Part shown: in pieces, positions 1-64,000 of the stretch
Layout: each line of letters opens with the position of its first letter
Position numbering within the stretch: position 1 is the stretch's first letter
From: Liolophura sinensis
Taxonomy: Eukaryota; Mollusca; Polyplacophora; Chitonida; Chitonidae
Reading direction: 5' to 3'
NCBI RefSeq assembly: GCF_032854445.1
Contig: NC_088303.1
Location: 8,005,501 to 8,069,500, forward strand
DNA length: 64,000 nt
Program-made: the position numbers and the translations under genes
Notes under the pieces: model-generated
The model's input: only the letters and a program-made list of their open reading frames with translations
Told to the model about the DNA's origin: nothing
Databases searched by the model: none

Positions 1-229
1 TTGTTGGTCTTGCCCTTTAAATATGCGTGTGAGACATTATACCAGGTAAAAGTGGAAAGGAGAAAAAAATTTTGTTTTCGTATTATAATCTGAAATTATT
101 GGTTTATTACACTGTGATTGTTTTACAAATAACATGAGAGAAAGCAATTCAGACTATCTCAGTCCCAATCATTGAACCCTGCTTTTACGACACAAAGGTT
201 TGAATCTACTGTAGCTCTTAAAACTTGAG

Positions 230-425
230 GCTAGCGCAGCGTAATGACCCAGGAGCCTCTCGTCAATGCAGTTGCTGTGAGTTCAAGTCCAACTCATTCT
301 GGCTTCCTCTCCAGCCACATGTGGGAAGGTCTGCCAGCAACCTGAGGATGGTTTTGGGTTCCCCCCTGGGCTCTGCTTGGTTTCCTCCCACGTCGTAAAT
401 CACCAATCAAATAAAGAAATAAATA
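230..425 (+). repeat. SINE-A copy (tRNA-headed, AAAT tail)
   Basis: A nearly full-length copy of the commonest repeat here. It runs from a degenerate tRNA-like head (gctagcgcagcgtaatgacc and a B-box-like gagttcaagtcc) through a conserved body (gggaaggtctgccagcaacc) to a tail of caatcaaataaagaaataaa. It lies in an intron of the ZCCHC14-like gene. The family is defined by comparing copies within this window; its published name is not known to me. Confidence 0.8.
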
Positions 426-580
426 AGTAAGTTAAACTTGAAAAGCCATTTCAGTCCGCATTCATATGACATTTATAAGATTTTCAGTGGGATTTAGTTG
501 AAACAGCACCACCGTGACTTGTACGAATGCTTTTGTGTGAATTCATTTAGGGATTGTGTTTGATGTATGTTCTTTTTCAG

Positions 581-3500
581 CTGCTGAATTTTAAAGATGA
601 TGATTTTAAAGATTTTAACTTATCCAGTCATGCCCAAAAACGTCTTAGAACCAAATTGGAGCAACTGAGCAGGTAAGAAGATTCAAATTAGGTTATTTCA
701 CAAGCCCTTCTGTGGTGTGTGTGAGAATGAATTCTAGAGGTGAACATGTATAGTGTTTGCTAATTCATATTTTTATGCTTCCCTGCAAATGCAGTGTGGT
801 GTCTGGTGTATCTGTCCTGTGTCTTATTCTTGTTTCCCTATGGGGTCTAAGCAAGGTAGCTCAAAAACTAATTAAGCAAGACTGCAAATTTTGTATTCAC
901 TTGCATAACCACCATTGTGATTATCTAACTAATTTTTTATGGGTCTGTTGGTGACAATCCCTAGAGACCAATTATAGAGACATGTGAAAGAATGTGAAGA
1001 AATTGCAGGAAGTAGTTTCACCAAAGTATGCCATGTCAGTGTGCTTAATGAAATAGTGTGTTATAGTCAAATATTGGCTTCCTTTTTTTGATATTTTCTT
1101 CATTGTTTTTTTTTCCGTTTTATATGTTGTGATAATGCAGTGAATAAAACTTTTAATTGTGTTTGGAATCATGCTTTCATTTATTATTCGTTTAGTTTTG
1201 TGTCACAAGATTTCGTGAAATGCGCTTGCGCTACTTTGAAGATCGTGATGGTAAATGTCACGCATGAGTAACTTGATTGCCAGTGATAGCATATGTAGCA
1301 AAAATATCATTGCAAGGCAGTCTGGGTTCATGTATTTAACAGCTTGTGTTAGACAAGAAAAATAAAAATGGAAGAAGAGCAAGAAACCCATTCCACAGCC
1401 CCTGGGCTCTAGTTAAGAACATTGTTTTACTTTTTATTTTTACCACATTTGGAAAATATTTTTGACGTTGAGCCAAGTGTTGAATGTGGAACTGTGAGTG
1501 GGAATGGGAGTAGGAGTGGGCGCAGGAGTGGGCATAGGAGTGGGCATGAATTTTGTAAACACAGTGCAGCCTCTAACATGTTTCCATTGCCTATGCCGTG
1601 ATTAGGATCTCAGTGTAAATAGGCCACTGAGTTACCTCCCTTGTCACATGACAGCAGCGACGACCAAAAATTTACTGTTTCTAGTGAATTATTCAATGCC
1701 TACATTATACCATGGCAACAGATTACAGAAAAACATTACGTAGTCATTTATAGTCGAGAGATATTCTTTGAAGATGTTTTTCTGCTTTTATAGGGAAAAA
1801 TTACCCTTTCAGTAGTTCACCAGAATTACTGCAGTTTGTGAGGGTTACCCCCAAATAATCCCACATCTTTGTAAAATTTAATCCCATTTGGCCTTACGTA
1901 AATGAATTGTTTTTTTGTTTCTAATGAGCAGGTCTTCCAAGTTGCCTAATGGCGTTACAGCACGGGGTGTGGTGCAGTGTAATCTTGGTGGAGATGCAGG
2001 AGTTATGCCCCATGACTCGAGTGAACAGGCTCTGCTGCCTGCCATGCTCTACACTAGTAAGGCTTGTATAGGTCAGCTCACAGGAACTGATGTGGGCAAT
2101 AGTGCTTTCAACTCTTCGTCAAAGGCTAGTCCTAACCAAACACATACGTGCAAAACCACAGTGCTTTCAAAGAAACCTGACCCTGAAGCCTGTTCAAAGG
2201 CTGAGAAGCCATCTAACAGAGTTGACCTACAGAACACAGACAGTGTGGATACTGACACTGCAGCTGCTGTTGACCTGGACATCTGTGATAGACCAGACTT
2301 TGAGCCAGCAGATAGCTCCAAGTTTGAGCCATCAGCTCAGCAGGATCAAAGAAGACGTAAGTGAGAATGATGAATTGATGATACGTAACTTTATAGGAAA
2401 CTAATACTCAAGCCAATTTGGCTAAAAGGATTCTCCTTTCTGTTGGTAATACCTTCCTTGTGTTTAAGATATTTGGAGAATGTGTATGCCTAGGCAGGCC
2501 AGAGACTTGGAGAATGTGTATGCCTAGGCAGGCCAGACACTTGGAGAATTGAGTCGTCAATAATTTGGGGGGGCTATTTTGTACCAAAATTTAATGCACA
2601 AAATTGGGTATATTTTACTTTCTGCTGAAGTGATGAACACAAGCCTTGTCTTTTGCCATCCATGCATTGGGGCTTTAATGTCCTAGACTATTTGATTGTG
2701 GACGTCATCATTATTATGTCGAGAAAAATGTTTTCCAAATTTAACATGTTCTTGCTATGATATGGCTGAAATAAGTGTGGTGTTAAACCCGAATTATTCA
2801 TTGGTTCTTGATTTGTTGCTGAAAGTAACCCTTGTCAACAATATAACATCACTTAAAATGTTTAAGGATTAGCTTCCAGATGTACTTATTTATTTATTTG
2901 ATTGTTGTTGTACGCCATACTCAAGAACATTTCACTCACACAGTAGCGCCCAGCATGATGGTGGGAGTTTAGTCTAGGTGTGTGTACTTGGCCATATTAT
3001 ATGGATTAAATCTTGTTCAAACATGGTTTTACCGGAAAGACTTCTGAGAAACAATGAAATGAATTAAAGTCTTGTTCTCGAATGGTTGATCATATTGAAT
3101 TGAAACTTGGTGTGCTGCTTTCACATGATAAGTAAGTTGAAGTTAAAGTAAATGGCCCAATGCTCAAACGTATGATGGTTTTTGTTTTGTTGTTCCAGAA
3201 CGCTTGTTTTGGTCCTGGTAGCATATGTTTAACTTGTAAGTAAATGATCTCTTTTTCTCTGTTACAGTCCTGGGCTCAAGTCATGTTCAGGCTTTGGGTC
3301 ACTCCAAGCCAGGATCTGGCCCACCGCATGAACAAGAGGATGCACTGGAGCAGGAGAACCTCCCCAACCCTGCCATTCTAACACCAGACCCTGGCAGTGT
3401 GTCCAATGCAGCACCTGCTGACATCTCCCACATGTACCAGAGTGGCTATGTCTCTGACCCCACACACTCTTACGCGCCGCGCCCTGCTTTTCCTCGCCTG

Positions 3501-4490
3501 TTCCCCCCGATGTACCCAGTGGGCCCGCCTCAGCCTGCCCACCTGCCTATCCACATGTACCACAAAGTCGCTCCCGATCAGATTCCCACAAAGATGAGCG
3601 GTCAGTACATGCAGAGCTTTGTGCAGCCACCTCATTCTAGGTCTGACACACCTCTTTCCAACACTGTTATGACGGTAACTGTAAACTCTCTGGCCTTCAA
3701 TAACCCGGCAGATTGTCCAGGACATCCTCATCACACCACCTCGTCCCCAGCCACGATCACTTCCGCCAGTAACCTGAACAGGACCGTGCCTGTAGGCAAT
3801 CCGGTCACCCCTCGCTTCGCCATGTCATCTTCCATGAACTCTGCAATTCCGTTCTCCTCAATCACACCAATGGGCCCTCCACACGTGCACAGAAAGGCTG
3901 TAAGTGCTCAAAACAGTAATGGCGATCCCGGGATGTCGTCACCAGCGACTAGTGTGGAGGGAGTGAACTATGTTACAGCCCAGCAGAGCAGCGCATCTGT
4001 CGGCAACACATCACCCTTCTCCCCTTCCGCCATTCAGGCTCCTGGCATGGGCATGCACTCGGCCTGCTCCTCGTGTGGCTGTAGAGGGCGCTGCCAAGTC
4101 GCCGCTAGCTACTCAGCTGCATACGGAGGCTATGTCCACACTCAACTAAACATGCCTCCTTTGGTACACATCCCAACTTTCTTACCACCAAACTCCAATG
4201 GTATTCTGCCCAGTCCATGTCTACCCCCAAACTGCCCTATTCCTTTCCACAACAACCCTTTACAGAGTGTGCCCAATGGGATCATTCCTGAACAGTTCTC
4301 CTACCATATGTCACACGCTGCCAATCATGCACCGAATCTCTGGAACAGCATGTTGTATGGCTATAGCTCTCAAGGGAATAACTCTGCACTAAGGGAAAAC
4401 AAAGCTAAGCTGACGTGCTACAACTGTGGAGGTGCTGGACACGAGGCCCACGACTGCAGAGACACCAGCATGGAGTCCGCATCAGGCTAG
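581..4490 (+). CDS. ZCCHC14-like protein, 3' part (SAM-like end, Pro/Ser-rich region, CCHC zinc knuckle)
   Basis: Three exons join in frame: 581-672, 1932-2356 and 3268-4490 (stop). Acceptors are ttctttttcag, gagcag and gttacag; donors are gtaaga and gtaagt. Codons split at the junctions read Arg and Leu. The first exon encodes FKDDDFKDFNLSSHAQKRLR, which resembles the last helices of a SAM domain. The middle exon is acidic and Ser-rich. The last exon (about 407 residues) is rich in Pro, Ser, Asn and His and ends in a zinc knuckle, CYNCGGAGHEAHDC (C-X2-C-X4-H-X4-C), some ten residues before the stop. A SAM-like domain followed by a low-complexity stretch and a C-terminal CCHC knuckle is the plan of ZCCHC14 and ZCCHC2, proteins linked to RNA binding. 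The 5' exons lie left of the window. The family call is from domain order, without a search. Confidence 0.75.
2473..2551. repeat. 34-bp tandem duplication
   Basis: Two near-identical 34-bp units starting ttggagaatgtgtatgcc, plus a partial third, lie in the intron after exon 1932-2356 of the ZCCHC14-like gene. Confidence 0.85.
2884..2965 (-). repeat. SINE-A 3' fragment
   Basis: Only the tail end remains: tatttatttatttgattgttgttgtacgcc, then tactcaagaacatttcac and a diverged gcccagcatgatggtggga. It lies in an intron of the ZCCHC14-like gene. Confidence 0.7.
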
Positions 4491-5565
4491 TCATACATTT
4501 GTTTAGCCCATTACCGTTTCCGCAGGGGATGGAGTTGGGTTTGGTTGAGAAGGGGGATTATGGGTCAGTCAGTTTGTCACAGAACTTTTTTTTTTTTTTT
4601 TTTTTTTGTGAAAACAGTCCTTGATATTCAATAGGAACTTGGTATATGGCTCCATCATAACAAGGTACAGATAAGGTTTGAAATGTGAACCCCTAGATCC
4701 AATTTGAACAAAATCTTCATCCATGGTCATTTGTTGGACTTTTTTTCAAAATGGTTTATCACAAATGGCTTCAGCAAAATTATAGAAGATCAGGTTGCAG
4801 TTTTATCCATTGTTGACAAAGTTATAACTGAATTTTAAAACAGTTATTATTTTGACGGCTCAATAGGTACATGACGTCTGATTGACGTTTAGTGCAGCGC
4901 TCAAGAATTGTTCACTTAATGACCACGGACAGGCTGGCAGCTGGAAGCCAGTGGAGGAAATCAGAGAAACTGGCGTGATAATGAAACGCAAACTCAATGT
5001 TCAGGCTATGCAGTCAAGGAGACTGATACCCAATCACAGAATTTGTTGCTTCGTGTTTTTAATGTCCAATCACCTCTGTTTACAGTATTTGGTTGACTTT
5101 TGGCTGTTTTACGATTGTCAGTATTTCTCCAAAAGCACTGAGCCCAGTTGAATTACATTTTTAAGGGCTTGGAAATAAAACACCTTATCTTTCACTAGTT
5201 TAAGCTTTTCTTATATTTATTTGCCACTGGGTTCTAAAATTCATGTCTTTCGCCTAAATTTGACAATTTTCTTTTATGTATAATTTGGTGTTTTATTGGT
5301 AAAGTGTGTAGTGTTGGCTAATTCATTCTCTCATACCTTTCCATTTTCTGTCTTTCAGGTCAATACTCCCTTAATTTCAAGCCGGATTTCCCAGAATGAA
5401 ATTCACTCCGCGGACACTGACACACAGAGATTGTTGTACAGATTCTAAAATATATGAGTGTTTTAATTGAGAATGTTTTTAGTTATATTTTAAGGTATTT
5501 CTGTAATGTCGGATTATATTCAATGAATTTGACTTTGTAAATAAATGTTTTAACACCCTGCCTGT
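4491..5565 (+). other. 3' UTR of the ZCCHC14-like gene
   Basis: A non-coding stretch of about 1.07 kb follows the stop codon. It includes an 18-nt T run near 4586-4608. It ends at a canonical AATAAA (5540-5545), which is followed by a GT-rich tgtcttgaccgtgttgag that would suit cleavage near 5560. An earlier aataaa near 5174 could serve a shorter transcript. Confidence 0.6.
5540..5545 (+). terminator. Polyadenylation signal AATAAA
   Basis: AATAAA about 1.05 kb after the ZCCHC14-like stop codon, followed within 30 nt by a GT-rich element. Confidence 0.6.
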
Positions 5566-8155
5566 CTTGACCGTGTTGAGCCCCTAGTATTTGTACATGG
5601 CCATACATACATTCTTGTATTTACATTGTACCGTATATTCTCAATAATTTCAGAAGCATGTTTAGAAAATGTATGCATGTAACATGATGTTGTGCAGTGG
5701 CTGTTGTTTTAAATCGTACACTCTCTGTGAAGAGTATGGGATTACCGTCAGTAAATCAATGACAGTAGCTCACATCTCGCTCACACCTCCGTCATCTTCA
5801 TCAGCTTGGCAAGACGGGGAGAGACGCTCTGCCTGGTTTGAATATATTTAACTTTTTGTGTGATTGGACGGCTAGTTTTCAATCATGCCAATGCTGTTTA
5901 AAACTCTGGACACATTGATAGACCTATATAAACTGCAAAATAGCAGGAAAAACAGGCGTTTCCGAAATTTTAGCTTGTAACACGTGGGTACATGCATTTG
6001 TGACATGCAACTGGCTACATTCGCTGTATGCAACTGAACGTCAGCCTATAGAATCTCTCGCTGGATATACATGACATGTTGTCAAAACATGTGGTTCTCG
6101 AAATATGAAAGCTAATTATTAGTCGCTCATAACAACTAGTGGCATTTACAGCTATTTGAAAAAATTAAGTTTATTTTAAACACTGTTGTGCAAACCGGCA
6201 AGCAGTAAACTGGAGAAACAATGACAACAGCGACTTGACTTGATACAAACTTGACTTTTCTAAAAGAAAATTGAAGTTTGGCACAGGTTGACATATATGT
6301 ACACAGCAACTTATTTCACAATATTTCCGAGCCCATAATATCGGCGTTGATATTTTGTGCGATATACTTTGTTATGTAGGCCTACGTCGTAAACGGACAC
6401 ACGTGTTTCCAGGCATACCAGACACTCGGTGTTGAATACTGTATTGTGTAATGCGTTTTTGTCCAAATTCGAGGAAATCTTGGCTTGGAATCTAATTAAA
6501 AACACCAATGTTAATATTTCATGTCCATTCTTGGGACTCTTGAAGTGGCCAGAGGCGTCTGATGATGGCTCCTGCTGATCAAGCTCTGTTTAAAAGCTTT
6601 TATTGCCTTATTTAAGATAGACCTGGTTCAAAACTTGTTTGACAGTAGGTGATCGTTCATTCATTAGCCATTTTATGTACCTGTAAGCCCGCCGATGATT
6701 TGGGAAAGTTCCTTGAAAATATATTATCAACCGGATACATACCAGGTGTGAATTTCTGTAATAATCATGCTTTTTTGTTGTGAGTTTATTATCTGGTAGT
6801 AATTTCGATGTATATTCACAATGCATATTTTGTCTCACTAACGTTCAGCTGAGGAGTTTGTCAACATATTTCAGTTTCAGTGAAGTCTAAATGAACTCTC
6901 TGAGGTTTCCGAGGGACGGGTGTTCATGTATCTGGTAATGTATTTACTGAGGCGATGTCACACTGTGCATCATTCATAACTTTTGGGCACCTTTAGAGTG
7001 ATTAGTAGATAAGTACACACGGGAATTTGACAATTCTTCTCTTTAACTTAGACATTTATTAGGACACTACACAAATGATATGCATGAATTTGAAGCCCCG
7101 AGGGCTTTGAAGGCATTTGTATGATAAACTTTAAGGCCCGGTGTTGCTAATTTAGTGACATACACTTGAAGGTACATGTACTACTAACTTACCCTTATAA
7201 TGCCCGCGGAAATATGTTACAAACTATTTCTAAAATTAATCTAACAAGAGTGTAGTCCCCCCACGCACGCACACTTACACACTTCCTCATTAAAACTCAG
7301 CTGTCAGATTTATCTCATGTTCCCGCCAAAGTAGACACGTGATCTGTAATATGTGGAAAATCTGCCCTCAAATCGGACGCAATATTTATTCGTGATAGGT
7401 GTTTATCCACATACGCAAGACAGCATTTTAAGTTCAGTTCTCAAACGGCAATCATCCATATTCTATTCTTGTATAGGCCTCATACACGAGTGGGAAGGAA
7501 GACAAGCGGTCGGTAGATTAAAGACAATCCTGTGGATATAATGCCTAATGCAGTGAGGTGTTGAATGCGTCCCTGTAAATAAAGCCACATTGGTTAGCGT
7601 AGTTTGTAGAACACAACCCCGAAAACGGCAACGTAAGTGTTTTGGGAAGGGAAATTGCAAAGATTTAATTCACTAGATAGATGTTCCAGTATCAATATTT
7701 TTATCTCTTTCTTTATTCAAACAAGCGGGCATACAAGCCGCCTTGTAAAGCTCTCAGAAAAGGCTGGCTTTATAGGCCAGGGTAGGCCTGTATACTCAAG
7801 CTGGCACGCCTATGTCACTAGCGGCGAGCGCTTCGCGGGAAACTTCTCTGATCTACCCGCTTACTTTCAACATCTCAGTTAACGAGTATCGATAAATATT
7901 GAAAAGATACCGTATTTCTAAAGGAGGTAAGTTTTAGTAGTGGCATGCATAACCTTGTATATCTGGATGGTATCTGTATGTACTGTAAATCTTCAACCTT
8001 TTTAGTGGAATTTATGCATACACTGATTATGAAAACGACACCAAGAATGATTTGTTTGTGTCATTGAAGATGCAAGATTCATAAAACTGCAAACTATTTC
8101 TCTACACACTATTGTACTGTCAGAATGCTTCAAAATATTGGCTTAGTGGAATAAG
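5566..8155. other. Intergenic, no gene recognised
   Basis: About 2.6 kb of AT-rich unique-looking sequence. Reading frames are short, without splice context or recognisable motifs. I see no repeat family here. Confidence 0.6.
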
Positions 8156-8493
8156 TGAGTGAGTGCTTGGGGTTTAACGTCATACTCAGCAATTTTTCAG
8201 TCATATAACGACGAAGGAATCGTTAGGGTGTATGTAATATGCCTCCTTGTTGCAGGTCAGATTTCTACCGCTCTTTTTATCTAGTGCTGCTTCACTGAGA
8301 CGACTTACCGAAGGCAAGATAGCCGCCCCGCCCGAGCCATTATACTGATACAGGTCAACCAGTCGTTGCACTATCCCCTTTATGCTGAACATCAAGCGAG
8401 AAGTTACAACTTCCTCTTTTAAAGTCTTAGGTGTGACTCGACCCAGGATTGATCCTGGATCTACCGCTCCCGAAGCGGACGCTCTACCAACCT
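8156..8493 (-). repeat. SINE-B copy (tRNA-headed, ACTC tail)
   Basis: On the minus strand it runs from a tRNA-like head (ttggtagagcgtccgcttcg and the B-box-like ggatcaatcc) to a tail whose complement is gtgagtgagtgcttggggtt. The body contains gttgcactatccccttt and ccgccccgcccgagcc. An imperfect duplication related to cttagnggata flanks it. The long minus-strand reading frame across it is a repeat artefact. Confidence 0.85.
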
Positions 8494-8756
8494 TAGAGGA
8501 TAGTTCCAGTGCAGTACAATAACTCCGGGTCTTCTTAAGTACGTGAGGTACTTGTTGATAATCTGTCCGCAGCCTGCGGATGGTCGCCAGTTCTTTTTCT
8601 TTAACTGTAAGTTTTTTAGTTTTTCCACTGTCGCAGTGGGAGTTTTTTTCTGTTTTTAAGCACCCCCGCCCCTTCCTAAAAAAGGAAAAATAGATCGGGT
8701 TCGAGTATTTATTTCTTTTAAGCAGATGAGAAAGATAAAGACAACTCCTAGACAAA

Positions 8757-8982
8757 GATCTCGGGCCGCGAGATAATCAACAAATCGGATTATGTTTTGC
8801 TTCACACATTTGTTGAAACACTAATGAATGTGACACTATTATTGGATGATTATCTCTGGCCTCGTGATTAGTGGGCCCCGAGATAACGAGCCAATCATTT
8901 GGCCGAAGGTATCGCAATTTAGGCGAAACAACGAATCAAGTTGTAAAGCGATTGGCTGATTATCTAGGGGCCCGGGATGGTT
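8757..8982. mobile_element. MITE-like palindromic element
   Basis: The left end (atctcgggccgcgagataat, then caacaaatcgg) is complemented by the right end (cgattggctgattatctagg then ggcccggga), giving imperfect inverted ends of about 30 bp. A second pair of gagataatc/gattatctc motifs lies inside. No reading frame is present. The size and ends fit a non-autonomous DNA transposon; the target duplication is not clear. Confidence 0.5.
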
Positions 8983-9085
8983 TTTTTTTTTTTGGGAGTT
9001 TTTCTTTTCGTCTGCGAAAAAAAAGAGAAAACTTTTTTTGTGGTGTGTATGTGGGGGGGGGGGGGGGGGGGGGGGGGGGGAGGGG
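8979..9085. repeat. Homopolymer cluster (T, A and G runs)
   Basis: A run of 13 T, an A run and a long G run (about 9052-9080) occur within 110 bp. Lengths may be affected by assembly. Confidence 0.8.
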
Positions 9086-10239
9086 GGAGGCTGCTTAAAA
9101 AAAGCATATGCTTGAAAGTTCATCAGTAACCATAGTGACTGGCCAGAGGCCGGTAGCTTGCTCCATGTTCCTATAAAAGTGATATAAGTGAAAGAAATTC
9201 TCCTTTCAGCGAATAAAGTCGCGGGTGTTACAATTAATATTTTGAAAGTACTGAGTAGTAGGCCCTATGCCTCTGCTGATTTGAATAATGTTCACCTAAT
9301 GTAAGGATACTTACTGGAGAAGCACTAATACAAACCCATAAATGAGGTGAGCAGGCTTATATTTCTGTAGGCCTAAGTTCAATTCTAAAATGTTTTGAAA
9401 TGGTGACTAGTCAGTCTCGCCGGTCTGCAAGATAATGCAAACTAAATGACATCATGCAGATACAGGCGATTGTGTGCATTTAGTCCTATACAATATTAAG
9501 GTGGAATTTGACAGCTGTTGTTTGACAGCTAAGTATAGGCTTAGACGTACAACCCAAAAAATGGTTTACCGTACTGGAACTTCCAGTAAAGTGCCATCAT
9601 GCACCAGGGTTCTGTGGATAGCATTACAATAACTACCACTTTGCACTTTTACTACACATTTTCCCTTCGTGTGATATGCATCATTAATGCACAATTCAGT
9701 ATGATAAAATTTAGTTCAAAGCACCTTTAAATACATGCAATTTGTAACGTACCAGACTATATTACCGCTACCGTAGTTGAAACAAAGGTTACATCAGGTT
9801 ACACGCATTAACGTGTAAAAGACTAATATATGTCATCCCCACAAGGCTAAATATTACTATGGGGTTGTTCATTAAACGATAGACCAGTAACATATTTGAA
9901 AGCATTGAGGTATAAAACGAGGCTTAAAAGTTACTTTTTACACGTAAGCCGCTGTCCCGTGTCGTTCACGGCCCTGATCTAAAGGGGGGGCTACTGGTAG
10001 TTACTAATGCTAAAAACCAAGTATCATGGGAATGGTCTCCCTTGTTTCTTTAAATAATAACGTGGATAAAACGGACCCTTTTGTAAGTGCATTTATCGGA
10101 CCTACCATACATTACATACAGGCAACAATTAACTGATCACACTAAGTACATGAGAAAAAAAATGAAGACAATGGTGTAGGCCTAGCCTATTTATCTAAAT
10201 TGGCAGCTCTCTCTTCTACCTGGGCTTCCTAGCTTCATA
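9086..10239. other. Intergenic, nothing recognised
   Basis: Unique-looking AT-rich sequence with no supported gene or repeat between the G-rich run and the upstream block of gene A. Confidence 0.55.
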
Positions 10240-11040
10240 AAATCAAATGTCCCGATCATGAAGCAAGCTGGGGCTTCCCGACATTTCTCGGTTACTAAAC
10301 GTCGGGTTTCGCGAGATAATACGAGGTCTGTTGGCATTACACAGACCAAAGCGCCTGGGGTGAAGAGTCATTTTGCAAATGGTATATATTTGTTTACATA
10401 TCAATTTGGAGATGTCTTTGTTTACTTGCTATGCTATCATTATTCATTAATATCTACACATTATTTCTGTCGATAACCGACCAACAAATTATTAATTTAA
10501 CGTTCAACGTGGGTGTTTTATCTGTTTTGTTAATAAAAGGGTCCATATTTCGTGACATTCGTAGATTGGAATCTGGAAGTTTTCTTCTCACACGCGATAT
10601 AAAGAATCGAGTCTCCACTATTTGGTCTCTCCAACTGTCCTTCCCTTTTGTGGATTTTTAACGAATAGAATTACACTTTGTCCCTTAGCACCATGCCTTT
10701 GATCATAACAATTATTACATTCAGGACACTACGCGCTAATGCCTATGAAATGTTTCTCCCGAAGCCATGCTCTCTGAAAACACACACGCAGAGCATTAAA
10801 GTTCATACACTTTATATTTTTTCTTTCGTTCGGACATAAAGCTTATTACTGTATGATCCATGAAAATAACCAGTCAATGCCAAACTTGAAAACGTCCATG
10901 TACCCGGTAGCGTTTTTCCAGGGATACCTACAAAACTAGCGGGTTCGAATAAGCTTCTTTGGAGGGACAACTCTTGTTAATAAACTCCATTGATTCAAGG
11001 GAAAAAAGGGAGATAATTCACTGAAAGTTTCGGTGAAAAT
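10240..11040 (+). promoter_or_regulatory. Upstream block of gene A (copy 1 of 3)
   Basis: This region is related to blocks upstream of gene B (24.5-25.1 kb) and unit C (41.7-42.4 kb). Shared landmarks are atttcgtgac (near 10,547), a stretch reading gatataaagaatcgagtctcc (10,599-10,619), ctccaactgtcc, ttagcaccatgcctttg, and a later agggacaactc ... gggagataattc. A tatatatt sits at about 10,383. I infer a shared promoter and 5' leader because the block lies upstream of each leader exon. No transcription start is visible. Confidence 0.45.
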
Positions 11041-11164
11041 GCGCCTGCTCTCGATGCATGTTCTTGGTATCATTCTTTTCTTTTTTTTTCTTTTTTTTTT
11101 TCTTTTTTGGCAGACGGACTACCTCGTAGCAGAGACGGTGCAAATATTTCAGTGTTTTTTTTTT

Positions 11165-11402
11165 TCAGCAGGTTGATTTATTTTTTTATTTTGAGTGTTT
11201 TACGCTGCACTCCAGCATATTTCACTATTAGGACAGCGGCCAGAATTGTGGTGGGGAAATCCGGCAGAGCTCAGGGGAAACCCACGGCCATCTGCAGGCT
11301 GCTGCAAGACCTTTCCACGTATTGAGCTGGACTTGAAGACACAGCGACCGCATTGGTAGGAGGCTCCTGGGTCATTGCGCCGTGCTGGCGTGCTAAGCCC
11401 CT
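11165..11402 (-). repeat. SINE-A copy, near full length
   Basis: It reads from the tail (ttgatttatttttttatttt, gtgttttacgctgcactcc) to a tRNA-like head (gaggctcctgggtcattgcg, cgtgctggcgtgctaagccc) on the minus strand. It lies between the upstream block and coding exon 1 of gene A. Confidence 0.8.
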
Positions 11403-11744
11403 CGGTCACTGTAAGCAGTTCACCTGTCTATGGTATTTTAGTTACTCTTTAGATGTACATATATTATCACAGTTTATTTTAATGCACATTGCTGAATATA
11501 TTTCAATATTTATTTAATTGGTTTTTTGCACTGCATTTTAGAATATTTCATTTATTCAGCTTTATGGGTGGATGAAGACGGGTCAGAGCCTGGGGAAAGA
11601 CCCACATCTTGCCAGGTTCCCGGCTAACTGCTGTAAGAAAACGTTGATGCAAATCTTTTAGTTTTTACGTAGCTGTCCCACGGTTGAATGGTTTTGTCAA
11701 CTGCAAACTACAATCGTTACCTCTCTTTACAGTTTAACTGCTAT

Positions 11745-11903
11745 AATGCAGGTTTTCTCTCCCACCGTACGTGAGAAAGCCTGCCAGCAAGATGCGGATG
11801 GTCTGGGTCCCCTCTGCCCACTGGCTCTGCCCGACTTGCTCCCATCATAAATGCGTGTCGCCGTCGTATAAGTGAAAAATTCTTGAGAACGACGTAAAAC
11901 ACT
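11745..11903 (+). repeat. SINE-A copy, diverged and headless
   Basis: Starts near ggttttctctcccaccgtacg and ends gagaacgacgtaaaacac. The body matches the family (gcctgccagcaagatgcgga, ggctctgcccgacttgctcc). It ends about 50 bp before the exon 1 acceptor of gene A. Confidence 0.75.
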
Positions 11904-11980
11904 TTTAGAGGAATCTCGATATGATTGGTTAAAACTTTCCTTTGATTTGACTTGCAGGAACTTGACCAATTGAGGAAGAG

Positions 11981-14810
11981 ATGATGAGGTTAACTCTGTG
12001 TTTGTTGGTAGTTGGGATGTTGGGATTATGTAAGTGCATCAGTACCGTAAATGTAAAAATTTGCTTATTCTATGTATTTGAATCTTTGTTGTATGCAAAA
12101 AAATCTGTCTTACCATATGTTAGATGCATAGATAGAAGGTATGTTTTTTCCTTGTCTGAGGTGGAACATGATTCATGTGAGCGAATATATGTGACAATTT
12201 TTTTTATATAAAAATCCTCGTATTTTTGATGTCTTTACAGCGGGTAGCGAAGATGTCAGAGTGGACGATTATATGCCCTTGGTTTACAATTTCTATGACA
12301 TGATAGCTGAGGCTGCTTGTGTGAGCAAGGCTCCTGTAAAACCTACAATGGTATGGGCAATCAGGAGAAACTGTGGAGCAGAAATATGCCGAGAGGTTTG
12401 CAGTGTTAACAGGTGAGTCTTAAATTCGGAAGAGACTATGCCGGAGATTTATGTCAAAAAATTGAACAGTGCAGCGAGTTCACCGTTTCCAGTATGAAAT
12501 GTCGATAAAGCTTGTGGGGCTGTGCAATAAGCGGGCTTTGGTAGCATTGGAATCCATTGACTTAGCCAGTCTTAGCTCTTTTCGGCATGCTGACAGTTTA
12601 TGTTCAAAAGGATGACGTCTTTACCCGTATAAGGCGACACTACAAACTCGTGTATTATTTACCTTTCACAAGATGTCAACCTCTTTTGTCCACTTGCTAC
12701 CGTACAAAGTTAGTGTTTTTAATGCTCCTAAAATTTATAAAGCGGGTCGTAATGTAACTTTTTCAAACTTTGGAATCATTTTAGCACAATAGATAGCACA
12801 GATACCAGACTCTTATTTCCTGGGTATAAGGCAGTAAACTCAGAAACTTTCAGTTATAGAATTCAGATTTTTTTGTTTGCCAAAGATCTCTGGTATAGCT
12901 TCCTAAGCTACATCATCTCTTGAAATGGAGTGGCTTTTGCTTTTTCTGTGTGTCTGTGGCTCTACTTTGAAATTTTCCATATATGTAGGAGAAAGCACGC
13001 TTTACCATATAGATTCTTGAAAAAAATGAAGGGGGATCGAGTTACATAACGAAGCTTTTCAGGATGTTTTGTGTTCTCTGTATACTCTCCTAATGCCACC
13101 TACTACCTTTGTCGAAAGAGCTCACAAATCTGACACAGTAGGCTAATAAACATAACCCAGAATGACCAATGGAAACGACCGCACCATCGTATTCGCCGTA
13201 ACTTGTTTTTGTAAAGTTACTGTGACCGAACGAAGCGAGAAGGATGAATATATACTGGTCAGATTTTACAAAATTCGTTGGTAGAGATTGGTTTTTAAGT
13301 ATGAAGACTATATGTGGTTACTTTGATGATGTTCAGTGAGATCAGGTAGTGGGCACCCTGTCCCCATGAAAGTGATGTGAATATTTATGAGGGCACACCT
13401 CCACTTCGGCCAAAGAAAATTGGTACTCATTTTCCAAGGTATTTACTGGTACAGAGTGTTCATTTGCTAACACGGATTATGTCATGACATACTCGTATCA
13501 TGAGCATTGAATCGAGAGATTCGTATAGACTCACTCCTTGTAAGGAGACGGGGGAAAATCTGAAGACGGGCGACTAAAAACGCCCCGACTGAACTATTCA
13601 AAAATAAAAATGACAACAGCGTAGCGTGTACCGCGGACAAATAAGGGCTAATAAACTCGGCCACATTGCTAGTATAATTCATGGTGGAAGGAATGAATGC
13701 TGATACGATATACATGTATTTCTGTTGAGCAGAGGAGGCAGACTTTGTGAGCATAGAAATGCCTGTGGTGACGATGTGTCTATTTGATTGCATAAGACCA
13801 AGTCAACCTCCGGATCGTGTTTTGAATGTCCACGTTTATCACCTAGGTGGCGTGAATAAATTAACTGAAGACTGATCCCCGCCCCCTCCTTTATTTTCTT
13901 TTAAATTTAAAAGAACACAAATAACGGGGTAGTGATTTGTTGTGGTTGTTTTTACGACAATGTCTTCCATCAGTGAACACAAATCTCAGCTGGTTGCCGA
14001 TTAGCGGCCAGACGGAGAATGACATATCGAAATGGAGACCGCCTTCACAACATATCACTCCATTTATGTCCAGTAGTAATTCAGTTACCTGTATCATTTT
14101 TTCTCTTGCAAAATATCATCTAACAGACTTTTTAAAGAAAAATTTGGTGACATTTATTTTCGAACAACGATGCACACAGTAGGCCTGTCCGTCCGTTTTA
14201 TTTCTGGAGAGGCTTTATCAAATAAACAACACTTAATTGTGTACATGTAATATCTCAGTGTATAATGTGAACAGATTACACTAGTTATGAACTACGTGAA
14301 TTTTACTATGGTACATTTTTGAAACCTACCAACTTGCACATCTCAGTCAGGTCTACATGAAAACAGGAAAGCTCTAATTTAAAAAAAAATCCATCATGAA
14401 GTCATCTTCCGCTTTGTCGTGCAAAAGCCGAATTCCTGGAGCGATTGTGAAACAAAAGTATGGGGAACAAGAAGGAAAACATCAACCATTTTGCAGACAA
14501 TCTAACACAAGAACACTTCGACCGACTGTTGTATCAAGGTACAATTCAATTCAGAAAGCTGGAAGCGACGTCATCGAAACAGAAAATGCAAGTTTGAACC
14601 GCAAGTAATGTTTTTATTCGTTGTTGTAGGCTGAGGTGTTTCTACGGCTTCATCGTAAAGAAGACTCCAAAGATTCTCCACGCCGACAGCAACAAAGATG
14701 AAGGGATAGATGGGTTGGGATCGATTTTCTTTTCGGAAGATGCAGGTTGTACCCATAGCACAGGATGCGGGCCAAACTACTGTTGTTGTGAGGGTGAAAA
14801 GAAGACGTAA
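11981..14810 (+). CDS. Gene A: small secreted ten-cysteine protein
   Basis: Three exons join in frame: 11,981-12,029, 12,241-12,412 and 14,630-14,810 (stop), giving 133 residues. Sites are canonical: donors gtaagt and gtgagt, acceptors tttacag and tgttgtag; intron phases are 1 and 2. Residues 1-17 (MMRLTLCLLVVGMLGLS) form a clear signal peptide. The mature part has ten cysteines at 43, 61, 66, 70, 77, 114, 120 and 125-127, ending GCGPNYCCC. All ten are conserved in gene B, as are DYMP, VYNFYD/IYNFYD, RR.C and PK.. before the lysine-rich linker. It should be secreted and disulfide-bonded. I do not recognise the family. An acceptor (ttgacttgcag, ending 11,957) before the ATG implies an upstream 5' UTR exon. 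It could be an antimicrobial, matrix or mucus protein; nothing in the sequence decides. Confidence 0.8.
12413..14629 (+). other. Intron 2 of gene A
   Basis: A 2.2-kb phase-2 intron bounded by gtgagt and ttgttgtag. I see no gene or recognisable repeat in it; the reading frames inside have no splice context. Confidence 0.7.
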
Positions 14811-14997
14811 TTCGGCAGTTTTATATAACTATGATGTTTTCTAACTCAAGAGCCCTGAAATTAAGTTCTACGTGCTGTACAGATTTTGCACACACAAAAC
14901 ACCGTGGAGTTAAAGCTAAATAACTGTTAGTGTAAAATGTTCCTGTTAACAGTTGAAAACACTGCGATGGAAGAATGACTCGTAACAAGGTATTTGT

Positions 14998-15003
14998 ATT
15001 AAA
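14998..15003 (+). terminator. Polyadenylation signal ATTAAA of gene A
   Basis: ATTAAA lies about 190 nt after the stop codon. The surrounding sequence (gtattaaagatctactgaca, then ctgttttatg) aligns with the end of gene B, so the 3' UTRs are homologous. Confidence 0.55.
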
Positions 15004-15545
15004 GATCTACTGACAAAACGCTATTGTTTCTCTGTTTTATGCATATTTCTCTAGAACGATCGCCAGGTGACATAACTAAAGCATTTTTAAAAAATCAAGT
15101 AAGATAAATAGATAATTATATCAAGTTATATGTTAATGAGAACGTTTTATAGCAAACAGAAAGGAAGATGATGACCAATACTGAAAAATAGTTCTTGTTG
15201 AGCTGCTACAGGTCATGCATTACTAGCTAGAGGGCGCTGACTTCCTCACATAGAATTGAATACGCCCTGTCTCAAATGGCAGCGAGATGACAGGAGAGAG
15301 TGATTACAGCTCCTTACCCTTTCTTTAAGCGACGAAGACCAACGCAGTTTGACCGAATTCCAAATGTTTTAAATCCCTTTTCACAAAGATTGAACCTGAT
15401 CCCACTTAAACCAGTTTTAATGTAAGTGTCGAATAAACTCATTTCTAACCCGGAAGTGACACGTACGATGCATGTAGGCAGTGCAAGGACAACTGTCAGC
15501 ATACTCTGTCTGCCAATAAAGTAATGCGGCGCTTAAGCTATTTCC

Positions 15546-15548
<3 letters not shown>

Positions 15549-15595
<47 letters not shown>
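15549..15595. repeat. (TA)n microsatellite
   Basis: About 23 TA dinucleotides. The minus-strand frame reading Ile-Tyr repeats is a by-product. Confidence 0.95.
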
Positions 15596-15598
<3 letters not shown>

Positions 15599-15663
15599 TG
15601 TATGGCTTGTAAAAAAAATTGCTCTTAACGCCTGTAAGTTACTCGTATGTCCTTCATGGAGAG

Positions 15664-15987
15664 TGAGTGAGTGCTTAGGGTTAAAGGTAGTACTTAACAA
15701 TTTTTCAGTCATATGACGACGAAGGAATCCTTAGAGTGCATATAACGTTGCCTCCTTGTCGCAGGGCGGATTTCCACAGCTCTTTTATCTAGTGCTGCTT
15801 CACTGAGACAGCTTACCGAAGGCAAGTCAGTGGCCCCGCCCGAGTCATTATACTGATACGGGTCAACCAGTAGTTGCACTATCCCCTTCAGACTGAACGC
15901 CAAGCGAGGAAGTTCGACTTCCTCTTTTAAAGTCTTAGGTGTGACTCGACCCAGGACTAACCCTGGATCTACCGCTCCCGAAACGGA
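15664..15987 (-). repeat. SINE-B copy with 11-bp target duplication
   Basis: Tail (gtgagtgcttagggttaaag) to tRNA-head side (ggatctaccgctcccgaaac) on the minus strand, slightly 5'-truncated. TTCATGGAGAG flanks it at 15,653-15,663 and 15,988-15,998, an exact 11-bp target-site duplication that marks insertion by target-primed reverse transcription. Confidence 0.9.
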
Positions 15988-16242
15988 TTCATGGAGAGCA
16001 TAGAGCGTCCCTTTACAGCTGTTTATGTATAAGCCTGCATAATTACACTCACATCTTGCTCATGATCGGCGAACCACGTAGCTCTTAGGAGAATTAAGTA
16101 GGCCTACTAGATCGGCCTATAGTGTTGAGCGTTTTGGATGTATATTTTCCAAAATTGGGATATGTCGCGGCCCGTTAAATCATTAGACATGTACATGCGT
16201 ACCGGAATATGTATGTATCCAATGACCCGGTTTGCACTAGCC

Positions 16243-16345
16243 ATTATGCTGGCCGCCGTAGTATAAGATAAATATTATGGAATACGGCGTAAAGCCCCCC
16301 CCCCCCCTCCAATCAAAGAACCCAATAAATAAATAAACCGGCGTA
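16243..16345 (+). repeat. SINE-A 3' fragment with C run
   Basis: Contains ttatgctggccgccgtagta, acggcgtaaag, a 13-nt C run and ccaatcaaagaacccaataaataaataaa. The body upstream is missing. Confidence 0.75.
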
Positions 16346-17039
16346 TGTTCTACACACTGCACACACAATCTCTCGCAACAGTTCCGTCCACCATGGGTTG
16401 TGTAGGTTCTATAGCCTGTGTGCGGACAGTAGATTGTTGTCCACATATATAAGGCTGCATGAATTCACATCTCGTGCAACGATCCTGATGTGTATAGGCC
16501 TATATGGTGTAGTGTTTTGACAGCTGATTTGAGTTTTCCTGGCGGAAGCCTTGTAGTGTTGCTTAATATTTTGTTACGGTCAACCTATACTCCACATATA
16601 TTGTTCATTATGTGGAATATATGCGGTTGTTCGGTTCAGGATGGCGATGGTGATAATTTATCAAATACTGTATAATTCAGTTCTGACACCATCGGTTCCT
16701 ACAACCGGAATGAAGCAATGAACAGACACAAGCAGATGTAGGTCCTGTCATAACTCCATTTATTATGTATAATCTGTGTAATGTTCAGCTGAATAACGCG
16801 TAAAATGTTTCACTTTAAGTAAATGACAATTATCTTCTCGTACCCTAAACTGTGTATCTGCAACCCTCTCGTGGATATGTCCACTTGCCCATATTATTCT
16901 CATTGGTACCCAGTCAGCTTCCATCCAGCCTGTTTATACAGTTAAAATGTCCAGTCGGTTTTGCACCCCAGGATAGTACCCTAATTACGTCACTGGTAAG
17001 AATAGTAGATCGTCTATTCAGAGTGTAATGTAAGGAGAA

Positions 17040-17660
17040 TAAAATCTGGGTAACATCACGATGTACTGTACGGGAAGCGGTTATGCAGAGAATAAAGACC
17101 GGGCAACGCCTCTGGTATAACGGGCGAGTAGCTCCCCGAGAATGAAGTCTGGGTAACGCCCTGGTTATAATTTATGCGTCTGAGAATAAAGACCGGGCAA
17201 CGTCGCGGGTATAATGGACGGGTAGCGCCGCGAGAGTGAAGTCCGGGAAGCATCCCGAGTATTTATTTATTTTTTTATATATTTGATTGGTGTTTTACGC
17301 CGTACTCAAAAGTATTTCACTTATACTACGGCGGCCAGCATTATGGTGAGAGGAAACCGGGCAGAGCCCTGAGGAAACCTACGACCATCGGCAGGTTGCT
17401 GGAAGACCTTCCCACTTACGGCCAGAGAGGAAGCCAGCATGAGCTGGACTTGAAGCATCCCGAGTATAACGGACGGGTAACGCCCTGAGAATAAAGTCTG
17501 GGAAACATCCCCAGTATAATGGACAGGTAGCGTCTCGAGAATAAAGTCCGGGTATAACGGGCGAGTAGCTCCCCGAGAATTAAGTCTCAGTAATACCCCA
17601 AGTATAATGTACGAGCATAGCGGCCCGAGCCCTCTGTACAGAATGATGTACGGGTATAGG
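17040..17660. repeat. Degenerate minisatellite (gggtaacgcc/gagaataaag)
   Basis: Irregular units built from cgagaataaagtccgggtaa and cgccccgagtataatggacg, repeated about ten times with much divergence. A SINE-A is inserted into it. Confidence 0.8.
17263..17451 (-). repeat. SINE-A copy with 16-bp target duplication
   Basis: A headless SINE-A in reverse orientation (tttgattggtgttttacgcc ... gaagccagcatgagctggac). GAAGCATCCCGAGTAT occurs on both sides (17,247-17,262 and 17,452-17,467), an exact target-site duplication inside the host minisatellite. Confidence 0.9.
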
Positions 17661-17820
17661 CCGAGTACCCCGAGATAATTGTGCGGACAGCTTGTCTTCC
17701 GATCGAGTCCGAAGTAAGTGTTCCGCAAGGCCGGAGAGTGATGTGCGGATACCACCCCTGTAGTGTGATATGTGAGGTGTAATGTGTAATGTGCGTGCAC
17801 CAGCCTTGTAGTGTGATGTG

Positions 17821-17975
17821 AGTGAGTGAGCGCGTGCTTGAAGTTTAAAGTCGTACTTAACAATTGTTCAGTCATATGACGATGAAGGAATCCTAAGAGT
17901 GCATGTAATGTGCCTCCTTGTTGTAGAACGGATTACCACCGCTCTTGTATCTAGTACTGCTTTACTGAGACGGCT
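17821..17975 (-). repeat. SINE-B 3' half with 12-bp target duplication
   Basis: Tail and half the body only (agtgagtgagcgcgtgcttg ... ctgctttactgagacggct). TAGTGTGATGTG flanks it at 17,809-17,820 and 17,976-17,987. It is a 5'-truncated insertion into a pre-existing tandem array. Confidence 0.9.
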
Positions 17976-18275
17976 TAGTGTGATGTGTGGTTACCACCTC
18001 TGTAGTGTGAAGTTTGAAGTGTGATGCGTGGGTACCACCACTATAGTGTGATGTGTGATGTCCGGGTACCACCCCTATGCTGTGATGTGTGATGTGCGGG
18101 TACCACCCCTATAGTGTGATGTGCAATGTGCGGGTACCACCCCTATACTGTGATGGTGTGATGTGCGGGTACCACCCCTATAGTGTGAATAAGTAATGTG
18201 CGGGTACCACCCCTATAGTGTGATGTGTGATGTGCGGGTACCACCCCTATACTGTGATGTGCGCACGGGCGCCAC
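17976..18275. repeat. Minisatellite, period about 34 bp
   Basis: About eight units of the type gtgtgatgtgtgatgtgcgg followed by gtaccacccctata. It grades into the 25-bp array to the right, with which it shares gtgtgatgt. Confidence 0.9.
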
Positions 18276-18279
18276 TCAG

Positions 18280-18645
18280 AGTGTGATGTACGGGGACCAC
18301 CTCGAGTATGATGTACAGGTGCCATCCCGAGTGTGATGTACAGGTGCCATCCCGAGTGTGATGTACAGGCGCCATCCCGAGTGTGACGTACGGGGGCCAT
18401 CCCGAGTGTGATGTACAGGTGCCATCCCGAGTGTGATGTACGGGGGCCATCCCGAGTGTGATGTACAGGTGCCATCCCGAGTGTGATGTACAGGTGCCAT
18501 CCCGAGTGTGATGTACGGGGGCCATCCCGAGTGTGATGTACAGGTGCCATCCCGAGTGTGATGTACAGGTGCCATCCCGAGTGTGATGTACGGGGGCCAT
18601 CCCGAGTGTGATGTACAGGTGCCATACCGACTGTGATGTACGGGT
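18280..18645. repeat. Minisatellite, period 25 bp
   Basis: About 14 units of gtgtgatgtacaggtgccat plus cccga, with caggt/cgggg variants alternating. Because 25 is not a multiple of three and no frame of the unit has a stop on the minus strand, three overlapping minus-strand frames stay open; none is a gene. Confidence 0.95.
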
Positions 18646-19109
18646 ACACTATAAAGATTAATCTTTAATTTTAATACAAAGCCTGTTCATCATATATGTA
18701 AACTCGATATTCTAACGTTCTACGTGATAGAAAACAATACACGCAGGCATGGCTTCACTGAACACGAGCTTCGTAAGTAGGCGAGGAAATACTGCACTGT
18801 CTTTTGCTGTCGGATAAGACGCGTTTCTGAGCACATGCTTCACTTTTGCTTGAAATGCTGAAATTACAAAATTTCGGACACCAATTTCCAGTAACGACAT
18901 GATCGCTTTTCCGTGAGATTAAAATACATGTAGCTGTCCAATAAAATTACAATGCGCTAATCTGTTGGAACGAATTATAAAAGATGTTTTAATACCCGAT
19001 TCAAAACAGTGAGGGAAGACATTGAACATCCACTGTTGTGCATTTTTCATATGTTTGGTTTTGAAAAGAGGGGAAGGGGGATAACATATCCCCCCTCCCA
19101 ACACACACA

Positions 19110-20740
19110 CTTTTCAAACTGCGGGGGCTGTCGAGCGCCTATTTGCGTAATCGTGGAACTGTGCCCAGTCATGGTAAAGCGCTGCACCTAATCTTGTAAC
19201 AGCCACTAATCATAGTAGAAGGCTGCGTTTTATCTTGTAACTGCGCCTAATGTGTTAAAATGCGGAGCCTATCTTGTAACATCGCCTAATCATGGTAAAG
19301 TCTTGCGATTAATCATGTGATATCGCCCAACAATGTGAAAGTGTGCGCTTAATCGTGGGACCTCATAAATCGTAAAATACTGCCAAGTCTGTTTTAAATC
19401 GTGATACTGAGAGATCAGTTATATTAACGTGTTACGTAAAACAAAATGTAACGGCACATTCTGGAAAATTAAAAAGAATTATATATTATTCAAATCTTTT
19501 TCACTGAATTCAGTCCATAATCCCCGCATCGATACCAACAGTAGTATCATTAGAATTAGTTTTTCTCTATTTCCAGACGCTTTAAAATCATGTTTAACTG
19601 ACATAGTGGTTACATTTAAATTTTAAACTTTTATATTTTAAATATCTGTATAGGTCGTATTTTTACTATATGCAATAACGTTGTTGCAGCAAGTCTTTTG
19701 TACTTATTTATAAGTGTGTAACACATATTAACGGTTATTCATTTTTACTTGAATTCATAAATTAATAGAAACTATAAAAAGGTAAAAATATAGTCAGCAC
19801 AGAAAGTAAGTTTTTATTCAGGAATTTATTATCATGGGTTCACCTTACCGCAAAGAGATCAAGTTAAGTTCATATTTTCATTAGAATTATCTACTAATGT
19901 TAGATACCTCTGTAAGGTGTAAGGATTTGAAAATTTGTTCAATAATTGCGACGTTCTTGAATTTGAAGAGACAACAACTGTTCTGGTGTCCCATATACAG
20001 CCCTCTGAGATGTAAACAACATTTTAAGTGGCAACGAAATATCGAGACGTGGCTCATGTGTAACTGCACGTGTAATTGATGAGGGAATTTCTACATTTCT
20101 CCCCTCTCATTGTTTCAGAGGTCCTTCAGTTATATTTACTTATGACAAAAAGCGGTCAGTGACGTCCACTGGTTCTTTTACGCAGTCTTACGTTCGTTGA
20201 AGATCATTTGCCTTCCACCAACGAGTGCCACACTTGAGGAAGTTTGTGTATTTAAGTAACTCGCCACTAGTTTGCCCAGGTTTCCTCCGTCCATGTAAGT
20301 GTGGGTCATCGTATAGGAAAACAAGTGTGGCGTTCACAGCAAATCAATGGAACAGTTACTACAGGCGAACCTGTATCAATTTCTCTACATTAAAACCCGC
20401 CGCTATCCTTGGTGCTGACTAATGTAGAAGTGTGAAAAATGCTTACTACAGACATGTAGAAATGTGACAGATGCTTACTATAGACAGGGGAAAATGTGGT
20501 TTGTGCTCGCTACACACATGAGGAAATGTGATTCGTGCTTATCCACACATGCATGGGAAATGATCGTGCTCGTTACATACATGGGCAAATGTGACTAGTT
20601 GGTGCTTACTACAAGCAGACAATAAATGCTCACTGTATGATGCTCGTGAGAGGTATATGAGCGGAACAGATCATAACCATAGAGATGGGGAAATGTGATT
20701 GGTGTGGTACTTACAACGCGTGAATAGATATTGTGATCGG
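19110..20740 (+). repeat. Left arm of a large inverted repeat
   Basis: Imperfectly complementary and collinear with 21,280-22,800. Matched landmarks include gggctgtcgagcgcc (about 19,125) with gtgctcgacagggg (about 22,779), ctgaattcagtccataat (19,504) with attatagactgaattcag (about 22,427), cgttgaagatcatttgcc (about 20,195) with ggcaaatgatcttcaac (about 21,762), and an exact 18-bp pair at 20,375-20,392 and 21,572-21,589. The outer part carries short repeats of the type taatcatggtaaagcgctgc; the inner part repeats atggggaaatgtgac. No coding sequence was found. Confidence 0.75.
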
Positions 20741-21279
20741 TATTCTATGATGACATTTTTTCTCACCCGAGATGGGTATCAATACAAATATAAATAACAA
20801 TAATGGTAATAAATATAGTTGTCGTGGACAACACTTCCAGGTACAGCCTTGCACCTTCAGGTTGATGGCGTCACTTTATGTCTCCATTCATAGGCATAGC
20901 TAATGTTACTGATTCCATGTCTTTCAAGTCATTTGGCAGCAAGATTCGATCTCCCTTGATCGTCTTTTATCTGAGATTTCGCAAATCCATATTTCTACCA
21001 TGTTTCATTTGGTTTTCCCTTCGGGTAAAAATTTGAAACTTATAAAAAACAATACTGACATATTTGGATTCGGAGCACAAAAATACATTAAACAGGACAT
21101 AATCTGCAACAATTTACGATGAACTTAGCGAGAAATTGGAACCACACTAAAAACTAAGTCTCTGGTTTAAGCCCCCATCCTATTGTCCTCTATCGTATAA
21201 GTCAAATATTTTGGAGTACAGAAACACTAATCAAATAAATAATTTAAAATTTATTGTCTTAAAATGAGGTCCCTTATCG

Positions 21280-22800
21280 CGAAACATCACCTAATTATGG
21301 TAAAGTGAATTCTGAGCATAGTCATAGTAGAATTCTATCTGTGACATTTCTCCATGTCTCTAGCACGCGTCTGTCATATTTTCCCATGTTCACATATTCG
21401 GCAAATGTCCCTTTTATACATGTCTTCAGTAACCATCACCCGTCACAATGCCAGTAGTTCATGTACATGGGACGCCATTGTCACAATCCCAACCATATAC
21501 AAGCAAGTAGAGAGTTTCTGATATATTTTCGCATCACGTCTTTAATCAGCACCAACCACAGTGCCTGGCGTTAATGTAGAGAAATTGATTCCTGACAACC
21601 TATACTTAACATTTTATTCATTTGATGTCATACTTGTTCACTTACAGGATGACCCTCAGTTAAAGGGACGGAGGTAAACCACCCACTTGTGGCAAGTTAC
21701 TTTATATATAAATGCAAAATTTCTCAAGTGTGCGATAACGACTAGCACGTCACGATGGAAAGGCAAATGATCTTCAACAAACGAAAGACTGAACCTGCGA
21801 GCCAGTTTGAAGAGTTAGAACTATTAAACAGATTGTTAAATCCCTCTATATTTACAAAAGTATCTAACAATAGTAGCTAACTTTCTACTGGAAATATAAA
21901 CTCGACCTGATGAGTTACGATGATATAATTACGGTGTCAGCGCCACAGCGAAGATAATTAAGTCCTGCATGAAAAACTGAACGGACTGTTGTCTCACTGT
22001 AAGTTTCTAACAGATCATTCATCTTAGGGAATAACAACGGTTTATATGCCAATAAAGAAGTACAAAATGCTTGTGTGGCAACCGTAACAGCTCGATTATC
22101 AGGTTGAGAAATGAGACGATAGAAGCTTTGTCTAAAGGGCTGGGTTTATTCTTGTAAGACGGTGTATCACTAGATGCTAACTGTAAATGCAGTGTCCCGT
22201 ACCCGACTCTCTCTGGCGGTAGTCTTGCATTAACATAATTTACGTCACATATACGTGACAGCACGAAATGATATGCATATTGTTTACCATAGAAACAGTG
22301 TTATAGGATAGTCAAAATACGTCCTAAATATTTCAATCTGCAAAAGTAGTCAGTATGTAAGTAAAACATGATTTAAGCCTCTGGAAATGGAGAGAAAATA
22401 ATACGGATATTACTGTTGTCATCGATATTATAGACTGAATTCAGATAAAAATTTTCCTGTATTTTTTGTTTTATGTTCAAAGTTAATATTATTTATCTGT
22501 CAGTATCGCTATTTAAAACAAACTTTATCATTAGCAAAGTTCCAAGATTAAGTGCACACTTTTCCCTTTGTTGATCACTGTTACACGATTATGCGCAGGA
22601 TTTTAACACGATTAGGCGCTGTTACACGCTAAAACGCAGCATTCTACCTTAATTGATTAGGAGATGTTACACGATTAGGCGAAGCGTTTTACCATGATTA
22701 AGCGCTGCTACACGATTATGCACAGCGTTTTACCATGATTAGGCGCTATTACACAATTAGGCGAATTACACGATAAGGTGCTCGACAGGGGAACCGCTCC
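21280..22800 (-). repeat. Right arm of the large inverted repeat
   Basis: Complementary to 19,110-20,740, with an unpaired centre of about 540 bp. The sum of matched positions stays within 41,915-41,963 along the arm, so the pairing is collinear with small indels. The outer end holds gcgttttaccatgattaggc repeats, the complement of those in the left arm. Confidence 0.75.
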
Positions 22801-22864
22801 TCCGGTCCCCCGCTTCCTACGTCACTGTTGACATATTAGTTTGCGCATTAGGCAAAACCCAGAT

Positions 22865-23090
22865 ATACCTCAAGGACACGCTCCAAGTATACCTAAGACA
22901 CACCCCAAAATGAGACACATGTCTGCTACAACTCAATGGTAGGCCTCATGCACATCTCAAAATGAAATACATGTCTGCTACACCTCAATGGTATACCTCA
23001 GACACATCTCAAAATGAGATAGGCCCTACATGTATGCTACACCCCATGGGTAGGCCATACCTCAGATACACTTCAAGCATACCCCCGAAA
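22865..23090. repeat. Tandem repeat of about 65 bp
   Basis: Three to four diverged units around ctcaaaatgagatacatgtc and gctacacctcaatggtatac. Confidence 0.75.
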
Positions 23091-23384
23091 CACCTCATTA
23101 GAGTAAGGGTTAGCGTTTATTAACCAACGCATTGACTTGGACCTATTGATTGTATCCCTTGCTCAAGGAAATGTCCCAGATAGAGCTTTATAATATTCCT
23201 ATATCTTTGTTATGTGTGAACAAAACGCGGACTAATTGATAAATCTTGTTCTTGTGGTATCGGTACATGTATTTTTATTATTTATATTTATTTATCCTTA
23301 TACTATAATAGGCTTAGGCCTATAGCATAGTTTGACGTTTCGTTATTTGTATTGTAATTTATGTATGCGTGTTCTGTTTTTGCT

Positions 23385-23489
23385 GGTCGTGGGTTTCCCC
23401 CGGGCTCTGCCCGGTTTCCTCCCACCATAATACTGACCGCCGTCGTATAAGTGAAATATTCTTAAGTACGGCGTAAAACACTAACCAAA

Positions 23490-23536
<47 letters not shown>

Positions 23537-23537
23537 G

Positions 23538-23584
<47 letters not shown>

Positions 23585-23586
23585 AT
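23385..23586 (+). repeat. SINE-A 3' part with long (AAAT)n tail
   Basis: Body from ggtcgtgggtttcccccggg to acggcgtaaaacactaacca, then about 25 aaat units. The tail length is unusual compared with the other copies. The minus-strand Leu-Phe-Ile-Tyr frame is an artefact of the tail. Confidence 0.9.
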
Positions 23587-23884
23587 TCTGTGTTTGCTGA
23601 CAATATTAGACACCGGTAGGGCTCGGTTGCACAGAGACCGTATAGCTACTAGCGTTTGAAAACCGTACCATTATTACATGTACTTATAACCAATTCCACC
23701 ACTAGCACAATGGCGAGGTAGCCTAATTGTAACTTTTCGGAGTTATGGTCGCGATGGTACGCTAAATTTGGCTCTTACATAAAGGTGATCTAAACATGTC
23801 AGTCGGGTCATGTGCTCCCTTTTATGGTGATCGAGCGTGTATTTGTAGGTGGAAAATTTATACATGTAACCTCAAAATACTGTC

Positions 23885-24148
23885 TACATGCACACTGTGC
23901 AAACAGTGTATATTTTCTACGTGCACACTGTGCATACAGTGTATATTTTCTACATGCACACCGTGCATACAGTGTATATTTCCTACATGCACACCGTGCA
24001 TACAGTGTATATTTCCTACATGCACGCTGTGCATACAGTGTATATTTTCTACGTACACACTGTGAATACAGTGTATATTTTCTACATGCGCACCGTGCAT
24101 ACAGTGAATATTTTCTACATGCACACTGTGCATACAGTGTATATTTTC
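23885..24148. repeat. 33-bp tandem repeat with a hairpin in each unit
   Basis: Eight units of tacatgcacactgtgcatac then agtgtatattttc. Each contains acactgt-gcat-acagtgt, a 7-bp inverted repeat around 4 nt. The period is a multiple of three, so frames stay open on both strands; they show no other coding sign. Confidence 0.9.
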
Positions 24149-24217
24149 AGTGTACAAACACAGAAACATATTTAGGTGCAGTATTACTTGCTTGTTGAGC
24201 CCTCCGGCAAGGTAATC

Positions 24218-24412
24218 TGGTTCCATGACGTATTCTGCGTACATGTACCTTGAATTTGATTAGCGCAATTTGACGTCAGGTGGAAAGAACCAGCCAGTCC
24301 GGCTTGACTGGTTTCCCGTCATTTCCTGGTGACTGAAAGTAGGCTGGTTCCCTCCCCCTGACGTCAGATGGCGCTAATCGCTTCAAGGTACGCAGAATAC
24401 ACCAGGGAACTA
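24218..24412. mobile_element. Foldback element with inverted arms of about 60-70 bp
   Basis: The left arm (gtattctgcgtacatgtacc, gattagcgcaatttgacgtc, aaccagcc at 24,288-24,295) is complemented by the right arm (ggctggttcc from 24,342, gacgtcagatggcgctaatc, ggtacgcagaatac to 24,400). About 46 bp separates the arms. It sits directly left of the upstream block of gene B. Confidence 0.75.
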
Positions 24413-25130
24413 CGTAGGCCTGCGCGCCAAGAACAAACAACCGTTTATGAATGGCATAATGTACGTGTCCACAAATTAATTTCTGGATGCCTTTGGTTAG
24501 TATATCTGCACTATTATTATTCATAAACGTCGATACATTACTTTTGTTGACAACTGTTTTCGACAGTTATCATTTTAATATTCCATATTATGTCTGCTTT
24601 GTGAAAGAAGAGTTCATATTTCGTGACCGTTCGAAGATAGAAGATGACCTCGTCAAGCGCGATGTGAAGAATCGAGTCTCCTATATATTGAGTCACTCAA
24701 ATGTCCTTCGCTTTGGGATAAATTTAAGGAATAGCATTACATTTTAGCACCATACCTTTGCTCGCTTTAATTTTAACAATTAAGACCATTAGGCACTACA
24801 ACTAGTGCTACCTTGTAGGCCTACTTTTCTCGTAAAGTAAAGCCGTCCCCTCTGAATCACTGGACGCCATACATCATAAATCTTACATTTCCTGATGTTG
24901 AAGGCCTTTCTGCTTGCATGTGTAGTTCCGTTTGGCGGCAATTTACTTGTAAGAAGCGCGCAAATCTCCATCCAGTTCAAAATTTACAAGATCCATATAT
25001 TATCTCTCATTCTTGACTTTACACGGGAGACAACTCATATGATGACATTGGATCAAAATCAACCTTTTAGGTTAAAGGGAGACAATTCCATTAAATCTGA
25101 GAACCACTTTCTCTTCACCATCATAAGCCA
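24413..25130 (+). promoter_or_regulatory. Upstream block of gene B (copy 2 of 3)
   Basis: Shares with the blocks upstream of A and C: catatttcgtgaccgttcga (24,613), gtgaagaatcgagtctccta (about 24,665), ttttagcaccatacctttg (about 24,744), and ggagacaactcatatgatga ... gttaaagggagacaattcc (25,026-25,090). The last segment is closest to the copy before unit C. It is 3 kb before coding exon 1 of gene B. Promoter function is inferred. Confidence 0.45.
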
Positions 25131-27790
25131 TTGCAGTGAAAAATTAAATTCTGATCGAATGTGCAAACTGTTCTATAAATAGAAAGGAGTTCTTATGCCT
25201 TCTTGGTAAATGCCAGGAAAACAGACAAATCAGACTTGAGGTTTGAAACTTAAAACTGCTATTCATACCCTGCAATCTGACATATGACCATTAAACATCT
25301 AGCTAGGAGAGGTTTATTTGGTCAAAATCCATCGATACTAAACAAAGTACCGTATAAACTGTCAGATACTGGGTTAAAAAATTCAGCCATTGAAACTTTG
25401 AATCAAGACGCCAAACACCCCACAATGTGGAAGAATACAGCTCAGTATCTTTGACCGCTTTATGCCAAAGAGTTTAAGTGATTGTAACTTCCAACCTAAT
25501 TACCTGCTCTCAGTAGTGTTGACATGCTGAAGCTGCATCATTTAAGACTACCTTCACTCACCAACGTATCTGGTGTTGTATATAGATTTTTATATCAGTT
25601 TTTTGAACAGCTAGAGTAAGATACTTCTGAATAGTTGTCTTTCATTTTATATAAACATCAAAGGGTTGTTGCCTTATCCTTTAATGTACTTGTTAAGATG
25701 CTCAATACTGCATTGTAATAATCATGGAGGAGATAATCTAGTTTCTAGAAAGATCTAAGCTACAACTATAGAAAAGAATACTGTCAATTAATGTCGACAG
25801 TACAATTTACAATTTTATTGAAAACATTCTATTTTATCAGTTATTCTTAATATATATATATATATATTAACAATTGACTAATGTTACATTTTAAGGAAAA
25901 TGTCAGTCACGTAATTATATCTCTTTGTGTTTAAAACTGATGGGTGGTGCCTGTTGTTAATGTTTTTAGAAAATATGGCCATGGGGAACAAGCCATGGCA
26001 TTTGGGGCAATTGTAGAATGTCCATTATTGTGCGCTTTGTTTCTTGTTGAACACGAGTAGCAAATGTCAGTTCAAAATCCTGGTAGTTCACCTTTAACCA
26101 TTTAGTCGGGAGACCATGGATCATACTTGGGTTGAGTCTTACCAAAGACCTTAAAAATGGTACTTGTTGCTGCCTCGCCCCAAAGCATATAAATATTTAA
26201 CCCTGTTTCCTTGGATAGATAACTCTGACTTGGCTTATTTTAAAGTCTTCCATAAAAATAAACTCATCCCTACATTCTAAGTTTACTCATTACTGTAATT
26301 CTTCAACCTTTTGGCATGTTTGAAAAGTGTTCATTCAAGCATATTCTGAAGGCACTATTTTCTGTTGACTGATAAAATTATACTTATAAGCCCTTCATAA
26401 CAAATGAGGGTAGATAGGTCTTGTTTTTTTTTCTTTCACAGAAGGAGACCAAATGGTAAGAACAATCATGCATTCCTGTTTAAATGATTGATCAGACTTC
26501 CTCAACAATGATCAAACACAGTACTAAATTATATCACTCAATATTTGGCATTCCTTAAAATAAATATTCTTAGACATTTACAATAAAACTAACAGGTAAA
26601 CAACTGTTAAACATTTTTATGAGTACTATGGCATAATTTAAGTCAACAGTTTGCACTAGCTTTTCAAGGTTCTGGACACAGATGGCGAGCATCTGAAAAT
26701 ATAACGAAAACCCTGTCCAGCTGATACTTTTGACAGAGTGAAGTGGGGTGGCTCTCATACAGTTGAAATGAGATTTACACTTTGTTCGATGCACTGTTGG
26801 GGATTCTTTGATAACGTAGGTTTAAAACAAAAATCTTACGTTTTGATCATTTTTCATCGATTATCTTGGTGTAAGGTCTCAATTCGTCACCGTGATTATA
26901 CCAGTCCATGTCTGAATCAATTTAATTCTCAAAAATAAACTAGGGGATTTACGTAAGTGAGCTACACGTAAAACCTTGGCTATAGCCTGAACAACTTGTC
27001 CTTGGAGGTAAGCCCATAGACCTGCGTCCAAGTTTTGTCAGTGTTTGTAAACATTTCGCGCAGGTTATAATCAGAGTAACATTATTCTCAGCAATTAATA
27101 TTTCGCAAGATTTTAGGTCTGGTTTGAAGGTACAGAATTGGCTCACGGAGAATTCTATACCTTATCGTAGAAAGACGCGTACAGCTGCGATGTTTACAAG
27201 GTTTCATCTTACAATGGTTATCTCATTGATGAGTAATTAATTTGAAATCTTGACTCCCTATGGAAACAAAAGGACACTGGTCACAAGTTCAGTAATGTAT
27301 ATGCCCCCCAAAATATGGCAACACAATTTTGCGGGTATCAAATTGGGTACGGGTGAAAACACTTCACGAGCATTTCTATCTACGGATACGCATACCCGTT
27401 GGATGACTATGAGGTGTCAATTTCTTGTCATTTTAAAAGCATCTGGCACTTCAGCTTTCAAAACAACATCGTTGTCCACCTTTGCGTGCTGAGCTGTTCT
27501 ATAGATTGAAATACTTAAATAACGTGATATATTTTTACATGATGTCAGATTTTTAATAGACGTCAGCGTGATTGACGTACCAATTTACTTCAGTCGGGTA
27601 GACGGCATCACGTGGTGAGTAGCTCAAAGCAGACCTTATTTTCGAATTCGACTGAGATTTTCTGAGGAAATATCGAATAAAGGCCAGTGTCAATGGTTGC
27701 AAAAGGTGCGTTAATGTCTTTGCTTGCGGACAGGCAGTGTATTAAGAGCATTTGGATATTAAGAGGGATATTTGTGGATGGGGTAGCTGA
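25131..27790. other. Non-coding, nothing recognised
   Basis: AT-rich sequence between the upstream block and exon 1 of gene B. It includes a short (TA)n at 25,850-25,867. No supported gene or dispersed repeat seen. Confidence 0.55.
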
Positions 27791-27792
27791 AT

Positions 27793-27892
27793 ACAGAAAC
27801 AATGTCATAATCGAGTGGTGTGCACCCGATTATGACATTGTATCTGTACGTCTTCTGGCCTAAGAATGGCAGAAGTCTCTACCCTTAGGCCA
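27793..27892. other. Two adjacent hairpins upstream of gene B
   Basis: Hairpin 1: 27,793-27,813 (acagaaacaatgtcataatcg) pairs with 27,827-27,847, 21 bp with one mismatch and a 13-nt loop. Hairpin 2: ctggcctaag (from about 27,856) pairs with cttaggccag (to about 27,893), ten perfect base pairs. They lie 150-250 bp before the start codon. Confidence 0.8.
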
Positions 27893-28047
27893 GATTTTCG
27901 GAAATTGTATATCGCCCATCACCTGTATAAACCGAGTGACATTGCAAATGGTCTACCCCTGGTTTGAATTTGGAGGAATGTTGATATGACTGATTAACTA
28001 GCGTTACTTTGATTTGACTTGCAGAAACTTGACCAGCTGAGGAAGAG

Positions 28048-31000
28048 ATGATGAGGGTAACTCTGTGTTTGTTGGTAGTTGGGATGTTGGGATTATGTAA
28101 GTAATCTGGAGGTTAGTCATAATGTTTGCCATAATGTTGGTGCTGTGCATGGATGTTTCAATGTAGTGGCAGAAATGTAAAGATCAAAACAAAAGCTGAA
28201 TCAGCAATTGTCACCTTGATAAGTGTGTGTTAATAGACTAAAACTGCTCCCAGTTGCTTCCCTGATGCTACCAGATACTGTACATGGTCACAAGGTCGAT
28301 TTACAGAGTTCTCAGCTTTATTTAGTAGGTATGTCTGGTCACAAAGACCCAGGAGCTTCTCATCAATGCCTTCACTGGACATAAGCAGGATGGTCTCATG
28401 CTGGACATGTGTGTGAAGGTCTTTCAGCAACCTGTGGATGGTCATGGGTTTCCCCCAGGCACTGCCTGGTTTCCTCCCACCATAGTGCTATTCTTGAGTA
28501 CGGCACATGGGTTCTGAAGGAATGATTAAATCCAGTCTTTTACAGTCTGTAAAATGTAAGTGTATGTTTTTTGTCTTTTGTTTTGTTAAACATGATAGTT
28601 ACTGTATAAACAAATATATATGAAAATATAAATTTTCATACTTTTGTAGTGTTTACGGCAAGTAGTGAAGAAGTCAGATTGTCTGACTATATGCCTTGGA
28701 TTTACAACTTTTATGATGTCATAGCTCAGGGAACCTGTATAACCCGGACTAACAAAACTGCCATGTTGTGGGCAGTGAGGAGATCCTGCAACGGGACGAA
28801 AACATGCACAGATCTGTGCACTAGTAATGGGTAAATATACGTAAACATTTTATTAAATGTATTATATCAGTCTCTCTAGGGGTAGTGATATTTTGCAGCT
28901 TTTTTCTGTGTGTTCTGGTGGGTCTTGGAGTCACCTTTTCCATAGTTGGCATAACTCCTAAAGCTTGCAGCTTACATTGAGTGCACCTTTACCTATATAC
29001 TCAAAAAGTTTTCTGTGTATATGTTTCAAAGTCTTTTTATTCGTTTTATTATCATACTCAAGAAATTTGCACTCATAAGATAATGGTCAATTTTATGGAT
29101 GTGATGCCTGTGGGATGCTCACTGATCTTTGGCAGGCTAGCCTACTGACAAACTTCCCGCATGTGACGTACATTTCTATACGTCACATATGACAAGCAGT
29201 CTTCAACAAATTTAAGACTGTGCAAATGGTCCTCCAAACAGTATCAAACCCTTTGTCACCAAAACCCCATGAACAGTGGAAGTGGAGGAATCTGCATATT
29301 CTCTGTCTAAAGCTGGGATTGAACTGGCAGCTAGTATGTCCCAGAGATTGGAAAACAAACACCTTAACTACTCCGAGTTGGCCATCCTCCCTGATAACTC
29401 AGTATAGAAGAATCCTTAAACATGCACCTTGCTTTTAAGTTTTGATTTGAATGATGAAGGTGAGAGATTTATATGTCCCTGCACTATAACTGTAAAATAC
29501 CTTTAACACCTATCTATCTCGACTATTATGTCTAATCACCCTAAATGGAATATTTGTCATTTTGCCCTACCTTATCCTGACATGTGGACGGTGTGAGCCA
29601 CTCAGCCCTACCTTATCCTGACATGTGGACAGTGTGAGCCGCTCAGCCCTACCTTCTTCTGACATGAGGATGGTGTGAGCCACACAGCCCTACCTTATCC
29701 TGACATGTGGACAGTGTGAGCCATTCAGTTCTACCTTATCCTGACATGGTGATGATGTGAGCCACTCAGCCCTACCTTATCCTGACATGGGGATGATGTG
29801 AGCCACTCAGCCCTACCTTATCCTGACATGGAGATGATGTGAGCCACTCAGCCCTACCTTATCCTGACATGGGGACGGTGTGAACCACTCAGCCCTACCT
29901 TATCCTGGCATGGGGATGATGTGAGCCACACAACCCTACCTTATCCTGACATGGGGATGATGTGAGCCACTCAGCCCTACTTTATCCTGGCATGGGGACG
30001 GTGTGAGCCACTCAGCCCTACCTTATCCTGGCATGGGGATGGTATGAATCACTCAGCCCTACCTTATCCTGACATGGGGACGATGTGAGCCACGCAGCCC
30101 TACCTTATCCTGACATAGGGATGGTATGAATCACTCAGCCCTACCTTATCCTGACATGGGGACGATGTGAACCACTCAACCCTACCTTATCCTGACATAG
30201 GGACGGTGTGAATCACTCAACCCTACCTTATCCTGACATGGGGATGATGTGAGCCACACAGCCCTACCTTATCATGGCATGGGGACGGTGTGAATCACTC
30301 AACCCTACCTTATCCCGACATGGGGATGATGTGAGCCACTCAGTCTTACCTTATCCTGACATGGGGATGGTGTGAGCCACTCAACCCTACCTTATCCTGA
30401 CATGGGGATGGTGTGAATCACTCAGCCCTACCTTATCCTGGCATGGGGATGGTGTGAGCCTCTCAGCCCTACCTTATTCTAACATGGGGATGATGTGAGC
30501 CACTCAGCCCTACCTTATTCTAACATGGGGATGGTGTGAGCCACTCAGCCCTATCTTATCCTGACATGGGTATGATGTGAGCCACTCAGCCCTACCTTAT
30601 CCTGGCATGGGGATGGTGTGAGCCACTCAACCCTACCTTATGCTGACATGGGGATGATGTGAGCCACACAGCCCTACCTTATCCTGACATAGGGACGGTG
30701 TGAACCACTCAGCCCTACCTTATCCTGACATGGGGACAGTGTGAGCCACTCAGCCCTACCTTATCCTGACATGTGGATGATGTGAGCCACACAGCCCTAC
30801 CTTATCCTGACATGGGGATGATGTGAGCCACACAGCCCTACGTTATCCTGACATGGGGATGGTGTGAGCCACTCAACCCTACCTTATCCTGACATGGGGA
30901 CGGTGTGAGGCACGTAGCCCTACCTTATCCTGGCATGGGGATGATGTGAGTCACTCGGCCCTACCTTATTCTGACATGGGAAAGGTGTCAGTCTCTTAGG

Positions 31001-34000
31001 CCTACCTTATCCTGGTCTGGGGATGGTGTGAGCCACACAGCCCTACCTTTTCCTGATGTGGGGATGGTGTGAGTCATTCAGCCCTATCTTATCCTGACAT
31101 AGGGGTGGCGTGAGTCACACAGTCCTACCTTGTCCTGAAATGGGCATGGTGTGAGTTACAAAGTTCTACGTTGTCCTGAAATGAGGATGATATGAGTCAC
31201 ACAGTCCTACCTTATCCTGGTCTGGGGATGGTGTGAGCCACACAGTCCTACCTTATCCTGACATGGGGATGGTGTGAGTCATTCAGCCTAACCTTATCTT
31301 GGCCTTGGGACAGTGTCAGAGTTATTGAACTCTACCTTATTCTGAAATAGGGATGATGTGAGTCAGTCAGACCTACCTTATCCTTGTCTGGGGAGAGTGT
31401 AACACCACAGTTAACACGTACATGTATGTAAGCAATGCCACCAATGGGAAACCTCCATTTTCGAATCATGTTATGGTAAAACTTGCTACTGTGCAGCCGT
31501 CATAAATTTAAGATCATCCTTTTTTCACCATAATTGTTTTAACTCCTTCTTAAACAAGTTGTTTGCCATTTTAAGCTTGTCTGTATAAAGTGCATGTGTC
31601 GCTTATGTTGTATCCTAAGCACTAATGTCCAATATCATAGAAAGCAGTGTTAAGCAAAATTTAAAGGGTGGCATCTTGAAATGTACTGCATGTATTGAGC
31701 TCACCGAGCAACAAAAAGAGTCCTCCTGAAGTTCCTTTGAAGTTCCCTAGTGAAGCAGTAAGTCCCAGGGAAGTGCCCACTTCTCTGAGACTTTCAACTG
31801 TAGAGCGCTAGGGAAGTCCTTTCGCCAATTTAAGCCATCATTGAAAAGTGTCGTTGAAGTCCGTCGAAAAAATACAAATGAAGCATCAAAGGGACTTTCT
31901 GGAAGTCCCTATGAAGCCCGTGCAGAAGGAGTCCCCTATAAGTACCACTGAAGTCCCATAGAAGTGCCTTAGAAGCAACCTTGAAGTAATGTAGAAGCAA
32001 CTCTGAAGTCCCTTTGAATCCCTTCGAAGCACAGCGAAAAGTTCCTTTGAAGCACCCCTTATCCCTTAGAAGTGCCTCTGACATCCCCCCCAAAAAAACA
32101 CGCAGTTCATCATTGTAACCTTACGGGAAAGCAGATATTCTATCTATGATTTTATTTGTTGGGCAAACCTACCTCATTGCAAGAACTATACATGTACCTG
32201 AAATATGTAAATGTGGTGTCAGCAACAAACATACATGTAACTTCGTCTGGCAAAATGATACAGGTGGCACAAAATCTAGAAAGCATTTGTGTATTATAAA
32301 ATATTGTAAACTGTCTACTGTGCCAGGATCGACAAGACATATCCAGAGCTGTCAGTTACCCAATGGTCTTTTCCACCTTTTACTTTCCATAAAAACAGAA
32401 CAAATTTAGAATAGTATTTAATATTAGTTACTAAATAAAATCTGTATTATTGTATTTTTAATGATGTCTAAACTATCTACTTTCATACTATGCAAAAAAA
32501 AATAAAGATTGTTTATCACAAAAAATAACTTGTATGAAACATGTACTTGCACATGCAATCAACAGATATCAGGATGGCATTTAAGGCTACGTACTAGCCT
32601 TTTTGACAGGTTTTAGGACATTATAGTACTGCTAAACATTCTGTAAACACAAACTTCTCTGTGTGGCTCAACTAGATATTCATCATCACATAGTGTCATT
32701 AATGCAAAATTGGAGCCCATTACCATTGTTTGTAAGACTTAGAAAAGGAAGCCCAGATTTTGTACATCTTCCAACTCTGAATTCCTCCTGGTCAGATGGC
32801 AGATTACAGTAAGAAGACAGTTTTCTATACATCCCATATTAAGTGAGTACACACTGTCCTATTTTGATATTTCCTATATATATATTTCCTTAATGCATGT
32901 GCTTTATTACTACCCAGGAGGTTGAATTACTCACAAGCTTGACCATGAGAGCAGCAGAGGTAGGGATTAAACCATGAAACCCCAGGAAGCTAGTTCAAGT
33001 CCCTGAAGTCCCTAATGCCCTTGGCAAAAGTGGCAAATGCCAAGGAGCTCTCCAGGAGCCTCCTGCATCCTCTAAACTATAAAGCTGAGTCTAAGATGTC
33101 CCTCTGAAGTCCCTTGGTGTGGGCAACTGTCTTCCAAAAGTCCCTGGGAAGCACCCAGGGACTTCAGGGAAGTCCACTTGAATCCCCTTTGAAGCCCCCA
33201 CTTTCTTGTGGGTTTATAAGAAGTTCCTCTGAAGTCCCTTTGAAACGAGGGGACTTCTGTGAAGCGGGCGCTCCTTTGTTAGCTGGGCAAGGTTTGTACA
33301 CATGTAAAGCGGAATAGCACAAGGGAGATATTCCATTGTTGATTTGGTGTGTACATGTTAAATTCCATAAATTACGGAATTCCTGATTTAGTGTGTAGTG
33401 TATTAGAATCAGTGTTCAGCAAAATGTAAGGGTGGTGTCTCAACAAGTACTGCATGTATTGAGCTGTTTATCAAAATGTTAGGGTTGATATTTTAAAAGG
33501 TATTGTATGTATAGACCTGGACTCGTATTCAAAAAAAAGGCTGCTAAGCCTGTTGTCTACTGAATTAGCCTTCATTTGATAGCTAAGCTTAACTGGAAAA
33601 CTAACTGATATTCGTAAAACTTTGCTAATTTGGATGCTATGTAGTCTGCTAAAGTTCGAGTTGTTCTCGGGTGACTCTCACTTACTGACAACCAATAAAA
33701 TGGGATTTACACCGTAAACAAAAACATGGCAGGATGCATATTTATGTTGGGAAAAATAAACCACTTATAATGTGTAGAGAACATGTTTTCCGAGACAGGC
33801 TAAACCCCATTGTTATCCTCGATGAAAGTTATATGCAGAAAAAATATGCAGATTTACACGTGCAGGGAATATCTTCATTGTGCATTTAGTGAAAATGGCG
33901 ATTGGACACCCAACAATGCGAAACCCAGCACTTGAGCTGTATCAACAAGTCCCTATTACTTTACAGTATTATGCCACATGGACATGTCACTCTGTCGTGA

Positions 34001-35326
34001 GGGCGATCCTCTTCAAGCTTCAAAACCAACTGCATGTAGAGCAATTCATCGCATCTCTCGGATATTGCACGATTGAACAAGGGATTTGAAAGAATCTGCC
34101 AGTCTCCCGGAGTAATTGGACGTTTGGACTGAAAACATGTGTGCGTGCCTCTCAGTGCACATAGGAATGAAGCGGACGATGTAAACAGAAAGGGGTGTCA
34201 TTCCAATGATGTCCAAGTCATATGTCACCATGGAGGAAAATGGATAATCGTTGTTGCAAGGTGGCCATGTTCATCCCATGATAGCCGTGTCCTTAGATTG
34301 AGTGAAGGAAAAACGGTGCTGTCTGTGGGTATATCCTGGGAGACAGTGGTTATCTGTGTCGTTGGTAGCTGATGACGCCACGGCTGTACCCTAGTATGCA
34401 GAATGGTGGGGTAACAGGGCCGATAATAGCTTGCAACATTGTATGTCAGCCTAGTTATTTGCTAAGTGCTTAGTTGCCAACTGTCTGATCAGGTGCTTAT
34501 AACATGGTTTTATGAATACAAAAACTGCTTACTACGGACAAGGGATTTAGTTGCTTGCAAAGGCAGCAGTGTTTTATGATCATGAACCCTGAGATTTTAC
34601 TGGCATGTAAAGCAGAACGATGCAAGAGAGATATGTTCCATCGCCTATGATCTGTGAGCATATTAATCGCCGTAAATTACAAAATTCATAATTTGAGTTC
34701 AACATTGAGTTGAAGTTTTACATTCATGTGTCTCATACAGGTGAGCTCTTTGGTAATTTACCAATTCTAAGTATTGAAGTACATTTATTGGCTTTATTCC
34801 TACCGTTCCTTGGATTTTTTCAGACAATGCCGAGTTCAGCTGACACGAATTGAAAATGGCAGGTAGCAAAGATTGGCATGCTGTCCATAGGCCAAGTACA
34901 TTTATGTTAATTGTGGCGCTGTGGTCTTCGTTATTCACACTTAAGTATAGATGACAGGAAGTCACAATTACTGTAGAATGAAAGCAAACACGTATGTTGA
35001 AGATTTTGCAACCCCACAAATCAGTTTCGTCAAGCATTGTGATACATCCGTAATTTTTGCATACATACATGTAAATTCACCGAATTTTCTTTTTTAATTT
35101 GTTGTTTTCTTCTTCTTGTAGGCTGGCTTGTTTGTTCTCCTACCACATCTACAAAAATCCTAAGATAATCAGTGACAGCAATAACAAAAAGACGGAAGAC
35201 GATATCATGGGGTTACAGACGCATATCTATGGGTTTCATCAGGGTTGCACTTGGCCTGCTGGTAATTGTGGGCCAAACTATTGCTGTTGTGAAGGTTTAT
35301 CTAACCCAGCATATAACAATAACTAA
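28048..35326 (+). CDS. Gene B: paralogue of gene A, secreted ten-cysteine protein
   Basis: Exons 28,048-28,096, 28,650-28,830 and 35,122-35,326 (stop) join in frame to give 144 residues. Intron phases (1 and 2) match gene A. Donors are gtaagt and gtaaat; acceptors are cttttgtag and cttcttgtag. Residues 1-16 (MMRVTLCLLVVGMLGL) differ from gene A at one position, so the signal peptide is almost unchanged while the mature part has diverged strongly. Ten cysteines fall at 46, 63, 69, 73, 80, 119, 126 and 131-133, ending NCGPNYCCCEG, then a short tail rich in Asn. Intron 2 has grown to 6.3 kb by a 41-bp minisatellite and transposon relics. The role is unknown; conservation of all cysteines suggests the fold is maintained. 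Confidence 0.8.
28345..28505 (+). repeat. SINE-A copy, diverged
   Basis: Includes gacccaggagcttctcatca, gaaggtctttcagcaacctg, tttcccccaggcactgcctg and attcttgagtacggca. It lies in intron 1 of gene B and accounts for most of the length difference from gene A. Confidence 0.75.
29565..31400. repeat. 41-bp minisatellite, about 44 units
   Basis: The unit is gccactcagccctaccttat then cctgacatggggatgatgtga. Units are clean in the middle and diverge beyond about 30,960, where variants such as cctggtctggggatggtgtg appear. It fills part of intron 2 of gene B. Confidence 0.95.
31700..32075. repeat. Degenerate gaagtccctttgaa repeat
   Basis: Short, irregular units around gaagtccct, ttgaagtcc and agaagtgcc, partly resembling each other in both directions. 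The same motif family returns at about 33,000-33,270. The minus-strand frame across it is low complexity. Confidence 0.7.
33000..33270. repeat. Second patch of the gaagtccctttgaa repeat
   Basis: Shares gaagtccctttgaa, aagtccctgggaag and gaagttcctctgaagtccct with 31,700-32,075. The two patches are separated by about 930 bp without recognised features. Confidence 0.65.
33745..34350 (+). pseudogene. HARBI1-like (PIF/Harbinger) transposase relic
   Basis: Fragments in shifting frames resemble HARBI1-type transposases: a VFRDRLNPI start (about 33,788), MRNPALELYQQVPITLQYYAT (33,912 on), a SPGVIGRLD segment, and VNRKGCHSNDVQVICHH with VARWPCSSHDSRVLRLS (34,180-34,300). Frameshifts and the lack of an acidic third catalytic region show it is dead. 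Flanks hold possible weak inverted ends (cgtattcaaa near 33,511 and tgaatacaaa near 34,512). It lies in intron 2 of gene B. Confidence 0.7.
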
Positions 35327-35483
35327 GATATTCTCATTCAAGAGCAATGGAAGTACATGTTTGACATATTTTGCATGCACAAAAAACCGTGTGTGTAAGA
35401 ACTGAATAACTGTTCAGGTAATGTGCTTTAAGGAAAGGTTTCATAATCACCATGGGGATAAAATTGATAATGAGGTAATTTGC

Positions 35484-35489
35484 ATTAAA
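35484..35489 (+). terminator. Polyadenylation signal ATTAAA of gene B
   Basis: ATTAAA about 160 nt after the stop, in sequence (tgcattaaaagactatagca, gctgacaaaag, cctgttttat) that aligns with the 3' end of gene A. Confidence 0.55.
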
Positions 35490-35556
35490 AGACTATAGCA
35501 TGCTGACAAAAGCTGTTGTTTTCCTGTTTTATATTTCTCCGGAGCTTCATTGGCCT

Positions 35557-35586
35557 TGGATTAAGATAGATGTCTATCTTAATCCA
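35557..35586. other. Perfect 14-bp hairpin after gene B
   Basis: tggattaagataga and tctatcttaatcca are perfect complements separated by 2 nt, about 70 nt after the predicted poly(A) signal of gene B. Confidence 0.85.
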
Positions 35587-35660
35587 GGGGTTGGCATAAG
35601 CTGTCGCACACATAGAAAAATCCCCCTATAACAGAAAGTCGGAACTTTGGCAACGATTGG

Positions 35661-36026
35661 ACTGACCGGCCCGGATAGCACAGTTGGTAGAGCGTCCGCT
35701 TCGGGACCGGTAGATCCAGGATCAATCCTTGGTCGAGTCACACCTAAGACTTAAAAGAGGGAAGTTGTAACTTCCTCGCTTGGCGTTCAGCATGAAGGGG
35801 ATAGTGCAACGACTGGTTGACCCGTATCAGTATAATGGCTCGGGCGGGACGGCTTACTGGCCTTCGGTAAGTCGTCTCAGTGATGCAGCACTAAATAAAA
35901 GCGCGGTGGAAATCCGTCCTGCAACAAGGAGGCACATTACACGTGCATGCACCCTAATGATTCCTTCGTCGTCATATGACTGAAAAATGTTGAGTACGAC
36001 GTTAAACCCCAAGCACTCACTCACTC
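35661..36026 (+). repeat. SINE-B, full length with 8-bp target duplication
   Basis: The reference copy here, 366 bp. The tRNA-like head has an A box (tagcacagttgg) and a B box (ggatcaatcc). The body contains cctaagacttaaaagaggga and tatcagtataatggctcggg. The tail reads gactgaaaaatgttgagtac, gacgttaaaccccaagc, (actc)n. ACGATTGG flanks it at 35,653-35,660 and 36,027-36,034. Confidence 0.92.
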
Positions 36027-36402
36027 ACGATTGGGACTTTGGTGTAGAAAAACAAAGTGTGGACAATACTTATCAAACTTATGGGTGAAAATATTTGATT
36101 GAGTTGATACATGACGGAGGGACGTATGTTGTAACGAATTTGTTTAATTTTAAGGTCACCGTGCGTGCATGATATGGTAGATGCCGTCCAGTTTCGGCAG
36201 CGGAAGACATTTGACCTGTCTGAATTGGCCGCCAGATGACAGAAGAATGTAATAAGCTGCTCACCTTCTCTGTCCTGGCAAGATCGCCATGCTAAAATCG
36301 CCTCGTGATGGGATCAAGTCATGGACATGAGGCTTCCTTATCCCAACAACCATTTTTAAAGTCTTTGATACGACCCAACCCGGGTTTGATCCCGTTGTCT
36401 TG

Positions 36403-36725
36403 GGGTGCTTGGGGTTTAACGTCGTGCTTAACAATTTTTCAGTCATATGACGACGAAGGAACCTTTAGAGTGCATGTAATGTGCCTCCCTGTTGCGGGAC
36501 GGGTTTCCACTGCTCTTTTATCTAGTGCTATTTCCACCTGAGACGCCTTACCGAAGGCAAATAAGCCGCCCCACCCGAGCCATTATACTGATACGGGTCA
36601 ACCAGTCGTTGCACTATCCCCTTCATGCTGAACGCCAAGCGAGGAAGTTACAACTTCCTCTTTTAAGGTGTTAGATGTGACTGGACCCAGGGTTGACCCT
36701 GGATCTACTGCTCCGGAAGCGGGCT
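36403..36725 (-). repeat. SINE-B copy
   Basis: Minus-strand copy from gtgcttggggtttaacgtcg to ggatctactgctccggaagc. The actc tail is reduced to one unit. It lies only 0.4 kb from the full-length plus-strand copy, forming an inverted pair. Confidence 0.88.
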
Positions 36726-37894
36726 GGCCTCTCGACTTTGAGGCGGATGCTGTAACCATAAGCGGTAGTTTATTTGATTTGATACATATAATTATTAATT
36801 TCATTTGGAATAGAAGTAAAGGCTAAATCCAGAATACGTTTTGTGAAACTGTCCCAAGCTCTATTTTGACAAACACACCGTACGAATTAACTGAAGAAAC
36901 TGTCAGCATTCAAGCCATAATCATTACACGTCTGTGAATTCCAGAAGAATGTACACAAAGCTCTGTGTTCGATGCTTACAGTACGTGTATATGTGTTTTG
37001 CGGTAGGGGCAGAGCCACAATTCTGTCCCTTGAAAAGGAAAGACAGACCTACAGGAGTATTATTTCTAATGATATAAAACCTGAGAATATTTAAATAAGA
37101 CATTGTGTAATCAAAACAACACTATAAACAAAAGCAATACTTTAACTTGTGAGGTATATTTTATCTTTGATGTCTTGCGAATTACCATGTTCATGTCAAG
37201 ACCTTAAACAACAATAAATAAGTCAATAAAAGGTATTTATTGCGTATGAAACTAACTGTACAGGTACAAGCGAAGGTAACACCTTCCAACATGCACCACG
37301 GGGTATATCTAAGTCGCCTACATGTTTTACTAATTTGTTGTAGCCTAAGAAGTTTAGGGACCAATGTGTTTTGAAGAGTTAATATGGTTCAGTAAATCAA
37401 GGTAAATGATGTAGGACATCGCTATCTTGATGAAATGAGGTGATGTTGGCCTAATGTATGCCTTCCAGATTGGGATAGGTACATCCTGGTCACACAGATG
37501 GTGCTAGCGCTGAAAGATACAGATTAATTGTCTTTGCCTAGCTCTAATATAGCAGGGAAAGAAAATTCTGTTACGGCCCTCAGAGTGTCTCTCAGCAAAA
37601 TATGTAGAAAAAAAATATAGGAGGTCTTTAATAAAAAATAGGCGAAATATAGGAATTCTTTTCTAAAAATATAGGATAATAAGGAACCTATAATTTTTGC
37701 GCCCATAATTCTGCGCCCAACGGATGATTTGATCGGTGTTTAGCTCCATACTCAAGAATTTTTCAGTTATATAATTTTGGTGAGCCCTAGCTATGTTTTA
37801 TTAAAACTGGTAAACACCGAACTTTTGAACTGTAAGTTTGTACATTATGTGACGTAAGCATCGTCAATCGGTCATTCAACTCGGTTTCCAAATT

Positions 37895-38760
37895 CCTGTT
37901 CTGTATTTACTGCGAAGCCAAGGCAATTTTGTGCGCACTTCGGTCCATTCCAGGGCTCGGAGGTGGCAGATTTCTCATCTGCTCGGACTCCCTTCCTGCC
38001 TCCAGGCAATTCGGGCTTGTTCGTCTGTACATCCAGACATTCTGTCTATCAGGAGATGTTTTTAAACGACTTAATGAAGATTTTATCATTGTCTTTTGTT
38101 GAGTGCCCGGGCATATGGGTATCCCTGGGAATACTGCTTGCAGATGAAGCCGCGAAGGCGGCTCTGCATTCCGTTACTACCCAAACTGACGTCCATATTC
38201 GGACTTGCGTTCACTTATTTGCTCCTATATCAAGCGCTTGTTTCAGGCTCAATGGGATGACCAGACAACCAACAAACTGCATGATATTCGTCAGTTTGTT
38301 GGTCCAGCAGCTTCCCTTTCAAGGGATCGTCTCCGCTCTTGCGTTTTGAGGAGGTGTCGTATCGGTCACACACGTGCTACGCATGGGTATTTGTTGAAAG
38401 GAGAAGATGCTCCTCATTGCTTTGCTTGTGATCACAGTCAAGCACATATTGCTTGACTGTGGCGACTTTGCTCCTGTACGAGATTCCTTTTATCATGTAA
38501 GCTCTCTTTCAGAACTTTTCAATTCTGTAGAAAGTGATACTATTTTTGATTTTTCTCTTTACCATTGGTATGGCTGGAAAACTGTAATTTTAAACTACCG
38601 TCTGTGTTTGTGACTTCTGGTGTCCTTTTTTGACTGAATAGTAAATGAATTATCCGTAGTAGATCGACTACTTGACGTTTTATTGTCGCGATGAAACTGA
38701 AATATTGTTGAAAGCGACGTTTAAAACTTTCACTCACTCACTCACTCACTCACTCACTCA
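37895..38760 (+). pseudogene. 3' end of a LINE: RNase H, C-terminal segment and ACTC tail
   Basis: Broken frames encode an RNase H-like part (CEAKAILCALRSI, then FLICSDSL), LADEAAKAAL (about 38,130), and RIGHTRATHGYLLKG with a Cys/His-like CFACDHSQAH and LLDCGDFAPVRDS (38,350-38,490). This is the usual end of I/Jockey-type LINEs with an RNase H domain. After the last frame the 3' UTR ends actgaaatattgttgaaagc, gacgtttaaaactttc, (actc)7. Frameshifts make it non-functional, and the reverse transcriptase is absent (5' truncation). Confidence 0.75.
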
Positions 38761-38774
38761 ATCGGTCATATTGT

Positions 38775-40372
38775 CACCAAGGTCCCATGTACAACCATAC
38801 ACATCAACATCACGTGACGTGCATGTACCTATCCCGAATTGAACCAGCTGGATGACGTGTAGTACTACCATGCACATCAGCATCACTTACGTGACCAGCA
38901 TTTACCTATCCCGAATTGAACCAGCTGATGACGTGTAAGTACTACCAATACACATCAATATCACTTACGTGACCAGCATGTACTTATCCCGAATTGAACC
39001 AGCTGGATGACGTGTAGTACTACCATACACATCAACACCACTTATGTGACCAGCATGTACCTATCCCGAATTGAACCAGCTGGATGACATGTAGTACTAC
39101 CATACACATCAACATCACTTACGTGACCAGCATGTACCTATCCCGAATTGAACCAGTTGGATGACGTGTAGCACTACTATACACAGCAACATCACTTACG
39201 CGACCAGCATGTACCTATCCGAATTGAACCAGCTGGATGACGTGTAGTACGTACTACCATACGCAGCAACATCACTTATGTGGACCAGTATGTACCTATC
39301 CCGAATGAACCAGCTGGATGACGTGTAAGTACTACCATACACATCAACAGGACTTATGTGACCAGCATGTACCTATCCCGAATTGAACCGACTGGATGAC
39401 GTGTAGCACCACCATACACAGCAACATCACTTATGTGACCAGCATGTACCTATCCCGAATTGAACCAGCTGGATGACGTGTAGTACTACCATACCCAGCA
39501 ACATCACATATGTGACCAACAATGCACCTATCCTGAATTGAACCAGCTGGATGACGTGTAGTACTACCATACACATCAGCATCACTTACGTGATCAGCAT
39601 GTACTTATCCCGAATTGAACCAGCTGGGATGACGTGTAGTACTACCGTACACATCACATCACTTACGTGACCAGCATGTACTTATGCCGAATTGAAAACC
39701 AGCTGGATGACGTGTAGTACTACCATACACATCAACATCACTTACGTGACCAGCATGTACCTATCTCGAATTGAACCAGCTGGATGACATGTGGTACTAC
39801 CATACACATCAGCACCACTTATGTGACCAGCATGTACCTATCCCGAATTGAACCAGCTGGATGACGTGTGGCACTACCATACACATCAACATCACTTATG
39901 TGACCAGCATGTACCTATCCCGAATTGAACCAGCTGGATGACGTGTAGCACTACCATACACAGCAACATCACGTATGTGACCAGCATGTACCTATCCCGA
40001 ATTGAACCAGCTGGATGACGTGTAGTACTACCATACACAGCAACATCACGTATGTGACCAGCATGTACCTATCCCGAATTGAACCAGCTGGATGACGTGT
40101 AGTACTACCATACACATTAACATCACTTACGTGACCAGCATGTACTTATCCCGAATTGAACCAGCTGGATGACATGTAGTACTACCATACACATTAACAT
40201 CACTTACGTGACCAGCATGTACCTATCCCGAATTGAACCAGCTGGATGACGTGTAGTACTACCATACACAGCAACATCACTTATGTAACCAGTATGTATC
40301 CATTCCGAATTGAACCAGCTGGATGACGTGTAGTGCTACCATACACATCAACACACCTATGTGACCATCATG
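38775..40372. repeat. 77-bp minisatellite, about 20 units
   Basis: The unit runs ccatacacatcaacatcact, tacgtgaccagcatgtacct, atcccgaattgaaccagctg, gatgacgtgtagtacta. Single-base indels are frequent. It begins right after the ACTC tail of the LINE. Every unit carries two ACGT-centred motifs (cttacgtgac, gatgacgtgt). Confidence 0.95.
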
Positions 40373-41689
40373 TACATGTCTTGAAACGAGAATGCCTCAT
40401 ATGCATGTACGTTCAATTCCGACAAATGATTGATATAAAGAATAACAGACACACTTTCTCAGAGTCATATTATACTGGAAACGATATACAGGAAACTCCT
40501 ATCTTCCGGGTTCCAGGTTATAGTGAATGCAACGATTCAAAGCGGTTAATGTGGAAGCTAAGCTAGGACGTGGCCATCCGATCCCAAGGCTAAATATTCA
40601 CCTGCTTTGTCAACAGCAATAGGTTTCTTCAGATGTTTTAGATGGGTTTATTCTCAAATTAGGCCATGTGCTTACTATGAAGCAGCTCATGAATAAACTT
40701 TTGAGACAGGTCTATCATGGGATAAAATGGTTGACGATTAATAGTGCTGTGCTGAGCATTCTTATGCTTTTAGGGCAATATTTTCTGGCATTCTCTCTTT
40801 CCTTCAGGAAGCTGTGTGATAGGTGTTTGTATACACCATTTATTTAGTGTTATGCTTAATTTACTATTTTGTTGACGTTTTATTAAAATTTATTTAACAG
40901 TATTTTACTTTATGATGAAAACATAATATACAGACAGGTCATACAATAATTTGATTCTGTTTGTGATATTTGAGATTTTTCATAATACGGATTCTAGTTA
41001 ATAACTGAGCCTTGTCTTTTGTTCTGGCTTAGTCCTACTTTGTATCATATTTTTCTATTTAAATTCCGAATGACTAAAGCATAAGGCCCATAGTGTCTTC
41101 AATATGATGTGTTCGATCTGTGATGTTCTGTAAATTATGATTGCAAATACAACCAATTTGGCGTGACCTGGTTGAACCCATGTCTGGTCACATGACCACC
41201 AGGAGTACCATTATAACCTAAGGCAACGCAGATTACACGTGTATGCTTTAAAATAGAAAATACATTGTGTGGGCGTTTTTGCCACTCGTGAAAAATAACA
41301 AGCTCGTGCGTCGATCGATATACAGGCCTGTCTTTCACAGCGATCGTCTTTCTGTTCCATGGCTACGAGGTCATATTCAGTGAATCTTAATTTGGATTTT
41401 CTTTTTCTTCTCGTTTTTTTTCATTATATTGTTAATAGAACTTGGAATCTGCCTTCAATTTTTCACAGCATTCCTTTAGACTCCCATGCAGTGGTGAAAA
41501 AAATTATTTTACATAGGCCTATAGTGCTTTTACTGGAATTCCGTCTAACATAAGTTATATGGGACACCCTTCCATCCCCCTTTTTACTATGCCACAGTTA
41601 AGAACCTTTGTGTCCTTTAACTGTATCTAGCATGGCACTAGAGCCTATATAGGATATACATAATATTCATGTACATGTATCTCCCTCCT
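40373..41689. other. Non-coding, nothing recognised
   Basis: Unique AT-rich sequence between the 77-bp minisatellite and the upstream block of unit C. No supported gene. Confidence 0.55.
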
Positions 41690-42400
41690 AGCCGGCTTCT
41701 CGTCCTGGTTATCCAACGCCAGGTATCGCGAGAAAGCACGAGGTTATCGTGACTAGTATAGAGCAGCGCCCAGGGAGCAAGCAGACGTCTTATCAGTGGT
41801 AAACAGTGTGTATAAATATATATATTATTTCTGTCGCTCTGTTCGCAATTATTATTTTTATCACGCGATCATCCAGTTGTCTGCTTTTTGAACGGCAACG
41901 TTCACATTTCTTGACCTTAGCAATTTGGGATGACCTTCTCACACACTATATGAAGATTCTGTTACCTTTCCAATGTCTCCAATGACTTTGACTTTGGTGG
42001 CCATTTAAGGCACAGCGCCACTCTTATAGTGAATGCACTTACATTTCAGCTTAACAACTAAGACAACCACTATCTATCGACGCGATACGTTAAGTTTCAA
42101 GGGAATCCATCATCTCAGAAGTTACAGGACATCATACTAGTACGTTTCATACACTTCCTGTTGGCCATTGTTCAACTTCGTCTTTTCGTTTGGCACACAT
42201 GGCTCCATTAAGACTTTAGTTAGTTGTATGATCGTAGCAAATCACCGGTCAGAGCCAGACTTCAACAAATCTACATGGAAATTACACAAAATTAGTTTCT
42301 GACTCTGAGCTTTACAGGGGAGACAACTCGTATAATCAAATCACATCCAAATCAAAAACTTCATTGGTTAAAGGGAGACAATGAATTGTACGGCATTATA
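41690..42400 (+). promoter_or_regulatory. Upstream block of unit C (copy 3 of 3)
   Basis: Aligns with the blocks before genes A and B: tcgcgagaaagcacgaggtt (41,727), attatttctgtcgctctgtt (about 41,824), cacatttcttgacc, gatgaccttctcacacacta tatgaagattc (about 41,930), and ggagacaactcgtataatca ... gttaaagggagacaatg (42,318-42,383). A good TATA box (gtataaatatatata, from 41,810) lies just before the aligned core and would suit a start near 41,840. The block is about 0.9 kb before the leader exon. Confidence 0.5.
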
Positions 42401-42804
42401 GTGTCTACAGTGATGACAGCAATCCAAAGCAGGTGCGGTTGATGTTGGGCATCTGACTTGTCTCCAGCACCTTGTACATACTTGTGCTGCAATGTGGAAA
42501 ACACAAACAAGATCATTCTACAACACATTATTGTATTGTACTGTATTGTTACTAGAAAATGTAAGCCAAAAGACAGAATCATAATACAACTATATAGATG
42601 TTTTCTTTTTCAGTCTTCTGAATTTGCTGTGTAGATGGACATATATTAGTCTGCAAATTGTTTGTGTGAAAAAGCTATATGGTAGAAAATACAGCCCTCC
42701 TAGATCTAAGAGGTGGAATGTAAGAAACACCATTAAGCTGAACATGGCCTTAGAGGAGTGGTGATATAATAGACTAATTATATTACTTTGATTTGGCCAA
42801 CAGA

Positions 42805-45800
42805 ATGATTTCCAGATCAAGAAGAAGAGATGAAGGTGGCTCAGTCTTATTGATAGTTAAGGTGCTGGGATTATGTAAGTACAGCTACTTCAATACTGCA
42901 AAAGTAAAAACTTGCCTACTCAGTGAAAATGACGTTGTGTTAGAGAACTGGGAAAATCTACGGACTATAAAATACATGATGGATGGAAGAATTTTTTTGT
43001 AAAACTTTCAAGAAATTGTAAGAAAAAAAATGGTCATCAGCTGAAAAATTATGAAGTACAACATTAATCCCAAAACATAGACTAGCATCAGAATTTAAGC
43101 CAAAAGTCAAACTGGACACTAGGAGCAGTACTCAGAGTTCTTCTGGTTTGCCTGCAAGTTTCCTGGTCCTAACACAAAAAGATTTGTGTTATTCTGATTT
43201 TACATGGTTCTGGTTTCCAGTAAAGCTGCTGGAACATGCCTAATAATTTAAACGCAGTTTTATATTGGTTTTTATTGGAAAAGAAACTGTGACAGTTATT
43301 AATGTCCATGCAGTGTATATATTGTTTCTGTGACAAATATTTACTATAAAAACTTAATTGAATCAATTAAATACTATAGAGATAAAATCTAAAATTTCCT
43401 TCAAGACTACGTCTTTCATTTTTATTTAATTCTTTTAATTGATGAATGATATTCTACTGGAAAACTAATTTTCAGCACCAAGAGCCAGTAATATTTTATG
43501 AATTTTGTGTCTCTAGAAGTGCACTTGGGTGAAATTGGAACATATGGCAACAATCTAACATTGATATGAATTCCTGTAAATGGCCTAAAGACACTGTTGA
43601 AAAACTACCTACTAGGATGTGCAATAATTGGTATATTTTTTCTTCTTTTTTCTTTCAGTTTTAATACCAGAAGGTAAGCATATGCACATGACTGAAAACA
43701 AATATAATACGTACTGACAGATGTATACACAAAATAAAAGCTAACAAACTAAAACTTTACAATTGTACATAATAAGCCAGTGCATTAAAACCAAGAGATC
43801 ACCTTTCACAAGATCCGTAAGGGTATTTTGTTCAGTCAAAGATCATCATAGTGTAAGACTTGGGTGTATGGCAAGATTATCATCAGACTGTTTTATGGTA
43901 ACATGGGTAAATTTGTGCAGTAACAAATTATGAATAGTCAGCTTGAAAGAAACAACAACTCGCTGAAAATGCCTTTCACTAGTTAAATCCAGATTTATTG
44001 ATATTGAACAAAAGGAAACAAAAGACATGTAGAACAGTAGCAAAAAAGGAAGAATACGTGAACAGGGAGACAGTACACTCATTCTCTACATGCCAGTTTA
44101 TGTGTAGACCTTTTCCCTTTAGGTACATATAGGACTGCATGCTGGGGACGCATGACCACGCCTAGACACAAAATACAAATAATTATACAAAGAACTGCTG
44201 TGGTTGTATATGTTAAAAGCATGTAATTAAAAGATCAGGATAAAATATAAATTGCACCTAAAAACACCTAAAATATGCCAAGGTAGTAATAACTAATACA
44301 AGAGCAGTGAGGCAATGCACAAGGTTATCCTCATACTCACTGATCAGGTATAACCATGCCAAGGATGACTGGAGTTGACAACTGACTGATTTATGCTTTG
44401 TACTATTCCAGGATTCTGACCATAGCAAAATGCAAACAACCTATTAAATTATAAGTGGCTGAATTGCAAAGTCACATAAGAACTGGCCCATGTCACCCAC
44501 AACAACTGTGGCATGAACAATAAGCATAAGCAACATTATACTAAGATAACAACCAAGAGCTGGTTGCCCAGCACAAGTTGTCCCTGCATAATTTGAGTTG
44601 TCATATACATCAGCAGTGTCTCACCCAATCATGCCCATAGCAAGTATATATACAAGTGACAGTTGTTACCACATACAATATAACAGTCAGACATGTCTAT
44701 CATAAACATGATATTGTGTAAAAACATCCTCACAACAAATAATCACACCTATTTACATGTGTAATATCGTTATATCTTTAGTTGTAACGACCAAATGAAA
44801 AATTAATCTATAGTGAATATGCGATTGGTGAAAGTAAATGCAGTGAGTTCATGTTTTGTGTGTGCATATAAGTATTTGGCAATGCAACACATACAGCGCT
44901 AGCATTGACCAAGACAATAAATGTTGTGAATGTAAATGAATTGTACATTCAATTGTCAAAGTAACTACACGAATTAAACCTTCCAAGTGTTAAATCTATC
45001 ATTATCTAAGGCAGCTTGGCTACATGGGCTCAGCATGTTCACAACTTAGTGCAAAATTTGTAGACTTTAATTTCATCAAAACAAGGCTACCCTTTTTCCT
45101 CTAATTTTTGGGACACCTGATCTACTCATTTTAGCCAATATATATGTACTTCTAGCAGGCACATTGAGTTTCTTTTTTATCACATGGTTAGACCATACTC
45201 ATATCTTTAAAAAAACATACTTTGCCAAAAGACAGGTAACGAAATGTAATATTTTGCTTTCAACACGACTAATATCTGTCCCAAAATTTAGAAGAATTAG
45301 GGTATATAATAATCATAACCAAGTAAGCAAATACTCATTACCACTTGGCCATGTCTCAGCTAGTGGTTATCATGCATATATGACTAGCTTCACAGGAAGA
45401 CCCAGATTACCATGAGACAGCCCAGTGATAATAACTTGCCATATACCCGTGTCATATTGGCGTACAGGGTAGGGCATTTGTGCTTGTGCAATATTCTGAT
45501 AGATTAGTTACATGGAAAACTCACTTTAGCTTTGTGAAAGTGCCAGTATGTTTATATAGGCTATGTACTCTGTAACCCATATCTTCTACCATCAGAATAT
45601 TAAAATTCACTGCAGTGAGTTTCTTTCAAGCAGACTTGATGTATTCAAAAGCTCGCATGCATATGCTCAGATTACTGGGGGACAGTGCGATGATGATATC
45701 TCACTGTGCACAACGGTCTTACAATAGCTAGAGGTCTGCCAGCAAGCTGAGGATTGTCGCGGGTTTCCGCCGGGCTCTGCCGGGTTTGCTCCCACCATAA

Positions 45801-48800
45801 TGCTGGCTGCCGTCGTATAAGATAACACCAATCAAATAAATAAAAACATTAGCTAGAATATGGTATAGTCATATTGTTATTATGAAAAACCTAGGTATAA
45901 GTATAGGCTACGATTTTAGCCCATTCATAGGCAGATTCTTCATTATGGTGATCAAGTTGTTAGCATTAAAAATCCAGGTAAGGTGCACATGTCAAGGTGC
46001 ATGTGAATGTAAGTGGTTCTTTGCTGTTCTGCAAGATGGCCTCCAAGTATACTGGAATGCATCTCCTGACAAGTACCAGGTCTTGCATATTATCTGAACT
46101 TGTGCATGCTTAAGTTTAATGGCAATCGGGTAATTATTTTCACGACTACATGAATTTAGGACTTAGCTTAACATTGCTTTCCATGTAATCAGATTGTGTG
46201 CATACATCTCTTCCTAAAGTAATGAACCTGTTTCCGTGAAACTTAGCATACATCTCTCCTAAGATCTAAAATTGTGCATGATTAAGTTTATTACAAGCGC
46301 GTAATTACATTTTCATAATTACTCCCGTTCAGTTCCTTAATTAGTGAAGTAATGGATTTTCATGTACACTGTATTCTCTTTTGATACTACATTTCTCCAT
46401 TCAAAATGGAAGGATGTACCAGTAGTGCAATCAGTGCACACCACGAATTTCTCATGAAACAATCCATATGAAGCCAAAACTAAGCAACACGACATCCTGT
46501 CAATTCTTTTAACGTTTTATTTCTTTTATTTTTGGAAAATGTTGGGGGATGGAAGGCCTTGGGAAGCGATTTAGCACACCCAGATTTTAGTTTTGAATTC
46601 CTGTCAGCAATAGTGTATTTGTTGGATTTGTACAATTTTCAGCTTTCCAGATAGTCTAAGTATTTATGTAGAGGTTACACGATGCGCCTCACACTTGCCG
46701 GATAAAGAAAGTGGCAATCTGTTGGTCGCCTGTAATCATTTGTGGCCAGGAGTATATGTAAACGTGGGGAACTCTCGTCTTTCCTTGTCAATAAGTCATC
46801 CAATGTCGGACCAACCAACCTCGTGTACCTCAAAACCTCTGTCAAACCATAAGTGTCAACAAGTAAGCATCATCAGCTATGTGTACGAAATGAGGGAAAT
46901 GCCAGGCCTTTCTTGAGAATGAAGCCCAGAGACTAAACAGACAAATCCAGGAACTAAGAGACACTCAACAGAAAGTCAAGTCTATTATGAAAGAATGTGC
47001 CACCCAAGCGGAACTGAACAAAGCAGAAGCTGACAGGCAAAATGACTCTGGTTCGACACAGGTGAAGAAAGCATCTGGAGCCTCGTGCGGACACAATTAA
47101 GCACAATATACCAGTAGTAGTGTACGGAGCAAATGGTTTGCCTTACGATAGACGAAGGGATCTTGAAAACAATCTTGAAAAATCTGGCTTGAAATCAAGC
47201 CTGCCAAGTCAAACTCATTTTTAACACATTTTCGATACTGCTCGCCAAATTCACCTACCTCATGGGTGAATGAGTTTACATCAAACCTGAAAAAGGCTGA
47301 CAGTGAACAAAAGGAGCTTATTCTGCAGTGTTGATCTACATGTATATAACACTGCACATCATAAATGGAGCAGCATGCAGGTTTGATTCATTTAGTCTTA
47401 TTGAAGTAGTTAATTCTCCAAACCAGAATTGCAAGATGAATTGATCACATCTATGTTAATAGTACTGACAGTATCCTGTCTGTTTATGTCCCTTTTCTTT
47501 CCATGACCATTTTCCAATTAGCATTACTTTAAAATCCAAAATTAACTACAGTAAAGGTCACAAACACACAATAATTAAATACCCTAAGCACTTTGATAAA
47601 TCTCTTCAGGCAAACCTTATTGATGCGCCTTTTAGAAAGTGTTGAATACATCACAAATGCCGAACAAGCGACAAACAAATGGTTTGTTCTGTTTCAAGGT
47701 GTCCTTGATAAGCATTCGCCACTGAAAACTACGCGAGTTACTGAGGATATACTTAATCCATGCATCGGTGAGACATGTACAAAGGTGATAAATTATAAGC
47801 ACTGGAGAAATAAGGATGCTGTAAAAATTTAAAAGCTAGGAATAAAAAAATTCTTAAGTGACCTGAAAGACTACACATCCTCTTCTAGCAGTATCTGGAA
47901 AATTCCGCGAAACATTAATCCTAAACTAAACAATTTACAAGAAGTTATGTCCGATAAGGATGACAATGTGATAACAGACACTTTCAGAATTGGTGAAGCC
48001 TTCATGTAATGAGTCTATCTGAGACATCCAGAGCAAGAAATGTGTTCCTCGGTTTGAAAGACTTAAAAAGCAAAAAATTGATGAAGTTTCGCGTGATACT
48101 TGTTTCCCTATACCAAATATTTTTCTATACTATATACCATACCTCTCAATAAGGGTGCCCCCCCCCCAAAAAAAAAAAAATGAAAATTATCATCCTATCT
48201 CTACTTTATCCATATAGTCTAAAATCGCTCAATATGTTAGCGTTGATGGATATCTATGGCATGTCATCTTACTACAGGATTTTCAGTCAGGCTTTAGACC
48301 GTTACACTTTTGTGAAACTGCCGTCTTGACAGTCACTAGATTTTACTTCAAAAACTTGAAATTTGCAAGTTCCACAACACTGCTGTTAATTTATTAAAAA
48401 CCTATTGGTAAAACGGAAAGCAGATGGCTGTTTTGGGACGAGAAATGTTAAATGCCTTGCATGTTCAGGCAGGAGTTCCACAGAGCTCCATATTAGGACC
48501 CCGGCCCACTTTTTATTATGTATATTAATGATATACCATTGTATATTAGTCAGACCTGAACTTTTCAGCTGAAACTACTGCTTATAGTTCAGCTGATAAT
48601 CTATCAAAAATTGAACAGAAAATACGCATATATAAGTATGATGTTGGTGTGATGCAAATTGTATGTTTATAAATGTCAATAAATCCAAATGTAAGCTGAT
48701 TCGATCCAGAGAGCACTTAAATGCATGCTGTCAACCATAATTCATTCAGTGTAGCAGTTAATGGAAAAAATCTAGACAAGGTCAGGTGTACTAAGGTTTA

Positions 48801-51800
48801 GGGTATCCGTATTGAAGAAAACCTAATGTGAAATGACCAGGTACAAAGTGTGAGAAAAAATACAATTCCTAGCCATAGGGATTCTCAGAAGAAAACGAAA
48901 ATAGTTAGTCATTCATTATAGTCAGATTTTTCCCTCACTTTGATTACTGCGTTGATTATGGAGAAATACCAGTTCTAAAAACAATGTTGAAGTTACAGAA
49001 AGGAGCTGCAAGACTGGTATTAAAAGATAATGTTGCAATTCCCAGTAGTAGTACTCGATCATTTCCAAAGGTTGAAATGGGTGTCATTTAGGGCAATGGT
49101 AAACTACCAAGGGGAATCAAATTTGGCTACATCATTCACATAATCGTTTTACGACCCAGACGTCAGCCAGTTGCGCACTGTTTACAGATCGCATATCTGC
49201 CCAGAGACCGCTTTTGCGCTGCCCATCTTTGATTCTGAGAAAGGTGGTAACATAATGGGGAGTTTTTGCCAAAACGAGCGCTCACGTCCTTAAGTAATTT
49301 GTGGGTACCTCAGTGCATCAAGATATCATGACCATGAAGGTCCTTGTCTTGGAGCTTGTGCCGTTCATGGATGCCCCATCATGGCCCAGGCCTCCAATTC
49401 CAGCATGACAATGCGAAATGCGTGTGTTTAGGTCATGGAGTGGTCATTGAGATCACGTGGCCCCGATCCCTTCGAACACGTATGGCATGCCCTTGGAAGA
49501 AGTTTTGACGTCTTGAGACGTCAACCCCAGAATGTTTAAGAGCTGGGGGCCATGTTGGTGCAGCAATAGCGCACTTTGCCTTGTGTGTTTAATGGGCGTT
49601 AGCAGATGTTCATGTTGATTTTGAAATTATATACATGTGTGTGAATGTTATAAAGTAGATTCTCATGTGTTTGATTAATGTATCAAACACAGCCAGAGGT
49701 GCTACTTTGGTTATTCCAGTAATCTTCCAGATATCTTGTATGCTACTATAGTGTGGTAAGTCTTGAAAGATTTGATCATGATAATGCGAGATGGAATTAT
49801 TGAGGTAGTGGTTATATCTCTTAAGTACATGCCGTGTAGTTAACCACGTGTCTTGGTCACGCTTGAATGTGTGTATCATATATCTAAAATTCAGCTTAGC
49901 CTTTGCTTGCCTATCTCTCACATCAGCCAGTCAGGATTTATTCTGTATCCCTTTAAAGAGTACTGGGTTAAATGTAATAAGCTTGCTGTACTGAAGGTCA
50001 GCGTGGGTACATGCATCCGGTTACAGTGGAGTGCTCCCGTGCCCCCATGCTCCCATGATCCCTTGCTCCCGGACACCCATCCAGCCAAGAGATTCATTGG
50101 TTTTGATTGGTGTTTTACGCCGTACTCAAGAATATTTCACTTATTCGACGGCGGCCAGCATTATGGTGGGTAGAAACCAGGCAGAGCCCAATGGAAACCC
50201 ACGACCATCCGCAGGTTGCTGACAGACCTTCCCACTTACGGCCGGAGAGGAAGCATTGGTTTTGAATTGTTCCTTCGGAGTGCGGGTTACCAGGTCCCAC
50301 ATACCAGTGTTGATGATCGAGGCACTGGAATGTGGCTTGAATGAACCATAGGAGGATAACCCGGTATTGTTAATTGAAGACAAGTGCCCTATCTCTTCTA
50401 ATTGTTGGAACACCTGGTTTGCTCATTTTAGCCAATGTATATACACTTAATTGTAGTAGGAATATTGAGTTTCTTTTCTCTCACATGGCTAGACCATCTG
50501 ATGAACAGCAAAGTAGTTTCTGTTACTATTAGGTTAATGTATCTAGTAGTTTCTGTCACATACTGTAAATACACATGACGAGAATGGGGATGTAAATAAA
50601 CTAGTATGGCTACTCCCTGAATTCCCAACGTTAGCGTTGTTTGTTAGGATAAGCAATTATCTGTAGCTTCTGCTAGTTACAATCCATAGTTTTTTTTTTC
50701 CTCGGAGTGCAATTTGATTGAGGTTCATGGTGTTTATGCATCACCTCCGGCTTGTTATACAGGGATTACTGGTCACTGATTGAGTGGAAACATTTAGACC
50801 ATTTCCCCATGCTTCGAAATCGGAAGTCTATTTTCGCCCACGCTGTAAAGGGTGATCACATAATCTCCAACATACAGCCGTAGGGATATAGAATATCCAT
50901 TTAGATTTTTATTTATTTAGATACTAAATAAGCTGTAATATAAGATGCAGATGCTTTAAACTGGGTGCTTGAGTGAACTGATGTGGACATGTATGTATGT
51001 TGTTCTGCTAATTAATGTCTACTTTAATATGGCATCCAATATTTGAAATGCCGAGCCATAACTTTAATCGTAAAAGGTCTTTTATTAACAGTTTGTTTTG
51101 GATGCTTATAGTGATTAGAGGCTAAGTGTACCAGATATAAAATACTGAAAGGTTATTGAAAGCTATATTCTAACTTGTGTCTAAAGGTGACCGACAAGAG
51201 CGGCCGATCTATGCAGTAAGGTATAACTGGGGTGTCCTTTGTACATGTATGTTGTTTCCATATTTTATTACTTGTTAAATACAGGGCATATTCTCAGATG
51301 TAAATACTTAACTATTAAACATACTTGTTAAATTCAGGACATATTCTCAGATGTAAATACTTAACTATTAAACATACTTGTTAAATTCAGGACATATTCT
51401 CAGATGTAAATGCTTAACTATTAAACAGTGCATTTTATTTTCAGTTAACACATCTATCGAGTGTACCACTACAATTGATTTGGTTTTCGTCATGGACCTC
51501 TCGGGTAGCGTTCAGACTCACGGATACGAAACCATGAAAGCATTCATCAAAGAAATGATTTCAAGATATCAAATCGGTTCTGCTAACACTAGAGTTGGTC
51601 TGGTTGTGTTTAATATTGAGGCTTATGTAGAGTTCTATCTGGACACGTATTATCAGAAAGAAGAACTAATTTCTGCCATGGACAATATCCGATCGTTTGG
51701 TAGGGAAACATATACCGATCGTGGGTTGTATTCTGCGCGTATGAACGTGCTACAGGAGTCAGCAGGAGATCGGCAAGATGTACCCAATGTAGTCTTGGTT

Positions 51801-52023
51801 CTAACTGATGGAAAATCCAAAGACCCTACAAAAACGGCGTACCAGGCAAATCTATTACACAGCAGTGGGGCAGAAGTTATCGCTTTGGGAATTGGAAGTA
51901 ATGCTGATCTCGACGAGCTGAACGCCATTGCTAGCGACCCTGACGAAGAAAATATGTATCGTGTGTCAGACTTTGACAGTATGTCCTCAATTATAGATGA
52001 ACTTGTGATGAAAACATGTGGAG
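42805..52023 (+). CDS. Unit C: secreted von Willebrand factor A-domain protein (3' end open)
   Basis: Exons 42,805-42,874, 43,659-43,673 and 51,445-52,023 join in frame with every intron in phase 1. Residues 1-28 (MISRSRRRDEGG, then a hydrophobic VLLIVKVLGLFLI) act as leader. Residues 39-215 form a vWA domain: DLSGS at 46-50, Thr119 in TYTD and Asp150 in LTDG complete a metal-ion-dependent adhesion site; Cys35 and Cys220 flank it and could pair. Such domains bind protein ligands through a divalent cation, usually outside the cell. Exon 1 is homologous to exon 1 of genes A and B. After 52,023 the donor gtatgt is good, but I cannot fix the next exon; without splicing the frame stops at 52,037. 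The gene may be cut off by the transposons from 52,979 on, or continue beyond the window. Confidence 0.65.
43659..43673 (+). other. Candidate 15-nt microexon of unit C
   Basis: TTTTAATACCAGAAG lies between a very strong acceptor (tttttcttcttttttctttcag) and a good donor (gtaagc). Both boundaries are phase 1, so it adds five residues without changing frame and extends the hydrophobic leader (FLIPE). Skipping it would also keep frame. Confidence 0.55.
43674..45090 (+). other. Part of the last intron of unit C
   Basis: Start of a 7.8-kb phase-1 intron. AT-rich sequence without recognised elements until the duplicated segment at 45,094. Confidence 0.5.
45094..45200 (+). repeat. Direct repeat copy 1 (partner at 50,390)
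   Basis: About 105 bp including gctcattttagccaat-like (actcattttagccaatatat) and attgagtttcttttttatca catggttagaccat, resembling 50,390-50,495 at roughly 80 per cent by eye. Confidence 0.65.
45735..45847 (+). repeat. SINE-A 3' part
   Basis: From gtctgccagcaagctgagga through gccgggtttgctcccaccat to ccaatcaaataaataaa. The usual gaaatattcttgagtacggc segment is missing, replaced by a direct join gtataagataacaccaatca. Confidence 0.85.
45848..47589 (+). other. Intron sequence of unit C, including possible 5' LINE remains
   Basis: Mostly unrecognised. Two related stretches near 46,080-46,330 (catgcttaagtttaatggca / catgattaagtttattacaa) suggest an old local duplication. From 46,910 to 47,095 a frame rich in Glu, Gln and Lys reads like a coiled coil and ends at a stop; it may belong to the first ORF of the LINE that follows. 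Confidence 0.35.
47590..49140 (+). pseudogene. Degenerate LINE reverse transcriptase
   Basis: Fragments in several frames resemble a non-LTR polyprotein: VLDKHSPLKT (47,708 on), a HPISTLSI-like block (near 48,190), FQSGFRPLHFCETAVL (about 48,281), a QAGVPQSSILGP motif (48,466) that normally precedes the catalytic ADD region, a frame reading SADNLSK in its place (near 48,590), and a LKLQKGAARLVLKD segment (about 48,985) typical of the C-terminus. Many stops and indels. It lies in the last intron of unit C. Confidence 0.7.
49255..49605 (+). pseudogene. Tc1/mariner-like transposase C-terminal relic
   Basis: Across shifting frames: GYLSASRYHD (about 49,298), LQFQHDNAK (about 49,390; the DNA with the second catalytic Asp), an ITWPRS-like block (about 49,447) and PFEHVWHALGRSFDVLRRQP (about 49,467), then ELGAMLVQQ and RTLPCVFNG interrupted by two stops. 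The order and spacing match the end of Tc1-like transposases. Terminal repeats not found. Confidence 0.7.
50107..50253 (-). repeat. SINE-A, 5'-truncated, 12-bp target duplication
   Basis: CATTGGTTTTGA flanks the element at 50,095-50,106 and 50,254-50,265. The body is well conserved (gtgttttacgccgtactcaa, cggcggccagcattatggtg), suggesting a fairly recent insertion into the intron of unit C. Confidence 0.9.
50390..50495 (+). repeat. Direct repeat copy 2 (partner at 45,094)
   Basis: Contains tttgctcattttagccaatg and attgagtttcttttctctcac atggctagaccat. The pair brackets about 5.2 kb holding the LINE and Tc1 relics. Confidence 0.65.
51271..51430. repeat. 53-bp tandem triplication before the vWA exon
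   Basis: Three units starting cttgttaaat at 51,271, 51,324 and 51,377 contain ggacatattctcagatgtaa and tacttaactattaaacata. The last unit runs into the acceptor of the vWA exon (tgcattttattttcag), so the branch-point-like ttaactattaaac is present three times. Confidence 0.9.
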
Positions 52024-52978
52024 GTATGTATATGTAGTGTATGGAAAGTACTTAGCGAATTTAAATTAACATCTGACTCCTTCTGAGTGTGAATTTTGAG
52101 TTTAAGGTATAAAAAGGAAATAATGTAAATGTACTGTATATCAGTTACAGATGATTAAGAATTTTCAATGGACATAGAATTACCCTTCTGTAACTGTTTG
52201 TGGGACCTTGCATGGTGGCAATAAGTGGTCGATGATACTGTTTGCGTAGTATAATGTTCATTAGGACTTCTTGGTTTCCCCCAATATTGTGTCCATAATT
52301 ATGTGGGAAAGTTTGTCTTTGACATGCCATTAGCTGGTGGTTTACTCTGGCCACTTCGGTTCCCTTGGAAGTGATGAATATATAGTGTGTCAAGCATGCA
52401 TCAAACTTCAGTTTCCTCACCCCGTAAAACTGGTGGCTATTGTATTTATGGTGGTGTCGAGCTTTTTTTTGACAGTTAAGTAAATCAATGCACATCTTCT
52501 TTCAACAGTTTTATGCATGAAATCCTAGATCATTTAACAACAAGACTAACACTTAACTGAATGCTTTGGCACAAAAGGATATATGTGTATTTGGGTTGGT
52601 CATATTGGGTGGTTTCCTTATACTGTAGGCATTATAGTGACCACAAAACATAATGTAGTCACCAAAAATTGTCTTCTTGACCATGCACATCCGGGCATTT
52701 CGCTGGCATGAAGCAGTGGCTAGTAGATAAGGAGATAATTTAGACAACATGAGATGATGGGGAAATAAAAAGCATTGGGTCATATTCTGAGAACATCAGC
52801 TGATAATAAACTAAAATTACAGTACGTTGATCAACCCAACACTGCACAGCATTGTAAATTGTGAACATCAACAAAACCTGACTTTTGACTTATGAAACTG
52901 TGAAGCAGAGCTTGTATTTTACTCCTATGGTTTTTAAGAAATAACACATACATATATATCTTGCCAAATTGTTCAAAT
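52024..52978 (+). other. Sequence after the vWA exon, no certain exon
   Basis: A weak candidate terminal exon begins at 52,509 after ttctttcaacag; it would add six codons before a stop at 52,526. I do not trust it. Nothing else recognised before the LTR. Confidence 0.4.
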
Positions 52979-53314
52979 TGTAACGGGGTTTAAACATATA
53001 GTCAAGGAAACAAACAAAGTCAAGGGGACCGTTTATTCCCAGCAGGTTCAGACGGGTACAAGGCCCACATAAAAACCATAACCCGCCAATGGACGAGGGC
53101 TACGCCCGATTACCCATCTCCACATTGCACGAGTGGGAAAACTCAGACTTCTACTGATTGGCAAAACATTAGACTGTATAACATGTTGTCTGCGACAAGC
53201 AAAGTCCGCACAGCCAGCTCCCCCGAAACACAATGCCGCCTACTGCTGAGCAATCAAAACATCGACAACGTGTCATGTGATGCAAGCGCTAACATACTAT
53301 GCCAAACTCCAACA
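52979..53314 (-). repeat. Probable LTR of the gypsy element (3' LTR)
   Basis: Read on the minus strand it begins TGTTGGAG and ends CCCCGTTACA, with an AATAAA about 50 nt before its end. It lies downstream of the integrase on that strand, where the 3' LTR should be. The 5' partner is outside the window, so the boundaries are not confirmed. Confidence 0.5.
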
Positions 53315-53459
53315 GGTTTTCACGCTGGGATGATTATAGAAATATCCCTGCCTGCTCCCTGACTTACTTTTTTTTATCCTTATAATAAGATTAAAATAAA
53401 ATACAAATACTACCTACCGCCACATACTATCCCTTGTGCGAAAATGAGTGCCCGTCATT

Positions 53460-55835
53460 TCATGCACAGGAATGGCTTATCCTCAGGACAAAAAACAGGG
53501 GTTCGACAAACCTCATCCCGCATCTCGCCCGAGATGCTGGAATCTGAAATGAGCGTGAAACATTGACTTTTGCAGCCCAAGCACTCCTGTTGCTCATTGT
53601 AAACTTACTAGAGGCCATCCACTTGGGCATCGTCTTAATTCGAGATGATCTTCTTGGCGCGAGGATTAGCCTTTGATCAGGTTCTGGTTCATTAGGTGGC
53701 AGCACCACTTCCGCATCCTGCAACGGCTCAGCTGATTCTATACCTGTCAATTCAGACATTTGAGAAATGTCATAAACGTCAACCGTCAGAACCCCCTTCA
53801 CTATCACCCTCCTCTCAGGGTACACCTGAAGCATCTGACTGACAGTCTGAAAACCCTTTTTTGCCAGATATTGCCCCAACAGGCAATTAAACGTTTCTGT
53901 GCAGTGTACGCTTACTTCCGACTCCATATTCCCTTTGGACCTCAAAGACTGGGATTCATTCAGTTGCCTCAATACCACATAAACATCGCTCTCCCAGCGA
54001 TCATAGATTTCATGCTTACCTTCAAAGGCTAAACGTCCTAACAAATACCCAGTAAACTACCTCTATCACGATCATAGTTTGCTGTCTGCTTCATTTGGGC
54101 CACTTGACTCGCTAAATCATACGACTCCTTTAATCTACCACGAAGGTCTGCGACATACTTTGTGAGACTGTTAAAATCTGCACAGTTACTCCACCTAAAA
54201 GCTAGGTCACGTAGGAGCCGAGAACAACGGCCCAACATTAAGAAAAATGGAGCATGCACTGTACTCTCATACCTGGTGCAGTTATAAGCGTGAACAAGAG
54301 GCATCACGTGCGACTTCCAGTTTGGCTTTAACTGGTTGGGTAAAGTTCCTAACATATCCAAAAGAGTCCTATTAAAACATTCACATATCCCCTGACCCAT
54401 GAGATGGTAAGGTGTGGTACGAGATTTAAAGATTTTCAGAAGTGAGCAAAGCTCTCTAAGTAGATTTCCTGCAAAATTCGGCCGTTGATCCGAACGCAAC
54501 AACAACGCCATACTATAATGAACGATGAAATTGTTAAATATGGCATCGGCAGTAGTTTTGACATGCATGTTCTTAGTAGGCACTGCCACTGCATACCTTG
54601 TAAAATGGTCCGTAATGACCAGAGTTTGTTGAAAACCACCTTTAGATCGCTCTAACATCAAAAAATCTGTGCATGCCAGCTCAAGTGGTTGTGAGGATCT
54701 GATGTTTACTATAGGTGCCCTGAGTGGCAAATGACATTTACGCTTGATGCATCTTTCACAGTTTTCAATTCATCTGGAAACATCTGAAGTCATTTTAGCC
54801 AGTAACATCTTTTTCTCAAAAGCAATAGAGTGCGTTCTCCCCTAACCTTTTTGCATTCTCTAATCATCTGAGGTCATCTCCGATTATTCTTGCTCTAGTG
54901 TGATCTCAAAGTCGTCTAACACTTCTTCTGAGCAGTTCAGTGTTTCTACTGCTGGCTTTTCCCCTGTGTGACTCTGCAAATAGCCTTCACAGTATCCTTG
55001 GAGAGAACTTTGCTCACACCAGTTGACATTCTCGACAAAGTATTGGCGTCCGAATTCCTCTTACCCTGAACATAATCAATATTGAAGTTAAACGATACCA
55101 GCGAAGCCAACCAGCGATGGCTGGTTACATCTAGCTTCGCTCATGTAAGCACATATGTTAACGGATTGTTGTCGGTCTTTACCATAAACTTTGCACCGTA
55201 CAGGTAGTCACGGAATTTTTCGGTGACAGCCCATTTCAAAGCCAAGAATTTAAGTTTATTAACAGGATAGTTCCTGTCCGATTTGGAGAGACTCTTGCTT
55301 GCATACGAAATTACATGCCTGCCATCACCCTGATGCTTTTACAACACAGCCCCCAACCCCTTTAGACTAGCATCCGTGTGCACTTCAAACAGCTTACCGT
55401 AGTCAGCGTATCCCAAAATCGGTGGGGACAGTAACTTCTCTTTCAGCGTTTGGAACGAATCTTCTTGCGCCTACTCCAAATCCACTGCTTGCCGACCTCA
55501 GATCCTGGGTTCTGTCGAGTTCTTGTTTTAGATCTTCCTTTCTGGGCACTGCTCAAGGGCAATAAGTCTGTGTGGGGCCGCGCTATATTAGCAAAATCTT
55601 TAATAAATTTTCTACAATAACCCGAAAAAAATCACCTAAAACTGATGTACCTCCATCTGGGTAACTAGGGGTTGGCCAGCTCTTGACTTTCTCAATCTTA
55701 TCCGGATCCGTCTCAATCCCATCCTTGGGAATCGCATGTCCTACATACCTAACTTGATTTTTAAATAACATACACTTCTTCGCGGAAAGCTTTAAGTTGT
55801 TAGCCCTTAGCCCGTCGAACACAGCTTGAATATAA
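53460..55835 (-). pseudogene. Ty3/gypsy pol, distal half: RT end, RNase H, integrase
   Basis: On the minus strand, from high to low coordinates: end of the reverse transcriptase (LKLSAKKCMLF, VRYVGHAIPKDGIETDP, about 55,800-55,700), RNase H (HTDASLKG near 55,360, NYPVNKLKFLALKWAV near 55,240, VKTDNNPLTY near 55,180), integrase core (54,730-54,038; ACTDFL, LLRSDQ and CECFNRTLL hold the D, D and E), and the integrase C-terminal part (54,044-53,460; LAFEGKHEIYDRWESDVYV). At least two stops interrupt RNase H, whose usual catalytic Glu is Lys, and frameshifts occur elsewhere. It is dead and is the continuation of 61,640-64,000, split by later insertions. Confidence 0.85.
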
Positions 55836-56397
55836 GCGTCATGTCCGACATTCCTATACCATGTGTAGTCCGCAATGGGCGTTCCAAGTCGATAATCGCA
55901 AGATCCATTTCCAAAACAACGTTTAACACTAGCTCTCAAAGACAAAGGTATGTAAGAAATTGTACAAATAGGAAATAGAGCCGGTATCACACAAGAGAGA
56001 AGCGGTCATCAATTTTCAATGATACCGAACAGACAGTGAATATTCCAGGCATGAATTCCATATTAAAGTTCAAATTCGTAGTTCATGAAAGGTCAAATAA
56101 CAATTAAACAAGGTATCTCAGTCGCGCTTTGATTACAACTGTTCATAAAGGCATCATGCAAATGTAATGAGCATGGCTGCCTTTACGGCTCCTAGCCCCA
56201 GGCTAGGCGGTATTAGATACAGTTCGAAAATGACAAGCGTAACAGACCTTAACCGAACAGACTGTGATTCAAAAGTAACGCACGATTACGTTTTTCCCCT
56301 TTAATATGTAAGGATCTCATACTACAAGAGGCACCATCTATAATGTTACACATGACATACTGGTCTGTATAAATGCTGTCTACAAGATAGACGGTTA
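55836..56397 (-). mobile_element. Probable remainder of the Penelope-like insertion
   Basis: Non-gypsy sequence between the distal gypsy half and the Harbinger TIR. It should be the downstream part of the element at 60,326-61,640, separated from it by the Harbinger insertion. I see no reliable protein match in it; assignment is by position. Confidence 0.4.
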
Positions 56398-56589
56398 AGC
56401 TGCGTTTACCGAACACGCGGATTGCGGGTCGCGGCAACGGAATGCGGTATGTAAAACGCGGTAAATATACCACTGTCCGTGGCGGTATCACTTCAGGTTT
56501 CTTAAGCATGGCGCCCATCTGGTCCGTCCCTTCTCAAATCACGACGCAACCGAATCCAGGGGGATGTAATCATCGCCGTTGGGGCCTTT

Positions 56590-58842
56590 GTGATAGCAAG
56601 GAAGAGACGTTCTAGACGAAGGCGAAGATGGGCAGTTCATCCTATTTTCAAGAGACGGAAGGAACAAGAAGCATATCACAACCTGGTACAGGAGCTGGGA
56701 TTAGACGAAGATATGTTTCAATGCTACTTTCGATTCAGACGTGAACAATTTGCCCAGCTCTTGTTCGTGCTACGTGAGGATCTTGTCAAGTTCCATCGAT
56801 CGACAGAAGTCCTTTGTCCAAGACAAAGTTTGGCAATTTGCATAAGGTAATAATAATAATTGCATAGATAATAAACGCAAACAGCACTTTTCAATACTTG
56901 TAATTGTTTTACTGGAATGATAGAAACCAAATATTGACGTAAGATAGGTGCAAATGACTTAACTTTTTGACTTCACAATATTATGCTGTTAACTTAAAAT
57001 AGTTTTTGTCCAAGGCATGGCTTACAGGTAACAATGAAAACAATTAAAATCACAGCAAAGTAATCAGAAACCCTTCTTGATTTAGATTCGCAATGCAACA
57101 TGAGATTACTGTATGCGAAGTTGTTCTGTTCTGCACAGCTACTATTGAAAAGTCATGTGCATAGCCGCAGAAAGCAGGTCGGACATTGCTCCAGAACACT
57201 CATTTTGGCTCCGTATCCCTGTGTCCTCGTAGTGGGTAGATATCGGCGCCAGGTGCTTGTTGGCATATCGAACATTTGGAGCAAAAGGAGCAAGTTCATT
57301 TCGTGGTAGTAGAGGCACTATTGGAATCTGTATTCCACTCTGATTTTCTGCGTTAAAAAAGACTTGTGACAATTGGAGCTTAATAAATGCTTGTGTTTCC
57401 TTTGGTAGTTCCTTCATACGCTTGGTGGGAAGGTCTGTCAGCAACCTGCGGATGGTCGTGGGTTTCCCCCGGGCTCTGCCCGGTTTCCACCCACAATAAT
57501 GCTGGCCGCCGTCGTATTAGTGAAATATTCTTGAATACGGCGTAAAACACCAATCAAATAAATAAAATAAATAAATCGTACGCTTGGCATAATTCGCGAA
57601 TAGCAGCTCATCGGGATTAGTTTCCGTATTTCCTTGAAGTTCTTCATGATTCTTTTTGCTTTCATTAATGAAATCAGTCAGAGCAATTCAATTCAAGTGT
57701 CCTCTGCTAAGTGTCGTTTTCCACTTCTCTTTGGAGTTTTACTGACTCTTCCAGTAGATGTGCTTGGGGTAGGCGAAACTGATGAAGCTGCAGTTTCCAG
57801 TGGCAGAGATTCACTAAAGGAGCTAACTTCAGACCTATGAAAAAAAGAATGAAAAAAAAAAAAAAGAATGTAGTCAATCTACTTATAACTATGCTATTTT
57901 TGCAGGTACCTGGCAACCGGGGAATCAAATGCATCGCTCGCCTTCAGCTATCGCGTCGGTGTCTCTACAATATCTAAGTTGGTACCAGAAGTATGTGATG
58001 CTATTTGGAAACAAAGAGATGTTGCGATGAATGTACCCAGCACCAGCAACGACTGGAGATTGATAGCAGCTAACTTTTGGGAGAATTGGCAATTCCCACA
58101 CTGCTTAGGTGCACTAGATGGGAAACATGTGGTTGTGATGAAGCCTTGGAAATCGGGGCCTCTATATTTTAATTATAAAGGGACTTGCTCTATCGTTCTA
58201 ATGGCCCTTGTTGATGCTAAACTTAAGTTCATTGCAATTAATACAGGTTCGTTGGGTAGAAATAGCGACGGAGGAATCTTTGCCCGAAGTAACATGGGAC
58301 AATGTTTCACTAATGGGACATTAAATTTTCCATCTAGCTCAGTGATTCCGGGTTTTGAAAGTCTTGGTCCTTTACCGTATGTTGCGGTGGGAGATGAGGC
58401 GTTTCCTCTACTTCCAAACTTAATGCGCCCTTTCCCTGGTAAAGATAACTCTTTGGAAAAGCAAATATTCAACTATAGACTAAGTCGAGCTCGTAGAATA
58501 GTGGAAAATGCATTTGGTATTTTGGCCGCTCGATGGAGGGTATTTCACACGAAAATCGCCCTGCACCCATCCCATGCCAATTCCGTCGTCAAAGCTGCAT
58601 TTGTACTGCATAACTTGTTGCAGAGGACAAGTACTCCAGCCCAATTGACTCAGCTGATGGAAGAAATGGCAGACATGGATGCCGTTGATGGCCTCGCTCC
58701 TTTGTCACGTATGGGAAACAGGGCCAGTGAAGAAGCAATTTCTGTTCGTAATACCTTCAAGGATTTCTTTATGAGAGGCAAATCGCTTCCATGGCAGAGA
58801 CAACACGTGTTGAGAGGTTCTTTTGATGCCGACAACAATTGA
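56590..58842 (+). CDS. PIF/Harbinger transposase (HARBI1-like DDE nuclease)
   Basis: Two exons: about 56,590-56,846 and 57,906-58,842 (stop). The donor gtaata and acceptor ctatttttgcag give an in-frame Arg at the junction, restoring RYLATGESNASLAFSYRVGV, a conserved Harbinger block that binds DNA (helix-turn-helix). All catalytic positions are present: Asp in ALDGKHVVV, Asp in AVGDEAFPLL and Glu in RRIVENAFGILAARW. Length (about 400 residues) is normal. The N-terminus is a problem: the Arg-rich start (ARKRRSRRRRR) has no upstream ATG in frame, while an ATG at 56,508 lies in another frame, so a small frameshift or an unseen start is likely. It may be just inactivated or nearly intact. Confidence 0.85.
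57426..57578 (+). repeat. SINE-A inserted in the MADF gene, 9-bp target duplication
   Basis: Headless SINE-A (tgggaaggtctgtcagcaac ... aataaaataaataaatcg). TACGCTTGG lies on both sides (57,417-57,425 and 57,579-57,587). Removing it by eye rejoins the MADF exon in frame, so the insertion postdates the Harbinger element. Confidence 0.93.
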
Positions 58843-59430
58843 TGATACGTACCTGTTATCTTCATTAACACTCTGTGTACCAGCGTACGAATCGTTGTCG
58901 CCCGTTTCTTCGATATCAGGAACATTAGTGTTGGCCCTGGAAAGAAACAAAGAATGGTGTGTTGTCGTTTCAAATGATTTTCTTTTAGAAAGAACCTTGC
59001 AGTATTGCAGACTCGAACACAAACACTGATATAAACAAGACTTGTTTTGTCCTGAAAGTGCATGCATCTCTTGCTTGGTTCAGAAACAGCTACACTTCTT
59101 CCTGCCAAAGTACATTGTGTTTTCATTTGTAAGTATAGGCCTAGACAATGACCAAGTTGTTTTATTTGTGAACTTACTCATTTTCAGCTATGTATGGTTC
59201 CAGAAACGACAGAGTATCAAAGAACTTCCATTTATGGACTTTTTCTAGCTGCGTCACCACTTTTCTTTTCCTTCAGAAGTCTGCATTGCTTCAGGTAGCT
59301 ATCTCGCAAGTTTTTCCATTTTCCTCGCCATGCTTTTCCTGTAATAATAAACAAAGGCGTTTTCTAGCCCTAGCACTTTTAAATAAGTAATACAATCATG
59401 TGCAAATGTGCAGATATCAACTCAAACATG

Positions 59431-59727
59431 ATTGTTTGTTTGTTTGTTTGATTGGTGTTTATAGCCATACTTAAGAATCTTTCACTTATATGAAGGCTTG
59501 CCAGCTTACGGGTGGAGGAAGCCGGAGTACCCGGAGGGAACCACCAACCTTTGGTGAGTGCTGGCCACTCTTTCACATATGTCATACATCCAGTTCCACA
59601 CACAGAGCGCAACCCAGGAGTACATCACAGTGGTGAAAGGCAAGTGATTTCCAGCGAATGTATCACTGCTTTTTTGCAGATGTACAAGCGTTGTCAATCA
59701 CTTAGCCACCAAGGCCCCAAAACAGTG
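59431..59727 (-). repeat. Second SINE type inside the Harbinger element
   Basis: From the tail (tttgtttgtttgattggtgt, ccatacttaagaatctttca) to a tRNA-like head (complement: ggccttggtggctaagtgat). The 3' part resembles SINE-A, but the middle (cggagtacccggagggaacc) and the head differ, so it is a relative with a different body. It sits in the first intron of the MADF gene. Confidence 0.75.
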
Positions 59728-59734
59728 TGAGCGA

Positions 59735-59845
59735 AAGAATCATTACAATTCTCTGACCGAGGCTGGATTTGAGCCTGAGCCTCATATGTCCGAACAGCTG
59801 AAAGACGTGCGCCTTTAGCTACATGGCCACGACCGGCTCCAAACT
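59735..59845 (-). repeat. tRNA-like head of another SINE
   Basis: The complement begins gagccggtcgtggccatgta gctaaaggcg and contains the B-box-like ggctcaaatcc. It has no visible tail and may be the head of a truncated or merged copy. Confidence 0.5.
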
Positions 59846-60325
59846 CAAACATGAAGCTCACCATCTAGTCCTTCCACTTTCAACGTTTTTGCTATGCTCT
59901 CCCAGGCATTACTCATCTTGTGCCCATCCATATGACTCGTCCTTGGCATCGTAGATGAAAGGCCGTTCCCTGACGAGTCCGACCAAACGTTCGCTTGCAT
60001 CGTCGGGAAGTTGTTTTCCTCTCGGCATTTTAGCTGTATGAGAGCAACTTCGCACGCAGGACTGCATGGAAACAATAGAAGAAGGTTCGGATGATTGCTG
60101 CACGTGGACTCTAAACCGTTACGGTATATTATACTGCGCGGAAAGATCGCTACACCGACCGATCGGTTTTACCACGTACCACGACCGACTTGCATAACGC
60201 ATACCGCGTACCGCGGTCCGGTAAACGGATTTAAGGAAATGGCTTGGAGTGAAAAAATCTCTATACCGCATTCCGTTGCCGTGTCCCGCGATACACATAC
60301 CGCGCGTTCGGTAAACGCAGCTTTA

Positions 60326-61640
60326 CACTCGGCAACCAGCGTCATCAGAGTTGTTAAATACCATATACGCGATAGATATGTACATAAGGGTAACAGCGCC
60401 ATCTATGTGGTTGATCACAATGCAGATCGCCAGAGATTCTGAACGCTCTGTCCATACCTGCCAACGAGAGTGTTATACTCAATGTAAAATTTGAGAAACT
60501 TAGAGTGAAGGCGTTTGATGGGGTATCCTTGACAAACTACTTTTTGAACTAACAACTTGTGACGCAGATTAAAGTCATCACGATTTACGCAAGATGTGAC
60601 AAATGCTACAAGGCGAGATATGTATACGCCATATGCAGGACCCTTTGGCATATTGCTATACAAATAAGGATAATTTACAGTATCGAGATTGAAATTATCC
60701 CTTTTGTCGTGAAAGCGCCGTTACAGGAAATCTTGTTCGTCTTTGTACAGATATAGATCCAAATAAAATGTACCATCAGGACTGTCTGATGTCTCCTTTA
60801 AATCCATTGAAGGCAGATAGATTTCCTTCACCCCTTCATCAATATGGGGGTTATTTAACGCCAGTAGATCATCAATATACCGCTTGGTAAATGAAAAAGA
60901 TCCAGCTATAAAGATATTACTTTTAAGTAATTTCTGCATATAGTCGTATTCATATGAAAACAGGTATAGGTCTGCCAAAAGAGGCGCACAACTGGTACCT
61001 ATTGGAATATGCACTGTTGGTAAATGGTATCTCCGAATTTCACAAAGATGTTCTTAATGAGAAATTCATGTAATTCAATAAATAATGTAACATCCCATGA
61101 GTGGTAACCTTTATAAGCAGTAGAACTAAAGAAAGCCTTATTGCTTCAGACGTTAATGTAACGGTGACCTGTTTTAGTAAATACCGAGACAATTAACGAC
61201 GATATTCTTTCAATAAGATCTTTGTGAAGAATTGTAGTATAGAGAGTAGAGAAATCCCATGAGGATACGTCTTTGTACAGTATATGCATACGAGCATCAA
61301 ATTCTTCTGTAAGACGTTTGGAGTTGTTAAGAATCCACATGCAGTTGACACCTGAATTTTTTGTTATGGCACCACAATACTTATTCTCTAAGTAGGGTTG
61401 ACAATAGTTTGGTGATACAACTTCTTGAACCCGCAATAAATCGAGCCTTGTATGGGGATTTATGCATTTTATGAATCCAGTAAAGTTGTGGTATTTCTGT
61501 ATGACTGGTAGGTATATTTAGGCGCCTTTCTTTAAGAAAGGTTTTGTGTTTATTAAATAATTCCTTCAGAGTACATGTAGTAGCAGAATACGTGGATGGT
61601 GTTGTAGATGACATTATTAGAAGCCTTGTCTGCTACAGTG
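60326..61640 (-). pseudogene. Penelope-like reverse transcriptase, degenerate
   Basis: On the minus strand: ADKASNNV (about 61,635), YWIHKMHKSPYKARFIAGSR (about 61,490), NSGVNCMWILNNSKRL (about 61,350), WDFSTLYTTI (about 61,260), IPIGTSCAPLLADLYLFSYE (about 61,010), the catalytic RYIDDLLALNNP (about 60,890), and a C-terminal GPAYGVYISRLV (about 60,645). This block order is known to me from Penelope-type and similar elements common in aquatic invertebrates; the class name is less certain than the RT call. Frameshifts separate the blocks. No GIY-YIG nuclease was seen. It interrupts the gypsy reverse transcriptase and is itself interrupted by the Harbinger element. Confidence 0.7.
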
Positions 61641-64000
61641 ATAGATGGTCTTCGAAGGTTCTTGAGAATATTAACGAATCATCAATATAGATAACACAGA
61701 TTTTTGAATTCAAACCATGGAAAACATTCTCCATGGGTCTCTGATAGGTCGCTGGCCCATGTTCGAGGCCAAAAGGCATCCTGCTATACTCCCAAAACCC
61801 CAAAGGACCGACAGTAAACGCTGTCCGAGTCTTATGATCTTCCTGAATTTCAACTTTAAGTTTTTCAGTCCAGAGAAGCCGGAAAGCCCCCGATCCTTCT
61901 TCCTCACGAGAACAACGTTCGACGCCCAGGGCAAATGAGAAGGTCTAATTCTTCCACTTGCCAAGAGTTGCCACAAATGTTCTCTCACGTCATTATACAT
62001 GGCCGGTGAAATTCCACGGTGCCGCTGTTTGAAAGGCGTGGTATCAACAAGTTCTATTTTATGTTGAACTACGCTGATATTACCAAGATCCAAATTTTTA
62101 GAGGCTAATACTTCGACATTGTTCTTCAACTACCTCATACCTCCCTCTAACTCCCTTGAAGTAAGATTGCTCTTATCAAACACTACTTGATCCAAGATGC
62201 TATCCTCATTATGGCTGTTCACACTGGCCTCCTCAATAGACACAGTCTGAAGCTTGCACATCACCCGTTTTCGCGAAACAACCATGATACGAGTAGTAAC
62301 GTTAGATATTGTAACCTGTGAGATACAGTTCCTTACAGTTGTAGCTCAGAATAGCAGGTATAAAGTTAAGATCAGGTGGAACCTCATTAGAAGGCAACTT
62401 CTTATTTAACTTACTACGTATGGTCACAATGCTGTTAGCCGGTACAGACACCTTCCTCGCCTCTATACACCCTACAAGGGCCAGACGGAACTTTTCCAAT
62501 CCCTTTTCCCGGAGCAACAAGCATAGGAGAGCCAAGTGCCTCGGTGCGTGTGTATGTGTGCCTGCTGTAAGAAACGCTCACCATTTTCCTGTTGAATGGT
62601 GTGCATGAAATGCTTAAGGATATTCGTTGCTAACAACACAGATACTTCGCCAGAATACTTACAATCCCGCACAACCAACAACAGACATTTTTTTGCCCCA
62701 ATAGGCAGACCCTTTACCTGTACATTAGCTTCGACATACCCGAAATGAGACAACGATTGACCCTCGGCACACTCAGTATCAAGACTATCCTGAGGTGTCT
62801 TTTATATGCTGGTTATGGAAACTTTCACTAATCGTAGTAACAAATGCTCCAGTGTCAAGTAAGGCGACTGTAGATAGCCCCCTCAATAACAATATCAGCC
62901 GCATTCCCTATCCTCTTCCCTATTAAGTAAACCTCCAGGAATAGACATAACCTGTATGGGACAACGCCCTGCAGGCCCGTTCTCGTTTAACGTCTCATCC
63001 TCGCCCAATTTAACTCTACTTCCTATTTTTAGATGTCCTTTTTATTTGCACTGGAAACACGTGGGTTCCTCGGAGTCGTTACGAAAGCGAAGTGCCCCTC
63101 GACCTCTTTGACGACTACGTCCGCGACTGTGGTCAGGCTAGACACCATGTCGTTGAGGCTTGCTGTAAGTGGCCTCATTAAAATCATACCCTGGCCTGCG
63201 TTTAGGAGGTTGCTCGCCATAATGTTTCTCGAGGATGCCTAACTCATTCAATAACTTATGCACTATACCACGAAGTTCCCGAACACCAGACAAATTTTCT
63301 TCTGGAACTTCAACTGTTAACTGTTCAAAACAGTTACATCAGCCGTTTTACAGCCTGCCCTTCCGCTAGCTACGTTGCTCAAACTCCATTTGCCTTGTAG
63401 ACACCCTCATCTTATCAAAATTGATGATGGTATCAAACTTGTGCTCTGAAACATCTTTCAAACACTTTTTCAAATCAGTCCAAAACATGGAATGCAACAT
63501 TTCATTTGCCTTAGATGGCATATCCTGGCCTCTGTCTACAGCATTTGCCAAAATATCCTCAAGATGACAACCCCAAGATGTTATGTCACACTAAATCACC
63601 TTGTCGTGCACAATAAAATTCGGCCAAGGTATACTCATTGTGCTCAGCATCACCATAAAAACTATCCAGCTTCTCAAGAACCTGCTGGATCCCAGCATCT
63701 GGCATGGCGGCACGATCGGCTTTATCGTGCAAAGACTGTCATATTGCTTGAGCCAGAATGGACTCCTTGTAGATACCTTTTATTCTTAAGCAAGTCAGTT
63801 CATACTTCCACGAATTAAAAGCTCTCCCCTTCACACTTAGTCCATTTCACACGTTGTTGAAGAAGTGGCAAATATTCTCGAATCCAACGCCTCCAAAATA
63901 TATTTGCCAGATATTGCACATGCCCAAATCTCCTCCTTACATAACAGTCCTTTTCATCAATGTTCTAGGAGGAAGGTTGCATTAGTAATAGGTCATTAGG
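61641..64000 (-). pseudogene. Ty3/gypsy gag-pol, proximal half: gag, protease, RT start
   Basis: On the minus strand from the window edge: gag fragments (DKADRAAM and KLDSFYGDAE near 63,700; MLHSMFWTDLKKCLKDVS near 63,490), a spoiled zinc knuckle (CFQC then stop and KGH near 63,050), an aspartic protease start (LLDTGA near 62,858) with HFGYVEANVQVKGLPIGAKK (62,740), and the reverse transcriptase (KIELVDTTPFKQRHRGISPA near 62,060; AFTVGPLGFWEYSRMPFGLE near 61,800; YIDDSLIFSRTFEDHLS near 61,670). The sequence then breaks off at the Penelope junction. Stops and frameshifts are scattered. The element runs off the right edge. Confidence 0.85.

Follow-up and report, generated by a model that had tools for sequence, protein, structure and literature searches.

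Cases of exon shuffling behind a signal exon are mostly deduced from old proteins in their finished form. In class 1-1 shuffling as described in the cited account (Patthy; PMC8001218), phase 1 follows the signal exon, the incoming module is symmetrical (1-1) and the switch between the parts is intronic. In Schistosoma japonicum, different products share one signal sequence with its core promoter, and this cassette is described as residing on 34 contigs in 18 scaffolds, dispersed and with flanking repeats (PMC3434034). Tandem-duplication chimeras of Drosophila yakuba, in which a 5′ regulatory end is joined to other sequence, are presented as young, polymorphic and seen in RNA (PMC5460883). Proximal thread matrix protein 1 of mussel (PTMP1; PDB 4cn8) is described as a secreted protein with two vWA domains and cysteines flanking the domain (PMC4754843).

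Here we analyse 64,000 nucleotides of the polyplacophoran mollusc Liolophura sinensis (contig NC_088303.1, positions 8,005,501 to 8,069,500; hereafter the window), in which three head-to-tail units, A, B and C, have in common an upstream block of ~640 bp and a signal-type leader exon. The leader of A and B precedes a ten-cysteine protein and that of C a vWA domain. A literature search, judged by titles and abstract openings, returned no description of gene C.

Results

The upstream block, a candidate promoter or 5′ non-coding region, was located by HMM at 10378..11006 in unit A, 24452..25089 in unit B and 41766..42382 in unit C; these and all following window coordinates refer to the + strand. 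The HMMs of the block and of the leader island were built from A, B and C, whose three seed copies match by construction. Scanning the window with the block HMM yielded these three places, the next best match having an E of 6.9. Independent pairwise tests gave local scores of 104 (A/B), 38 (A/C) and 75 (B/C) for the block, and pairwise tests of the leader gave 104 (A/B), 54 (A/C) and 54 (B/C), whereas the maximum reached 17-21 in 500 dinucleotide shuffles and 14-17 among 500 other window pieces. The block alignment proposed in the earlier note is thus significant for all three pairs (38-104 versus a null maximum of 21), and its claim of three units with homologous block and leader is confirmed, the pairwise scores lying far above both the shuffled and the real-sequence nulls. 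Its block extents need revision: homology was found in all three units, but the interval of 24.4-28.12 kb given for unit B is largely filler. Between block and leader, ~0.9 kb (A), ~2.9 kb (B) and ~0.4 kb (C) of such filler showed no detected homology.

Identity to B amounted to 75% over 338 aligned bases for the block of A and to 69% over 524 aligned bases for that of C. Over the block, the three pairs range between 58 and 62%, the C copy being about as well kept as A against B. The motif GGGAGAYAA occurs at 11008 in unit A, just beyond the HMM end, and at 42318 and 42373 in unit C. A sharply conserved promoter motif was not recognised in the block: the single three-way identical run of at least six bases, GACAACTC, has a length of 8, while column shuffling expects 0.5 such runs and has its 95% point at 8. 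A coding role of the block was likewise rejected, as tblastx returned short matches of 15-21 residues, two between A and B and one between B and C, with none between A and C and no coding pattern.

Scanning the window with the leader-island HMM also revealed three places (A 11905-12035, B 27970-28102, C 42750-42880; next best E 0.92). The leader exon of unit A (11958..12029, CDS from 11981) comprises the tail of the 5′UTR, 16 codons and one nucleotide, with acceptor and donor and ending in phase 1; the predicted exon of unit B lies at 28025..28096 with its CDS from 28048. Both leader CDSs are identical at 48 of 49 nucleotides. A DNA search with a 71-base leader query found A and B and missed C.

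In unit A, the leader is followed by ten-cysteine exon 2 at 12241..12412 (family HMM 8e-30) and exon 3 with the stop codon at 14630..14810 (1.5e-26), A being a seed of this HMM. The corresponding exons of unit B were predicted with the family HMM at 28650..28830 and, including the stop codon, at 35122..35326. As the earlier note had stated, the leader would feed a ten-cysteine protein in both units, the predicted in-frame exons encoding 133 aa (A) and 144 aa (B) with 45% identity outside the leader and ten aligned mature cysteines. The mature exons of A and B have diverged to a dS of ~1.2, in contrast to their nearly identical leaders. Neither protein matched Pfam, and protein B matched no PDB sequence. 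The family comprises about 10 loci in the genome. Since two further, more distant members (D and E) carry the same leader besides A and B, this leader is native to the ten-cysteine family.

In unit C, no ten-cysteine exons were detected. The family HMM found none in the window and in C9:8069501-8099500 (best E 0.24 beside A and B), and a genome-wide search at E<=1 gave nothing between C9:8040823 and 8159546, with C9:8099501-8149599 covered by this search alone; hidden ten-cysteine exons of C thus found no support in these regions. Instead, an exon at 51445..52023 (phase 1-1) matches the Pfam domain VWA (PF00092) with an E of 8e-43 and 147.1 bits (cut-off 23.8) over profile positions 1-173 of 174. 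The metal-binding residues of the VWA MIDAS are DxSxS, then T, then D; DLSGS, TYTD and LTDGKS, read by eye in the translation, are candidate counterparts. From its domain, the product may be of adhesion type.

A micro-exon of 15 nt (43659..43673, encoding LIPE) was the only phase 1-1 candidate in the intron of C at the strict scan setting. When the scan was relaxed, the window yielded six candidates on its + strand and three on its - strand, and 48,329 bp of vWA loci yielded 16; such an exon is thus not rare by itself. Micro-exon and vWA exon are predicted with phase 1 on both sides and have the same boundaries in a relative on C6. As the leader of C ends in phase 1 and the following exons are phase 1-1, splicing from leader to vWA, with or without the micro-exon, would stay in frame, and the frame is indeed open across the joint. 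The proposal that the leader of C feeds the vWA domain agrees with the predicted phases and the open frame. For the 3′ end of gene C there are two candidates, a read-through stop at 52037 and a short exon at 52509 (VLCMKS*); the homologous place on C6 has no clear donor.

Among the 150 of 262 candidates scored, the closest vWA exon besides itself is C6:26395888-26396451 (48%). It is part of a C6 gene in which six vWA exons follow one another behind a different signal-type exon, MKKFWCGLLLFLSLEGTLVSLTTAQD, the sole scan match within 6 kb. Homology to C6 extends into the introns on both sides of the vWA exon, with an outer extent of 50992..52175 and an interruption upstream of the exon. The micro-exon agrees at 11 of 15 bases with one located 5′ of the C6 vWA exon, within a 61-nt region of 78.7% identity (E 3e-8). 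Searched against the DNA of the whole genome, the micro-exon region retrieved nothing but itself, and of 170 intron tiles 18 matched L024 (E<=1e-3), in several cases at repeats. A vWA tree of 18 rows, comprising the window and 17 of the 19 paralogues fetched, left the pairing of C9 with C6 without resolution.

Compared with C6, the vWA exon of C is open over 192 codons at dN 0.42 and dS 1.12. Because it stays open at a dS of ~1.1 from C6, the vWA frame was probably under coding selection. In a simulation designed after the data had been seen (3000 copies per setting), 10.4, 1.4, 0.3 and 0.03% of neutral vWA copies stayed open at 0.1, 0.2, 0.3 and 0.4 substitutions per site, respectively. Detected homology to intron 1 of A stops and that to the C6 vWA gene starts in the interval 42933..43617, which probably contains the switch from leader to vWA; it measures 685 bp if the micro-exon arrived together with the vWA exon.

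Discussion

The two sides of unit C have different relatives, the ten-cysteine family at the 5′ side and the C6 vWA gene at the 3′ side, and the change between them is intronic. The homologies, phases and open frames behind this statement can be read directly in the DNA. We consider it fairly likely that recombination within introns made unit C a chimeric gene for a secreted protein. The starting point would have been a ten-cysteine gene, consisting of the upstream block, an exon with 5′UTR and signal ending in phase 1 and two mature-protein exons, which underwent tandem duplication. Copy C would then have lost its two mature-protein exons and gained, 3′ of the leader, an internal piece of a multi-vWA gene like that on C6: the 15-nt linker micro-exon, an intron and the class 1-1 vWA exon. 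This piece would have arrived without its own promoter and signal exon, both being supplied by the ten-cysteine cassette. The duplication of promoter and secretion signal followed by domain capture, which the earlier note had suggested, fits well with a leader native to the ten-cysteine family, the lack of ten-cysteine exons in C and the C6 vWA match.

The idea of one leader cassette, however, holds in part: the leader is nearly unchanged in A and B, but that of C is ~72% identical (CDS 71-73% to A/B) and has lost the original frame. The start codon of A, B, D and E has its counterpart in C at 42830; from there, a 1-nt deletion, evident from a five-way alignment, leaves seven codons before a stop (42830..42853). 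The predicted leader exon of C (42804..42874) is open from another ATG at 42805, which corresponds to 5′UTR in A and B, and retains AG, GTAAGT and a phase 1 donor. Presumably, the leader drifted later: the deletion put the former start out of frame, and the protein would now begin at the new ATG further upstream, with a longer basic N-terminus followed by the same kind of hydrophobic core. A classical signal peptide has a basic n-region, a hydrophobic core and a small-x-small cleavage site; the core of the C leader contains a lysine, and no clear cleavage site of this type was seen by eye.

Alternatively, block and leader of C could be the 5′ remnant of a defunct third ten-cysteine gene, and the vWA exon could be part of another gene that has a promoter and signal exon of its own, the two being neighbours by chance. 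We regard this as rather unlikely. In its favour, the ancestral start codon is out of frame, the ten-cysteine exons are absent and the leader has drifted nearly as much as its intron tail (63-65% identical), being slightly more conserved. A crude scan also revealed other phase-1 signal-like exons between the C leader and the vWA exon, at 45882-46008, 49371-49479 and 50435-50564, but these are 3′ of the micro-exon and can act as signal exons for the vWA exon only where the micro-exon is left out. Between 35.6 and 43.66 kb, the sole other such exon was 38407-38533, which reads like a retroelement frame. Against chance neighbourhood, moreover, the upstream block of C is kept about as well as that between A and B, and the splice sites, phase and hydrophobic frame of its leader are retained (hydropathy 2.8 versus 2.7 in A/B). 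A leader with ATG, open phase-1 frame, hydrophobic core and splice dinucleotides survived simulated neutral decay with the 1-nt deletion in 0.5-1.6% of 60000 runs per setting, and in 1.4-3.1% if hydrophobicity was disregarded; these simulations, too, were designed after the data had been seen.

Locus G on C9 raises the question of an older combination. It contains a Sushi exon, the same micro-exon as C (at C9:8154661-8154675) and ten-cysteine exons, and ahead of the latter a stretch matches the region of a C6 exon candidate 3′ of the vWA; no vWA match was found between the micro-exon or the C6-like stretch and the ten-cysteine exons. One C9 gene may once have combined leader, micro-exon, vWA, linker and ten-cysteine exons, C having lost the ten-cysteine part and G the vWA. 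This appears unlikely to us: the second and third matches of G are weak (E 1e-4, while 5 of 60 control tiles reach 1e-3), and in the regions fetched around A, B, D and E the micro-exon query gave T-rich stretches only. The presence of this micro-exon in G nevertheless makes the route of this exon into C ambiguous. One can speculate, with considerable doubt, that the C9 ten-cysteine cluster has repeatedly swapped modules with the multi-vWA gene, C (leader and vWA) and G (Sushi, micro-exon and ten-cysteine exons) being two mosaics. The cluster might then act as an active workshop that pairs a single secretion cassette with one extracellular module after another, the leaders of A and B being kept near-identical by conversion as their products diverge.

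That the cassette is a mobile or repetitive element which landed beside several genes, as one cassette before different products in Schistosoma japonicum (PMC3434034) might suggest, is very improbable, since the copies form a tandem array, the leader originally belongs to a single gene family and the block matches just A, B and C in the 609-Mb assembly; although this DNA search overlooks diverged copies, the block is thus no common repeat and the search lends a repeat-element origin no support.

In the chimera that we favour, leader and vWA would be joined in one transcript, the product of which may be secreted. A common expression of A, B and C is conceivable, the one point in its favour being the persistence of the block. 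Unit C enables a concrete test: does a domain placed behind a new promoter and signal also adopt the expression pattern that goes with them?

Among the systems described so far, PTMP1 shares with the predicted, putatively secreted protein a vWA domain flanked by cysteines (PMC4754843). In contrast to its two tandem domains, one vWA exon was seen in unit C, and no second one was found in the window or C9:8069501-8099500, nor in the other stretches fetched downstream of C. The chimeras of Drosophila yakuba (PMC5460883) likewise join a 5′ regulatory end to other sequence; they are young and found in RNA, whereas unit C is old (dS ~1) and predicted from sequence. With the Schistosoma cassette (PMC3434034), the locus has in common different products behind one cassette, but at the sensitivity of the whole-genome DNA search there are three tandem block copies rather than many dispersed ones, and what has newly come to lie behind the cassette is a known domain. 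Unit C is in line with class 1-1 exon shuffling as described (PMC8001218) in phase, module symmetry and intronic switch. It differs in that promoter and signal are shared rather than a whole modular protein, and in that donor-type gene and recipient family both persist. The recipient family, the donor-type gene with its different signal-type exon and the switch interval are all readable in one genome.

The shared upstream block and leader island

The three plus-strand units A, B and C each open with an upstream block roughly 640 bp long. It is followed 0.4–2.9 kb downstream by a leader island consisting of an intron end, an acceptor, a short 5′UTR tail, coding sequence of signal type and a GTAAGT donor. 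Homology of the three blocks and leaders, as proposed in the earlier note, was borne out by alignment: pairwise scores were 38–104, while 500 shuffles did not exceed 21 and 500 other pieces of the window did not exceed 17. HMMs of block and island each found three places in the window (C9:8005501-8069500 of the 609-Mb assembly), the next best E values being 6.9 (block) and 0.92 (island). The block of B as genome-wide DNA query matched A, B and C only, in a search that must be regarded as insensitive because a 71-base leader query matched A and B and missed C. The 64 kb contain five instances of the motif GGGAGAYAA, all inside the three blocks or two bases beyond, while conservation along the block is evenly spread without motif focus overall.

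The window also contains transposable-element frames of the DDE_Tnp_4 (57889-58842, plus strand, 4e-26), integrase core (54038-54769, minus strand, 1e-10) and zinc knuckle types (3240-4490, plus strand, 0.001, below the cut-off). Four SINE-like copies (8154-8491, 15661-15987, 35683-36026 and 36405-36722) are about 86–90% alike, and an Rfam tRNA match barely over the cut-off (35669-35740) overlaps one of them. Minisatellite arrays with steps of about 41 bp and 77 bp lie at 29564-31400, within intron 2 of B, and at 38789-40375.

Ten-cysteine proteins of units A and B

In-phase splicing of the A and B leaders is predicted to yield proteins of 133 and 144 residues, respectively, in agreement with the earlier claim that these leaders feed a ten-cysteine protein. 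Both mature parts contain ten cysteines, all aligned, and identity outside the leader is 45% (52/115 codons). Neither protein matched Pfam, and B matched no PDB sequence. The mature part of B gave 21 exon matches genome-wide at E ≤ 1, which we read as six loci on C9, the contig of the window (four in addition to A and B), a further four on contig C1 and two weak loci.

The leader coding sequences of A (11981-12029) and B (28048-28096) differ at one of 49 bases (dS 0); dS is 1.1 and 1.35 for exons 2 and 3, and intron 1 is barely alignable (24/48 bases). Likeness is higher in the island than in the block (120/132 vs 353/567, Fisher p 1e-11, with island borders from local alignment, which favours the island). 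This near-identity is most simply explained by gene conversion of the leader, the other reading being strong constraint on the DNA.

Origin of the leader cassette

A 70-kb downstream stretch (C9:8149600-8219599) revealed leaders of two further ten-cysteine members, D (C9:8168268-8168313, MKVALCLLTIVIAAI) and E (C9:8188775-8188820, MKVVLCLLVVGISSF), both ending in phase 1. The leader island ahead of D and E marks the cassette as native to the ten-cysteine family; D is also preceded by the 3′ end of the upstream block. No leader island was found in these stretches ahead of members F and G (part of G exon 2 is masked). As D and E retain the base missing in C, the 1-nt deletion and the upstream ATG of C are derived states. 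In member F (C9:8206365-8209017), exon 2 is close to that of E, and exon 3 has one cysteine and the CGP motif altered; this copy may be decaying.

The vWA exon of unit C

The exon at 51445-52023 encodes a complete VWA domain. Its best match beside itself among the 150 listed at E ≤ 1e-10 (150 of 262 candidates scored) is C6:26395888-26396451 on another contig, with 48% identity and identical boundaries and phase; the other C9 vWA match among those listed reaches 27%. The C6 exon is one of six same-strand vWA exons in a row among the matches listed, which we take as one gene. Ahead of it lies a 15-nt micro-exon candidate of phase 1-1 (IPPE), and the counterpart in C (LIPE) matches this candidate together with the acceptor tract over 61 nt (78.7%, E 3e-8). 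Further intron matches between C and C6 lie upstream of the vWA exon at 50992-51016 and 51086-51139 (E 2e-4 each) and downstream at 52112-52175 (84%, E 1e-14). Homology of C to intron 1 of A is detectable up to 42932 and to C6 from 43618. The C6 row is headed, about 0.9 kb ahead of its first vWA exon, by its own signal-type exon, in which the leader HMM detected no likeness to the leader of C. Neither ten-cysteine HMM nor tblastn found a ten-cysteine exon after C in the window and the next 30 kb, and the genome search gave no such match at E ≤ 1 before C9:8159546. The 150 matches listed also include a long vWA exon array on contig C4 (17.96-18.03 Mb), with a spacing of about 1.8 kb and nearly identical scores.

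The vWA frame of C is open and compared to C6 shows dN 0.42, dS 1.12 and codon-position identities of 58/74/53%; simulated neutral copies were still open in 10.4, 1.4, 0.3 and 0.03% of 3000 runs each at 0.1, 0.2, 0.3 and 0.4 substitutions per site. The C leader is 71–73% identical to those of A and B, barely above its intron tail, and its old start codon is out of frame. Signs of life thus seem weaker in the leader than in the vWA exon. The leader retains the acceptor AG, the 14-nt GGGATTATGTAAGT, phase 1, a hydrophobic core and an open frame from the new ATG; under neutral decay with a 1-nt deletion, frame, core and AG/GT survived in 0.5–1.6% of cases (60000 runs per setting). In the 8.6-kb intron of C, the micro-exon is the sole phase 1-1 exon candidate at the strict setting, with 0.4 expected from window density, the micro-exon itself counted. 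The alternative signal-like exons found between leader and vWA exon lie downstream of it.

Possible routes of joining

The micro-exon (IPPE) also occurs at C9:8154661-8154675 (5062-5076 of the fetched piece L013) in the region of member G, which matches, more weakly, the C6 region of the exon candidate after the vWA exon. A Sushi exon lies 3.8 kb upstream, and no vWA match was found between the G micro-exon and the ten-cysteine exons. L013:1049-10000 and the start of the fetched piece L014 (C9:8150648-8159644) contain in a row the Sushi exon, the micro-exon, a 33-nt exon-like stretch (L013:5879) and ten-cysteine exons, with L013:7894-8093 masked as N. Either this row is a second mosaic gene, or C and G are remnants of an older combined gene that decayed in different ways. 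Since the micro-exon is also present at G, it may have entered C by more than one route; if it came from the ten-cysteine side, the switch would lie between micro-exon and 50992.

Most likely, C arose by tandem duplication and intron recombination with a vWA piece. The 5′ part of a ten-cysteine gene would have been duplicated in tandem, and its intron 1 would have recombined with a copied internal segment of a gene with several vWA exons. In-frame splicing would be possible because the signal exon ends in phase 1 and the module is of class 1-1. Class 1-1 exon shuffling is described as an established route of such joining (PMC8001218), and phase 1 introns are reported in excess around signal cleavage sites (PMC1626468). 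In the system described in PMC3434034, a common promoter and signal likewise stand ahead of differing products. PMC5460883 provides a precedent for expression change via tandem-duplication chimeras.
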